46,404 bases of DNA, taken from IMG/VR virus record IMGVR_UViG_3300010885_045927, positions 1-46,404 of that record; one strand, written 5' to 3'. Position 1 is the first letter of the stretch, and each line of letters begins with the position of its first letter. The translations under genes were made by a program, and so were the position numbers. A model generated the notes under the pieces. It had not been told where the DNA came from and ran no database searches. It saw nothing but the letters and a program-made list of their open reading frames with translations. The DNA is from a virus. Below, in pieces: positions 1 to 46,404 of the stretch.

Positions 1-1
1 A

Positions 2-223
2 ATGGTGAAAAAAATAGTGACTTGGAAAAATCAATTTCACAAAAACTTGGCGACTTTTTTTTTAATGTCTTCAGTTTTTTTCAATCCGATTGGGTTCGAT
101 TTTCTTTTCAAAATGATTCTAGATTGGACAGATTCTTATTGGATTACGGACGCAATTTTTTATTCCGTTGCGGGTGTTTGTTTCTTATTATATATTTACT
201 TCAGAAAATCTTCTAAAAAATGA
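2..223 (+). CDS. small membrane protein, possibly 5'-truncated
   Basis: A 73-residue product rich in aromatic and aliphatic residues, with two hydrophobic stretches (about residues 16-40 and 48-67) and a basic C-terminal tail, so probably a two-span inner-membrane protein. The ATG is at the second base of the window, so the true start may lie upstream. Its stop overlaps the ATG of the polyphosphate kinase gene as ATGA, implying one operon with coupled translation. I recognise no family. A second frame through the same bases also encodes a hydrophobic peptide but is taken to be a shadow. Confidence 0.55.
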   Translation: MVKKIVTWKNQFHKNLATFFLMSSVFFNPIGFDFLFKMILDWTDSYWITDAIFYSVAGVCFLLYIYFRKSSKK

Positions 224-1320
224 AAGAATTTATTAATGAGATAAAAAGAATCAGTGAAATAATGGGTGTTACTATCAATGAAGATAGTAGATCCAAAGAA
301 GAACACATGCAAAGTATTACCGATAATTTGGTTAAAAATAATTTGTATAGTAAGTCAATTGAGAAGATTCTTGATGATATTATTAAATTAGGTGACGAAC
401 AATTAATTGACTATAGTTTGTTAGAAAGAGGTTTTGATAAGATTTTAAAGATGAAAGGTAATACCAAAAAAAATGTTGAGACATATTTTAAACAGGTATT
501 TAAATCATTGTCTAAAAGACAAAGGGCGGAATATGATATTATGCCTGATATGGATGATTATTCATTTGAGCCCGAAGAACCATCAATTATCCCTAAGAAA
601 ACATATCGTAAAGAATTATTCCAACTTCAGGTTGAATTAAATAAATTAACTGAATGGTTAAATAAAACTAATAAAACAGTTATTATTGTTTTTGAGGGTA
701 GAGATAGTGCAGGTAAAGGATCAACAATTAAAAAATTTGTTGAGAATATAAATCCAAAATCATATAATGTAATAGCTTTGGGAATACCAACACCTGAAGA
801 AAGAAAAAATTGGTGGGATAGATATCGATCCAAAATAGAATCAGGTAAGATAAATTTATTTGACAGAAGTTGGTACAACAGGGGATTAGTTGAACCTGTT
901 GCTGGTTATGGGACACCTGAAGAATATCAGGATTTTATGAATAATGTTGCCAATTTTGAGGAAGGACTAACAAAAGATGGTGATTATCTATTTAAATTAT
1001 GGTTTTCAATTGACAAAGAAACACAATCTCAAAGGTTTACTGCGAGACAAGAATCACCAATAAAATATTGGAAATATTCTCCAAATGACGCAAAAATGCA
1101 AGATTTGTGGGATAAATTTACCGAATACAAAGACAAATTGTTTGACAAGACATCTACTTTAAACAATCCGTGGGTTGTTTTAGATGCTATAGACAAAAGA
1201 GTTTCAGGTTTGAACTCAATCAGATATGTCCTGAAAAACATACCATATGAGGGAAAAAATAATGAGGTATTGGATGTTGAATACCCTGAAGCTATGGTTG
1301 TTTTAAAACCTGAGAATTAA
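220..1320 (+). CDS. ppk2: polyphosphate kinase 2 (PPK2) family enzyme with phage leader
   Basis: Phosphotransferase moving phosphate between polyphosphate and nucleotides (NMP/NDP to NDP/NTP, or the reverse). The PPK2 domain covers about residues 128-345. Walker A is GRDSAGKGS (160-168), the Walker B/lid entry is LFDRSWYNR (213-221), and WFSIDKETQSQRF with the later ESPIKYWKYSP is typical of the family. Residues 1-125 are extra to a minimal PPK2 domain. They begin MKEFINEIKRISEIMGVTINED, which resembles the leaders of virion proteins in this window (EVNQIRKMMGLNLLTEA at 12151) and contains INE|D at 19-22, a T4-type prohead-protease consensus. I infer the kinase may be packaged in the head. 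The start overlaps the upstream stop. Convergent with 1317-1511. The family call is secure; packaging is inference. Confidence 0.93.
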   Translation: MKEFINEIKRISEIMGVTINEDSRSKEEHMQSITDNLVKNNLYSKSIEKILDDIIKLGDEQLIDYSLLERGFDKILKMKGNTKKNVETYFKQVFKSLSKRQRAEYDIMPDMDDYSFEPEEPSIIPKKTYRKELFQLQVELNKLTEWLNKTNKTVIIVFEGRDSAGKGSTIKKFVENINPKSYNVIALGIPTPEERKNWWDRYRSKIESGKINLFDRSWYNRGLVEPVAGYGTPEEYQDFMNNVANFEEGLTKDGDYLFKLWFSIDKETQSQRFTARQESPIKYWKYSPNDAKMQDLWDKFTEYKDKLFDKTSTLNNPWVVLDAIDKRVSGLNSIRYVLKNIPYEGKNNEVLDVEYPEAMVVLKPEN

Positions 1321-1511
1321 TCTCCTGTATCGCCATATCTTTCATTAACTCTAATAAACCAAGAGTCAAATACAAAAAAATACATATACCATCTTAAATC
1401 TAAGATATTGTATTGTTCTGGATATAAATAACACATAACTAACAAATACCCAACTTTTACAGCTAAATAAATTCTAAAAAAAGCAACAATTGTGTTAACT
1501 ATATTAGTCAT
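1317..1511 (-). CDS. small membrane protein
   Basis: A 64-residue hydrophobic, aromatic-rich product with one or two likely membrane segments (about residues 5-30 and 43-52) and a charged C-terminus. Its ATG overlaps the stop of the upstream leftward gene as ATGA, so the two are probably translated together. Its last four bases overlap the end of the convergent ppk2. I recognise no family. Confidence 0.55.
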   Translation of the reverse strand: MTNIVNTIVAFFRIYLAVKVGYLLVMCYLYPEQYNILDLRWYMYFFVFDSWFIRVNERYGDTGD

Positions 1512-1873
1512 TTTTTTAAGTTTTTTAAGTTTTCAATTGCACTATCGACATCATCCATTGAATCCAACGACTCTAAAACTTTAATTGCGAAATCGATACT
1601 ACAATTAGTATGTTCCCTAGCTTGTGTTACCGGAACAAATTCATTTAATCTACTCTTTATTGATGAAGTTGTAATAATCGAAACGTGTTCTTTTTTAAGA
1701 ACATCAGTGTACGATATTTTCTTTGGTATTGTAATTTTTTTACCATACCATTCAAAATTATCTAAATCAGAATCAGTTAAAGTTTTTTTTAGGATATCAT
1801 ATTCCATACCGGTTTCATAATAATTTTGTATGAACCATAATATTCTTTCTTGAGTTGACAATGTTTTTTCCAT
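1508..1873 (-). CDS. conserved-looking hypothetical protein
   Basis: A 121-residue soluble, acidic protein starting MEKTLSTQERILWF. An upstream in-frame start at 1969 would run through the promoter and into the divergent gene at 1929, so the ATG at 1873, just downstream of a TATCTTTG element, is preferred. The second half is predicted mostly helical and ends in a Lys-rich tail. First gene of a two-gene leftward operon with the membrane protein at 1317-1511. No family recognised. Confidence 0.65.
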   Translation of the reverse strand: MEKTLSTQERILWFIQNYYETGMEYDILKKTLTDSDLDNFEWYGKKITIPKKISYTDVLKKEHVSIITTSSIKSRLNEFVPVTQAREHTNCSIDFAIKVLESLDSMDDVDSAIENLKNLKK

Positions 1874-1880
1874 AATGATA

Positions 1881-1888
1881 CAAAGATA
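1881..1888 (-). promoter_or_regulatory. host-type promoter -7 element TATCTTTG
   Basis: Read leftward the bases are TATCTTTG, matching the Bacteroidota primary-sigma element TAnnTTTG. It ends 7 bases before the ATG at 1873, so the leader would be only a few bases. No clear TTTG -33 element is seen. Confidence 0.5.
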
Positions 1889-1928
1889 AGTAAAATATAC
1901 GATATTTATTTGATAAAGACATTTTATT

Positions 1929-2552
1929 ATGGAAAATAGTTTAAAAAAACTAATCAAACAAGTTCTCAAAGAGGATGTTGAAAAAAAGATGGTATTAACT
2001 GAAGATGTTAATGTGTCAAAAGAATTAACATATCATATTGAGAATAATATACCTATATCTGAAAATATTTTCAGAGTATATTCTGAGTCGTTCTTCAACG
2101 TAATCAATGAAGTTAGGGATTTATATAATGAAGGTAAGATTAAATTAGGTAATAATGATTTATGGTTAATTGAAACTGATTTAGGTAAAACTGCAAGGTT
2201 ATCTAATGGTGAGTATGTTTATTTGGATGCTCCATTTGAGATTGAAGAACCTGAACAGTTGGATGAGGCTAAACACCGCGGAAAAAATGTAAAACTTAAT
2301 AGTCCTTTCAGAACACCAGGTGGACCTAAAAAATTCGCAGTATATGTTAAAACACCAAAAGGAACAATAAAGAAAGTTACGTTTGGTGATCCAAACATGA
2401 GAGTGAGAAATACAAGTAAAGCTAGGGCGAAATCATTTAGAGCTCGTCATAAATGTTCACAAAAGAAAGATAGGACAACCGCAGGATATTGGAGTTGTAA
2501 CGTATCAAGATACAGAAAAAAATTAGGACTTAAATCATCAAGAACTTGGTAA
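1929..2552 (+). CDS. basic virion-type protein with leader and Arg/Lys/Cys C-terminal domain
   Basis: The 207-residue product begins with a helical basic/hydrophobic leader (LKKLIKQVLKED) and a second MVLTED motif. Both give (L)xE|D sites of the T4 prohead-protease type. The C-terminal 90 residues form a compact, strongly basic domain with KKVTFGDPNMRVRN, KSFRARHKCSQKKD and YWSCNVSRYRKK motifs (one Cys pair). From memory, a GDPN/SFRARH/YWSC domain of this kind recurs in hypothetical or head-associated proteins of marine T4-like phages. The charge pattern suggests nucleic-acid contact inside the head. It starts 56 bases after a divergent gene and is followed at once by the cupin gene at 2554. 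Confidence 0.7.
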   Translation: MENSLKKLIKQVLKEDVEKKMVLTEDVNVSKELTYHIENNIPISENIFRVYSESFFNVINEVRDLYNEGKIKLGNNDLWLIETDLGKTARLSNGEYVYLDAPFEIEEPEQLDEAKHRGKNVKLNSPFRTPGGPKKFAVYVKTPKGTIKKVTFGDPNMRVRNTSKARAKSFRARHKCSQKKDRTTAGYWSCNVSRYRKKLGLKSSRTW

Positions 2553-2553
2553 T

Positions 2554-3162
2554 ATGAAAATGTCTGGTGAAGAATTAAATAAACATCTTACAAATTATTT
2601 TAAACGACGTTTAATACCCTCAATCAAAAAAGAATTTGGGGTTGATATTGACGTTAGTATTTATGATATTACCACTGAAATATTTGTAGAAAGTAATTAT
2701 TATCATATTTTTGTAGATACAGAACCTGTTCGAATTGACTTTAAGATTACCAAATTTATTAGACATCATACTGATGAGTTTTTAGCCTATTTAGGTCTTG
2801 GTTGGGGACAATGTAATGTGAACATAAATAAACGGATGTTTGTTGGACATGAAAATGAGAAAATAATAAAACATAGAAGTAATGTTAGTGAAAAAGAAGA
2901 ACTACCATTCAATGAAAAAATAAGTGGTAATGTCAGAGAAAGAACTTTCAGTGAAAACACAGATGAAATGGATCTAAAATGGCATTGGGATGAACAAGAT
3001 AGAATTGTAACACCCCTTCATAAAACTGATTGGATGTTACAATTTGATAATGAGCTTCCGGTAAACCTAATTGAAGGTAAAGAATATTTTATACCTGTTG
3101 GTGTTTATCATAGAGTTATTAAAGGTACAGGTGATTTACAACTTAAAGTAAAACTTCTTTAA
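2554..3162 (+). CDS. cupin-like phage protein
   Basis: A 202-residue protein. The C-terminal 70 residues read as a small beta-barrel of cupin type: LKWHWDEQDRIV, then DWMLQFDNELP, then EGKEYFIPVGVYHRVIKGTG. The pattern of a WHxDxxDR strand followed later by YHRVIKG is familiar from conserved T4-like phage proteins and resembles cupin or 2-oxoglutarate-oxygenase jelly rolls. Candidate metal ligands are the His/Asp of WHWDEQD and the late His of GVYHRV. No substrate can be named. The N-terminal half is not recognised. It follows the gene at 1929 with one base between, so it is in the same operon. Confidence 0.65.
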   Translation: MKMSGEELNKHLTNYFKRRLIPSIKKEFGVDIDVSIYDITTEIFVESNYYHIFVDTEPVRIDFKITKFIRHHTDEFLAYLGLGWGQCNVNINKRMFVGHENEKIIKHRSNVSEKEELPFNEKISGNVRERTFSENTDEMDLKWHWDEQDRIVTPLHKTDWMLQFDNELPVNLIEGKEYFIPVGVYHRVIKGTGDLQLKVKLL

Positions 3163-4137
3163 TTACCACGATATATTTGTCGTATTTGTTATATTCTCGT
3201 TACCAAACATATCATAAGTACAATTTATTGTGTGACTAAGTGTTTCATTAGGAACAGGTGATTCTGTTTGTTCATCTTCTTGAAAAAATATAGTATCGGG
3301 TTCCACTGCTCTAAGTTTATTTTGGAATCTATTATAATATAAATCTTCAGTAATTTGTGCGGTTAAATCTAATAAATCTCTGTTTGATTTTGGATTATTT
3401 TTAATTTCGTTTTTAATTATAGTTAGTGTTTCGTAAGGTAACTCCGATTCAATCGAATCAACTCTTGAATCTTTAGCGTCCCAAAATGAAAATTCTTTAT
3501 CATATGGATCTAAACTGTAAAAAGTACCAACTTTTAATCCTGTTTTTTTATTAATTGAATAGATTAAGATACCTCTACCTGTGTATCTTTGGAAATAATC
3601 AGGACTATCATTTTGTGTAGTACACCATTTTGTACCCATACCATATTTCATAGAAGATTTGTGTGTTAAAGGACGGAGTAGTAACCATTCTTCATCTTCA
3701 AAAACAACATAGATTTGTTTTTCCATATCCTTGTCAACCTTTTTTAAATCTGTCACATTAACAATTCTATGAATATCTTCAAAACTTTTAAAGTTACTGA
3801 TATCAACTGATGTGATTAAACCTAAATTCCTATATTCTTCAAATTTTGATAGTGCTAATAAATCTCGTGGATCGAAAAACATATCTATCAACCAAACTAA
3901 AAAAGATAATTGGAATTTATTTGAATTTTCAAAAACACTTTTAGGTTGACCTGTATATCTTTCTAATCTTTCAATTTGGTTTTCTAATCTATACGATAAT
4001 TTATCAGTGTTATATAATATTTTTAATAAAAATTCAGAATAAGTATTTTTATTTGACGGATCAATTAACTTAATCGCGTCTATTGCCGAAAAATTATATT
4101 TTGGGAATTGTTCTTTTAATCTATCTATTCTTGACAT
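3163..4137 (-). CDS. conserved phage protein with TKWCT motif
   Basis: A 324-residue protein of unknown function. The clearest feature is the central block YGMGTKWCTTQNDSPDYFQR followed by GRGILIYSINKKTGLKVGTF, a 'GTxWCT ... YxxxGxLYxI' pattern that I recall from uncharacterised phage proteins and PcfJ-like proteins. The N-terminal 130 residues are predicted helical, and the C-terminal 60 are acidic and probably disordered. It abuts the upstream leftward enzyme gene with 6 bases between, and its stop is directly next to the convergent cupin gene. No reaction is proposed. Confidence 0.7.
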   Translation of the reverse strand: MSRIDRLKEQFPKYNFSAIDAIKLIDPSNKNTYSEFLLKILYNTDKLSYRLENQIERLERYTGQPKSVFENSNKFQLSFLVWLIDMFFDPRDLLALSKFEEYRNLGLITSVDISNFKSFEDIHRIVNVTDLKKVDKDMEKQIYVVFEDEEWLLLRPLTHKSSMKYGMGTKWCTTQNDSPDYFQRYTGRGILIYSINKKTGLKVGTFYSLDPYDKEFSFWDAKDSRVDSIESELPYETLTIIKNEIKNNPKSNRDLLDLTAQITEDLYYNRFQNKLRAVEPDTIFFQEDEQTESPVPNETLSHTINCTYDMFGNENITNTTNISW

Positions 4138-4143
4138 ATTTTT

Positions 4144-5196
4144 TTATTTATTAAATCTGTTTAATGCGTTTTGAGTTATGAACACGTAATCTGATTTTTT
4201 AAAATCTTCTAATGTCGCGGAGTCTGTATATGACATGGCTGACTTTAAATACGATTCAAAATTTTCGGTCCATTGTGGTAATGTATAATTAATTTTATTT
4301 GTTTTGACAATACCTTCAGAAGTTTTTAAGTATGTTTTCCCCCAACTTTTTTGAACTTCTTTTGTGCTCATTCCTCTGAATGATTTGTACATAAACTTTC
4401 TCATAAAAGGCACCCTGTACCAAATATCTTTTGCTATATGATTTGGAATTGTGATGTATTTAAATAATTTAGTATCACCGCAGGATTCAATACATTGATT
4501 GAATATCCCTCCTAACATAACGTAATCGGCACCTAACGCTAACGCTTTGATTATGTCGTCATAGTTTTTGAACCCACCATCGGCGACAATTCTAGCCTGA
4601 TATCCGTTTTCAACCTTTAAGACGTAACACTCGGCAATTAATGATGCCATTGGATAATGAACGCCTGTGTTTGCGGATGTTAAACACCCTGAACCACCAC
4701 CAATACCAACACGAACATAGTCAACACCCATCTTTGCGTATTCTTCATATGTTTCAGGATTTGCAATATTCCCTACCATAATTTGATGCTCGTTTATTTT
4801 ACCAAATTCACGTCGAAGGTCAATAAACTTTTGAATAATACCATGTAAATGACTCATATGTCCATTTGCCACATCGACTAAAATTTTAATTATACCGCTG
4901 TACCCTTTATATGACGAATATTCGTTTAAGAAAAATGAAAAATCGTTTAGTGACATTGATACAAACATACTATCGTTATTGAATCTAGGTGACACACCCT
5001 CACCTAATCTTGGTAAACACGGCATGATACCGTTTATAACATATTCATTTGCGTTGTTAACATTTACAACGGTATCCATAGGGGCCGCCATAATTGGTAA
5101 AAAATTTCTTGATGTTCGAGAATTTACCTTTTCTCTCGAATGGATGTTGGTAATTTTGTTTGGCACTAAACTAATGTCTTTAAAGTCAAATTTCAT
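4144..5196 (-). CDS. GMP reductase / IMP dehydrogenase-like enzyme
   Basis: TIM-barrel purine nucleotide oxidoreductase interconverting IMP with GMP or XMP. The 350-residue protein has no CBS domains, as in GMP reductases. Visible marks: MAAPMDTVV near 36-44, ILVDVANGH at 105-113, the active-site loop VGIGGGSGCLTSANTGVHYP (Cys171 as the covalent thiolate), and the phosphate-binding RIVADGGFKNYDDIIKALALGADYVMLGG split across two strands after it. The loop is closer to GxGSxCxT than to a degenerate relative, so the enzyme is probably active. A phage would use it to balance purine pools during replication. It sits in a leftward block with a thioesterase. Whether it works as a reductase or a dehydrogenase cannot be settled from the sequence. 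Confidence 0.9.
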   Translation of the reverse strand: MKFDFKDISLVPNKITNIHSREKVNSRTSRNFLPIMAAPMDTVVNVNNANEYVINGIMPCLPRLGEGVSPRFNNDSMFVSMSLNDFSFFLNEYSSYKGYSGIIKILVDVANGHMSHLHGIIQKFIDLRREFGKINEHQIMVGNIANPETYEEYAKMGVDYVRVGIGGGSGCLTSANTGVHYPMASLIAECYVLKVENGYQARIVADGGFKNYDDIIKALALGADYVMLGGIFNQCIESCGDTKLFKYITIPNHIAKDIWYRVPFMRKFMYKSFRGMSTKEVQKSWGKTYLKTSEGIVKTNKINYTLPQWTENFESYLKSAMSYTDSATLEDFKKSDYVFITQNALNRFNK

Positions 5197-5208
5197 ATTT
5201 TTTATTTT

Positions 5209-5403
5209 TTAACAACCATAATCTCCTGGCGATTTAATAGTTTTACACTTTTCTTTGTCTCGCTCTACAATGTATTCGATTTGTCGTTTAACCAACTGAA
5301 GAGTCGCGTAAATAACAACTTCCTGATCTGTCATATTTTCTTCAGGTAAAGTTGATTGTTCATTCTCAACCCATTCTTTAAGTTCTTGTATTTGTGATGA
5401 CAT
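5209..5403 (-). CDS. small acidic hypothetical protein
   Basis: A 64-residue, mostly helical and charged protein (central VVIYATLQLVKRQIEYIVERD) with two Cys at the C-terminus. It lies 12 bases upstream of the GMP reductase-like gene in the same leftward operon. No family recognised. Confidence 0.55.
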   Translation of the reverse strand: MSSQIQELKEWVENEQSTLPEENMTDQEVVIYATLQLVKRQIEYIVERDKEKCKTIKSPGDYGC

Positions 5404-5434
5404 AATTAAATTATAATATTTTTTATTCAGATAT

Positions 5435-5608
5435 TCAAATTTTATTTTTATATAAATTTAGGGTAATTAAATAAGAAATGTGAGATATAAACCAAACAAT
5501 TAACGATGGTAATACAAACTTGGAGGTTATTGATAAAATACCAACAACCCCAAAAATACAATCTAAATAAAATAATAGAGTGTTTAATTTGCGTAAGTCC
5601 ATACGCAT
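5435..5608 (-). CDS. small two-span membrane protein
   Basis: A 57-residue open frame starting MRMDLRKLNTLLFY. Two hydrophobic segments (about 8-29 and 31-52) are separated by a Ser-Lys-rich turn, with a basic C-terminus. It fills the gap between the thioesterase gene (ending at 5621) and the small gene at 5403, in the same direction, which supports it being real. A second ATG two codons in is possible. Not similar to anything I recognise. Confidence 0.5.
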   Translation of the reverse strand: MRMDLRKLNTLLFYLDCIFGVVGILSITSKFVLPSLIVWFISHISYLITLNLYKNKI

Positions 5609-5620
5609 TAATATAACAAA

Positions 5621-6061
5621 TTATTTTGTTAATTCCAAAATTTCAGGTAACTGAAAATCCCTGACATTAATTCCTTTTTTCTTGTATTTTATTTTAACTT
5701 TGTCCGAAATAGGTAACGGAGTACCTTCTTCATCAATTTTAACAAATTTTATATTAGTTTTTACAATTAATTTTTGTTTACCCGTATATACATTATGTGA
5801 TCTGACTTCAATATACAAAGTTAATGAAGTATTTCCAATCTCAACAATATCGGCATAAATTTTAATTAATTGTCCTTCTTTGGCTGGTTTTTCAAATCTA
5901 CAGGCGTCGATTGAAAGTGTTATCATTCTTGGTGTGTCACAAAGTTGCATGGCATAAGCCGCTGCGGCGTTGTCGATCCAAGACAAAATTTCACCACCAA
6001 AAAGGTTGTTATGAATCCCTAAATCTGATTTTTTAACTAAATGTGTGTTGATTAGTTCCAT
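5621..6061 (-). CDS. hotdog-fold acyl-CoA thioesterase
   Basis: Hydrolyses acyl-CoA or a related thioester. The 146-residue single hotdog domain matches the YciA/BFIT-type family: NNLFGGEILSWIDNAAAAYA at about 18-37 is the hotdog helix with the catalytic Asp/Asn region, followed by ITLSIDACRFEKPAKEGQLI and the strand SLTLYIEVRSHNVYTGK. The C-terminal tail is Lys-rich. It is preceded by TATATTTAAAGGT, a variant of the window's promoter motif, ending at the ATG. It heads the leftward block that includes the GMP reductase-like gene. Substrate unknown; fatty-acid or membrane remodelling during infection is only a guess. Confidence 0.88.
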   Translation of the reverse strand: MELINTHLVKKSDLGIHNNLFGGEILSWIDNAAAAYAMQLCDTPRMITLSIDACRFEKPAKEGQLIKIYADIVEIGNTSLTLYIEVRSHNVYTGKQKLIVKTNIKFVKIDEEGTPLPISDKVKIKYKKKGINVRDFQLPEILELTK

Positions 6062-6107
6062 ACCTTTAAATATAAAATAGAATCACATTCTTTAAATAAT
6101 TTATCGA

Positions 6108-6118
6108 TATATTTATAA
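6108..6118 (+). promoter_or_regulatory. phage promoter motif TATATTTATAA
   Basis: Exact copy of the motif found before many genes here, 5 bases upstream of the ATG at 6124. If it is a -10-like element, the transcript would begin at or within a base or two of the start codon. Confidence 0.55.
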
Positions 6119-6123
6119 CTTAT

Positions 6124-6513
6124 ATGGTAAATGAAAAACTATTAAATAAAATTAATAAAACATTAGAAAGTCGTGTTTTTTCTATTCAATCAGATTTTTT
6201 GAGGGCGGAAGAGAATATGATAGTAGATTTTAAACTTAATATAGTTGGGACAACAAATCTGTTTTCTGTGGGAATTGAATACGAATATATTCTTGTTGAC
6301 ATTCAATTACCGTTTGAATTAAATGGGAATGGAACAAAAAATAGTGTATTTACTTTATTACATTCAGGATTGGGAAATGGATACAATTATGATGATTCAC
6401 CAATATTTAGAAATCTATCATATTCAGTTATAGAATATGTTAAGGATGTATTATCTTGGTTTGGTATAAAGAACAGGGTAAAAATTAATAAAATTACTTT
6501 AATTACACAATAA
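6124..6513 (+). CDS. hypothetical protein, first of a three-gene set
   Basis: A 129-residue protein of mixed alpha/beta character (YEYILVDIQLPFEL, then LSYSVIEYVKDVLSWFGIK). It starts just after a TATATTTATAA promoter motif and overlaps the next gene by one base (TAATG). Together with the genes at 6513 and 6901 it forms a rightward cluster of proteins with similar size and strand-rich composition. No family recognised. Confidence 0.6.
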   Translation: MVNEKLLNKINKTLESRVFSIQSDFLRAEENMIVDFKLNIVGTTNLFSVGIEYEYILVDIQLPFELNGNGTKNSVFTLLHSGLGNGYNYDDSPIFRNLSYSVIEYVKDVLSWFGIKNRVKINKITLITQ

Positions 6514-6908
6514 TGGATACTAAAAAGAAAGAACAATTATTATATTATTATATAATGTCATCATCAAAACTTAATACTGATGAGATAAAATTTAGCGTTG
6601 ATTTTGATATTTATAATGAAAAATTAGACAATTATACATTGTATATTAGTTACAATTCATATTCGAATCCTGATATTGATTCAATCAATACTAAAATAAA
6701 ACGTATTACAGATAAACTTTATGATGCAGTAACAAACGTAATTTTTGATACTAATTTTAAATTAGTGACAAAATCAATGTCAAAGATAAAAATTGAAGAA
6801 TTTGTTTCCGGTCCTCTTATCTCTGAATTAAAATATAATTTTGGTGAAGATGAATCTTTAACGGCGGAATTTCTGTTTTTTGTAGAAGCAATTAGTGATT
6901 ATGAATAA
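6513..6908 (+). CDS. hypothetical protein
   Basis: A 131-residue protein, acidic, with alternating strand-like segments (FSVDFDIYNEKLDNYTLYIS) that resemble in spacing those of its upstream neighbour. The two may be distant paralogues, but this is not demonstrable by eye. It overlaps the preceding stop by one base and the following ATG by eight. Confidence 0.6.
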   Translation: MDTKKKEQLLYYYIMSSSKLNTDEIKFSVDFDIYNEKLDNYTLYISYNSYSNPDIDSINTKIKRITDKLYDAVTNVIFDTNFKLVTKSMSKIKIEEFVSGPLISELKYNFGEDESLTAEFLFFVEAISDYE

Positions 6909-7653
6909 AATAGGGTTAAAGGCAATTAACAAATTATTGTCAGGTAAAAAACACACCCATTGTAATTGTGAATTTGTTTTTTCAAATTTTTTTACAATAG
7001 AAGAAAGTTTGTTTGTTGATGTTGAAGTGACAGGACCCGAATCTTACCTTGGTCGTAAATTACACTTTGATGCGTGGGAAATAATTGACGAATCATGGAT
7101 GATGCTAGGTTTTGAATCAACGTTAAGGCTTGATAAAAATTTAATATATTTAGATTTTACATACAATGGAAATAAAATATATAGAAATGACATAGAAGTG
7201 TCATACTCACTAAATGAGGCGGTTATTACACAACTTAAAGCTAGATATGGAGAACTAACTATAAAAACACCAGCCGGAAATGAATTACAAATTGCGTGTG
7301 TATATGAAATGGTAGATACGAATATGGATGGAGAAGGAATTTACAACGACTTGTATGGTTCTATAACTAATATTTGGATTAATGATATTGAAATATTTGA
7401 ACTACCTGAAAATATTGCCAAATCAATTTGTTATTCTTTATCTTATGAAAATGATAGAATGATGGAATGGTTGGGTGATACTTTTTGGGTTGAATATAAC
7501 CCTGTTTTTTGTTTAAATGAAGGTGATTATTATGTTAGTGGAATGGTATCGTTTAATCAAATTTTAGACGAATTCTACGAGCCTTCAATGTCAAAGTATA
7601 TTTCTTCTTGGAAGAAAGGATTAGATGAGTTTATCGAGAAATCTAGGCTTTAA
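6901..7653 (+). CDS. hypothetical protein
   Basis: A 250-residue acidic protein with many aromatic residues and beta-strand-like segments. A GTG six bases upstream could also start it, but the ATG overlapping the end of the previous gene is preferred. The last 11 bases overlap the convergent gene at 7643. No recognised domain or catalytic motif. Confidence 0.6.
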   Translation: MNKIGLKAINKLLSGKKHTHCNCEFVFSNFFTIEESLFVDVEVTGPESYLGRKLHFDAWEIIDESWMMLGFESTLRLDKNLIYLDFTYNGNKIYRNDIEVSYSLNEAVITQLKARYGELTIKTPAGNELQIACVYEMVDTNMDGEGIYNDLYGSITNIWINDIEIFELPENIAKSICYSLSYENDRMMEWLGDTFWVEYNPVFCLNEGDYYVSGMVSFNQILDEFYEPSMSKYISSWKKGLDEFIEKSRL

Positions 7654-8269
7654 ATCTTTTTAAAATTTTTGTCACAACTTCCTTTAATAGGTTTCCTGAA
7701 ATAGTAACTAAACCGGCTGCCATAATTCTTTCGACTATTTCCTTAACATCTTGTGATGAAAAATCTTCAGATGAAATGTTATATAATATTGTCAGGATTG
7801 GAATCAAAAATGCGTAACTGATAATGTTTGTAATTTTATGAAAACTAATATTTAAGCTTGTTATAAATTTGATAAAAACATCTTTTAATTCTTTTCCTTT
7901 TTTTAGTGACTTTATAAACAATGAATAAAGTCCTTCTTCCTTTATTTTATCAACTATTTTATTAATAACTTTTTGATTATCATAATATAATGAAGCTATT
8001 ATACCTGTCAAAGTCAAACAAATTTGTTGTTCAGTAAATTCGTGATTAATTCCGGATATATAATCATTTAAAGGACCAATTATACCACCAATTGTTGCTC
8101 CCCAAGTTAATAAAAACTGAACATCCAAGTTATATTGTTTTGCCGACTTAGATAGAACTTCTTTAACTAATTCATACCCTGATTCTATTTCAGAAGTAAT
8201 ACGATCAGAAACATTTTCTACAATAATTTTTTTTCGTTGTCTTTCTGTAATTAAAACTGATTTTTTCAT
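7643..8269 (-). CDS. membrane-active virion-type protein with leader
   Basis: A 208-residue protein opening MKKSVLITERQRKKIIVEN, a variant of the leaders seen on other candidate head-packaged proteins (ITE as a possible cleavage site). It has several hydrophobic segments with Gly (about residues 52-70, 84-98, 146-166 and 184-200), suggesting an amphipathic or membrane-inserting protein. It is transcribed divergently from 8282 from an overlapping palindromic promoter. An internal head protein or injection-linked membrane protein is plausible but not shown. Confidence 0.6.
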   Translation of the reverse strand: MKKSVLITERQRKKIIVENVSDRITSEIESGYELVKEVLSKSAKQYNLDVQFLLTWGATIGGIIGPLNDYISGINHEFTEQQICLTLTGIIASLYYDNQKVINKIVDKIKEEGLYSLFIKSLKKGKELKDVFIKFITSLNISFHKITNIISYAFLIPILTILYNISSEDFSSQDVKEIVERIMAAGLVTISGNLLKEVVTKILKRFKA

Positions 8270-8279
8270 ATATTTATAA
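8269..8279. promoter_or_regulatory. bidirectional TATATTTATAA promoter in a palindrome
   Basis: The 12 bases between the divergent ATGs at 8269 (left) and 8282 (right) are almost entirely the palindrome ATATTTATAAATAT. Read rightward, TATATTTATAA ends 2 bases before the right ATG. Read leftward, the same element ends 4 bases before the left ATG. There is no room for conventional leaders. Confidence 0.6.
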
Positions 8280-8281
8280 AT

Positions 8282-8878
8282 ATGTTAAATCCGAAATTAA
8301 AACAGGGGGATAGAGTCGTAATATTACAAATGAACGACGATTATGGAATTCCATCAGGAACTGCCGGTACAGTATCACGAGTACTTGAAATATTTGGTGA
8401 GGATCAATATTACGTTGATTGGGACAACGGATCCAAATTGGCGATAATATCATCAGTTGATGCTTGGACTAAAGAAGAAGATTTCTTAAAAAGACGTAAA
8501 AAGAATATTAAAGAAAGTAATTTGGACAAAATGGTTCAACATAAAGAAATATTCAAAAATTTTGACGTTAAATTTCTTGTTGACTATATGAAAAAGTTAA
8601 GGGAATCAAGTATCATAAATATGTTTGGTTCTTCACCATATCTTTATATGGGTAAAGACAGGATATATCACCAAAATTATAATAACCCTAGTGCTGAAGA
8701 TAATGAAGCGTATGATGAGTTATTAGAAATGGCGGATGAAGCTCAATCTAAAATGATATCAGGAGTCATTAAAGTGTTAGAAAAAGAAGGAAAAGAGGTT
8801 GATCTATCAAATATAAATAGATATTTGAAGAAGTATTCTGAAAAGATTTGGGACACTTACGTATTTACGTTTAGATAA
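8282..8878 (+). CDS. protein with N-terminal SH3/KOW-like barrel
   Basis: A 198-residue protein. Residues 5-65 (KQGDRVVILQMNDDYGIPSG ... YYVDWDNGSKLAIIS) look like a small SH3/KOW-type barrel: a GDRV turn, a Gly-rich loop and a VDWDNG strand. That type of domain often binds protein or nucleic acid. The rest is charged and helical. It starts 2 bases after a phage promoter motif. Its end overlaps the convergent gene at 8871 by 8 bases. Role unknown. Confidence 0.6.
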   Translation: MLNPKLKQGDRVVILQMNDDYGIPSGTAGTVSRVLEIFGEDQYYVDWDNGSKLAIISSVDAWTKEEDFLKRRKKNIKESNLDKMVQHKEIFKNFDVKFLVDYMKKLRESSIINMFGSSPYLYMGKDRIYHQNYNNPSAEDNEAYDELLEMADEAQSKMISGVIKVLEKEGKEVDLSNINRYLKKYSEKIWDTYVFTFR

Positions 8879-9161
8879 GAACAAACTTAGTTTTTTTATC
8901 TTCTTCAACCATCTTAACAGTTCTATCCAAGAATACAGGATTCATTTCACCAAAATATCCACCAATAATATTAAAATCATAATATTCTTCAGCTTCAGAG
9001 TGAGTCATACCATCTCTTTCCATGAGTAAATCTAAAATTTTATTTTTATCATAAAGAATTCTAGATCCTCCACCGAAAGATTCAACAACACCAATTATGG
9101 CTTCATCTAAGTCCGTTAAAATGATTGCATCAGGAGCGTAATCCTCTAATAATATTTCCAT
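8871..9161 (-). CDS. conserved phage hypothetical protein
   Basis: A 96-residue protein. ADAIILTDLDEAIIGVVESF followed by ILYDKNKILDLLMERDGMTH and YYDFNIIGGYFGEMNPVFL is a pattern I recall as a very widespread small phage protein of unknown function (DLDEAxxG ... YD ... RDGMxxxEAxEYFDFNxxG). Conservation across unrelated phages suggests a general infection role. It is a single gene between two rightward genes. Confidence 0.7.
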   Translation of the reverse strand: MEILLEDYAPDAIILTDLDEAIIGVVESFGGGSRILYDKNKILDLLMERDGMTHSEAEEYYDFNIIGGYFGEMNPVFLDRTVKMVEEDKKTKFVLI

Positions 9162-9204
9162 AACATTTTATTTAAAATATATAAATAATCTTTCATTGAT
9201 TCAA

Positions 9205-9215
9205 TATATTTATAA
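9205..9215 (+). promoter_or_regulatory. phage promoter motif TATATTTATAA
   Basis: Exact motif, 10 bases before the ATG at 9226, consistent with a leader of only a few bases. Confidence 0.5.
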
Positions 9216-9225
9216 ATAAAAAACT

Positions 9226-9654
9226 ATGAGCGCGTATTTTGTAAACATATCAAACGAAGAAAGATCGAATATTCTTGATAAACATAAAACTATCTATGAT
9301 GGTTATGTTACTATGTATGGTCAACAACCTAAAGAACAACCATTATATGTTCAGGATTTTGCAAACGACAAAGTTGGAATCACAGTTAACGGAAAGGGTG
9401 ATGTTAAAGGATATACGAATACTAAAATTCACGAAAGTATGGATGAATTTTCAGAAATGGATAAGTATGAATTTATTCCATCAGATGATGAAGATGATAG
9501 TTTTGATTTTGACGCTGAAGATGAATTTTCAGATGAAGAAGAATTTGAAAACTACGACTTAGATGAAGTTGAAGATGAGGATTCTAAAGAAAATATTGAA
9601 GAAAGTGTTAAGAAAAGCTTAGATATGTTCAAAAGATTCAAAAATTTTAACTAA
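9226..9654 (+). CDS. acidic virion-associated protein
   Basis: A 142-residue protein beginning FVNISNEERSNILDKHKTIY, a variant of the helical leaders of candidate head proteins. A conserved-looking PLYVQDFANDKVGITVNGKG segment follows, then a very acidic stretch (residues 84-125, mostly Asp/Glu) and a basic C-terminal helix. Acidic tracts of this kind are common in phage internal or scaffold-linked proteins. Preceded by an exact TATATTTATAA motif. Function inferred from context only. Confidence 0.6.
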   Translation: MSAYFVNISNEERSNILDKHKTIYDGYVTMYGQQPKEQPLYVQDFANDKVGITVNGKGDVKGYTNTKIHESMDEFSEMDKYEFIPSDDEDDSFDFDAEDEFSDEEEFENYDLDEVEDEDSKENIEESVKKSLDMFKRFKNFN

Positions 9655-9680
9655 CTATTTGATTTTTTTGCGATTACGTG

Positions 9681-9705
9681 ATATTTGTTTGTAAAAAACA
9701 AATAT
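9681..9705 (+). promoter_or_regulatory. inverted repeat occluding a start codon
   Basis: ATATTTGTTT (9681-9690) and AAACAAATAT (9696-9705) are a perfect 10-base inverted repeat with a 5-base loop. The right arm includes the first two bases of the ATG at 9704. In RNA it would hide the start codon; in DNA it could be an operator. The left arm also resembles TAnnTTTG. Confidence 0.45.
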
Positions 9706-10015
9706 GGAAATCAGAGAAATTATATCTTTTTATGTTAATACAGCAAATGAAGTTCTTGAAGTGGACTTCAGATTAATTGAAGATGATGACAGTCATGTCA
9801 GAACCGATGAAATTGAATTATCAGAATTACAGGATTTTGGATTAAAAATAAATCACGAACATTTGGATATGATGGATGACATCACGGAAGATTATGATGA
9901 TTTAGATGACGAGGAAGAACCAATTGAAGAATTGGATAGAGACGAGTTATTATCTTTTTTGACGGAGTATTATACCGTCAATCCCAATAAGTTACCTGAC
10001 GCTTCTTTATTCTGA
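9704..10015 (+). CDS. acidic hypothetical protein
   Basis: A 103-residue protein with a very high Asp/Glu content in the second half (DDITEDYDDLDDEEEPIEEL). Its start codon lies inside an inverted repeat. The last 46 bases overlap, in the opposite direction, the C-terminal end of the SprT-like gene. No family recognised; mimicry of DNA or RNA by the acidic region is possible but unproven. Confidence 0.55.
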   Translation: MEIREIISFYVNTANEVLEVDFRLIEDDDSHVRTDEIELSELQDFGLKINHEHLDMMDDITEDYDDLDDEEEPIEELDRDELLSFLTEYYTVNPNKLPDASLF

Positions 10016-10455
10016 ACGAATACTAATTTATAGTTTTCATTGTAAGTCCCCTTACTACAACGTCCACATGAAGTACTATACTTAGATACTCTAAAACGAC
10101 GGTGAGTTTGGTTACAACCAGGACAAACCGCAATGTACTTACCCTCAATTGTATTGGTATCTTCTGAGGAATAACAACGTTCCCCATTGCACCCTATTTC
10201 AATTGCTTTACGTTTCCAAACATTGTCGTGGTGATGTCCAGGTGTCAAAGCGTGGGCAATTTCGTGTAAGATAGTATCTTTAACACTTTCATATGAATTA
10301 ATCAAAACCAAATGTCTTGACAATGAGATTGTTTTGTCCCCATAAGAACAACAACCGAATCTACGTTTTGCTGAATCAAATTCAAATCTCCAATTACGAA
10401 GTCCGTGTAACTTCATTAAACTTTCCGCTAATTCTCGTGTTGTTTTTAATTCCAT
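9970..10455 (-). CDS. SprT-like zinc metalloprotease
   Basis: SprT-family metallopeptidase (relative of Spartan/SPRTN). The 161-residue protein has the zinc motif HEIAH (64-68) with His in the following PGHHHD, and a C-terminal zinc ribbon with CPGC (111-114) and CGRC (130-133). That is the usual SprT order of HExxH catalytic domain then ribbon. Cellular SPRTN proteases cut proteins cross-linked to DNA; a similar clearing of protein from replicating phage DNA is a reasonable inference. It is leftward, convergent with the acidic gene at 9704, with which its 3' end overlaps by 46 bases. Confidence 0.9.
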   Translation of the reverse strand: MELKTTRELAESLMKLHGLRNWRFEFDSAKRRFGCCSYGDKTISLSRHLVLINSYESVKDTILHEIAHALTPGHHHDNVWKRKAIEIGCNGERCYSSEDTNTIEGKYIAVCPGCNQTHRRFRVSKYSTSCGRCSKGTYNENYKLVFVQNKEASGNLLGLTV

Positions 10456-10502
10456 ACGACAAAATTATTTATTTTTTTTCAAATAAACAAATATTTATGA
10501 CT

Positions 10503-10748
10503 ATGGGTGCAAAAATAGATCAAATTATTGATTTAATGAGACAATTTACAACTACCTCAGACGATGCGGAACTTGGAGAACAAGAATCATCAGGAGGTGG
10601 TGGAGGTGGTGGATCTAAAGCGGCATATCCTACAGTTACAAAATGGAACACAGGGATTAAACGAGGAAAGGCAAACCCACTAATGTCTAAGGATGAAAAA
10701 CCTTGGGAGACAGGTTTAGTGAGGGGGAAGGCAAATACTTTATTGTAG
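10503..10748 (+). CDS. small Gly-linker protein with two RGKAN repeats
   Basis: An 81-residue product. A helical start (MGAKIDQIIDLMRQF) leads through an acidic part and a run of seven Gly to two copies of W-x-TG-(I/L)-x-RGKAN-x-L (about residues 48-60 and 68-80). The ATG at 10503 is chosen because it lies 2 bases after an ATATTTATGA element, as in other genes here; an ATG at 10497 would add two residues. A flexible linker with repeated basic motifs suggests a capsid- or DNA-binding peptide, but I do not recognise it. Confidence 0.55.
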   Translation: MGAKIDQIIDLMRQFTTTSDDAELGEQESSGGGGGGGSKAAYPTVTKWNTGIKRGKANPLMSKDEKPWETGLVRGKANTLL

Positions 10749-10759
10749 TATATTTATAA
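10749..10759 (+). promoter_or_regulatory. phage promoter motif TATATTTATAA
   Basis: Exact motif, 4 bases before the ATG at 10764. Confidence 0.5.
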
Positions 10760-10763
10760 TATT

Positions 10764-12131
10764 ATGGGAAACCAAAATGACATATTAAAAAGAGTTAAAC
10801 TTCTTATGGAGTATGATACTTCTATGACACTAAATGAAAACATTTTGGTTTTAGAACAAAATCCTAATGCTAAATATTTAGATCCTAATTATACTAACAG
10901 AGGTAATGTTAAAGCTGGTTCAGATTATTTTGCGGGACTACAGATGCAACAAAAGCAAAAAATAAGTATGATACAATTTTGCGAAAACCCTAAAAACTCC
11001 GCAAAATGTAAAAAACTTAAAGAAACACCAAATGTATCAATTTGGGAAGCCACTGTGGATAATATAGGGAAAGATGCTTTATTGACTGCCGAAATAGGAA
11101 AAAAATTAGCAATTAATTTAGGTAAAGGAGATTTAAGAGGGGCTTTTAGAGATTTAAGGGATTTTTTCATTGAAACTTATAGTGGGGCGTTTGTTGATAT
11201 ATTTGTTTCAATTGCAGGTGTTGAAGTAGGCGGACCTTTACTTATGGAAGCTTTGGAGATTGCGTTTATGGCGAATGATTTATTTTATTTTTTGGAGAAT
11301 AAAAGTGGTAAAAGAGACTCTAGTAATTATACCACATGGGACGGTATAGTGTGGCAATTTACAAATAACATTGATTTTCAAAAATTAATAGTGGATATGA
11401 TGGTGGTTGCGACTAGGGGGGTAATGAGAAATGCTGGAAAAGCTCTTAATTGGTTAAAGAAAGGAGGTAAATCAATTATCACTACAATACTTGGATTTGT
11501 TAGTAAAATTAAAGGATATTTACCTAAATTAGGTGTGGTTGGAAAATTTTTATCTGACAAAATAGACAAAATTACTGAGTTTTTAAATAAGTTAATTAAA
11601 TCATTTACCGAAAAAACGACACAAGTTGCGAATAAATCTAAAGTTGGAGCAAAAACCGCTAATAAAACTACCGAAAAAACCGCAAAAACACAAGTAACAC
11701 ATCTATCAACGAGAAAATTATTAAGATTAATTAAGAGTAAAAAGTTGGTAGGATATTATAAAAAGTATATTAGAAGAATACCTAAAAAAATTCCTGAAGC
11801 AACACTAGCAGGTGCATTTGGAATGTTAGTACAAGCTGGTTTTATGATAAGTCTTCAAAAGTTTATGTCTGATCCAAAAAGTGAAGACGTAGTACAAGGA
11901 TTAGTTGAGAATGATAGTGTAGATAAAACAGTGACAGAAACTCAGAAAGCGGTAATTAAGAGATGTATTAGAGATACCCCATCAATTAAAAATGCAAAAA
12001 AAGTAACATTTGCAGGTCAAGAGGGGGAATATGATATATTTATGGTAGACGGCATTAAATACACATATAAAGATCCGTATAAGGAAGAAGGACCTGGACA
12101 ATATGAATTAATACCTTATAAAACAAAATAA
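10764..12131 (+). CDS. large internal virion protein candidate with leader
   Basis: A 455-residue protein. The leader DILKRVKLLMEYDTSMTLNE|N ends in LNE (23-25), a T4 prohead-protease type site. A hydrophobic Gly-rich region (about 135-185, including FVDIFVSIAGVEVGGPLLME) and several Lys/Thr-rich stretches follow, with a hydrophobic helix near 345-370. There is no enzyme motif. It opens a rightward series (10764, 12151, 13248, 13889, 14869) in which every start carries a related leader, as expected for a cluster of head-packaged proteins. It starts 4 bases after a TATATTTATAA motif. Function inferred from leader and context. Confidence 0.6.
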   Translation: MGNQNDILKRVKLLMEYDTSMTLNENILVLEQNPNAKYLDPNYTNRGNVKAGSDYFAGLQMQQKQKISMIQFCENPKNSAKCKKLKETPNVSIWEATVDNIGKDALLTAEIGKKLAINLGKGDLRGAFRDLRDFFIETYSGAFVDIFVSIAGVEVGGPLLMEALEIAFMANDLFYFLENKSGKRDSSNYTTWDGIVWQFTNNIDFQKLIVDMMVVATRGVMRNAGKALNWLKKGGKSIITTILGFVSKIKGYLPKLGVVGKFLSDKIDKITEFLNKLIKSFTEKTTQVANKSKVGAKTANKTTEKTAKTQVTHLSTRKLLRLIKSKKLVGYYKKYIRRIPKKIPEATLAGAFGMLVQAGFMISLQKFMSDPKSEDVVQGLVENDSVDKTVTETQKAVIKRCIRDTPSIKNAKKVTFAGQEGEYDIFMVDGIKYTYKDPYKEEGPGQYELIPYKTK

Positions 12132-12150
12132 AAATAATTAAAAAAATAAA

Positions 12151-13242
12151 ATGGAAAAAAAATTATTAACCGAAGTAAACCAAATCAGAAAAATGATGGG
12201 TTTAAACTTGTTAACAGAAGCTAGTCCTTGGGCTGACATTATTTCTCGTGTTGCAGGTGGTGTCGCAAGAAAAGATATTGATTTAATGATTGGTAAATCA
12301 TTAAAAAAAATACTAATAACGGACATTGAATCGGTTTTAACTAAGGCCACCGCAGGACAGGTGTTGAAAAAGGCGGATTTAGATATTTTGAAAGCACTTG
12401 ACTCTGAAATAAAAAATGCTGGAAATAGTTTAGGAAAAACAAATGCAAAAGGACTTGTAGGGGTATTTGAAGATGCAATGAAGGCTGCCAAAGCTGCAAA
12501 AGATCCTACAAAATACAAACTTTTACAGAGTCAAAAAGATGAAATAGCTAACTCATTAAAATCAAGTACTGGATCATTACCTAATCCAAAAAAGGAGGTA
12601 GTTAAGAGTGGTAAGGAAGGGTTAAAACAAGTACAAAATATTGCAAAAGAATTTGAATCAACTTACCGAAAGGCGTTTAAAGATGAGGGTTCTAAAACAA
12701 TACTTAAAAACGTTGCTCAGGAATTAGAAGGAAAACCAATGTCACAAGTTAGGTCTATGGTTGAACAGAGAATTAAAAACTTAGATGATGCACTTTCAAA
12801 ATTACCTGAAAAACAAAAAACTGATTGGAAATCACTTGCACTAAAACTTGTAGGATATAGTGAAGACTCTTTAGGTAGAATGGAGTTAGGTAAAACGGCA
12901 TTAGGTGTTGGTGCTAGAACATTATTAGTGTTAAGTACCTTTGATATCGCTAAAAATTATGTTGAATTAGGTAAAACACATCCTGAACTTGGAGGGCCCG
13001 GAAAGTTTGTTGGGGCATTTGCGGAAGTTTTAGCAGATATGGGTATCGGAGCTGGTGTTGGTGCATCACAGTCTGTTGATAAAGGTAGTCAAGCGATAAA
13101 AAGAGAAAAAGACATTGATACTGGAGTAGTTAATACAGGAGGAACTGATAATAAAGAAAAAGAAGAAAAGAAATCATCGGAAGAAAAAAGAAGATCATCA
13201 GATGGTGAAGAAGAAAAACCTAAAAAGAAACCAAGATTTTAA
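12151..13242 (+). CDS. internal virion protein candidate with LLTE|A leader
   Basis: A 363-residue protein starting MEKKLLTEVNQIRKMMGLNL and then LTE|A at 21-24, the clearest copy of the type-2 leader in the window. The body is helical and Lys-rich. A Gly/Ala-rich hydrophobic segment (about 290-312, DMGIGAGVGA) could insert into a membrane. The last 50 residues are a charged, disordered Lys/Glu/Ser tail. It is co-transcribed with 10764 and 13248. Likely packaged in the head and possibly ejected; not recognised as a known family. Confidence 0.6.
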   Translation: MEKKLLTEVNQIRKMMGLNLLTEASPWADIISRVAGGVARKDIDLMIGKSLKKILITDIESVLTKATAGQVLKKADLDILKALDSEIKNAGNSLGKTNAKGLVGVFEDAMKAAKAAKDPTKYKLLQSQKDEIANSLKSSTGSLPNPKKEVVKSGKEGLKQVQNIAKEFESTYRKAFKDEGSKTILKNVAQELEGKPMSQVRSMVEQRIKNLDDALSKLPEKQKTDWKSLALKLVGYSEDSLGRMELGKTALGVGARTLLVLSTFDIAKNYVELGKTHPELGGPGKFVGAFAEVLADMGIGAGVGASQSVDKGSQAIKREKDIDTGVVNTGGTDNKEKEEKKSSEEKRRSSDGEEEKPKKKPRF

Positions 13243-13247
13243 TTAAA

Positions 13248-13871
13248 ATGAAAATAGAACTATTAAAAGAAGAAGAATCATTGGATTGTACATCTTGTCA
13301 AAATCCAGAGCAATGTCGAATATGTGTTTATCAAACATTGACTGATCCTGATGTTGATGATTTTGAGGGTACTTATGATGAATTTATAAAAAAATATTTT
13401 CAAACAGAAGAATCGTCAATTGATTTTTATAACAAAATGGTTTCATTTGGTTATACCAATAAAGGAAAAAATGAATTTTTTAAAACATACTGTTGTGATT
13501 TAGATTGGGCTAAACAACAAAACTATTGTAAAACGGCAGCGGCAGCAAAAGAAAAGGATAAGTGGTATGTAGCGGATGATGAAAACAAACAAAAATTTAT
13601 TAAAAAATATCCGTGTATAAGTTCTCAGACTATTAACGATGCCAGACAAAAAGAAACTAATGACGGAACACTTATAGTTTTAAATGTTACGGTTAAAAAT
13701 GAAAGAGTATGGATGTATATGTTGGATTCTACAAATCCTGAATTAACAAGTAAGTATAATGGTTTAGTTAAAAAAGAAGATGGAACTGATGAGGGAAAAT
13801 TTGAGTGTCAAGGCGGGATAGTAGATACTCCAAAAACCAACATTCCGGATAATAAACTTCCACCTGATTGA
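13248..13871 (+). CDS. Cys-rich hypothetical protein, virion cluster
   Basis: A 207-residue acidic protein with about eleven Cys. They include CTSC and CRIC near the N-terminus (14-17 and 23-26, a possible four-Cys metal site) and a CC pair near residue 82. It begins MKIELLKEEES, a reduced form of the leader with a possible LKE|E site. It lies 5 bases after 12151 and before 13889. The last bases overlap the promoter-like element of the next gene. Role unknown; disulfide or zinc stabilisation is suggested by the Cys pattern only. Confidence 0.55.
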   Translation: MKIELLKEEESLDCTSCQNPEQCRICVYQTLTDPDVDDFEGTYDEFIKKYFQTEESSIDFYNKMVSFGYTNKGKNEFFKTYCCDLDWAKQQNYCKTAAAAKEKDKWYVADDENKQKFIKKYPCISSQTINDARQKETNDGTLIVLNVTVKNERVWMYMLDSTNPELTSKYNGLVKKEDGTDEGKFECQGGIVDTPKTNIPDNKLPPD

Positions 13872-13888
13872 TATTTATATATAAAAAG

Positions 13889-14866
13889 ATGATTAAGAAT
13901 AATTTTATAATTACCGAAGAAGATAAATCTCATATATTAAAATTGACGAGATTACCTAATTTCAAAAATCCTATCACATTAAAAGAAGATAATGGTGATT
14001 CAGGATTAAACATTACTTGGAAAAGTTCTAAAAATAAAGAAGTTGCCGACTCCGAGACTTTGAAATCAAATTTAGAAAAGTACAAACAAGGTGGTAGATT
14101 TACCCAACTAGATTTCTCAGATGCGACAAGAGTGGAACAAGCTTATAATAACTTAGTTTCGTACATTAATATGAATTATAGAGGTAATGTTGTTAATTAT
14201 TTCTACCGAGCATTGTTGGTGGCTGATAAAATTTTTCCTAACAATGGATATGGGACTATGGGTCAAGATTTGAAAAATATTTCCGACGACAAAACAATAA
14301 AATTAAAACCTAAATCGGGAAGTGCTACATACAACACAATGATTAATCCACCTGAAGATGAAGAAGGATTATATCAAGTAGCATATCTAAAAGCACCATT
14401 TGGTGGTGTTCCGATTTGGAAAATAAAAAGAATTTTAGATTCTGAACTTGGTAAACCGGGTACAACAGAACGTGTCCCTGATAATTCGTCAGAAACTGGG
14501 TCTAACATAGAATTAGCACAAGATAGTGTAATTGAGTACCTTGATTCTGCAACTAGAGGATATGACTCGGAATTAAATGATAGTTTATGTATAGACACCT
14601 TACAATTCTATCTAAACAAAGTTGTTAACAAACAATATCCAGTTTCAGGTGAGAAATTAAGAACATTAAAGAAAACAATTGCGTATTGTAACACAAATAT
14701 TAAGTACGATCCGGCAAGACAACAAGGATTATTTAAGAAAATTAAAAATAAAACATCAGGAAATGTTTACGGTAAATTAAAGAAGAAAACAAGAGCTTTG
14801 TTAGACGATCTTCAATACAGAAACGACGAATTCAAAGTAAACATAACCGATCCAGATAGAAACTAA
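13889..14866 (+). CDS. virion cluster protein with ITEEDK leader
   Basis: A 325-residue protein starting MIKNNFIITEEDKSHILKLT, a leader related to that at 9226. The ATG at 13889 is chosen over a TTG at 13868 because the latter overlaps the previous stop and a TGATATTTATATA promoter-like element sits between them. The C-terminal part is basic and helical (LKKTIAYCNTNIKYD, KIKNKTSGNVYGKLKKKTR). No enzyme motif seen. Likely an internal head protein by leader and neighbours. Confidence 0.55.
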   Translation: MIKNNFIITEEDKSHILKLTRLPNFKNPITLKEDNGDSGLNITWKSSKNKEVADSETLKSNLEKYKQGGRFTQLDFSDATRVEQAYNNLVSYINMNYRGNVVNYFYRALLVADKIFPNNGYGTMGQDLKNISDDKTIKLKPKSGSATYNTMINPPEDEEGLYQVAYLKAPFGGVPIWKIKRILDSELGKPGTTERVPDNSSETGSNIELAQDSVIEYLDSATRGYDSELNDSLCIDTLQFYLNKVVNKQYPVSGEKLRTLKKTIAYCNTNIKYDPARQQGLFKKIKNKTSGNVYGKLKKKTRALLDDLQYRNDEFKVNITDPDRN

Positions 14867-14868
14867 TT

Positions 14869-15546
14869 ATGAAACCATTGAAAAAAACGATTCACAAAAC
14901 GTTAGTAGAGGTGAAAGACAAAAAGAAGAAAACTCTTTTGGAAAGCAAGATTATTAAGAATAGATTCAAAATAATTCTTGAGGACAAAAGTATGTTTAAA
15001 AAGAAAAATAAGGAAAAATTATTTTCTCAATTAACATCTGAGGTTGTTTATCTTAAAACACAAGGATATGATAATAAAATGATTAACGAAGGATTATCAG
15101 ATATTTTTAAATCTTTGTTTGGGGCAGGTGCTGACTCAATATTCCAAACTTGGAAAGAAACTGGTGTTTCTTGGTTAATCAAACAATTGGGATTTAATCC
15201 TAATAGTACAGTTGCCAATTTTATTGAAGTTGCATTTGCTAACGTACCAATTAGTGAAATCCCTTCTTTATTAACAGATTGTGACAAAGTAACTAAAATA
15301 GTTGCTAAATCAATGTATGAAACCTATCTTAAAGGTTTACAACAAAATATTGGTTTAGGTAATATGGTAGGTGATGTTATGAGAAATGCAGTAACTGAAG
15401 TGATTGATGGTACTGAATTCGTACAAAAATTAGAGGGAGGATTAAGTAATATAATATGTCCTATGTTAGGAAGAGTAAATTCAAATATGGCTAAACAAGA
15501 AGATGGTATAAAATCTAAGTTGTTTGCACCTTTCATGGGTGCGTAA
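14869..15546 (+). CDS. virion cluster protein, basic leader
   Basis: A 225-residue protein. The first 60 residues are strongly basic with repeated short leader-like pieces (KTLVEVKD, KTLLESKII, FKIILEDKS). A body follows with IFKSLFGAGADSIFQTWKE, GFNPNSTVANFIEVAFANVP and a Gly-rich helical end. I recall similar 'LGxxPNSxxxNxxVVAFxNIxxSDI' segments in other large Bacteroidota phages but no function. It is the last gene of the 10.7-15.5 kb rightward series. A terminator-like hairpin follows at 15615. Confidence 0.55.
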   Translation: MKPLKKTIHKTLVEVKDKKKKTLLESKIIKNRFKIILEDKSMFKKKNKEKLFSQLTSEVVYLKTQGYDNKMINEGLSDIFKSLFGAGADSIFQTWKETGVSWLIKQLGFNPNSTVANFIEVAFANVPISEIPSLLTDCDKVTKIVAKSMYETYLKGLQQNIGLGNMVGDVMRNAVTEVIDGTEFVQKLEGGLSNIICPMLGRVNSNMAKQEDGIKSKLFAPFMGA

Positions 15547-15614
15547 GGAATTTCAGGACTAGTAAACCTGAGATAATAAACGAGTCAACTAAAGGGGGTA
15601 TTTCAAAATCTAAG

Positions 15615-15640
15615 AAAAAGGTGTCGTGAGACACCTTTTT
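15615..15640 (+). terminator. rho-independent terminator
   Basis: AAAAAGGTGTC, loop GTGA, GACACCTTTTT is a perfect 11-bp stem followed by a U-rich run. It ends the rightward virion operon. Read leftward it also has a U-run, so it could terminate the tRNA-like RNA on the other strand. The 68 bases between the last stop and this stem contain only a weak TTTCAGG/CCTGAGA hairpin. Confidence 0.85.
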
Positions 15641-15648
15641 CTTTTTAG

Positions 15649-15776
15649 ACCCTTCGGAGGGATTCGAACCCACAACACTCCACTATTAGAAAGCGACTAT
15701 AGAATAATGGAGATTATCGGACAACCTTGTCGCTAGATATCATCCGAATTAACGCTTCCAAATACGTATCGAAGGT
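15649..15776 (-). ncRNA. tRNA-like RNA with kissing hairpins in place of the anticodon arm
   Basis: Read leftward, CCTTCG (15775-15770) pairs with CGAAGG (15656-15651) as an acceptor stem. A D-arm-like hairpin ACG/CGT with TTTGG in the loop follows. At the other end is a T-arm, GTGGG-TTCGAAT-CCCTC, with one T-T mismatch. Between them there is no anticodon arm. Instead hairpin 1 (TCGGA 15747-15743 / TCCGA 15721-15717) carries AGCGAC in its loop, and hairpin 2 (CTCCATTATT 15712-15703 / AATAGTGGAG 15687-15678) carries GTCGCT in its loop. The loops are fully complementary over 6 bases. A G-U pair in hairpin 2 would be an A-C mismatch on the other strand, which fixes the direction. About 128 bases, with no CCA encoded. 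Position 1 does not pair cleanly. Confidence 0.55.
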
Positions 15777-15805
15777 AAACCCATTACAAACGTAATGAAT
15801 CGTTG

Positions 15806-15860
15806 TAGTCATAACAGGACTCGAACCTGTACGGGAGCACCTATTACCCTCCATATGACT
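15806..15860 (-). ncRNA. short tRNA-like RNA lacking an arm
   Basis: Read leftward, a perfect 7-bp acceptor (AGTCATA / TATGACT, then A) and a perfect T-arm (ACAGG-TTCGAGT-CCTGT) enclose only 21 bases. Those bases hold one 4-bp stem (GGAG / CTCC). A canonical tRNA needs both D and anticodon arms in this space. At 55 bases it is an acceptor/T-arm minihelix with one extra hairpin. It sits 29 bases upstream of the larger tRNA-like RNA on the same strand, so they may be processed from one transcript. Could be a degenerate tRNA, but the perfect acceptor and T stems argue for selection. Confidence 0.55.
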
Positions 15861-15911
15861 GAGAAAATTATAGTTGTTATTTTATAAAAATCAAATTAAC
15901 TTTGATTGTAT

Positions 15912-16793
15912 TTAAAAATGAATCTTATCTTTCCATTTATTTGTTAAGATTACTAAACCTGAATTAATTAAGGACATCAGTTCAATTTTTTTTATTTTTG
16001 ATATATCTCTAACTTTAAAAATATAATTATTTTCTTTACAGAATTTTTCAGCAAAGTTAAACTTTGATAAATTTTTAGAATTTAACCATAATTTTTTTGG
16101 TTTACATTCAATAATATATTTCCCATTAATTACAAAATCTGGAAAATAATTTTTATTATCCCCATCTTGGATATAATTTATTTTATATTTTTCAGACTCA
16201 CCTGTTTCCCACATTAAATTAAAACGTTCAATTACAAATATCATATAACTTAATTCAAGTAAACTACGAAAAAACCATCCTTTATACCAACCACAAATAC
16301 CATTCCCTGAATTTTTAGGTGATGGTTTACCATACATTGAATTTTTTTTACCTTTATTGTTAAAAGATTGTTTTAGTTTGTATTGATTCATTTTATCGTC
16401 AGCTATTGTCTTACCATATTTTTTCAACCATAAATCATATACTGATATACCAAACATTGGGTTGTTTTTACCACTAGTAATTTTTGATATTTTTTCTCTA
16501 AACTCATTAGTTTTATACACCGAATAATCTCTATTTTTTAATATTTTTTCTTTGGTTTCTTTTGTATGATGTTTACCAAAAAACGGATTAAGATTTCCAA
16601 TTTTTCCGTACATAGGATTGTTCTCTCCTTTTAATCTCTCCGACATTTTTTTTCTAACATCATCGGTGATACTATTTTTGATTGCACAACTTTTACATTT
16701 TGATTGTTTTTTTTCGGCATTGAACATAGAATATTTATTTAGGTACGTTATTTCACAATCACAATTGGGGCATTTTCTAAAAAATGTTGTCAT
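15912..16793 (-). CDS. free-standing homing-type endonuclease (NUMOD3 repeats, PD-(D/E)xK)
   Basis: A 293-residue protein. The N-terminus is a zinc ribbon (CPNC, then CKSC). Residues 45-160 hold several NUMOD3 DNA-binding repeats (GENNPMYGK, GNLNPFFGKHH, GKNNPMFG, GKKNSMYGK). The C-terminal domain has RSLLELS and then YFPDFVINGKYIIECKPKK, which is a PD-x10-ExK nuclease signature. Such genes are mobile: they cleave a specific site, often in a conserved gene, and are copied in by repair. It is divergent from the polynucleotide kinase gene 60 bases away, whose Walker A codons are interrupted. The Walker A region of that neighbour is a natural candidate target, by analogy with T4 Seg/Mob genes. 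Confidence 0.85.
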   Translation of the reverse strand: MTTFFRKCPNCDCEITYLNKYSMFNAEKKQSKCKSCAIKNSITDDVRKKMSERLKGENNPMYGKIGNLNPFFGKHHTKETKEKILKNRDYSVYKTNEFREKISKITSGKNNPMFGISVYDLWLKKYGKTIADDKMNQYKLKQSFNNKGKKNSMYGKPSPKNSGNGICGWYKGWFFRSLLELSYMIFVIERFNLMWETGESEKYKINYIQDGDNKNYFPDFVINGKYIIECKPKKLWLNSKNLSKFNFAEKFCKENNYIFKVRDISKIKKIELMSLINSGLVILTNKWKDKIHF

Positions 16794-16809
16794 TTTGGTT
16801 TAAAATTAT

Positions 16810-16817
16810 TATATTTG
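16810..16817 (+). promoter_or_regulatory. host-type promoter TATATTTG
   Basis: TATATTTG matches TAnnTTTG, with a TTG 20 bases upstream (16787-16789) inside the start of the divergent endonuclease gene. A small hairpin GGTAT-CAGAA-ATACC (16823-16837) lies in the leader before the ATG at 16853. Confidence 0.5.
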
Positions 16818-16852
16818 TATTCGGTATCAGAAATACCTCTAACAATAAATAT

Positions 16853-17302
16853 ATGGTAATTGAAAAAAATACAGCACCCCCCAATAAAGTTTTGTACCTT
16901 TTAAGGGGGGTGCCTTAACTAGGTTGTGGTAAAAGTACTTTAGCAAAAGAATTAACAAATGAATTTTCAATTTGTGAAGCCGATAAATATTTTATGGATA
17001 AACAAACGGGTGAATATAAATTTGACGGTTCTAAAATAAAAGACGCTCACGCTTGGTGTCGAAATGAAGTTGAAATTCGTATGGGTGACAATCAAGTTAA
17101 TCCACAATATTATCCCCAAATTGCCGTGTCAAATACATTTACTCAAGAATGGGAAATGAAACCTTATTTTGATATGGCTGAGAAATATGGTTATAAAGTA
17201 TTTTCAATTATTGTTGAAAATCGCCACGGAGGTAAAAATGAACATGGGGTTCCTGATGATAAGTTAGAAATAATGAGAAATCGTTTTGAAATTAAACTTT
17301 AA
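16853..17302 (+). pseudogene. polynucleotide kinase with Walker A split by in-frame TAACTA
   Basis: P-loop kinase of the T4 Pnkp/AAA_33 type, which would phosphorylate 5'-OH RNA ends before ligation. Codons 11-21 read NKVLYLLRGVP, then TAA CTA (16916-16921), then GCGKSTLAKELT. Removing exactly these six bases gives LRGVPGCGKST, a perfect Walker A, in one continuous frame from ATG 16853 to the stop at 17300. The C-terminal ENRHGGKNEHGVP and KLEIMRNRFE fit the kinase family. The next in-frame ATG (16994) is past the P-loop, so its product would be catalytically dead. TAA ends many other genes here, so the codon is not reassigned. The RNA ligase starts 3 bases after the end. Broken gene, recoding or variant population cannot be told apart here. 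Confidence 0.75.
16874..16913 (+). promoter_or_regulatory. GC-rich mRNA hairpin before the in-frame stop
   Basis: GCACCCCCC (16874-16882) and GGGGGGTGC (16905-16913) form a perfect 9-bp stem with a 22-base loop. It ends 2 bases before the TAA that interrupts the kinase. It lies within codons for TAPP and RGV, yet is much more GC-rich than anything nearby. It could stall ribosomes or be an attenuator. No U-run follows, so it is not a standard terminator. Confidence 0.6.
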
Positions 17303-17304
17303 CA

Positions 17305-18363
17305 ATGAAAATAGATATAAATATACTTGAACAATACGTTAACGAAGGGTGGTTAGAAGTCAATAACCATCCTTCTTTGCCCTTGTCCATATACAATTAT
17401 TCTCGTGAAGTACAATTCCAAGAGAAGTGGGATGACATAACTCTTATGTCCCGTGGGTTAATATTGGATAAGGAAGGTAATGTTATTGCTCGTGGATTTA
17501 ATAAATTCTTCAACTTAGAAGAACACTCTCCTGAAGAAATACCAAATGAACCATTTGATGTTTTTGAAAAAATGGACGGATCTTTAATAATCGGATTTGT
17601 TTATAATGGTGAGTTTCATACCGCAACAAGAGGTTCTTTCACATCTGAACAATCAATTGACGCGAGAAAGATTGTTGATGAAATGAAAGTATCAAACATA
17701 TTCAAAGAAGGATATTCTTATTTATTTGAATACATCGCGCCAAACAATAGAATTGTTGTTGATTATGGTGATTGGAGAGAATTGGTTGTATTAACAATCA
17801 TAGACAATAAAACCAATGAAGAGGTAAAATATCCTGAATTAATATCTATGGCGTGCGAAGGATTTAGAGTGGTTAATAGATATCTTGGAATTGAGGACTA
17901 TACCCAACTTAAATCCAAAATAGAAGAAAATAAAGAAGGTTATGTAATCAGGTTTAAATCAGGGTTTAGAGTTAAAATAAAAGGAGAAGAGTATGTTAGG
18001 TTACATAGATTAATAACCAACTTCTCAAACGTTAATATATGGGAATTATTAAAAGACGGTAAATCATTGAATGAATTCTTGGAAAGAGTACCTGATGAGT
18101 TTGATGATTGGGTTAAAGGATGGGTTAAAAAACTTAATGATGAATACAATGATATAGAGGAAGAAGCTGACTTTATATTCAATAGGTTCATAGCTCAATT
18201 TATGACAAGAAAAGAAATAGCTGAGATAGTTTTAAGTAAACCAAAACATCTACAACCAATCATATTCAAAATGGTTGATGACAGAGAGTATTCACACCTT
18301 ATTTGGAAGATAATCCGTCCTGAATATTCTAAACCATTTTGGAATAGAGAATTTGACAATTAA
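17305..18363 (+). CDS. Rnl1-type RNA ligase
   Basis: ATP-dependent RNA ligase that seals 3'-OH to 5'-phosphate ends. In T4 it works with Pnkp to repair tRNA cut by host anticodon nucleases. The 352-residue length is close to T4 Rnl1. Nucleotidyltransferase motifs are in order: motif I EKMDGS (Lys89 is the AMP-accepting lysine), the motif Ia region ATRGSF, motif III FEYIAP (141-146), motif IV EGYVIRF (211-217) and motif V RVKIK (222-226). The C-terminal 120 residues are helical, as in the Rnl1 tRNA-binding domain. It directly follows the kinase, so the two form a repair operon behind a host-type promoter. Motifs look intact, so the ligase should be active even if the kinase is not. Confidence 0.92.
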   Translation: MKIDINILEQYVNEGWLEVNNHPSLPLSIYNYSREVQFQEKWDDITLMSRGLILDKEGNVIARGFNKFFNLEEHSPEEIPNEPFDVFEKMDGSLIIGFVYNGEFHTATRGSFTSEQSIDARKIVDEMKVSNIFKEGYSYLFEYIAPNNRIVVDYGDWRELVVLTIIDNKTNEEVKYPELISMACEGFRVVNRYLGIEDYTQLKSKIEENKEGYVIRFKSGFRVKIKGEEYVRLHRLITNFSNVNIWELLKDGKSLNEFLERVPDEFDDWVKGWVKKLNDEYNDIEEEADFIFNRFIAQFMTRKEIAEIVLSKPKHLQPIIFKMVDDREYSHLIWKIIRPEYSKPFWNREFDN

Positions 18364-18375
18364 AATAAAAAAATC

Positions 18376-18386
18376 TATATTTATTA
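18376..18386 (+). promoter_or_regulatory. phage promoter motif variant TATATTTATTA
   Basis: One-base variant of TATATTTATAA, 12 bases before the ATG at 18399. It heads the three overlapping membrane/exported genes. Confidence 0.45.
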
Positions 18387-18398
18387 AAAAAAATAAAA

Positions 18399-18734
18399 AT
18401 GAAACTACAGAATATTATTTTAGCGGCTTTGGGTTTGGCTATTATTTTTATTTTCTTTCTTCGTAAAACTGATGGACCTATCAGTGATGACGAGGCGAAA
18501 AGAAAGATAGATAGTTTAAACTTAGTAATTGACACCGAACAGAAATTAAGAGTTAAACTTGACGAAAGAATTTCTAGTCTTAGCGATAGTTTGAAACTAT
18601 ATGACAAACAATTAGCCACTAACAATCAAAGATTAACCAATTTAAAAAACAAATACAATGCGAAAATTGATTCTATTAGCCATCTTAATAGTGGGCAGCT
18701 TCAACAGTTTTTCTCAAACCGCTACGGCAAATAA
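18399..18734 (+). CDS. membrane-anchored coiled-coil protein, possible inner spanin
   Basis: 111 residues. An N-terminal membrane segment (about 5-21, IILAALGLAIIFIFFL) is followed by 85 charged residues with heptad-like spacing of Leu/Ile (KRKIDSLNLVIDTEQKLRVK onward). This is the architecture of an inner-membrane spanin (Rz-like). Its end overlaps the next gene in another frame by 77 bases, as Rz/Rz1 pairs often do. No lipobox protein is encoded in the overlap, so the spanin call is tentative. Confidence 0.55.
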   Translation: MKLQNIILAALGLAIIFIFFLRKTDGPISDDEAKRKIDSLNLVIDTEQKLRVKLDERISSLSDSLKLYDKQLATNNQRLTNLKNKYNAKIDSISHLNSGQLQQFFSNRYGK

Positions 18735-19074
18735 TCCTGTAACATCTGATAGTATTGTTTGTATTCCTAAACATATTGTCATTAAAGTAATACAAGATCT
18801 TGAGAAGGGCGACATGAACGAAAAACAAGTTGAGATATTAAATGAAAATTTAATCATCAAAGATAACTACATCGCCAAACAAGATAGCGTCATTAAAACT
18901 CAAACTGAAAAAGTTAAGTCATTTGAATCTTCAGTTATGGCTCAAAACGATGTCAATGATGTTAATTTAAAAACTATTGAGAATTTGAATTTAACAATCA
19001 AAAAACAAAATAAAAAGATAAAAGGATGGAAAATAATCGTCGCGGCTTTATTAGTAGGTATTGCAGTCAAATAA
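18658..19074 (+). CDS. exported coiled-coil protein with C-terminal membrane segment
   Basis: 138 residues. A signal-peptide-like start MRKLILLAILIVGSFNSFSQ has cleavage expected after SFSQ and no lipobox Cys. A long coiled-coil-like middle (about 40-118) follows, then a C-terminal hydrophobic segment (GWKIIVAALLVGIAV). It overlaps the upstream gene by 77 bases and the downstream gene by 49 bases, each in a different frame. A signal, coil and tail-anchor order would bridge the periplasm, so this may be part of a lysis cassette. Not assigned to a family. Confidence 0.55.
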   Translation: MRKLILLAILIVGSFNSFSQTATANNPVTSDSIVCIPKHIVIKVIQDLEKGDMNEKQVEILNENLIIKDNYIAKQDSVIKTQTEKVKSFESSVMAQNDVNDVNLKTIENLNLTIKKQNKKIKGWKIIVAALLVGIAVK

Positions 19075-19529
19075 TACTATTATTTATTTTTTTTCCTGTA
19101 CTTGGATTTAGTCAAAATATTGACAAAACATTAAAGTCGGAAAAATGGGAAATAAATAAATCATTAAATCCATATGACGTATCATTACTCAGAGTGAGAG
19201 GCGATAATAATGAGAATGGAGTAACCAATGTAGGATTAGAGTTTGACAAGAAACATATAGGGTTTACAGTCCATATATATGTGACAAGAATGAATCAACA
19301 TTTTGTCAACTTAAAAAACTTCACCTTCATTGTCAAAGATAGTTGTGGTACAGAAGTACTCCGAGATACACTTGGATTCAAAAGTGGGGTTGAAATGAAA
19401 AAAGAAGAGATGTATTGGAATTATGGTTATTTAAGTTCAACAATCAATGTTAGAAATGCCTCAATATATTTGTACGATAAAATAAATCTTGACGGAAACG
19501 GAGAATTCATATTTCAAACGATAAAATAA
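19026..19529 (+). CDS. exported protein of unknown function
   Basis: 167 residues with an N-terminal export signal (after the basic MENNRRGFISRYCS, a hydrophobic IILLFIFFPVLGF then SQ). The domain behind it is strand-rich (VGLEFDKKHIGFTVHIYVTR, FTFIVKDSCGTEVLRDTLGF). The start lies inside the previous gene. It is followed 6 bases later by the structured RNA at 19535. Probably periplasmic or surface-facing; function unknown. Confidence 0.55.
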   Translation: MENNRRGFISRYCSQIILLFIFFPVLGFSQNIDKTLKSEKWEINKSLNPYDVSLLRVRGDNNENGVTNVGLEFDKKHIGFTVHIYVTRMNQHFVNLKNFTFIVKDSCGTEVLRDTLGFKSGVEMKKEEMYWNYGYLSSTINVRNASIYLYDKINLDGNGEFIFQTIK

Positions 19530-19534
19530 GAAAT

Positions 19535-19700
19535 AGTCGGTGGCGTTGCGGGCATCCTAGGAAAAATAGCCCAAGGTAAAAGCCTTCGGATCGGTAAAGG
19601 AAGGTGATATTCCTTTAATTATCAGTTTCAGCCAAATCGCGATAACAGTGGTGCAACAAAAGGTTAAATGAAACTGACTTTACAAGATACGACTTTTTTT
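19535..19700 (+). ncRNA. compact structured RNA of unknown class
   Basis: A gene-free stretch with dense pairing. The outer stem is AGTCG (19535-19539) with CGACT (19690-19694). A second stem is GTTGC (19545-19549) with GCAAC (19653-19657). Hairpin GGGC/GCCC (19550-19553/19569-19572) has TCCTAGGA in its loop, and a small AAGG/CCTT hairpin follows. A 7-bp hairpin AAAGGAA-GGTGATA-TTCCTTT spans 19596-19616. CAGTTTCA (19623-19630) with TGAAACTG (19669-19676) is an 8-bp stem that crosses the GTTGC/GCAAC pairing, so a pseudoknot is implied. A U-run (19695 onward) follows the outer stem like a terminator. Not a tRNA, tmRNA or SRP RNA that I can recognise. Confidence 0.65.
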
Positions 19701-19724
19701 TATTTTTTTAAAAACCAATAATCT

Positions 19725-19904
19725 ATGTACGTCATTGTTAAAAAAATCAAAACAAAAAAAGGAATTAAAATTCCTGTTATTCTTTTAAAACCAGGAACTC
19801 ACGAAATATTAGAGTTTGAAACAAATGAAGAGGCTGAAAAAATTAAAGAATTATTTATGGTAAATTCTGACCGCGGTTATGAGTATGAAATAAAGAAACT
19901 TTAA
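19725..19904 (+). CDS. small hypothetical protein
   Basis: A 59-residue open frame (MYVIVKKIKTKKGIKIPVIL ... GYEYEIKKL) with a strand-turn-strand-helix look and a FETNEEAEKIKELF helix. It begins 30 bases after the structured RNA and ends directly against the convergent gene at 19905. Composition and codon use match neighbours. No family recognised. Confidence 0.6.
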   Translation: MYVIVKKIKTKKGIKIPVILLKPGTHEILEFETNEEAEKIKELFMVNSDRGYEYEIKKL

Positions 19905-20369
19905 TTATTTTCTTGTTAAAATATCAAATAACTCTTTCTTAGTCATTGAGTTAGAATTTTTAACCACAGGTTTCTCAACAATTTTTCTTTCAACAACAGG
20001 CTTTTTAGGTTCAGGTTGAGAAATCATTTGAACTTTAACACTTGGTTTTTGTTCTTCTTGTTCTTGGACAACAACAGCCACTTTTTTATTTGTCTCAACA
20101 ACAAATTCAGATGTCCATGGTTCAAAAAATACATCATCAGCTACCACCTCAAGTTTCATTAATCCTTTTTTATTTTCAGGTAAAAAGTTTTTAGTTTTTG
20201 GAATTGTTACCTCACAAACACCATTTTCGTAAATTACACCATTAAACATATAATTCATATCATCAGATTCAACAACTAATCTTACTTTAGAATTAGATAA
20301 TGATGTTCCATCCACTTGTATATTACAACTGAATTTATTTGGTTTGTCGGTATATAATTTGTAACTCAT
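19905..20369 (-). CDS. conserved T4-like virion-associated protein with beta-sandwich
   Basis: A 154-residue protein. Residues 1-95 read as an immunoglobulin-like or beta-sandwich domain (FSCNIQVDGTSLSNSKVRLV, GLMKLEVVADDVFFEPWTSE). A Pro/Lys/Gln linker and a short C-terminal helix (SMTKKELFDILTRK) follow. I recall this layout, with the phrase LKLEVIADDxYFxPW, as a common conserved protein of marine T4-like phages, presumed structural. It is in a leftward pair with the gene at 20381. Confidence 0.65.
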   Translation of the reverse strand: MSYKLYTDKPNKFSCNIQVDGTSLSNSKVRLVVESDDMNYMFNGVIYENGVCEVTIPKTKNFLPENKKGLMKLEVVADDVFFEPWTSEFVVETNKKVAVVVQEQEEQKPSVKVQMISQPEPKKPVVERKIVEKPVVKNSNSMTKKELFDILTRK

Positions 20370-20380
20370 ATTCTTTTTTA

Positions 20381-20695
20381 TTACATAAATATCTTAACAT
20401 CTATCTTTTTCGCTTCACGTAATAACATTTCAACATCTTTTATTGTAACTTTTGTTTTTTTGTTCTTGTGTTTGTTCATTCTTTTTTCAAACTCAATATC
20501 CTGATCCTTAATTCTAACAAAAAGATTAATAATTGTTTGTTGTTCTTCATCAGTTAATTCTTTCTTTAATCTTCTGTTTGGACCTCCACTAACAACTCCA
20601 ATAGCCTTATCAATAACACAAAACTCAGCCCATGTCAATTCAACCGTATTCCAAAAAACGTCAGCGTTATCCCAAGTGTAACAAAATGTTGCCAT
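20381..20695 (-). CDS. conserved T4-like virion-associated small protein
   Basis: 104 residues. FCYTWDNADVFWNTVELTWAE at the start (aromatic-rich) is a motif I associate with a small conserved protein in marine T4-like phages, usually next to the beta-sandwich gene as here. The C-terminal part is helical and basic. It ends 11 bases before the start of the next leftward gene. Presumed structural or assembly-related; not proven. Confidence 0.6.
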   Translation of the reverse strand: MATFCYTWDNADVFWNTVELTWAEFCVIDKAIGVVSGGPNRRLKKELTDEEQQTIINLFVRIKDQDIEFEKRMNKHKNKKTKVTIKDVEMLLREAKKIDVKIFM

Positions 20696-20783
20696 ATCTT
20701 TATTCTGAATAAATATCCATTAAGATTTAATTGAATCTTCGGTATTTATATAGTAAACCAAAAGAAACACATATAAATAAATA

Positions 20784-21299
20784 ATGAGTAATATATCAAA
20801 TCAGTTAGTCAAAGACACATATAATTATGTGCTACAATCTGATTTATTCACAGGTATTGTTTACAGAATTGGGGGTGATATCCCAATTAATCCTTGGTTT
20901 CAATCGGGACTAACTATTTCAGGTGGATTTAAATTTTCCGATTCTCCACAAACTGGATATGTTTTAACTTCTGATGCGTCAGGTAACGCTTCGTGGCAAC
21001 CCGTATCAGCCGCAACAGGTAATTATTTATCTATCAGTGGTGGTACTTTGTTAGGGAATTTAGTAGTACAAGGTAGTTTAACTGCTAACACAATATCAGC
21101 AACCACATATTATGGATTACCATCATCATTATCAGGTGTTACCTCGGTTGGGGGAGGTTATTCTGTATTAAGTGGTATAAGTGCCTCAACCATAGTTTTA
21201 TACACGTTGAGTGGCACTAATGGGGTTGATATAGTACAGTCAGGTAATACTATATTGTTGTCATCACCTATAGATATTTTAAATGGGGGAACATATTAA
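20784..21299 (+). CDS. short tail-fibre or adhesin-like protein
   Basis: A 171-residue protein rich in Ser/Thr/Gly/Asn with low charge. TGYVLTSDASGNASWQPV is the repeat-type phrase widely found in phage tail fibres and large adhesins. Other blocks (LSISGGTLLGNLVVQGSLTA, ILLSSPIDILNGGTY) fit a trimeric beta-fibre. It has no chaperone or receptor domain, so it may be a fibre segment or baseplate spike. A tRNA cluster follows 46 bases later. Confidence 0.65.
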   Translation: MSNISNQLVKDTYNYVLQSDLFTGIVYRIGGDIPINPWFQSGLTISGGFKFSDSPQTGYVLTSDASGNASWQPVSAATGNYLSISGGTLLGNLVVQGSLTANTISATTYYGLPSSLSGVTSVGGGYSVLSGISASTIVLYTLSGTNGVDIVQSGNTILLSSPIDILNGGTY

Positions 21300-21300
21300 A

Positions 21301-21331
21301 TTTGTTTTTATCAAAAAGTTTACTATCTTTG
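21301..21331 (+). promoter_or_regulatory. host-type promoter before the tRNA cluster
   Basis: TTTG (21301-21304), 19-base spacer, TATCTTTG (21324-21331): a full match to the Bacteroidota primary-sigma promoter. The tRNA-Arg gene starts 15 bases downstream. Confidence 0.7.
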
Positions 21332-21345
21332 TAATCTCAATTAAT

Positions 21346-21419
21346 GGTTCCGTAGCTCAACTGGAAAGAGTAATGCACTTCTAATGCATCGGTTAGGCGT
21401 TCGACTCGCCTCGGGACTA
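21346..21419 (+). tRNA. tRNA-Arg (anticodon UCU)
   Basis: Complete cloverleaf: acceptor GGTTCCG / CGGGACT with two G-T pairs, D-stem GCTC/GAGT, anticodon stem ATGCA/TGCAT with loop CTTCTAA (anticodon TCT), T-arm AGGCG-TTCGACT-CGCCT, discriminator A. No CCA is encoded; the gene ends GACTAC like its neighbours. It reads AGA, a codon that is very common in this AT-rich genome. Confidence 0.92.
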
Positions 21420-21430
21420 CAAAAATAAAT

Positions 21431-21505
21431 GGTCCGTTCGTCTAGCTGGTTTAGGACACTTCCCTTTCACGGAAGAGATCATGGATTCGAATTCCATACG
21501 GACTA
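21431..21505 (+). tRNA. tRNA-Glu (anticodon UUC)
   Basis: Complete cloverleaf: acceptor GGTCCGT / ACGGACT, anticodon stem CTTCC/GGAAG with loop CTTTCAC (anticodon TTC), T-arm ATGGA-TTCGAAT-TCCAT, discriminator A, no encoded CCA. It lies 11 bases after tRNA-Arg in the same transcript and reads the GAA/GAG codons that dominate the acidic phage proteins. Confidence 0.93.
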
Positions 21506-21521
21506 CAAAAAAATAAAAGTT

Positions 21522-21734
21522 ATGGAATTTACATTAGATGAAAAGATAAGAGCAATCTTTAACTCAGGAAAGGTAGTTAAAATTGAAAAGTTATTAAGAA
21601 CCAAAGATGGTGAAACATATTATAAATATCGATGGGATGTTGATGGTAAGCAAAGTAATAATTGGTTTGGATTTGATAATATTGATCAATGTGTTGAAGA
21701 TTGTTTAACTTACTTAACAATAAACTCTTTATAA
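21522..21734 (+). CDS. small hypothetical protein
   Basis: A 70-residue protein (MEFTLDEKIRAIFNSGKVVK ... DQCVEDCLTYLTINSL). The ATG at 21522 is chosen because an upstream frame runs back through tRNA-Glu. KYRWDVDGKQSNNWFGFD suggests a small beta-sheet followed by a helix. Located between tRNA genes, so co-transcribed with them. No family recognised. Confidence 0.6.
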   Translation: MEFTLDEKIRAIFNSGKVVKIEKLLRTKDGETYYKYRWDVDGKQSNNWFGFDNIDQCVEDCLTYLTINSL

Positions 21735-21739
21735 AACAT

Positions 21740-21822
21740 AGTCAGGTGGCGGCATGGTGTTGTCGTAAATAGAATATCATAGGTCGTAAGCCCTAAAGCA
21801 GGTTCGAATCCTGTCCTGACTA
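21740..21822 (+). tRNA. tRNA-like gene without a recognisable anticodon arm
   Basis: Perfect 7-bp acceptor AGTCAGG / CCTGACT with discriminator A, and T-arm GCAGG-TTCGAAT-CCTGT. A 3-bp D-like stem GCG/CGT encloses TGGTG. Testing every register of the central 49 bases for a 5-bp stem with a 7-base loop found none, so no anticodon can be read. A hairpin TAGG/CCTA sits where a class II variable arm would be. At 83 bases the size fits a class II tRNA. It ends in GACTAC like the two normal tRNAs. Either a divergent functional RNA or a decayed tRNA. Confidence 0.55.
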
Positions 21823-21831
21823 CAAAAAATT

Positions 21832-22083
21832 ATGGAAAACAAACACATCGAACAAGAACACGAAAACTTTGTCAATTCGGAAGATTTCAATAAAATGATT
21901 AAAGAAAAAATTGAATATTCTGAATACTACAAATTTGGTGGTAACGCACCTGAAGGTTTCACATTAATACCTAATGAGGTGATTGAACTTTTAAAAGATT
22001 TTGACAATTGGAAGGAGTTTAAAAACGATCCAAATTGGATAGAAGAAATGTCTAAGAAATGTCTAAAAATTTTAAAATCATAG
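21832..22083 (+). CDS. small acidic hypothetical protein
   Basis: An 83-residue charged, helical protein (MENKHIEQEHENFVNSEDFN ... KKCLKILKS) with APEGFTLIPNEVIELLKDFD in the middle. It starts 9 bases after the tRNA-like gene, so it is probably on the same transcript. No family recognised. Confidence 0.55.
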   Translation: MENKHIEQEHENFVNSEDFNKMIKEKIEYSEYYKFGGNAPEGFTLIPNEVIELLKDFDNWKEFKNDPNWIEEMSKKCLKILKS

Positions 22084-22125
22084 TATTAAGATATATATAT
22101 TGTTAATACTAAAAACTATTTTAAA

Positions 22126-22257
22126 ATGCCTAAGATTAACATCAACGAGTTGGAGTTTGAAGAAAACGAAATTAAACCAATTAAAAAAGAAAAAATGTCA
22201 CCGAAAAAAATGAAATCAGGTGATGATAACAAACCAAAACAAACAAAAAAGAAATGA
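22126..22257 (+). CDS. very small Lys-rich protein
   Basis: A 43-residue open frame: MPKININELEFEENEIKPIK followed by a Lys/Pro/Asp tail. Its stop overlaps the ATG of the next gene as ATGA, which supports it being translated. The pattern of an acidic patch then a basic disordered tail suggests a binding peptide. No family recognised. Confidence 0.55.
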   Translation: MPKININELEFEENEIKPIKKEKMSPKKMKSGDDNKPKQTKKK

Positions 22258-22499
22258 TAAGTATATTCATTGTTAAATTTGATAAACATGATTATAGAGT
22301 GACATTAGGTTCCTCAAAAGAATCAATCTTATCGAGACCGCTTCAGTTTTTAAGTGACGCCACAAGTTTTACTTCATATGCTGAGGCTATCATCGCCTCA
22401 AATGAAATGAAAATATCTGATAATATGGATATCCAATATTTAGGATACATTGACATATCGGGGTACGAAAATCATACCGGAGGGGACATATTCCAATAA
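22254..22499 (+). CDS. small hypothetical protein
   Basis: An 81-residue mixed alpha/beta protein (MISIFIVKFDKHDYRVTLGS at the start). It overlaps the preceding gene by 4 bases and lies 6 bases before the PspC gene. No family recognised. Confidence 0.55.
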   Translation: MISIFIVKFDKHDYRVTLGSSKESILSRPLQFLSDATSFTSYAEAIIASNEMKISDNMDIQYLGYIDISGYENHTGGDIFQ

Positions 22500-22505
22500 T
22501 ACATT

Positions 22506-22697
22506 ATGAAAAGAATTAAACGTATCTCTGAAAGTAAATTTATTGGAGGAGTTTGTGGTGGATTGGGACAACATTTTGATGTGGATCCCGTTATTTTTAG
22601 ATTATTATTTCTATTAACAGTACCGAGTATCTTCCCCTCAGTAACACTTTACCTATTAATGTGGGTACTTTTACCAAAAGAAGATATACAATCATAA
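22506..22697 (+). CDS. PspC-domain small membrane protein
   Basis: 63 residues, nearly all one PspC domain: basic N-terminus then FIGGVCGGLGQHFDVDPVIF and two hydrophobic segments ending MWVLLPKED. Both the GGVCGGLG motif and the terminal LLPKE are diagnostic. Cellular PspC proteins sit in the inner membrane and sense or answer envelope stress. A phage copy might protect the membrane during infection or dampen the host response. The operon partner at 22254 is unknown. Confidence 0.9.
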   Translation: MKRIKRISESKFIGGVCGGLGQHFDVDPVIFRLLFLLTVPSIFPSVTLYLLMWVLLPKEDIQS

Positions 22698-22738
22698 TTT
22701 TTTTATAACTTTTGTCTATTTATTAGATAAAAAAAGAT

Positions 22739-23359
22739 ATGATTATTATGGATATTACATCCGCGGTTATTACGTCAATTACTTCTATCATTGTTGCGTT
22801 AATCTCAACTGGGATGTTCAAGTATTATTTGGACAAGAAAAAGGAAAATTCATCAAGAAAAGGTTTAGTTAAGCAAATAGAAAAAGATCAGATTGTTTAT
22901 TATACAATCAGAGAAATAAGGAGAAAATATAATTCAGATAGAATATTTGTGATGCAATTTCACAATGGTGGTAACTTTTATACTGAGTCACCAATGCAAA
23001 AAGGTTCAATAACCTATGAAAGATGTTCAGATGGATTAGAAAGAATATCAGAGAAATATCAGGGAATTTTGGTTAGTCATATGTGTTGGTATATAAAACA
23101 CATCATTGAAAATAATATGTTTTATCATATAACTGATGATATTGAAGACATGCCAACCAGAGCGTTAATTAAGAATTTTGGTAGTCAATCACATTTGGCA
23201 GTACCAATATACGATAAGTTAAATCATTTAGTTGGGTTTGTGGCGATGGATTGGGTTTTTAGTGATCCACCAATTGAATATATTGAAAATAACGAATTTT
23301 CATCAAAATTAAAAGAGGAAATTTCTTTGGAAGTGAAATCATTAGTTCATTTATTATGA
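22739..23359 (+). CDS. membrane-anchored GAF-like protein
   Basis: 206 residues. An N-terminal membrane segment (about 5-28, AVITSITSIIVALISTGMF) leads to a short basic linker and a GAF-like domain (about 55-185) with RIFVMQFHNGGNFYTESP, SHLAVPIYDKLNHLVGFVAM and the usual strand-helix rhythm. I recall similar GAF-like proteins in T4-like phages. No ligand can be named. An ATG nine bases later is an alternative start. The stop overlaps the ATG of the flavodoxin-fold gene (ATGA), so the two are coupled. Confidence 0.7.
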   Translation: MIIMDITSAVITSITSIIVALISTGMFKYYLDKKKENSSRKGLVKQIEKDQIVYYTIREIRRKYNSDRIFVMQFHNGGNFYTESPMQKGSITYERCSDGLERISEKYQGILVSHMCWYIKHIIENNMFYHITDDIEDMPTRALIKNFGSQSHLAVPIYDKLNHLVGFVAMDWVFSDPPIEYIENNEFSSKLKEEISLEVKSLVHLL

Positions 23360-24126
23360 AAAAATTAGTAGAAGTTTTACAGAAATACAACATCAATGAG
23401 CAAATCGAACATTCAAAAAGTTTCGAGTATTTGCATAAAACAATTGATGCTTTGGAAAAGTTAGATAAAGTATTATTATTAGCTTGTTCCAACAGGTATC
23501 AATTTGATGATAATATTGATACGCCAAAATCAACTTTATTGGCAATGGCAATGAAGGAAATACTTGGTGATAAAGCTATTTTTATTGACGTACCTGAATT
23601 AACTATTCATCCCTGTGAAGGAAACGTATCAAGAAAAGATGGTAATAGTTGTGGATTGAAAGACGCAATTCTAAAAAACAAAACAAAAAATCCATCAGGG
23701 AATCATAGATGTTGGGCAAGTATTAATCAAAAGGATGATGAGTTATGGAAGATATCCAAAGAACTTTTTGAATCGGATGCGGTTATTTTCTTTTCATCTA
23801 TTCGTTGGGGACAAGCTAATATGTATTATCAAAACTTGATTGAACGATTAACTTGGATTGAGAATAGACATGCGACATTGGGAGAGAAAAACATTGTCAA
23901 AGACATACAAACCGGAATGATTTGTGTTGGGCAAAATTGGAATGGTGAAAATGTGTTGGAAACTCAAATGAAAGTCCACGAATTTTATGGGTTTAAAGTT
24001 AATAAGAAATTTTATTGGAATTGGCAATATACAAAAGATACATTAGATGAAACTCAAAAATCATATAAGAAATCTCACAAGGTTTTTATGGATGACTTTG
24101 ATTTAAAGGAAACTAAAAATAAATAA
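23356..24126 (+). CDS. flavodoxin-fold NAD(P)H/FMN oxidoreductase-like protein
   Basis: A 256-residue protein of the NADPH-dependent FMN reductase / iron-sulfur flavoprotein superfamily. KVLLLACSNRY followed by STLLAMAMKEI replaces the FMN phosphate loop. IHPCEGNVSRKDGNSCGL holds a Cys pair, and DAVIFFSSIRWGQANMYYQN followed by LIERLTWIENRH is the second flavin-binding segment. The reaction would be electron transfer from NAD(P)H to a small acceptor or protein. It is translationally coupled to the membrane GAF-like gene, suggesting a signalling or redox pair. The N-terminal 35 residues are extra. Confidence 0.75.
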   Translation: MKKLVEVLQKYNINEQIEHSKSFEYLHKTIDALEKLDKVLLLACSNRYQFDDNIDTPKSTLLAMAMKEILGDKAIFIDVPELTIHPCEGNVSRKDGNSCGLKDAILKNKTKNPSGNHRCWASINQKDDELWKISKELFESDAVIFFSSIRWGQANMYYQNLIERLTWIENRHATLGEKNIVKDIQTGMICVGQNWNGENVLETQMKVHEFYGFKVNKKFYWNWQYTKDTLDETQKSYKKSHKVFMDDFDLKETKNK

Positions 24127-24128
24127 TT

Positions 24129-24941
24129 TTAATCTTTAAGGAATTTATCATCCAAATCATCCAAATTTAAAATTTCAATTGTTTTACCATATTTCCTCAT
24201 ATCAAAATCTAATATTTCGCTTACTTTATTAACATAGTAGGCTCCTCGGAAATCTTGATCTATTGATTTTGCTGTTAGCATATCATCATTTGGAGTAATT
24301 TCATTGAATGATAACTCCAAAGAATTATCTCTAATTTGATTATAAAATTCATCATCTAATGGTAAATTGGAATTATTTGCCATTTGTAATTTACCCAAAA
24401 TGTCTAAGTCAACACCAACAAACGTTTCGGTTTTGAATTGTGTTGCGTCTTCATATTCTACTTCACCGGAACCATCGCATGTATCACACGTTTCATCACC
24501 ACTACCACCACAGTACGAACAATCAAAATCTCCACGACCACCACAATCTGAACACGTTTCGTATTCATTATCACCAACCTCAATTTCTCCATCTCCATCA
24601 CAAGAGTCACAACTCTCAGATCCACTACCAGCACAGTAATCACAACTTACTTCACCACGACCACTACAATCATCACATTGTACTTCTGGATTATCAGAGT
24701 TAAAATAAACAATTGAGAATGAATATAGTTGAACGTTTATTTTATTTAAAATTGCGTCTAAGTTATGATTGCCCTTTTTATATTCATTGATACAAAAAAT
24801 CAATTTCACCAAGTCCATTGGATCTAAATTATTTAAAACCTCATCCAAATACTTATTTTTAAGTAGTTCTTTGTAATTGGCATTAATACCACCTGATTTA
24901 ATAGATTTTGATAATTTTGGTACAATTTTTTGAAAATTCAT
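24129..24941 (-). CDS. DnaJ-type CxxCxGxG zinc-finger protein without a J domain
   Basis: 270 residues. Residues 88-165 hold six CxxCxGxG-like repeats (CDDCSGRG, CDYCAGSG, CDSCDGDG, CSDCGGRG, CSYCGGSG, CDTCDGSG), enough for about three zinc centres of the DnaJ cysteine-rich type. There is no HPD J domain. The N-terminal 85 residues are helical and the C-terminal 105 acidic. Such fingers bind unfolded protein in DnaJ; here the partner is unknown. The start is preceded by TATATTTATTA, a phage promoter variant overlapping the U-run of the terminator before it. Convergent with the reductase gene. Confidence 0.8.
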   Translation of the reverse strand: MNFQKIVPKLSKSIKSGGINANYKELLKNKYLDEVLNNLDPMDLVKLIFCINEYKKGNHNLDAILNKINVQLYSFSIVYFNSDNPEVQCDDCSGRGEVSCDYCAGSGSESCDSCDGDGEIEVGDNEYETCSDCGGRGDFDCSYCGGSGDETCDTCDGSGEVEYEDATQFKTETFVGVDLDILGKLQMANNSNLPLDDEFYNQIRDNSLELSFNEITPNDDMLTAKSIDQDFRGAYYVNKVSEILDFDMRKYGKTIEILNLDDLDDKFLKD

Positions 24942-24966
24942 AATTTCATTTTTTTAATAAATATAA

Positions 24967-24994
24967 AAAACCCCACAAATAATTGTGAGGTTTT
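24967..24994 (-). terminator. rho-independent terminator of the lipoprotein gene
   Basis: Read leftward AAAACC-CACAA with TTGTG-GGTTTT, one internal mismatch, loop about 4-5 bases, then TTTTTT. It ends the gene at 25017. Its U-run merges with the promoter motif of the next leftward gene. Confidence 0.75.
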
Positions 24995-25016
24995 AAATTT
25001 TTGTTGTAAAGGTATA

Positions 25017-25211
25017 TTACTTACCTACAACTGTTTCAGTAGATGTTGTTTCAGTTGAAACAGTTTCTACAACTGCAGTAGTATCTACTGTCATAGAATC
25101 TACCATCGCATCAACACATGTTGTGTCAGTTGTAGTAGTTGATTCAGTTGTGCTTCCGCCGCAAGAAGATAATACTAATACGACACCAAGAAATAAAATA
25201 ATTTTTTTCAT
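25017..25211 (-). CDS. small Thr-rich lipoprotein
   Basis: 64 residues. The signal peptide MKKIILFLGVVLVLSSC ends in a lipobox (LSSC), giving a 47-residue mature lipoprotein that is almost entirely Thr, Ser, Val, Asp and Glu. Bacteroidota lipoproteins of this size may be surface-exposed. As a phage product it could act in superinfection exclusion or as an outer spanin, but no inner partner is adjacent. A 149-base gene-free stretch separates it from the divergent T9SS cargo gene; it holds a TTTATATTTATGGG element about 40 bases upstream. Confidence 0.75.
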   Translation of the reverse strand: MKKIILFLGVVLVLSSCGGSTTESTTTTDTTCVDAMVDSMTVDTTAVVETVSTETTSTETVVGK

Positions 25212-25360
25212 TTTTTTTTGTTTATAATTTATTGTTTAATTTTAATTACCCATAAATATAAACAACTTACCTAAAAAAAACAACATTTGAGAAAAAAAAT
25301 TTTCCTTTTTAAGTTTTTTTACTATATTTAGTGAGTATAAAATAAAAACAAAAAAAACAT

Positions 25361-26236
25361 ATGAAAAAACTATTATTATTCTTCTTTGCGTTACTTACGT
25401 TTAACGCCTTCTCACAAATTACGTCACCTTATAATACATTTGTAGGTTGTCGTCCAACAAGTATTACATTACAAGCACCTTTTGGATACCACCACTATTT
25501 GTGGAGTACAGGTGAAACAACTAAAAACATTGAATATGTTTTGGTTGGTACAGGTACACAATCTTTAGATACCGCTACAGTTAGTTTAATTTGTTACGAC
25601 CAAAACAACAACGCTTACCCCCAAGGTTCAGTAGTTGTCCGTTCCATTAGAGAACCACAATTATTATCTAACTTCAATAAGAAGTACAATTACTCAATGA
25701 CTGACAGTATTAAATGTGAGTTGGTATTAAGTTATATTACCGATCCACAATATGTGTTTACGTTTATTCAAACTGACACTAGAAAAAACGGACAAGTTAA
25801 AATCAGTAGATATGTGTCTAACAACCGTTGGTGTCCATTAAGTCAAGTATCTCCATCATTAGAAAAAGGAAAATATTATCACGTTACTGTTCATGCTCGT
25901 GTTAACAACATTAATTACTGTAAAGGTAACTATGGTGAAATTGGAATCAGAAAAGATTCGGTATTACCGACACCAGTAATTGAATATGAACCAATTGAAG
26001 TTGGAATTTACCCAAATCCAACAAAGGACAATTGTAGAATGATTATTGATAGTGATGACAATTCACCAATGAATGTTAAAATATACGACATTACAGGTAA
26101 AGTTGTTTATGATTATGATTACAAAGGTTTCCCAATTAATGAAGATATTGGATATTATTTGGATACCCCTGGTGTGTATAAAGTTGTGATGATACAACGA
26201 AATAAAATAAAAACAAGCTCAATTGAAAAATTATAA
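25361..26236 (+). CDS. secreted protein with type IX secretion sorting domain
   Basis: A 291-residue exported protein. The N-terminal signal peptide MKKLLLFFFALLTFNAFSQ is typical of flavobacteria. The middle is a beta-rich domain with several Cys. The C-terminal 75 residues are a type A T9SS sorting domain: GIYPNPTKDNCRMII, then MNVKIYDITGKVVYDYDYKG, then YLDTPGVYKVVMIQ and a terminal SIEKL. In Bacteroidota this domain directs passage through the outer membrane and usually surface attachment. A phage gene with such a signal would place its product on or outside the infected cell. The LWSTGETT phrase near the start resembles segments of flavobacterial surface proteins. Well-formed terminator downstream. 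Confidence 0.9.
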   Translation: MKKLLLFFFALLTFNAFSQITSPYNTFVGCRPTSITLQAPFGYHHYLWSTGETTKNIEYVLVGTGTQSLDTATVSLICYDQNNNAYPQGSVVVRSIREPQLLSNFNKKYNYSMTDSIKCELVLSYITDPQYVFTFIQTDTRKNGQVKISRYVSNNRWCPLSQVSPSLEKGKYYHVTVHARVNNINYCKGNYGEIGIRKDSVLPTPVIEYEPIEVGIYPNPTKDNCRMIIDSDDNSPMNVKIYDITGKVVYDYDYKGFPINEDIGYYLDTPGVYKVVMIQRNKIKTSSIEKL

Positions 26237-26240
26237 TTTT

Positions 26241-26266
26241 AAACCCCGAATTTTCGGGGTTTTTTT
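26241..26266 (+). terminator. rho-independent terminator of the T9SS cargo gene
   Basis: CCCCGAA-TT-TTCGGGG perfect stem followed by seven T. It starts 4 bases after the stop codon. Its U-run merges with the promoter of the lysin gene. Confidence 0.9.
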
Positions 26267-26276
26267 ATATTTATAA
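26266..26276 (+). promoter_or_regulatory. phage promoter motif TATATTTATAA
   Basis: Exact motif placed directly after the terminator and 17 bases before the ATG at 26294. The back-to-back terminator and promoter isolates the lysin gene. Confidence 0.55.
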
Positions 26277-26293
26277 TGTAGAAAATACCAACA

Positions 26294-27736
26294 ATGAAAA
26301 AGAATACAATACATGAGGAATTATTAAGAATCCATGAGTTAACTTATGGGAAAAAATATTTAACTGAAAATAATGACAATTTTATAAATAAAATTCTAAA
26401 AATTTTAGGAATTGATAATTTAGATTTGGATAAAATTAAAACAGAAAAAACTGATGTATTGACTAACAATATAGATGATTTTTATGAAACATTGAATGAC
26501 TCAGTTGTTCTTGGTGGTATTTCTCAGAATGACGAAACAACCGAAGATGGTAAGAAAAAAATTGAGGCTTTACAGGTTGGTTTACAACTATTGGGGTATG
26601 ATTTAAAAGAGAATGGGGTAAACGGTAAATTTAACGATGAAACTAAAAATGCAATAAAAAAGTTTATGGAAGATAATTCCATTAAGATAAAAGAATCTTT
26701 TTTAAAAAAATCTCAAAATTTATTAAGTGAAATTAAGTTTGTTAATTTTAAAGATGTGTCTTATGGTAATTTACGATTTGCGAAAAAAGTTTTAAATGAT
26801 AAAATAAATAAAAGTTTATTAGATGATTTAGATAGAGCTGGAGAATTAGCCGGAGTAACAGTTAGTATTACGACAGCTAAATCAGGGCATGGAGTAAAAA
26901 CAAAAACAGGTAATATAAGTAGACACTCTAAAGAAACTGCGGTTGACATTGGTATTTTAAATGGTGTTAGTGGAAAAGGCGCTAGCAATCCTAATAATGG
27001 TAATCCTGAATTTAGAAAATTAGGAAACAAATTAAAAGATGCTCTTGTATCATTAGGTTATGTTTGGAATACTGAAAGGGGTAACCAAAAAGCTGTTTTA
27101 TGGCAAACTACATTAGGTGGAAATCACTACAACCATCTACACGTATCTAATAACGGGGATCCAAGTGATGTAAAAACACCAATAGAAAAAAATGATTCAG
27201 ATAATAAAACAATCTTACCTGTTATTGCAACTGTCGAAGTATTAAAAAAATTAATAGAATTACTAAAACAAAAAAACATAACATCAACAGATTTAAGCAT
27301 TTTTACCGGTAAAAAAGATGAGGTAAGTATGATTACTACTGATGAGGATTTTTATAAATCAATATTAAAATGTGTTGGTGCTCCTGAGTCAGAAGAAAAC
27401 ATGAAATTTATGTACGCTTGGAGACAATCTGAAGGTGGTAAGTATAAGAACAACCCATTCAATACCAAAAGAGATTATCCTAACGCAACAGGAAGTGGAA
27501 TAAAGAATTACCAAACTCGTGAAGATGGTGTTAATGCAACTTGTGAAACCTTGAAACTAAATTATTATACTTGTATCGTTGATGGATTAAAGAATGATAT
27601 AGGATCACTTGAGATATCACAAAAATGTGACTCCGCTTTGAAAACTTGGGGAACACATCAAACAAATCCTTTAATTACTCAAGTTTTAAAAGGATATGAG
27701 AGCGGAAATGAAATGAAACCAAATCCAATATCTTAA
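26294..27736 (+). CDS. three-domain peptidoglycan lysin with packaging-type leader
   Basis: 480 residues. The leader ELLRIHELTYGKKYLTE|N (LTE at 23-25) matches the type-2 propeptides. Domain 1 (about 86-127) is a peptidoglycan-binding fold (IEALQVGLQLLGYDLKENGV ... DETKNAIKKF). Domain 2 (about 175-290) is a zinc DD-peptidase of the M15 type, with SRHSKETAVDIG (His211, Asp218) and NHYNHLHVS (His283). Domain 3 (about 350-460) is a lysozyme/transglycosylase-like module with YAWRQSEGGKYKNNPFNT (Glu380) and GVNATCETL. It would cut both peptide and glycan bonds. With a leader and a late promoter it is more likely virion-borne than a free endolysin, though a dual role is possible. Confidence 0.85.
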   Translation: MKKNTIHEELLRIHELTYGKKYLTENNDNFINKILKILGIDNLDLDKIKTEKTDVLTNNIDDFYETLNDSVVLGGISQNDETTEDGKKKIEALQVGLQLLGYDLKENGVNGKFNDETKNAIKKFMEDNSIKIKESFLKKSQNLLSEIKFVNFKDVSYGNLRFAKKVLNDKINKSLLDDLDRAGELAGVTVSITTAKSGHGVKTKTGNISRHSKETAVDIGILNGVSGKGASNPNNGNPEFRKLGNKLKDALVSLGYVWNTERGNQKAVLWQTTLGGNHYNHLHVSNNGDPSDVKTPIEKNDSDNKTILPVIATVEVLKKLIELLKQKNITSTDLSIFTGKKDEVSMITTDEDFYKSILKCVGAPESEENMKFMYAWRQSEGGKYKNNPFNTKRDYPNATGSGIKNYQTREDGVNATCETLKLNYYTCIVDGLKNDIGSLEISQKCDSALKTWGTHQTNPLITQVLKGYESGNEMKPNPIS

Positions 27737-27740
27737 TAAA

Positions 27741-27767
27741 AAACCCCGATTTTAGTCGGGGTTTTTT
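27741..27767. terminator. bidirectional rho-independent terminator
   Basis: AAACCCCGA-TTTTAG-TCGGGGTTTTTT, with U-runs on both strands. It ends the rightward lysin gene and, read leftward, the tmRNA whose 3' CCA is 3 bases away. Confidence 0.9.
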
Positions 27768-27769
27768 AT

Positions 27770-28158
27770 TGGTGGAAGTAGAGGGATTTGAACCCTCGTG
27801 ATGTTCATTCTTATCAAAAGGGACTACACGTTTAGGACATTGTTTAGCTAACAATCCGAAATTTCACAATTCCCTTATTTTTAGAGTGGTTCGGTTTACT
27901 GAGAACTAATCATCCACTTGTTTCTTTTTGGGTGGAAACCACACCTGAGTAAGGACTTCTGTTGCTAGGTTAATATCCATCGACCCCTTAGTAGGTTCGC
28001 CTTAGGCTACTGCCACTTCTTCTGTACGAACAAGTCCTACAGATGCAAGTTTATTGAAAACGTTGCCAGTTGTTGTTTTGAATCAGTTTTTACAGGTTTA
28101 ATTCAGACCTGACGTGCCCCGAGTGACAAATAATGCCATTCGATACCAATTTACTCCC
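27770..28158 (-). ncRNA. ssrA: transfer-messenger RNA (tmRNA)
   Basis: Rescues stalled ribosomes by acting as tRNA-Ala and then as mRNA for a tag. Read leftward it starts GGGAGTAAATTGGTATCGAA, the usual tmRNA 5' end with D-like loop. It finishes with T-arm GAGGG-TTCAAAT-CCCTC, acceptor TACTTCC pairing to GGGAGTA, A73 and an encoded CCA. The segment ACGTGTAGTCCC before the T-arm also matches the family. Length 389 bases. The tag frame ends at TAA (28004-28002). If it resumes at GGC (28067) in ...CTGGCAACG, the tag is GNVFNKLASVGLVRTEEVAVA. That is 21 residues, ending AVA instead of the usual LAA. A C-rich/G-rich pseudoknot (CTCGGGGCACG) follows the 5' domain. Intact one-piece tmRNA; the resume codon is inferred. 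Confidence 0.9.
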
Positions 28159-28224
28159 ATATATCAAAGAACTCTATAAAGATATAAATATATTATTAAA
28201 TAATCAAATTTTTTTATTGTTTTG

Positions 28225-28235
28225 TATATTTATAA
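28225..28235 (+). promoter_or_regulatory. phage promoter motif TATATTTATAA
   Basis: Exact motif, 16 bases before the ATG at 28252. Confidence 0.55.
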
Positions 28236-28251
28236 TAAAAAAATAGAAATT

Positions 28252-28815
28252 ATGAAAAAAGTTATAAAACTAACAGAATCTGACTTAGCTCGTATTGTAA
28301 AACGAGTAATAAGAGAGCAAGAATCAACTACACAACAATCAGATGGAGGACAACAACCGGTTTTAAAATTAGAAACGGGTGAACCAGTTGTTGCTAATTT
28401 TATTAGAAATCAAGATGATATTAATAAATTTACAACGTGGAGTGGAGATTTAGGTGATGTTTTATCAATTGTTAGTAATAACGCTAACAAATTGAAAGGT
28501 TTTGATTATCAAACAATTGGTAATTTAGCTAAATCAGGTCAATGGATGGATCCAAAAACAGATAAAGTTAAATCTGAATTTGGCCCTTTGAGACGATTAA
28601 GTTTAGCTATAGGTGACTTATTAAGTATTTCATTAAAATATCCAAATATGGATCCAAATAATGAATCTAGAATTTCAGCTTTCCAAAATGCTTTATCAAA
28701 GGCGGTTTTACCTGAAGTTAAAGCTTTTGTTCAGTATGATTTACCAAAATATGGATCATCTTTTTGGGCATTATTTAAGGATATCTATAACACACAGAAA
28801 TCAAGTTTAGGATAA
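28252..28815 (+). CDS. head-packaged protein candidate with KLTESDL leader
   Basis: 187 residues. It opens MKKVIKLTESDLARIVKRVI and then REQ, the archetype of the type-1 leader: a basic amphipathic helix ending in IRE|Q, an IxE cleavage consensus. A Gln/Ser linker (23-35) leads to a helical soluble domain (about 45-187) without enzyme motifs. The ATG at 28252 is used because an upstream TTG frame start lies inside the promoter motif. Its own late-type promoter and a strong terminator make it a single-gene unit. Likely an internal head protein; function unknown. Confidence 0.65.
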   Translation: MKKVIKLTESDLARIVKRVIREQESTTQQSDGGQQPVLKLETGEPVVANFIRNQDDINKFTTWSGDLGDVLSIVSNNANKLKGFDYQTIGNLAKSGQWMDPKTDKVKSEFGPLRRLSLAIGDLLSISLKYPNMDPNNESRISAFQNALSKAVLPEVKAFVQYDLPKYGSSFWALFKDIYNTQKSSLG

Positions 28816-28816
28816 T

Positions 28817-28845
28817 AAAAAATGGGGACATTGTCCCCATTTTTA
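28817..28845. terminator. bidirectional terminator
   Basis: AAAAATGGGGAC-ATT-GTCCCCATTTTT, an almost perfect palindrome. It ends the rightward gene at 28252 and the convergent exported-protein gene at 28847. Confidence 0.88.
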
Positions 28846-28846
28846 T

Positions 28847-29302
28847 TTACTCTAATGTTACATCTACATTTTTTGAAAACCAACCAATGGTTTTAGGTAT
28901 TCCATTAACCATTTCATTATAACGAACAAAAATCATAACACCTGATTCAGGATTAACTGATTCGTCAACAACCATACTGACCGTACGATTATTTTTAGTT
29001 ATAAAAACAATATTCAAAATTGCGTTAGTCTTAACAATCTCAGAGATATTCAACTCAATTTCAGATTGTTGTTTCCAATCAGAATAAAAAACTTTCATAG
29101 TATTAAAATTTACAACATACTTAGCCTCAGTTGTACCACCACGAGTATATACCATACCATCGTTTCTCATTGCCATATCGGTAGTAATTGTTGCTGAATG
29201 TTCAAATCCGTAAGCATTTGAGATATTAATAGTGTATACTTGTGAGAATGAATTCACAACAGACATTAAAACTACGACAACAAACAATACAATCTTTTTC
29301 AT
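28847..29302 (-). CDS. exported protein, paralogue of 29362
   Basis: 151 residues with a signal peptide (MKKIVLFVVVVLMSVVNSFSQ, cleavage after FSQ) and a strand-rich domain. The C-terminal GWFSKNVDVTLE is shared with the neighbour at 29362 (GWFSKNVEILVK). Both also carry an early MTTAQAM / ITTDMAM phrase and a VMIFVRYNEMV / VVMYVRWVEFV strand. No lipobox, so periplasmic or outer-membrane-associated. A TATCTTTG promoter lies 28 bases upstream. Role unknown; envelope modification is an inference. Confidence 0.68.
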   Translation of the reverse strand: MKKIVLFVVVVLMSVVNSFSQVYTINISNAYGFEHSATITTDMAMRNDGMVYTRGGTTEAKYVVNFNTMKVFYSDWKQQSEIELNISEIVKTNAILNIVFITKNNRTVSMVVDESVNPESGVMIFVRYNEMVNGIPKTIGWFSKNVDVTLE

Positions 29303-29329
29303 ATTTTAGGTTTTTTAGTTACAATTATA

Positions 29330-29337
29330 CAAAGATA
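29330..29337 (-). promoter_or_regulatory. host-type promoter element TATCTTTG
   Basis: Leftward TATCTTTG, 27 bases before the ATG at 29302. No clear TTTG -33 element. Confidence 0.45.
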
Positions 29338-29361
29338 CTTTTTTTATTTAAAATGCCAAAT

Positions 29362-29805
29362 TTATTTTACTAAAATCTCAACGTTTTTTGAAAACCATCC
29401 ACATACTTTTAATTTGTCTTCAACAAACTCTACCCACCTTACGTACATAACCACATTATTGTTATCAATTTCTTTAGAAATTAAAACATTTGATGTTGTT
29501 CCATCGTCATTATCCAAATCAATATTTAAAATTCCATTTGTTTGATTTATTATAGTTATTGTATCTCTGATAATTGATCCATCATTTTGTATTCCTAATA
29601 CTTTTTTTGAATCCAAGTTAAATGTCCAATAAGTATTCCCAACACCCCAATCTGTGTATTCAATTAAGTTACTATCCATGGCTTGAGCGGTTGTCATTTC
29701 AACAGGATGAGTAAATGATTGGAAGGTATCAACATGGGCAACAATTATTTGACTGAAAACGTTGATGGGTAAAATCAAAAATAGTATGTATATAATCTTT
29801 TTCAT
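29362..29805 (-). CDS. exported protein, paralogue of 28847
   Basis: 147 residues with a signal peptide (MKKIIYILFLILPINVFSQ). The domain and C-terminal GWFSKNV motif match the gene at 28847, so this is a tandem duplication that has diverged strongly. TATATTTG lies only 5 bases before the ATG, so the transcript would have almost no leader. Host-type promoters on both copies suggest early expression. No enzyme motif seen. Confidence 0.68.
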   Translation of the reverse strand: MKKIIYILFLILPINVFSQIIVAHVDTFQSFTHPVEMTTAQAMDSNLIEYTDWGVGNTYWTFNLDSKKVLGIQNDGSIIRDTITIINQTNGILNIDLDNDDGTTSNVLISKEIDNNNVVMYVRWVEFVEDKLKVCGWFSKNVEILVK

Positions 29806-29810
29806 AATAT

Positions 29811-29818
29811 CAAATATA
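29811..29818 (-). promoter_or_regulatory. host-type promoter element TATATTTG
   Basis: Leftward TATATTTG followed by five bases and the ATG at 29805, implying a leaderless or nearly leaderless message. Confidence 0.5.
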
Positions 29819-29846
29819 GTAAAATTTTTAGTTTATTCATAATAGA

Positions 29847-29857
29847 TATATTTATAA
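29847..29857 (+). promoter_or_regulatory. phage promoter motif TATATTTATAA
   Basis: Exact motif, 2 bases before the ATG at 29860: the tightest spacing on the rightward strand together with 8282. Confidence 0.55.
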
Positions 29858-29859
29858 TT

Positions 29860-31242
29860 ATGGATCAACAAAGGGCGTACCAAGAAAGTGATATATTATT
29901 AGACAATCCCGAATATTTGGTGGTTAAACCTAATTCAGCATATGCGGCTAATTACTTTACTTCTTTAGACAGATATAATGAAATAAAATTTTCAGCATTT
30001 TTAAAACATAACACAAACTATATTTTTATAGATAAAAATAATGAAAATTTTTGGGTTGTGTCAGTGTCAGACGACATATCAGAACCAATTTTATATAAAG
30101 AAGGAAAAGCCGGCGCCTATCTATCAAATGGAGATGAAGATGAATTTTACGAACAATTTAAATCCATAAGCTCAGTTTTGGATCAGTATATTGGATTTTC
30201 AAACACTTATGAATGGCTTTTGAAAATTAAAAATGGTGAACTTAAAGGTAAAGTAGAAATAGATGATTTAAACATTGAACCGATTAATGTTAGTCCCTCC
30301 AATCCAAGTAAATCAATGGTAATATTACGTTTTGATATTAATGAATATCTTGGGTTATTTGATTTAGGTGACTACGATCAAAATTTTATTGAGAATATCT
30401 TCTCAAGATACACTAATTGGACTTTTAGAGATTGGAGTACATATGCAGAAGATTTTAATGAAGGATATCTGATAGGGAATTTTAATGAAGAAAATTTTAT
30501 TAAACTTTCAGAAATTAGTAGGTTTATTTTACCTGAAATTACTCTTGAGAAGTTGAGGGTAGGTGGATATAATGATATGAAACAACTATCTGAAAGATTG
30601 AATGAGTTATTTTCTAATCAAGTTGAAAATATTATAAGTGAGTTTGAAACTGTAAACGAACAATGTATTTTTGATACTGCAAAAACGGAGATTGAAGAAG
30701 ATTTATGTAATGTTTTAGAGAAATATTTTATTTACAAAAAAACACAATCTTGTTTTTACAAGTATGTAACATCAGTTAATAACTTGATTTCATTGTACAA
30801 AAAAGTAAATCGAAAATCAATGTCATTATCCGAACTTTTAAGAAATTTATTAAAAAAAGATAACGTTTCATTTAATTATGAAGAATTATCAGGGTATGGT
30901 GAATGTCATAATAAATTTTATGATGATAGTAGATTTCAACAAGAAACAAGTAGACAATTGAAAAAAATATTAGAAAAGATTGAAGATAGTACTGAATTTA
31001 AAAGTTTAGATGAATTTAACAAAATCTCGGCCGAGATTAATAAAAAATTTAAATTTGGTAATATATACGATTTACCAAAAGACGATACTAAATCAATTAT
31101 GTTCCGCAATATAGATCCTGTTGACAATTTAATTGTATATATATTAAGAGATAAAAAAAGTGGATCAACAAAAACAGGTAAATCTGATTGGGATCAAATG
31201 AAACTATTATTATATCATCCTGAATTTGATTTTGATTCTTAA
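29860..31242 (+). CDS. large hypothetical protein
   Basis: A 460-residue soluble acidic protein. The N-terminal 130 residues look alpha/beta (SAFLKHNTNYIFIDKNNENF, WVVSVSDDISEPILYKEGKA). The middle is helical, with six Cys between about 265 and 350 (EQCIFD, DLCNVL, QSCFYKY, GECHNKF). The C-terminal 50 residues carry NLIVYILRDKKSGSTKTGKS. It starts 2 bases after a phage promoter motif and is followed by the M20-type peptidase under its own host-type promoter. I do not recognise it. Confidence 0.55.
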   Translation: MDQQRAYQESDILLDNPEYLVVKPNSAYAANYFTSLDRYNEIKFSAFLKHNTNYIFIDKNNENFWVVSVSDDISEPILYKEGKAGAYLSNGDEDEFYEQFKSISSVLDQYIGFSNTYEWLLKIKNGELKGKVEIDDLNIEPINVSPSNPSKSMVILRFDINEYLGLFDLGDYDQNFIENIFSRYTNWTFRDWSTYAEDFNEGYLIGNFNEENFIKLSEISRFILPEITLEKLRVGGYNDMKQLSERLNELFSNQVENIISEFETVNEQCIFDTAKTEIEEDLCNVLEKYFIYKKTQSCFYKYVTSVNNLISLYKKVNRKSMSLSELLRNLLKKDNVSFNYEELSGYGECHNKFYDDSRFQQETSRQLKKILEKIEDSTEFKSLDEFNKISAEINKKFKFGNIYDLPKDDTKSIMFRNIDPVDNLIVYILRDKKSGSTKTGKSDWDQMKLLLYHPEFDFDS

Positions 31243-31261
31243 TTTTTTTTTACTATATTTG
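31231..31261 (+). promoter_or_regulatory. host-type promoter of the peptidase gene
   Basis: TTTG (31231-31234), 19-base spacer, TATATTTG (31254-31261): a full match. It lies across the end of the preceding gene; the ATG is at 31280. Confidence 0.65.
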
Positions 31262-31279
31262 TGTCTAAATATATAATTA

Positions 31280-32110
31280 ATGACACAAAATATTCAATTC
31301 CTAAAGGAAGTACTTTCCGTCCCTACTAAAACATATAAAGAGGATCTTATGATTCAATTCATTGAGGATTGGATGATTCAAAATAAGATTGAATATTATG
31401 TTGACGAACACTATAACATTTATGCTACAAAAAAAGAATCTGAAGTTTCTGATGATTTTTATTTTCCTTGTGTAGTATCACATACCGATACGGTTCATAA
31501 TATAGACACAATTAATGTCATGGAAGAAATGTTACCTGACGCTCAAGAACAACTTAAACTCTCTCTTAAAGCTTATAATAACGAAGGAAACCCAACAGGA
31601 ATCGGTGGTGATGATAAGTGCGGCGTTTTTGCTTGTCTGACGATGTTGAAAGAATTACCCTATCTTAAAGCGGCTTTCTTTGTTTCTGAAGAAACAGGTT
31701 GTCACGGATCAAGAAGAGCCGATCCCAATTTCTTTAATAATGTTGGTTATGCTATTCAGTTTGACGCTCCTGAAAATTGGATGATTACCGAATATTGTAT
31801 GGGTGTTAAAATGTTTGATAGAGAATCTGAGTTTTTCACAGAATGTAAACAGATATTATCTGAGGAGTTTCCTAAAGAACAACAATATATGAAACATCCT
31901 TATACTGATGTTTTCGCGTTAAAAAATAGCTTTGATTTTTCTTGTATTAATATATCAATTGGTTACTATCAATATCATACTCGTAATGAATATGTTGTAA
32001 TTGATGATGTTTATAACGGAATCAATGTTGGTAAAAAAATGATTGATAAGTTGGGTTACCGAAAACATACATACAAAGAAGGGGTTGATTCTAAAAAGTG
32101 GGTTTTTTAA
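31280..32110 (+). CDS. M20/peptidase T-like zinc peptidase
   Basis: 276 residues. Metal-ligand motifs of the M20/M28/M42 co-catalytic zinc clan appear in order: VVSHTDTVH (His68, Asp70), GIGGDDKCG (Asp111/112), SEETGCHGS (Glu137/138), IQFDAPE and YHTRNEYVVIDDV near the C-terminus. Likely reaction: removal of an N-terminal residue from short peptides, or amide hydrolysis of a small molecule. The lid domain is reduced, so the protein is shorter than the usual 400-residue members. Expressed from a full host-type promoter, suggesting early use, for example amino-acid supply or destruction of a peptide signal. A strong terminator follows. Confidence 0.82.
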   Translation: MTQNIQFLKEVLSVPTKTYKEDLMIQFIEDWMIQNKIEYYVDEHYNIYATKKESEVSDDFYFPCVVSHTDTVHNIDTINVMEEMLPDAQEQLKLSLKAYNNEGNPTGIGGDDKCGVFACLTMLKELPYLKAAFFVSEETGCHGSRRADPNFFNNVGYAIQFDAPENWMITEYCMGVKMFDRESEFFTECKQILSEEFPKEQQYMKHPYTDVFALKNSFDFSCINISIGYYQYHTRNEYVVIDDVYNGINVGKKMIDKLGYRKHTYKEGVDSKKWVF

Positions 32111-32138
32111 AAAAAAAGGGGGGTTATTCCCCCTTTTT
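32109..32138. terminator. bidirectional terminator
   Basis: A-run, GGGGGG-TTATT-CCCCC, T-run. It lies between the convergent peptidase and Clp genes and overlaps the last bases of both. Confidence 0.88.
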
Positions 32139-34166
32139 TGTTTTCTTAACTTTCTTCTCTTTTTGTTCTTCTAAAACTGCCACATCATCAACAATCTTTA
32201 TGATGTATTTGTTATTGATTGATAAATTATTCTTTAAAATTTCTTCAGAAATAAAATCTTCTACTTTATCTTGGATAGCACGTTTCAATGGACGAGCACC
32301 ATATACTTCATCAAAACCTGCTTTAGAAACGTAGTCCACCACAGTGTCATCAAAATCAATGTTGTATTTAATACCTTCAACTCTTGATTTTAACTTGCCA
32401 AGTTCAATTATTGCAATTTTCTTAACATCATTTTCATTTAGAGTGTTGAATACGATTGTCTCGTCAATACGATTAAGGAATTCAGGGGCAAAAAACTTCT
32501 TTAATTCTTTATTTAATGTGTCTCTTCTTATTTCCTCTTTGATGTATTTGTTATCATTACCAAAACCAATCCCTGATCCAAAGTCCTGTAACTTTTTAAC
32601 GCCCAAGTTAGATGTCATAATTATTAGACAATTTTTAAAGTTAATTTTTCTACCAATGGCGTCAGTAACAAAACCATCATCCAATATTTGTAACATTACT
32701 GAAAAAATATCTTTATGCGCTTTTTCAACCTCATCAAATAAAACTACAGAATAAGGTTTGTTCTTAACCTGTTCAGTTAATTGTCCACCTTCATCATAAC
32801 CAACAAATCCTGGAGGGGAACCAATTAATCTAGATATGTTATGTTTCTCTTGGTATTCAGACATATCAACACGAATTAACGATTCCTCACTACCAAAAAT
32901 TTCTTTTGCCAATTGTTTTGCCAAATAAGTTTTACCGACACCTGTACTACCTAAGAAAATAAATGAACCGATGGGTTTGTTAGGATCTTTGATACCTAAT
33001 CTATTTCTTCTGATTGATTTAGATATTCTTGACACCGCCTCAGATTGCCCAATAACTAATTCATTTAAACTATCTTCCAAATTAATTAATGATTTTGAAT
33101 CCTCAATACTCAATTTAGTGACAGGAATATTTGTCATATTTGAAACAACTTCATACACCAAATCAATTTCAACTTCTTTCTTATTCCCACTCATTTGTTC
33201 TTCAAATTTCTTCTTTTCAAAATTAAGTTGTGTTAGAATTTTCTTTTCCTTATCTCTTAGTTGAGCGGCTTCTTCATAGTTTTGTTTCTTAACAACCTCA
33301 ATCTTTTCTTTCTTAATGTTTTGAGCCTGTAATTTTAAATCCTCAATAATTTCTGGCATTTTAACATCTACCTGACTTCTAGCCCCAACCTCATCTAAAA
33401 TGTCAAATGCTTTATCAGGAAACTCTCTATCTGTAATGTATCTATCTGCTAAATCCACACACGTTTGAATTACATCATCGTTATATGTAACCTTATGATA
33501 TGATTCGTATCTATCTTTAACATTCTTTAAAATGGTAACGGTGTCTTCTTTTGAAGATCCCTCAATTACTACCTTTTGGAATCGTCTTTCTAATGCACCA
33601 TCTTTTTCAAAATTCTTACGGTATTCATCTAGTGTTGTAGCTCCAATACATTGGATTTCACCACGAGCCAATGCCGGTTTGAAAATGTTTGAAGCGTCTA
33701 ACGAACCTGATGAATTTCCTGCACCCACAATTGTGTGAATCTCATCAATGAAAATAATTACATTTGGATTTGATTGTAATTCCTCAATGATTACTTTCAT
33801 CCTTTCCTCAAATTGTCCTCTATATTTTGTTCCTGCAACAATTGATGTCATATCTAATGATACTAATCTCTTATCTACTAAATTACGAGGACATTCTCCT
33901 TGATAAATTTTCATTGCTAACCCTTCTACTACGGCTGTTTTTCCTGCACCGCCAGGACCTAAAATAATTGGGTTATTTTTCTTTCTACGAGAAAGAATTT
34001 GAGCCATTCTTAAAATTTCTCTATCTCTACCAATAACAGGATCTAATTTTCCTTGTTCGGCTAATTTCATCAAATCACGACTAAAATTATCTAAAACAGG
34101 TGTTCCGCTATCCGACTCTGGTTTTTTCTTATCTTTTAATCCGTCATTGTCTAATGATTCTATCAT
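32124..34166 (-). CDS. ClpC/ClpA-like double-AAA+ unfoldase lacking the N-domain
   Basis: ATP-driven protein unfoldase. 680 residues. AAA-1: Walker A GPGGAGKT (70-77), Walker B IIFIDEIH (137-144), arginine finger in ALERRF. A short coiled linker (about 275-330) with [12 protein letters not shown] resembles the UVR segment of ClpC. AAA-2: GSTGVGKT (406-413), [11 protein letters not shown] (474-484), [17 protein letters not shown]. The loop GSGIGFGN (IGF at 533-535) matches the ClpP-docking tripeptide, so it may feed the host ClpP. The Clp N-domain is absent; the first 25 residues are a short charged tail, so substrate choice is probably novel. A single leftward gene. Hosts carry ClpC/ClpB; a phage copy may redirect proteolysis or aid head assembly. 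Confidence 0.92.
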
Positions 34167-34240
34167 ACTTTTTTTCTTTAAGTATAATAAACATAATAAA
34201 GTTTTTCAATTGTTAAGGTATTTATCTAAAAACAATTTAT

Positions 34241-34462
34241 ATGAAAAGAATTAGATTAACTGAAAAAGATATGGTTAAATTAATTAGTAAAATAATTAAA
34301 GAGGAAGAAGAAACTCAACCATACGAATCATTACCATTTACCTCATTTAGAAGTGATGTTGAAGGAGAAATGGTTGATATGGTAAAATTACCGGGTAATA
34401 CTTGGCAATTCTCAGTTGGTGCGAGAGTTTGGAAATTAACGTTGTCTAAAGGAAGTTTATAA
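34241..34462 (+). CDS. small protein with RLTEKDM leader
   Basis: 73 residues. MKRIRLTEKDMVKLISKIIK and then EEEE is a type-1 leader with IKE|E as the cleavage consensus. The remaining 50 residues look like a small beta-sheet ending KLPGNTWQFSVGARVWKLTL. It precedes the L,D-transpeptidase-like gene, sharing one base (TAATG), and a GTATTTATCTAA promoter-like element is upstream. Two adjacent genes with type-1 leaders suggest co-packaging. Confidence 0.6.
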   Translation: MKRIRLTEKDMVKLISKIIKEEEETQPYESLPFTSFRSDVEGEMVDMVKLPGNTWQFSVGARVWKLTLSKGSL

Positions 34463-35691
34463 TGAAAGTAATAAAGTTAACGGAATCCGACTTAATTAAA
34501 ATTGTTAAACAAGTATTATTAGAACAAACTATCCAAGGTACTGGTGATGACCCATGGGAGTACAAAAAAGATGGTGGTAAATACTACGCAAGAAAAAAAG
34601 GTTCTAATAATTGGGTATTAACAGGGGGTAATGCAGAACAAGCAATTAAAACTAAGATATTTGGTGATAAAACATCGTCAACCCCCAAACCAAAATCTAC
34701 AACTAAAACAACTGTAACTCCTAAAACAACTACCACAACTACCACACAAACTAAAGTTGTACCAAACAAAGTTATTACAAACTTCAATCCAATCGTAGTT
34801 CAAAAGACAGATACATTATCACCATATTCTCGTGATACATTAAAACTTAAAGGGGATTTTCTATTTAAAAGCGTTCAGGAAGCCACTTCAATGATTGGTA
34901 ATATGTCAAAAAGGACATTTGAACAACTTAATGAAATCAAAAGTAAAAATACGTTTAATGGTAAAAGTTTTGTTATTATAAATAAAGATGCTGCAATAGC
35001 ATCATTGTTTGATGGTAATTTTAAATTTATAACTAAATCAAGTATTGTCACTGGTAAATTTAAAGATACTGGAGAAAAAGCAATGACTCACCACGATTGG
35101 GCTGAAAATACCAAAAATTGGGCAAAAAAAAATCCAGTAACCGACGAGAAGAAAAAAGTATTAAATTATTGGGAAAAACAAAAAAATTTGTTAAAATCGG
35201 ATGGTACTATTGATTGGAGTCTTTTGAAAAGTAAAAATGTGAAAGATTACCCTTTGTCATATACAATGTTAAAGGATGAGGGAATGGCTGTCACAAGATC
35301 AGGAATATTTAAAGTCGGTGCGGGTTTCGAAAGCCACTATGCAGGTGACCCTAATACTGTAAATACTTTCCCATTAGTCGATCCAAAAACTGGTGATGTT
35401 TTTGCTCAAGCGGTACACGCATATTCAGATAAAAACAGAGGTGAATTAATTAAAAAAGCTTCATCACAAAACATTGAGTTAAATAAAGATTTTACTAGAA
35501 TGGGATCAGGATGTATAAATGTTGATAAAAATTTTGTTGATAATATCAAAAAATACAATCCACAATTTGTTGTTATTTTACCTGATTCAGGAGGAAAAGT
35601 TGATTTAACAACTATATCTATGAAAACTTGGACTCAAAAAATAATAGATATTGGAGATAATTGTGTAAAATCACTTTCTAATCTTTTTTAA
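34462..35691 (+). CDS. L,D-transpeptidase-like (YkuD) protein with KLTESDL leader
   Basis: 409 residues. The leader MKVIKLTESDLIKIVKQVLL ends LLE|Q. Next is a small WVLTGG-type domain (about 30-68), then a Thr/Lys/Pro linker (72-100). The C-terminal domain (about 165-360) resembles the YkuD L,D-transpeptidase fold: KSFVIINKDAAIASLF at the start, AVHAYS with His319, and MGSGCINVDKNFVDNI with Ser349 and Cys351, the usual HxG...SxGCI catalytic pair. Such enzymes cross-link or exchange peptides in peptidoglycan. The exact HG is HA here, so activity is uncertain. A cell-wall enzyme packed in the virion could reseal or reshape the wall during entry. Confidence 0.72.
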   Translation: MKVIKLTESDLIKIVKQVLLEQTIQGTGDDPWEYKKDGGKYYARKKGSNNWVLTGGNAEQAIKTKIFGDKTSSTPKPKSTTKTTVTPKTTTTTTTQTKVVPNKVITNFNPIVVQKTDTLSPYSRDTLKLKGDFLFKSVQEATSMIGNMSKRTFEQLNEIKSKNTFNGKSFVIINKDAAIASLFDGNFKFITKSSIVTGKFKDTGEKAMTHHDWAENTKNWAKKNPVTDEKKKVLNYWEKQKNLLKSDGTIDWSLLKSKNVKDYPLSYTMLKDEGMAVTRSGIFKVGAGFESHYAGDPNTVNTFPLVDPKTGDVFAQAVHAYSDKNRGELIKKASSQNIELNKDFTRMGSGCINVDKNFVDNIKKYNPQFVVILPDSGGKVDLTTISMKTWTQKIIDIGDNCVKSLSNLF

Positions 35692-35699
35692 TTAAAAAA

Positions 35700-35731
35700 T
35701 TTGGTTTAGTCAATATATTGTTGTAGATTTG
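35700..35731 (+). promoter_or_regulatory. host-type promoter of the archaemetzincin gene
   Basis: TTTG (35700-35703), 20-base spacer, TAGATTTG (35724-35731). The ATG is 5 bases downstream, so the message should be essentially leaderless. Confidence 0.68.
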
Positions 35732-35735
35732 TTGT

Positions 35736-36326
35736 ATGAAAACAACACTAATCATCGTTTTATTATCATTAGTTACATTTTTTAGCACTAATACTATTAA
35801 TTCTGAAACTAAGAAAGAAAGAGTTATTTTTATAAGACCATTAGGTAATGTTAATCCTGAGTATGTTTCTTTTGTTAAATCGTCAATTGAAGATTTTTAT
35901 GGGTTTAAATGTGAGGTGTTATCTACAGTAGAGGTTAGTGATGATATTTTAAGTAAAAGTAAAAAAAGATGTGACGCAAATAAAATTTTAACTAAATTTA
36001 AAACAGATTCAAATATAGTTCTTGTTACTGAAAAAGACATATGTCATAAAAGAGGTAAAGTTGACGAGTATGGTATTATTGGTTTAGGATTTTGCCCTGG
36101 TAAAGTGTGTGTCATATCAACTTGTCGAATAAAAAATAAAGTAAGTAAAAAAACATTTTATAACAGATTAAAAAAAGTTACCTTACACGAAATGGGGCAT
36201 AACTTGGGAATACCACATTGTTCTACTTCTTACAAATGTTTAATGAATGATGCTAAAGGTACTGTAAAAACAATAGATAAAGAAGATTTATACATATGTG
36301 ATAATTGTGTTAAGAAAATTAAATAA
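35736..36326 (+). CDS. exported archaemetzincin-like metalloprotease
   Basis: 196 residues. A signal peptide (about 1-18, TLIIVLLSLVTFFS) is followed by a metzincin domain. HEMGHNLGIPH (151-161) is the three-His zinc site with catalytic Glu152. It is followed by C162, C168 with LM, and CDNC (188-191), the extra four-Cys zinc site that defines archaemetzincins (family M54). An upstream Cys set (CHKR, GFCPGKVC, TC) adds disulfide potential in the periplasm. Substrate unknown. An export signal on this normally cytoplasmic family is unusual. Preceded by a full host-type promoter and ended by a strong terminator, so it is a single early-type gene. Confidence 0.85.
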   Translation: MKTTLIIVLLSLVTFFSTNTINSETKKERVIFIRPLGNVNPEYVSFVKSSIEDFYGFKCEVLSTVEVSDDILSKSKKRCDANKILTKFKTDSNIVLVTEKDICHKRGKVDEYGIIGLGFCPGKVCVISTCRIKNKVSKKTFYNRLKKVTLHEMGHNLGIPHCSTSYKCLMNDAKGTVKTIDKEDLYICDNCVKKIK

Positions 36327-36327
36327 C

Positions 36328-36358
36328 AAAAACCCCTGACTTTTTTCAGGGGTTTTTT
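36328..36358 (+). terminator. rho-independent terminator
   Basis: AAAAACCCCTGA-CTTTTT-TCAGGGGTTTTTT directly after the archaemetzincin gene. Confidence 0.9.
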
Positions 36359-36378
36359 ATTTTTAAAGAAAAAAAGTT

Positions 36379-36621
36379 ATGGCAGTAAAGAAAGAACAAA
36401 TCGTTGGAACCAAAATTTTAAATGAAATCGAATCATCAAATTTGGTTAAAACTGAATATGATATCGAAACACAATCTATGATTGTTGAGTTTAAAAACGG
36501 AACTAAATATGAATATGAAAAAGTGCCTCATAGGGTATACTCCGAATTTAGATTATCTGAGTCGCAAGGGAAATATTTTTCATCCAGTATTTCTAAAATT
36601 TACAAATATAAAAAACTATAA
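36379..36621 (+). CDS. KTSC-domain protein
   Basis: 80 residues, essentially one KTSC domain: SSNLVKTEYDIETQSMIVEF, then GTKYEYEKVPHRVYSEFRLS, then SQGKYFSSSIS and YKY. The family is named for its Lys-Thr-Ser-Cys residues and often occurs in phages and near nucleic-acid enzymes. In this copy the usual Cys position in 'S(K/C)SxGxxF' is not kept. Function unknown; RNA binding has been suggested for relatives. It stands alone after a terminator. Confidence 0.82.
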   Translation: MAVKKEQIVGTKILNEIESSNLVKTEYDIETQSMIVEFKNGTKYEYEKVPHRVYSEFRLSESQGKYFSSSISKIYKYKKL

Positions 36622-36655
36622 TAAATAATTGTGTTAATCACAATATTTATTAGTT

Positions 36656-37408
36656 ATGGATATTTTATCAAGTTTCAAACAACAAGATACGTTAAATAAA
36701 GAAATATGGCAAAACGCAAATTCACCTGAAAAGAGTAAGATGAATCCAAAAGTCAGAGAACGTCTTATAGAGATTGCTTATGAATATCAAGAATTTTTAG
36801 AAGTTGATATCGTTATAGATGATGTTTATATGACAGGTTCTTTGGCTAATTTTAATTGGTCCGAATATTCTGACATTGATTTACATTTAATTGTTGATTT
36901 TAATCAAATATCAGAAGATCAAATGCATCTTTATGAAGAACTTTTTAAAATGAAGAAAACTCTCTTCAATCTACAACATAATATCAAAATATATGGATAT
37001 GATGTGGAATTATATGTTCAAGATTCACACGAAGAACATACCAGTGGTGGAATATATTCAGTATTAAATGACGAATGGATTGTAACACCCAAAAAAGAAA
37101 AATTTGAATTAGATAAAAAACTTCTAAAACAAAAAGTAGATTCTTGGATTGATAAAATTGATAATGTTATTGATGATGCAAAAGATGAATCTTTAGAGGT
37201 TGCAACCAAAAAAATTGGTAAACTTAAGGAAAAAATTAAAGAATATAGAACATCAGGATTAAAAAGTGGTGGAGAATATTCATATGAAAATTTGGTTTTT
37301 AAGTATTTGAGAAGAAACGGGTATATTGAAAAACTGTTTAATTTTCAAATAAATAAATTTGACAAAGAACTGAGTTTGAAAGAAATTAAAAATAATTTAA
37401 AATATTGA
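36656..37408 (+). CDS. Pol beta-superfamily nucleotidyltransferase
   Basis: 250 residues. MTGSLANFNWSEYSDIDLHL (about 60-79) is the GSx(n)DxD nucleotidyltransferase motif, with a third acidic residue expected in DVELYVQD (about 115-122). It transfers a nucleotide to an unknown acceptor. I recall similar proteins conserved next to head genes in T4-like cyanophages and pelagiphages. The C-terminal 100 residues are a helical, Lys-rich region. Preceded by TATTTATTAG two bases from the ATG, a phage promoter variant. It begins the head-gene block. Confidence 0.85.
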   Translation: MDILSSFKQQDTLNKEIWQNANSPEKSKMNPKVRERLIEIAYEYQEFLEVDIVIDDVYMTGSLANFNWSEYSDIDLHLIVDFNQISEDQMHLYEELFKMKKTLFNLQHNIKIYGYDVELYVQDSHEEHTSGGIYSVLNDEWIVTPKKEKFELDKKLLKQKVDSWIDKIDNVIDDAKDESLEVATKKIGKLKEKIKEYRTSGLKSGGEYSYENLVFKYLRRNGYIEKLFNFQINKFDKELSLKEIKNNLKY

Positions 37409-37419
37409 TATATTTATAA
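37409..37419 (+). promoter_or_regulatory. phage promoter motif TATATTTATAA
   Basis: Exact motif directly after the nucleotidyltransferase stop codon and 12 bases before the ATG at 37432. Confidence 0.55.
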
Positions 37420-37431
37420 AGAAAAAATATT

Positions 37432-37623
37432 ATGTCAACTTGCACAACAGGTACAACATCTGCCGGAACATATACATACGATCCAGGTTTCTTTAATACT
37501 ATAGGAACGGGTTCAACCATAACTACCGCGCCACATCCTGTATATAGTAATCTGTGTGGAAATGGAGTTGTTGTACAATTAACCTCAATCACGTTAGGCG
37601 GATTTAACGGATTAAACAATTAA
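37432..37623 (+). CDS. small Thr/Gly-rich probable virion protein
   Basis: 63 residues, over half Thr, Gly, Ser, Asn and Pro, with no charge apart from one Asp. Two Cys. Composition resembles phage decoration or fibre peptides. It begins the operon that contains the scaffold-like gene and has its own late-type promoter. No family recognised. Confidence 0.55.
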   Translation: MSTCTTGTTSAGTYTYDPGFFNTIGTGSTITTAPHPVYSNLCGNGVVVQLTSITLGGFNGLNN

Positions 37624-37642
37624 AATAAAAAAAACATATATA

Positions 37643-38869
37643 ATGGGAAATTTAAAACCAATTGGAAGTGAAAAACTAGAAGGTTTCGACAAATTAAAAA
37701 GAATCATGGAAATTGCCAGATATAATGAAGTCACTCCAAACCCTATAAACGAAAACTCTTCTGTTGAGTATTCAATCATGTTAGCTGATGGAGTTACTTA
37801 CCAAATTAATAAAGAAAAAACTGGTTATGTAATTAAAAAATCAATAAATGAAGGGACTTTTGATTATATTGAACCGATGAAAAATAGAAGCCATTATTCA
37901 TCATATTCTCAAGCTTTCAAAAGACTTAACTTAATAGCTAAGGAAGTTAATAAGTTGACAGGTAATGATTCTGAAATTTCTTTATTTTCAGAACAAAAAA
38001 AGTACACATTAAAAACTCCTATGCCTGCTGCTGCACCATCACCTGAACCTTCACCGGCACCTGTTGATGACGCACCGGCACCTGATATGGGTATGGATAT
38101 GGACGCTCCGGTGCCTGATATGGATGGTGAAGATTTACCTGATACAGATATGGATAATCAATCTCCTGATATGGGGGATGAAGACAGTGGTGAAGAAATG
38201 TCAATTAAATCTATTCAGAAACTTACAGGTAAGTTAGGACAAAAAATACGATCATATTCTTCCGAAGAAGAATTAACGTCAGATGATGCAAAATATATAA
38301 TTAATTCTATTTTATCCGCAATTGATTTATCAATATTGGACGATGAAGATAAAGATGACATTATGTCTAAATTTGAAGGTGAAGAAGATATGGATTCAGA
38401 TATGGATGTTGAATCACCTGAATCTCCAGACATGGGAGGTGAAGAAGAATTACCTGAACCTGAAATGGACGGTGAAATGGCTGAGATGGATACATTAGGT
38501 AATCATTTTACTCGTAAATTCAAAAGTAATTACGGCGGAGCTTTAATGGATAAATTTGAAACACATGAAGCGGAAGGTATTAATAAAATAATGGATGAAA
38601 TCTTCAGTGAGTCAAAAGTAGAAAAAATTATTACAAAATATTTTAAAATTGACGAAAAAGAAAAAAAATTAGTTGAAAGTAAAAATAAAAATAAAGTGAT
38701 TACTGAATCTAAAAAAGTTGCACAAACTTATAAACAAGAAACTGCAGCTGAAAAACTAATAAACAAATACCCAAATTTAACTTTAATTGGAAAATCAAAT
38801 AAGAATAACTTAGTATTCCAATTAGAAGGTAAAAAAATAAGAATCACACCTGAAGGAAGAGTTCTATGA
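37643..38869 (+). CDS. acidic prohead scaffold-like protein with INE|N leader
   Basis: 408 residues. The leader FDKLKRIMEIARYNEVTPNP is followed by INE|N (35-38), again of the prohead-protease type. The middle (about 130-180 and 245-285) is a low-complexity Asp/Met/Pro/Glu tract with repeated PDMD and MDGE. Between the tracts is a helical domain (SIKSIQKLTGKLGQKI ... DDAKYIINSILSAIDLS) that I recall from conserved marine phage head proteins. The last 40 residues form a basic strand-rich end (KKIRITPEGRVL). Acidity, helix content and position upstream of terminase fit a head-core scaffold. It overlaps the next gene by 4 bases. Confidence 0.65.
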   Translation: MGNLKPIGSEKLEGFDKLKRIMEIARYNEVTPNPINENSSVEYSIMLADGVTYQINKEKTGYVIKKSINEGTFDYIEPMKNRSHYSSYSQAFKRLNLIAKEVNKLTGNDSEISLFSEQKKYTLKTPMPAAAPSPEPSPAPVDDAPAPDMGMDMDAPVPDMDGEDLPDTDMDNQSPDMGDEDSGEEMSIKSIQKLTGKLGQKIRSYSSEEELTSDDAKYIINSILSAIDLSILDDEDKDDIMSKFEGEEDMDSDMDVESPESPDMGGEEELPEPEMDGEMAEMDTLGNHFTRKFKSNYGGALMDKFETHEAEGINKIMDEIFSESKVEKIITKYFKIDEKEKKLVESKNKNKVITESKKVAQTYKQETAAEKLINKYPNLTLIGKSNKNNLVFQLEGKKIRITPEGRVL

Positions 38870-39270
38870 GTTATCTAGTGTATGTTAATGGACTAGGTCC
38901 GAACTATAAAGGAGATAATATGTATGAATTTATTTTTTCGGACGTAAAAGAAGTATGGGGGGAAGAATGGGATTCAAAACCGGCAAATGGTTACCCAAAA
39001 CCTCCCGATTTAGAATATATAAAAAAAGTCGGAGTTTTAAAAGATAGTGGAGTTGAGTTCACTCTTATACAAAACTCCGATTTTTTTAGTTTAACAGATT
39101 CTATTGATGGGGTTATTTGTTTGGTATGGGAAACTGAAAATGATGAAAAATCATCGACTCAAAAAAGAATAGTTTTTAGATTTGGTGAAACTGAAAAAGA
39201 AGTAAAAGATAAATTATATGAACGAGATATCGTTCTTGAATTTGAAAAAAAAGTAATATATGAAACCTAA
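38866..39270 (+). CDS. conserved T4-like phage protein
   Basis: 134 residues. YLVYVNGLGPNYKGDNMYEF, then EVWGEEWDSKPANGYPKPPD and FTLIQNSDFFSLTDSIDGVI, is a pattern I recall as a conserved small protein in marine T4-like phages, located among head genes as here. Function unknown. It overlaps the scaffold-like gene by 4 bases and the next gene by 11 bases. Confidence 0.7.
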   Translation: MSYLVYVNGLGPNYKGDNMYEFIFSDVKEVWGEEWDSKPANGYPKPPDLEYIKKVGVLKDSGVEFTLIQNSDFFSLTDSIDGVICLVWETENDEKSSTQKRIVFRFGETEKEVKDKLYERDIVLEFEKKVIYET

Positions 39271-40093
39271 TAAGAAAATTTTAGATTTAATTGAAAGTGG
39301 TTTCTCTTTCAAAACTCTAAACAAATTGTCTGAGACACAATTGACACAACTACACTCAAGAGTTGTTACTGAACAAGGATCTAGTAATGTTGTTAAAAAA
39401 CAAAATAAATCTACAACGTACACCATTCCGTCGGGAACCGCAAAAACAAGTGGTGCAGATGTTGATGGTATGGCAATTAAAACTGATGCGTCAGGTAATA
39501 TCACATTAACAAAAACTGAGACGACAGAAGGAAAATCTAAAAAATCAAAATCTAAAAATCCTTGGGCGATTTGCACATCATCATTGGCTGATGAGTTTGG
39601 AACTTCCGAAAGAAGTGAATGGACAAAATCTCAAATGAAAAAATATGAGAAATGTGTGATGGGTGTTAAAGAAAAAATGAATGAAGGTAAAAATCCTTTT
39701 GAATTTATTTTGGAAAATAAAATTACTCAGTTAATTGAAAAACACGTACATCCAAAAATGACTAAGAAAGATTTTTTGGAGGTTTTAACTAAGAAAATGA
39801 TTCAGGAAACTAAGACAAAGGAAAAAGAAAAGGAAAAAACCAAACCTACTACCAAACCAAATACTCCATTTTCACCAAAACCAGGACCGAATCCTGCTCC
39901 TAAAGCAAAAAAGAAAAAAATGGAGGAACAAGGTACTAAAACAAAACCAACAACAAAACCAACAACAAAACCCGGAACAAAACCCGGAACACCTTTTTCA
40001 CCAAAACCAGGACCTAACCCGGCTCCTAAAGCTAAAAAAGGTAATATACCTGATTGGTTTACATTTGATAAATTAGGATTAAAAATTAAATAA
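39260..40093 (+). CDS. virion-cluster protein with leader and duplicated Pro-rich tail
   Basis: 277 residues. The N-terminus (KKILDLIESGFSFKTLNKLS ... SRVVTEQG) is a helical leader with VTE|Q. The central conserved-looking domain has NPWAICTSSLADEFGTSERS, KYEKCVMGVKEKMNEGKN, and a helix with KHVHPKMTKKDFLEVL. The C-terminal 80 residues are Lys/Pro/Thr-rich with the 17-residue TPFSPKPGPNPAPKAKK given twice, 42 residues apart. A WAxCxxS...KCVxxVK arrangement occurs in other large-phage proteins I have seen, with no known function. Likely structural. Confidence 0.6.
   Translation: MKPNKKILDLIESGFSFKTLNKLSETQLTQLHSRVVTEQGSSNVVKKQNKSTTYTIPSGTAKTSGADVDGMAIKTDASGNITLTKTETTEGKSKKSKSKNPWAICTSSLADEFGTSERSEWTKSQMKKYEKCVMGVKEKMNEGKNPFEFILENKITQLIEKHVHPKMTKKDFLEVLTKKMIQETKTKEKEKEKTKPTTKPNTPFSPKPGPNPAPKAKKKKMEEQGTKTKPTTKPTTKPGTKPGTPFSPKPGPNPAPKAKKGNIPDWFTFDKLGLKIK
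39863..40039 (+). repeat. two-copy coding repeat (51 bases each)
   Basis: Copies at 39863-39913 and 39989-40039 encode the same 17 residues with several synonymous differences (for example CCG/CCT, GCT/GCA). The protein sequence rather than the DNA is conserved, which points to selection on the peptide. Confidence 0.7.
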
Positions 40094-40094
40094 G

Positions 40095-41462
40095 ATGAGT
40101 AATAGAAAAATACCTGTTGAGAAATTAAAAATTTTAAGAGAAGAACTTCAAAAAAAATCTGATGTTAATAAAAACCTTTCAAAATCAGATGCGACATTAT
40201 TAAAACAAATTAACTTGGCATTAAATCTTAGAAACTTAAAAGAAGCACCTATTGATTATGGTGATAGTCCTGAAAGAATGGATCCCGATGTTGAACGAAA
40301 ATTAGCTTCAGGTGAAACACCATTATCTGGTAATATTGCATTCCCAAAACTAAAAGCGGGATTAAAGACTAGTAATTTTGAAGAGTTAATCGCATCAAAA
40401 AGATTTAAAGATGTTGTTTCAAAAGTTAAACATTATACAGGTGTTAATAATGTCAGCGGAAATGCTTTCAGACAACTGATGATGTCTATGATGCAATCCT
40501 TCCAAAAAATCGTACAAATAGAGTCTCAAAACAAAGAGTATTTGGAAAATTTGGCAATTGACATGGTAAAAAAAGAATTTGAAATTCCTGAAGGGGCAAT
40601 TAATTTTGATGTGAAATTAGTTGGTATGGGAGAGATGGACACTAGCAAGTTCAAGACAAAATCTGAAGATCCTTCACAAGAGGACATTGAGGATACATTC
40701 CAAATGAACATTGAAGATGAAATGGATGATTTCATGACATCTATGGAACAATTCCAATTAGAAAAATCAAAAAGAAGATTTATTAACGCTTTAATTCAAG
40801 GAGCATCCAAAAAAGGACATTATATGTTTGAATTAGTTAAGGATGAATTAGATAATATTGATCCTAACTTATTGAGATTATATGGTGTTACAATGTCAGT
40901 TAATGATATGTTATATTGGATGTTTTCTGATGATATGATATCTTCAATGTTAGGAGGTGGCGGAGGAAGTGGAATGGCAGGTTCTGAAGAAGTTGACATT
41001 CAAACCGATCCACCAACAATCAAAGTAAGGGCAGCAATGTTTCCGGTTTTAGTACACGAGTTAATAAAAGGTGTACACGAATTAATTGCTACTCATGGAC
41101 AACCTGACGATCCGGCACAAGCTGAGATGGTAATGGCAACAACAGACACATTAGAGAATGAATTTTGGGATTTAAGATTAGGTCCTATTTTGTGGGAAAA
41201 ACTACAAGAATCATTACCTGATGAAATTTTTGAAGAGGGGCAAAGAACAATACAAGCCGCGGTTTTACAAAAGTTTTATGGATTATCCGCAAAAGAATTC
41301 CATGTCATAGCATATAAAATTATGAAAGGATCCCCTGATGGGAAAAAATTTGTTTCAGATTTAGTTTCTGACATTAAAAATCAAATGACTAAAAGTCAAT
41401 TTGGTGATTTATTTAATGATGACGATGATGATGACAATGATGAAGATGATTTAACAACATAA
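40095..41462 (+). CDS. conserved structural-type protein upstream of terminase
   Basis: 455 residues. An N-terminal helical segment (KIPVEKLKILREELQKKSDV) is followed by helical regions, a GGGGGSGM loop (about 294-302), a domain rich in Met and Asp with VRAAMFPVLVHELIKGVHEL, and an extremely acidic C-terminal tail (DDDDDDNDEDD). HELIKGVHEL recalls a short helix repeat rather than a protease: it lacks HExxH. Its position directly before terminase and its size suggest a head or neck protein; I cannot assign it. Confidence 0.65.
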   Translation: MSNRKIPVEKLKILREELQKKSDVNKNLSKSDATLLKQINLALNLRNLKEAPIDYGDSPERMDPDVERKLASGETPLSGNIAFPKLKAGLKTSNFEELIASKRFKDVVSKVKHYTGVNNVSGNAFRQLMMSMMQSFQKIVQIESQNKEYLENLAIDMVKKEFEIPEGAINFDVKLVGMGEMDTSKFKTKSEDPSQEDIEDTFQMNIEDEMDDFMTSMEQFQLEKSKRRFINALIQGASKKGHYMFELVKDELDNIDPNLLRLYGVTMSVNDMLYWMFSDDMISSMLGGGGGSGMAGSEEVDIQTDPPTIKVRAAMFPVLVHELIKGVHELIATHGQPDDPAQAEMVMATTDTLENEFWDLRLGPILWEKLQESLPDEIFEEGQRTIQAAVLQKFYGLSAKEFHVIAYKIMKGSPDGKKFVSDLVSDIKNQMTKSQFGDLFNDDDDDDNDEDDLTT

Positions 41463-41464
41463 TA

Positions 41465-43246
41465 ATGGCGACATTATCAAAAGAACAAGTATTAATTGAA
41501 TATGTAAAGTGCGTAAAGGATTCCCCTTACGCACTTCGTACATATTTACAAACCTACGATAATACGGTATCAAAATATGTACCTCTTGATTTATTTCTTG
41601 ATCAAATTTCTTTGATTGAGGATTATGAAAATTTTAATGAAAATATCGCATTAAAGTATCGACAAGCGGGTGTATCAACCGTAACGGCAGCATGGGCGTC
41701 AAAAAAAATTGCCTTTGCCCCAAAAACAAAACCTGAAAAAATATTGATTATTGCTAACAAACTTGATACCGCTCAAGAAATGGCAAATAAAGTAAGAAGT
41801 TTTATTCAGCAATGGCCGGCTTGGACAGGAATACAATTTTCAACGGAGAAGAATTCACAAAGACATTTTAAGTTAAATAATGGATGTGAAGTTAAAGCTG
41901 TTGCAACGTCAAAAGATGCTTTACGTGGGTACACCCCAACAATACTTATATTTGATGAGGCGGCGTATATCGAAGCTGATTCTGATTTTTGGTCAGCCTG
42001 TATGGCATCACTATCAACTGGTGGTAAAGTAATCGTTATTTCAACTCCAAACGGACATGATCCGATTTATTATGAAATTTACGATCAAGCGAATAGAGGG
42101 TTGAATGACTTTAAAATATCTGAAATGTTTTGGTTTAGAGACCCAAGATACACAAAAGATCTTTTCATGATTAAAACTGACGACATTATACATTATCTTC
42201 TTAACAGAGAGGAATATAAATTAGATGCGATAATCGATTTGTCTGATTTAGAAATGGGCGAATCTAAAATTGAAAAGATTAAATCTTTAATATCTCAAGG
42301 ATATAAACCTTGTTCGTCATGGTACGAAACAATGGTTAAAAAATTAAAGTTTGATAAACGTAAAATTAATCAAGAATTAGAGTGTGCATTTTTAGGTTCA
42401 GGGGATAACGTATTTGATATTAAATTATTACAAACAATTAAAGAAAATCATATTGAAGAACCTCAAAATAAAATGATGGGTGGTTCTTTATGGATATGGA
42501 ATGAACCTGTAGCTGGACATAGATATCTTATGGGTGTTGACGTTAGCCGCGGTGATAGCGAGGATTACTCAACATTTCAAATTATCGATTTTGAAACAAG
42601 GGAACAAGTTGCTGAGTATGTTGGTAAATTACCGCCTGATATCTTGGCTGAGATATGTTATAAGTGGGGTGGTATGTATTCTTGTTTTGTGGTAATTGAT
42701 ATTACCGGAGGTATGGGTGTAACTACCGCAAGAAAAATGCAAGAGTTGGGTTATAAAGATTTATATATTGACGGAGTTGATAACGCAAACAAATGGAAAT
42801 ATGATGTAAAGGCGGTTGAAAAAATACCAGGTATCAATTTTAATAATAAACGGGTACAGATTATAGCTTCATTTGAAGAGGGGTTAAGACACGGTTTAAA
42901 AGTTAAGAGTTCAAGATTACTTAATGAAATGAATTCATTTGTGTATGTAAATGGACGACCCGATCACCAAAAAGGTGGGCATGACGATTTAATTATGTCA
43001 ATTTCAATGGCGTTATATGTTGCCGAATCTAATTTTGCGAGTTTATCCAAAGTGACAGAACAAACAAAGGCAATGTTAAATTCTTGGACTGTTAACGTTA
43101 ATGAGACACCATCTAAAGTGTTAGATTTTGATCCTAATGTTCCTAATTTACAATCAAGACCAACAAATCCAACACAAAGAATATATGATAATCAACCGTC
43201 AAGACAAGATTATGAAAGATATGGTTGGTTATTTGGTGGTAGATGA
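41465..43246 (+). CDS. terL: terminase large subunit (T4 gp17-like)
   Basis: DNA-packaging motor ATPase and headful nuclease. 593 residues. ATPase domain: P-loop KYRQAGVST (64-72), Walker B ILIFDEAA (160-167), coupling motif VIVISTPNG (about 189-197). Nuclease domain: LMGVDVSRGD (Asp359), VVIDITGGM (Asp412) and the late HDDLIMS Asp pair, an RNase H-like triad. The P-loop lacks the usual Lys (GKT/GKS) and has VST; the preceding Arg may serve, as seen in some T4-like relatives I recall. The small subunit is not evident. It lies 2 bases after the previous gene and upstream of the portal. Confidence 0.95.
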   Translation: MATLSKEQVLIEYVKCVKDSPYALRTYLQTYDNTVSKYVPLDLFLDQISLIEDYENFNENIALKYRQAGVSTVTAAWASKKIAFAPKTKPEKILIIANKLDTAQEMANKVRSFIQQWPAWTGIQFSTEKNSQRHFKLNNGCEVKAVATSKDALRGYTPTILIFDEAAYIEADSDFWSACMASLSTGGKVIVISTPNGHDPIYYEIYDQANRGLNDFKISEMFWFRDPRYTKDLFMIKTDDIIHYLLNREEYKLDAIIDLSDLEMGESKIEKIKSLISQGYKPCSSWYETMVKKLKFDKRKINQELECAFLGSGDNVFDIKLLQTIKENHIEEPQNKMMGGSLWIWNEPVAGHRYLMGVDVSRGDSEDYSTFQIIDFETREQVAEYVGKLPPDILAEICYKWGGMYSCFVVIDITGGMGVTTARKMQELGYKDLYIDGVDNANKWKYDVKAVEKIPGINFNNKRVQIIASFEEGLRHGLKVKSSRLLNEMNSFVYVNGRPDHQKGGHDDLIMSISMALYVAESNFASLSKVTEQTKAMLNSWTVNVNETPSKVLDFDPNVPNLQSRPTNPTQRIYDNQPSRQDYERYGWLFGGR

Positions 43247-43255
43247 TATTTATAA
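43245..43255 (+). promoter_or_regulatory. phage promoter motif GATATTTATAA
   Basis: One-base variant of TATATTTATAA, overlapping the terminase stop codon and 12 bases before the ATG at 43268. Confidence 0.45.
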
Positions 43256-43267
43256 GAAAAAATAAAT

Positions 43268-43396
43268 ATGGGATTAGTTCAAAGAAAAAAATCGGGAAGA
43301 AAACTTAATGGGAGTAAATTAATTGTTCCAGGACAAGGAGTATCAACGGTAAAAGGTTCTGATGACGATAAAAGAATTCCAAAAGGTAAAAATTAA
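43268..43396 (+). CDS. very small basic protein
   Basis: A 42-residue open frame (MGLVQRKKSGRKLNGSKLIV ... DDDKRIPKGKN) between terminase and portal, strongly basic with Gly turns. It has a promoter-like element upstream and codon use like its neighbours. It could be a DNA- or capsid-binding peptide. Not recognised; below the usual size cut-off but well placed. Confidence 0.55.
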   Translation: MGLVQRKKSGRKLNGSKLIVPGQGVSTVKGSDDDKRIPKGKN

Positions 43397-43433
43397 AACT
43401 TCAATTTAAGTTAATTTGGGTTAATATTATATT

Positions 43434-45272
43434 ATGGAATTAAATACGCAAGATAATAATAAAAATAATAATTTAACGGTTTGGCAAAGGTTATCAAAAA
43501 CTTTTGGACCTAATTCGTTATTGGGGCAAGATTACCCAACTTATCATTATGATAAGAAAGAACTTTTAAAAACCACAAACAAACAAGAGTTTGAGAGAGA
43601 AAAACTCCAAGCACAACAAACATATTATTTAGCTAACCAATGGACAAAGATTGAAAACAATCTTTATACTCAAGCCATTTATTATGAACCAACAAGATTA
43701 GCATCATTTTATGATTATGAAAGTATGGAGTATACTCCTGAAATTTCTGCGGCTTTAGATATCTACGGTGAGGAATCTACTACGGTAGATCAAAATGGAC
43801 AAATGTTACAGATTTATTCTGAGTCAAAAAGAATTAAATCTATATTAGACGATTTGTTTAACAATGTATTAGACATTAATACCAATTTACCAATGTGGAC
43901 AAGGAATACTTGTAAATATGGTGATAATTTTGTCTATATAAAATTAGATCCTGAAAAAGGAGTTGTTGGTTGTATGCAATTACCTATTATTGAGATTGAA
44001 AGATTAGAAAAAGGTATGGCGGCAAAAGCTTCTAGAGTTGAGGAGGATCCGGCACATAAAGGATTAAGATTTAAATGGAAAGCAAAAGACATTGATTTTA
44101 ATACTTGGGAAGTTGCTCATTTTAGATTATTAGGTGATGATAGAAAACTTCCTTATGGAACATCAATGTTAGAAAAGGCACGTCGTATTTGGAAACAATT
44201 ATTATTATCAGAAGACGCAATGTTAATCTATAGAACATCAAGGGCACCTGAAAGAAGGGTGTTTAAAGTGTTTGTTGGTAATATGGACGATAAAGATGTT
44301 GAACCTTATGTACAACGTGTTGCAAACAAGTTTAAAAGAGATCAAGTGGTAGATTCTAAATCAGGTAACGTTGATTTGAGATTCAATCAAATGGCGGTAG
44401 ATCAAGATTATTTCATCCCTGTAAGAGATCCGGCACAATCATCCCCTATTGAAACATTACCAGGTGCTCAGAACTTGAGTGAGATTGCCGACATCGAATA
44501 TATTCAAAAGAAACTTTTAACAGCTCTTAGAGTACCTAAAGCGTTTTTAGGATTTGAGGAAGTAGTTGGTGATGGTAAAAACCTATCGTTACAAGATATT
44601 CGTTTTGCAAGAACAATTAACAGAATACAAAAAAGTATGTTAGCAGAAATGAATAAAATTGCTATCATACACTTATTCTTATTAGGGTTTGAAGATGAAT
44701 TATCAAATTTTGCATTAACATTAACTAACCCATCGACTCAAGCTGATTTGTTAAAAGTTGATGTGTGGAAAGAAAAAGTTACGTTATATAAAGATATGGT
44801 TTCGTCGGTTGAAGGTATTGCTCCTGTGTCAGCGTCTTGGGCTAAAAAACATATTCTTGGAATGTCTGATGAAGAAATTAGATTGGATATCCAACAACAG
44901 CGAATTGAAAGAGCTGTGGCTAAAGAACTTGCAGATACCCCTACAATTATTGTTAGAACAGGTATATTCGACACGGTAGACAAACTTTATGGTAACTTAT
45001 CAGGTTCTACTCAACCATCTTCATCAACTCCTCCTGAGTCACCTATGGGAGGATTAGAACCATCAGGAGGAGGTGAATCACCACCACCACCATCAGGGGG
45101 TGAAGCTCCGGGTGGGGCAGAGGTAACTCCTGAATCCGTAAAAAAAGATAATTTAAAAATTTTAGTTGAACGTGCCACAATGATTCAAGACGAAGATTTC
45201 ATAGATTTATCTAAAGCAAGAAATTCTTTAGGAGAAATTCAAGATGAATTGGATAAACTTTTAGGTGACTAA
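43434..45272 (+). CDS. portal protein (T4 gp20-like)
   Basis: Dodecameric portal at the head vertex, docking site for terminase and the neck. 612 residues. The core matches T4 gp20-type portals: YTPEISAALDIYGEESTTVD, a WTRNTCKYGDNFVYIKLD strand, then AHFRLLGDDRKLPYGTSMLE, RIWKQLLLSEDAMLIYRTSR followed by APERRVFKV, NLSEIADIEYIQKKLLTALR, KAFLGFEE and FARTINRIQK. The C-terminal 100 residues are a Ser/Pro/Gly linker (about 520-565) plus a helical segment. Placed directly after terminase as in T4-like genomes. Confidence 0.95.
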   Translation: MELNTQDNNKNNNLTVWQRLSKTFGPNSLLGQDYPTYHYDKKELLKTTNKQEFEREKLQAQQTYYLANQWTKIENNLYTQAIYYEPTRLASFYDYESMEYTPEISAALDIYGEESTTVDQNGQMLQIYSESKRIKSILDDLFNNVLDINTNLPMWTRNTCKYGDNFVYIKLDPEKGVVGCMQLPIIEIERLEKGMAAKASRVEEDPAHKGLRFKWKAKDIDFNTWEVAHFRLLGDDRKLPYGTSMLEKARRIWKQLLLSEDAMLIYRTSRAPERRVFKVFVGNMDDKDVEPYVQRVANKFKRDQVVDSKSGNVDLRFNQMAVDQDYFIPVRDPAQSSPIETLPGAQNLSEIADIEYIQKKLLTALRVPKAFLGFEEVVGDGKNLSLQDIRFARTINRIQKSMLAEMNKIAIIHLFLLGFEDELSNFALTLTNPSTQADLLKVDVWKEKVTLYKDMVSSVEGIAPVSASWAKKHILGMSDEEIRLDIQQQRIERAVAKELADTPTIIVRTGIFDTVDKLYGNLSGSTQPSSSTPPESPMGGLEPSGGGESPPPPSGGEAPGGAEVTPESVKKDNLKILVERATMIQDEDFIDLSKARNSLGEIQDELDKLLGD

Positions 45273-45292
45273 TATTTATATATAAAAATACT

Positions 45293-46009
45293 ATGACATC
45301 ATTTGGTTTAATTAAAACAAAAATAGAAAAAAAGTTATCTGATTCATATCAGAATGAAACTTTTAAAACAGAATTCGCAAGATTTAAAAAACTTGTGTTA
45401 GAGAATAAAAAAATAAGTAAGGTTTTATTCTTATATAATGAATTGATTGATAATAAAAATTTATCTGAATCAAACGCAAAAGAATTTGTTACAGAATGTA
45501 TTAATTCTTACAAGTCAATTAATCTAAAACAAAGTGATTTAAATCTTTTAGAAAATTGGTTAAAAAATACAACTTGTAAAAACAAATATTCGGATATTGA
45601 TACCATATTTTCAAACGATGTTTTAAAGTTAGTTGAAAAAGTTGAATCAAAAAATAGAATTGTTGAAGGTTTAAGACAATCTCCACCCGAAACTTCAAAA
45701 TCACAAATTAATCTTCCAATTAAGTCAATGGTACAAATTGCAAACAAAACTTTCGCAAAACACATTGAATCTTTAACTGAAGGTGAGAAGAAAGAATTAA
45801 TGGGAGTGTTAACAATATCTGACGATGAATTAAAAGATTCTTTCAACAAATTAAAAGAAGATACAATCCAAAAATTAAATCTGTTAAATCAAAAAGAATC
45901 CGACTCCGAAATTAAATCCAAAGTGGATGAAACAATTTCTAAAATACAGAATGAAAATGTTGACAGATTAAACTATTTCAAATTAAAAAAATTAAACGAA
46001 ACAATTTAA
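45293..46009 (+). CDS. helical protein after portal, possible head-core protein
   Basis: 238 residues, almost wholly helical and highly charged (KIEKKLSDSYQNETFKTEFA at the start; ELMGVLTISDDELKDSFNKL toward the end), with few aromatics. Its position after portal and its composition fit prohead core or scaffold components. A TATTTATATATAAA promoter-like element lies upstream. Its last 4 bases overlap the convergent bS21 gene. No family recognised. Confidence 0.6.
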   Translation: MTSFGLIKTKIEKKLSDSYQNETFKTEFARFKKLVLENKKISKVLFLYNELIDNKNLSESNAKEFVTECINSYKSINLKQSDLNLLENWLKNTTCKNKYSDIDTIFSNDVLKLVEKVESKNRIVEGLRQSPPETSKSQINLPIKSMVQIANKTFAKHIESLTEGEKKELMGVLTISDDELKDSFNKLKEDTIQKLNLLNQKESDSEIKSKVDETISKIQNENVDRLNYFKLKKLNETI

Positions 46010-46194
46010 TCGTTTTGATTTAATTTATTTTTGTAAATAGCCTTTAATTTTGTGTTTCTTTTCTTTACTGAATACTTTACAAATTCTTTCCTTTCTTGGA
46101 GTTGTTTAACTTGTCTGGTTTTAATAACCTTACTTTTCAAAGCCTTCAAAGCTCTCTCAATGTTTCCGTGTTCTTTTACGTTTACTATTAGCAT
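46006..46194 (-). CDS. rpsU: ribosomal protein bS21
   Basis: Small-subunit ribosomal protein located near the 3' end of 16S rRNA. 62 residues covering the whole family: MLIVNVKEHGNIERALKALK, RQVKQLQERKEFVKYSVKKR and KAIYKNKLNQND. MLIVNVKEGE...ERALK and the KRR-rich middle are typical, and the length matches Bacteroidota S21. In this phylum bS21 helps hide the anti-Shine-Dalgarno, so a phage copy could change which messages are translated. The leader upstream (GATATTTTAATATAAT) has no AGGAGG, unlike the SD-bearing cellular rpsU genes known in this group. Confidence 0.93.
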   Translation of the reverse strand: MLIVNVKEHGNIERALKALKSKVIKTRQVKQLQERKEFVKYSVKKRNTKLKAIYKNKLNQND

Positions 46195-46225
46195 ATTATA
46201 TTAAAATATCTTGATATTCAGTTTT

Positions 46226-46259
46226 TTTGACTTTTATAGTTAAATATATTATATTTTTG
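46226..46259 (+). promoter_or_regulatory. host-type promoter of the last gene
   Basis: TTTG (46226-46229), 22-base spacer, TATTTTTG (46252-46259), a looser match to TTTG-TAnnTTTG. The next ATG is at 46290. Confidence 0.4.
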
Positions 46260-46289
46260 TTAACAATAAACTGATTAGTATGAGAATGA

Positions 46290-46404
46290 ATGAAAAAAGG
46301 TAAAACCTCACGAATAGTGGGTTATAAAACAGCAAAGATAGTATATGGAACGGTAGATTCCAAAAATTTAAAATCAATTTACGTAAATTTACAAACTTGG
46401 GTTA
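46290..46404 (+). CDS. partial conserved phage protein, runs off the window
   Basis: Open for 38 codons to the end of the window: MKKGKTSRIVGYKTAKIVYG followed by TVDSKNLKSIYVNLQTWV. The 'KIVYGTVxSKNxKSxYVNxQTW' pattern is one I recall from a conserved small phage protein of unknown function. An ATG eight bases upstream is in a frame that stops after 7 codons, so this start is preferred. Confidence 0.6.
   Translation, partial: MKKGKTSRIVGYKTAKIVYGTVDSKNLKSIYVNLQTWV

Follow-up and report, generated by a model that had tools for sequence, protein, structure and literature searches.

The DNA analysed here, hereafter the window, is the whole of the 46,404-base virus record IMGVR_UViG_3300010885_045927 (positions 1 to 46,404). 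Matches to PHROGs place its terminase and portal protein in the T4 type:

41465-43246, + strand: terminase large subunit (context; phrog_2, E=2.7e-38)
43434-45272, + strand: portal protein of the gp20 type (context; phrog_213, E=3.4e-67)

In relatives of this virus the genes for gp21, gp22 and gp23 come after the portal gene. The window terminase shares at most 28% identity with listed phage records and has many relatives, of 69-94% identity to it, among uncultured viral contigs. The protein encoded at 25361-26236 combines a signal peptide with a C-terminal sorting domain (type A) of the type IX secretion system (T9SS; TIGR04183, E=5.6e-7; PF18962, above cut-off) and, judging by these features, may be exported through that system of the host; the presence of such a domain on a phage protein makes a Bacteroidota host plausible, and the large uncultured phages of the lineage probably infect Bacteroidota. 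Elsewhere in the window are an M54 metalloprotease that resembles archaemetzincin and seems to have a signal peptide (35736-36326), a GMP reductase/IMP dehydrogenase-like protein (4144-5196), a hotdog thioesterase (5621-6061) and a T4-type RNA ligase 1 (17305-18363).

The leaders found at the N-termini of window proteins are as follows; a slash marks the junction between leader and the remainder of the protein (the cargo), and proteins are named by the first coordinate of their gene:

220-282, + strand: type 2 leader MKEFINEIKRISEIMGVTINE/D of a polyphosphate kinase 2 (PPK2; gene 220-1320, E=4.9e-70)
1929-1973, + strand: weak leader MENSLKKLIKQVLKE/D of a phrog_7595 protein, resembling the second half of type 1 only
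8216-8269, - strand: leader MKKSVLITERQRKKIIVE/N of a 208-residue protein (7643-8269), junction kept in orthologs
10764-10838, + strand: type 2 leader MGNQNDILKRVKLLMEYDTSMTLNE/N of a 455-residue protein (motif class E, which has no internal occurrence in the window)
12151-12219, + strand: type 2 leader MEKKLLTEVNQIRKMMGLNLLTE/A of a 363-residue protein (sequence motif)
13248-13271, + strand: short leader MKIELLKE/E (motif class C)
13889-13987, + strand: leader offering two candidate junctions, MIKNNFIITE/EDKSHILKLTRLPNFKNPITLKE/D (motif classes B and D)
14869-14982, + strand: leader ending SKIIKNRFKIILE/D (IILE/D), with the best profile score in the window after 39260
26294-26368, + strand: type 2 leader MKKNTIHEELLRIHELTYGKKYLTE/N of a peptidoglycan-binding, endolysin-like protein (PG_binding_1, E=2.5e-4, below the family cut-off)
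28252-28317, + strand: type 1 leader MKKVIKLTESDLARIVKRVIRE/Q of a 187-residue protein (48.6 bits; cargo without family match)
34241-34303, + strand: type 1 leader MKRIRLTEKDMVKLISKIIKE/E of a 73-residue protein (39.2 bits)
34462-34524, + strand: type 1 leader MKVIKLTESDLIKIVKQVLLE/Q of a 409-residue protein (45.4 bits)
37643-37753, + strand: N-terminal region ending PINE/N of a 408-residue protein (orthologs compared)
39260-39373, + strand: leader ending KLSETQLTQLHSRVVTE/Q (VVTE/Q) of a 277-residue protein; orthologs have LINE/N, LVKE/A and MISE/Q
40095-40244, + strand: 50-residue leader ending LRNLKE/APIDYGD of a 455-residue protein adjoining the terminase (ortholog junctions)

That unrelated proteins carry common leaders had been proposed in a sequence-only reading of the window. 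The leaders are real and the proposal was mostly correct, although the one assigned to 9226 is unsupported, that of 1929 is weak, and four carriers (13248, 14869, 39260 and 40095) had been overlooked.

The type 1 assignments to 28252, 34462 and 34241 are borne out by the profile scores, the three proteins having in common the consensus KLTESDLxxIVKxVIxE. The 17-column profile was built from 26 distinct leaders of the window and its relatives, picked by their first seven residues only, and the columns outside this selection are nevertheless conserved, with the final Glu in 26/26 and I, L, V or M two columns earlier in 25/26. No other window protein scored highly; the next were 39260 (7.8 bits, at residue 22) and 14869 (-0.2 bits). 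When the search was widened to 80 leader loci and four long contigs, 276 matches were obtained, of which 269 lay at protein positions 0-12, one was a start miscall and six were internal, and the resulting 270 N-terminal carriers formed 134 unrelated cargo clusters. Among 186 distinct leaders, Glu was found in 183 and I, L, V or M at -3 in 185, which is not the A/S-x-E motif of phiKZ. Conservation ends at this near-invariant Glu, the residue after it being variable (Q 74, N 31, E 20, S 18, G 12, D 11), and many leaders hold two candidate sites, LTE/S and INE/Q. The bare [IL]xE motif is enriched just 1.3-2.0x in the first 40 residues; as it is common near N-termini, it is weak proof by itself and plain counting was dropped. 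For 34462, no relatives were confirmed in a search of viral contigs, and a single-sequence structure model, poor overall, gave a helix at residues 8-25 with low confidence.

There is the question of whether this similarity resides in the peptide at all, or whether it is a DNA or RNA element, or the trace of recent gene duplication, with no functional peptide involved. Some adjacent leader genes are indeed paralogous (G008, 54070-55660) and same-codon use is overall slightly over expectation (0.565 vs 0.462), but the 134 cargo clusters are unrelated, same-codon use within the window equals expectation, and identity among leaders at codon positions 1, 2 and 3 is 0.71, 0.81 and 0.53. As the second position is the most and the third the least conserved, it is the peptide and not the DNA that is conserved; the codon pattern largely refutes such an origin, which we consider hardly credible.

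The strongest sequence evidence that the leaders are cleavable propeptides comes from the swapping of leaders at a constant junction. Orthologs of 40095 have 31 distinct leaders that range from 6 to 50 residues and are often unrelated; in 30 of them the last three residues are [ILVM]xE, always at the one place, and the predicted mature proteins then start with APIDYGD, QIDYGD or DIDYGD. MAKIKE and MKKYKLHE are among these leaders, as are a 50-residue hairpin and one of type 1; the triad is replaced by TRE in L017 and by RTE in G034, the latter missed by the search pattern. A model of the window protein places E50 in a low-confidence linker between the helical hairpin and the body, and a fold search returned no PDB match and one uncultured-phage protein. 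The type 2 leader claimed for 220 is confirmed, every distinct PPK2 variant keeping [ILV]xE at the junction (TINE/D, PIIKE/D, QIQE/G, FLKE/E, NLNE/D, TLNE/E, PLNE/M and SLTE/S among relatives). Junctions in the DHH phosphoesterase family read LINE/S, LIKE/S, LISE/S, LILE/S, ILKE/S, IISE/S, ILKE/T and VITE/T, and in the RYMFFSNL family, which adjoins the capsid genes, the leader differs in nearly every contig. In L049 the 39260 ortholog has the leader KINESDLKKIVNVLLQE/A, which resembles type 1. When all type 1 cargos were tested together, 46 homologs had no type 1 leader, and 35 of these place [ILVM]xE no more than two residues away from the predicted junction; the chance level, about 11%, is our own estimate based on how often the motif occurs internally.

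The remaining assignments vary in how well they survive comparison with orthologs. The leader of 7643 is upheld, the IVE/N of the window protein corresponding to ITE/S, LTE/G, ITE/S, LTE/S and IVE/S in five orthologs. For 1929 the close orthologs end in LQE/A and the one in G001 has a full type 1 leader, whereas the window protein has the second half only and a clean leader is mostly absent from the wider family (595+ loci). For 26294, which has a type 2 leader, homologs of the domain carry different leaders. In 37643 the site occurs in 27/33 distinct orthologs and is missing in 6/33, but the entire N-terminus is conserved there. The leaders proposed for 10764, 12151 and 13889 do match the motifs, as does that of 13248, and none of the four has an ortholog among the sequences compared; that of 12151 is similar to two leaders of the Flavobacterium phage immuto, MKKQILSEQF[KR]RMQ[FK]LAGIITE/S. 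The leader claimed for 9226 lacks support, as conservation of its N-terminus runs on into the body of the protein and the [IL]xE junction is not kept.

A suitable protease, for which a search outside the window had been suggested, is encoded by the relatives. Between their portal and capsid genes, beside the scaffold and outside the window fragment, lies a gene for an S77 (gp21-type) protease matching PF03420 (E down to 8e-28) and the T4 gp21 structure 5jbl (E=1.5e-15) and retaining the segment SRG(L/V)GS. Among contigs of at least 94 kb found by the leader alone, 18 of 19 encode this protease and gp23; the 274-kb leader contig G029 has neither protease nor capsid gene and may be a fragment. 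The LINE/A(S/T) of the relatives' capsid protein aligns with FLTE/A, the cut site of T4 gp23, Glu being present in 6/6 aligned sequences, and gp22 of the lineage has LNE/Q close to its N-terminus. In control scans of the T4 genome the corresponding sites were MKTYQEFIAE/A (ipII and ipIII), STITE/A (ipI) and MAKINELLRE/S (gp24). The idea that the leader mimics a segment of the gp22 scaffold was rejected, gp22 scoring low on the type 1 profile. One 269-kb contig, G034 (L319-L332), holds two prohead proteases and two gp23 genes of different lineages (31291-34976 and 233494-237947); either the assembly is chimeric or the phage has two sets of head genes.

Possession of the protease does not imply a type 1 leader: 14 contigs drawn from the 1929 family at large, of which nine encode gp21, gave no type 1 leader at the stringency used. 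This proposed implication was therefore discarded and the type 1 leader is regarded as restricted to its lineage. Short-peptide tblastn searches against phages gave no match. In the openly accessible literature that was searched no report of these leaders was found, although one may exist in subscription papers. Two distant phages carry other leader types, MKISEKKLRDIVREEIRNVVGE/D in W01 (LR756508, L163-L187) and MKKQILSEQFRRMQKLAGIITE/S in W02, the cultured Flavobacterium phage immuto (L188-L196).

Because leaders are swapped at a constant triad, relatives encode an S77 protease and the capsid protein has a matching site, the interpretation as capsid propeptides is well supported at the sequence level, and the earlier suggestion that head propeptides are cut here after (I/L)xE can be retained with V added to the permitted residues. 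We thus consider that the leaders are probably cleavable N-terminal propeptides of prohead proteins, cut by a gp21-type protease, with the cargo retained in the head. The suggestion of two packaging routes, one for each leader type, finds no support and was rejected because the types exchange on the same cargo, orthologs of one protein having either.

From its sequence the type 1 leader is predicted to form a strongly amphipathic helix, the helical part having a hydrophobic moment of 0.81 vs 0.37 for shuffles. The same would be expected of helices that are never cleaved and dock their proteins onto a structure of the phage or the host, I-x-E being the mere end of the helix, and cleavage of the leaders here is itself a prediction. 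However, most orthologs of 40095 have leaders of 6-10 residues and no helix and still keep the [ILV]xE junction, for which a docking helix does not account, and the triad is identical to the capsid maturation site; we regard docking as quite improbable. Against propeptides, on the other hand, it may be said that PPK2, the DHH phosphoesterase and the superoxide dismutase described below could act in the cytoplasm, and that the 6-residue leaders of the 40095 family cannot carry much targeting information.

If the leaders are propeptides, the events envisaged are these. The precursor would be synthesized late, and its leader (in type 1, the amphipathic helix) would bind the prohead core and pull it into the assembling head, by analogy with T4. 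Closure of the shell would be followed by activation of gp21, which would cut scaffold, capsid and cargo alike at the [ILV]xE sites seen in them; the leader fragments would then exit whilst the mature cargo would remain with the DNA. Most of the cargo would probably enter the next host alongside the DNA, as T4 internal proteins do. T4 serves as the model of protein injection, and inhibitors of host defences have turned up among its internal proteins. That the leader is cut off and does the targeting, and that the cargo is in the virion and is injected, we infer.

The likeness to T4 goes some way. In T4 the cut rule is L/I-X-E and the targeting propeptides are of 10-19 residues (PMC9026906), and the internal proteins have nothing but the leader in common (PMC12373910). 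As in IPI, IPII, IPIII and Alt, a short N-terminal propeptide ending (L/I)-x-E stands on otherwise unrelated proteins, the cargo is small and fast evolving, and a gp21-type protease is encoded (as seen in relatives), located between portal and capsid genes and matching Peptidase S77; it is, however, diverged from T4 gp21, and we take its specificity to be predicted. The leader sequences are unrelated to those of T4, the type 1 profile giving MKTYQEFIAE a score of about -30 bits; they are of 6-50 residues and several exchangeable types, accept V and M at -3, and by motif count are found on roughly 30-45 carriers per long contig, enzymes among them. As predicted for the leaders here, N-terminal propeptides are cleaved from many inner-head proteins of phiKZ and SPN3US (PMC5694885), and those propeptides contain redundant cleavage sites (PMC9026906, PMC5694885). 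Theirs are cut at A/S-x-E and, in SPN3US, are mostly longer than 100 residues, whereas those described here are short and end in I/L/V-x-E. Dozens of unrelated proteins of these phages appear to bear short detachable tags that address them to the head, in the style of T4 but with other tags and on a larger scale.

There is the possibility that gp21 does cut the leaders and that the carriers are parts of the prohead core, degraded or structural, with few of them injected. In T4, gp21 cleaves core proteins too, namely gp22, gp67 and gp68 (PMC5694885), and 40095, 39260 and 37643 adjoin the head genes and are conserved across the lineage. Unlike scaffold, however, the type 1 carriers are mostly orphans of about 80-250 residues, together with enzymes and wall-binding proteins, and as a general account this is unlikely. 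Some of the processed proteins may nonetheless be parts of the head structure. The claim that the injected proteome could be defined from sequence alone accordingly goes beyond the data; the earlier list is also too broad, not all of its proteins qualifying.

Returning to the leaders as propeptides of packaged proteins, the nature of the cargo was assessed in 99 carriers. Pfam matches comprised peptidoglycan-binding domains (3), DUF6576 (2), PPK2 and weak ATPase_2 and PIN; PHROGs added endolysin-like matches and phrog_7595, the remainder being orphans, and profiles of defence systems gave a single marginal match to the 99 cargos. Leaders on replication enzymes had been named as a finding that would speak against head targeting; in one 322-kb relative, ribonucleotide reductase, primase, SNF2 helicase, sigma factor, HSP70 and a ClpB-like ATPase were all leaderless. 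With all motif classes counted, each of four contigs of 269-322 kb had 32-44 candidate carriers, an upper estimate because false positives such as the capsid protein itself are counted, and long relatives may on this sequence evidence have about 30-45 leader-bearing proteins each. It is conceivable, if rather short of probable, that about a tenth of the genes of the lineage are addressed to the head by interchangeable leaders and that the virion delivers with its DNA a large and rapidly changing set of effectors and enzymes, including polyphosphate kinase, superoxide dismutase, DHH phosphoesterase and wall-binding lysins as working enzymes.

If the leader rule holds, sequence alone is enough to pick out candidate head-packaged and injected proteins of an uncultured lineage common in IMG/VR, and the 134 mostly orphan families would become prime candidates for anti-defence or takeover functions. 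The leader sequences might also be tried as tags that direct proteins into phage heads.

In L296:12077-13618 (G032) a superoxide dismutase domain follows a divergent N-terminus, which in three relatives ends LLTE/M or LMTE/M, making this protein a possible head-packaged enzyme as far as its sequence goes. Type 1-like segments were also seen inside longer proteins, in G005 (115049-115801, residue 102), G022 (141671-142969, residue 295), G032 (306427-307839, residue 251) and L206 (2179-3633, residue 265); these may be polyproteins from which the prohead protease releases two cargos, or products of fused genes.
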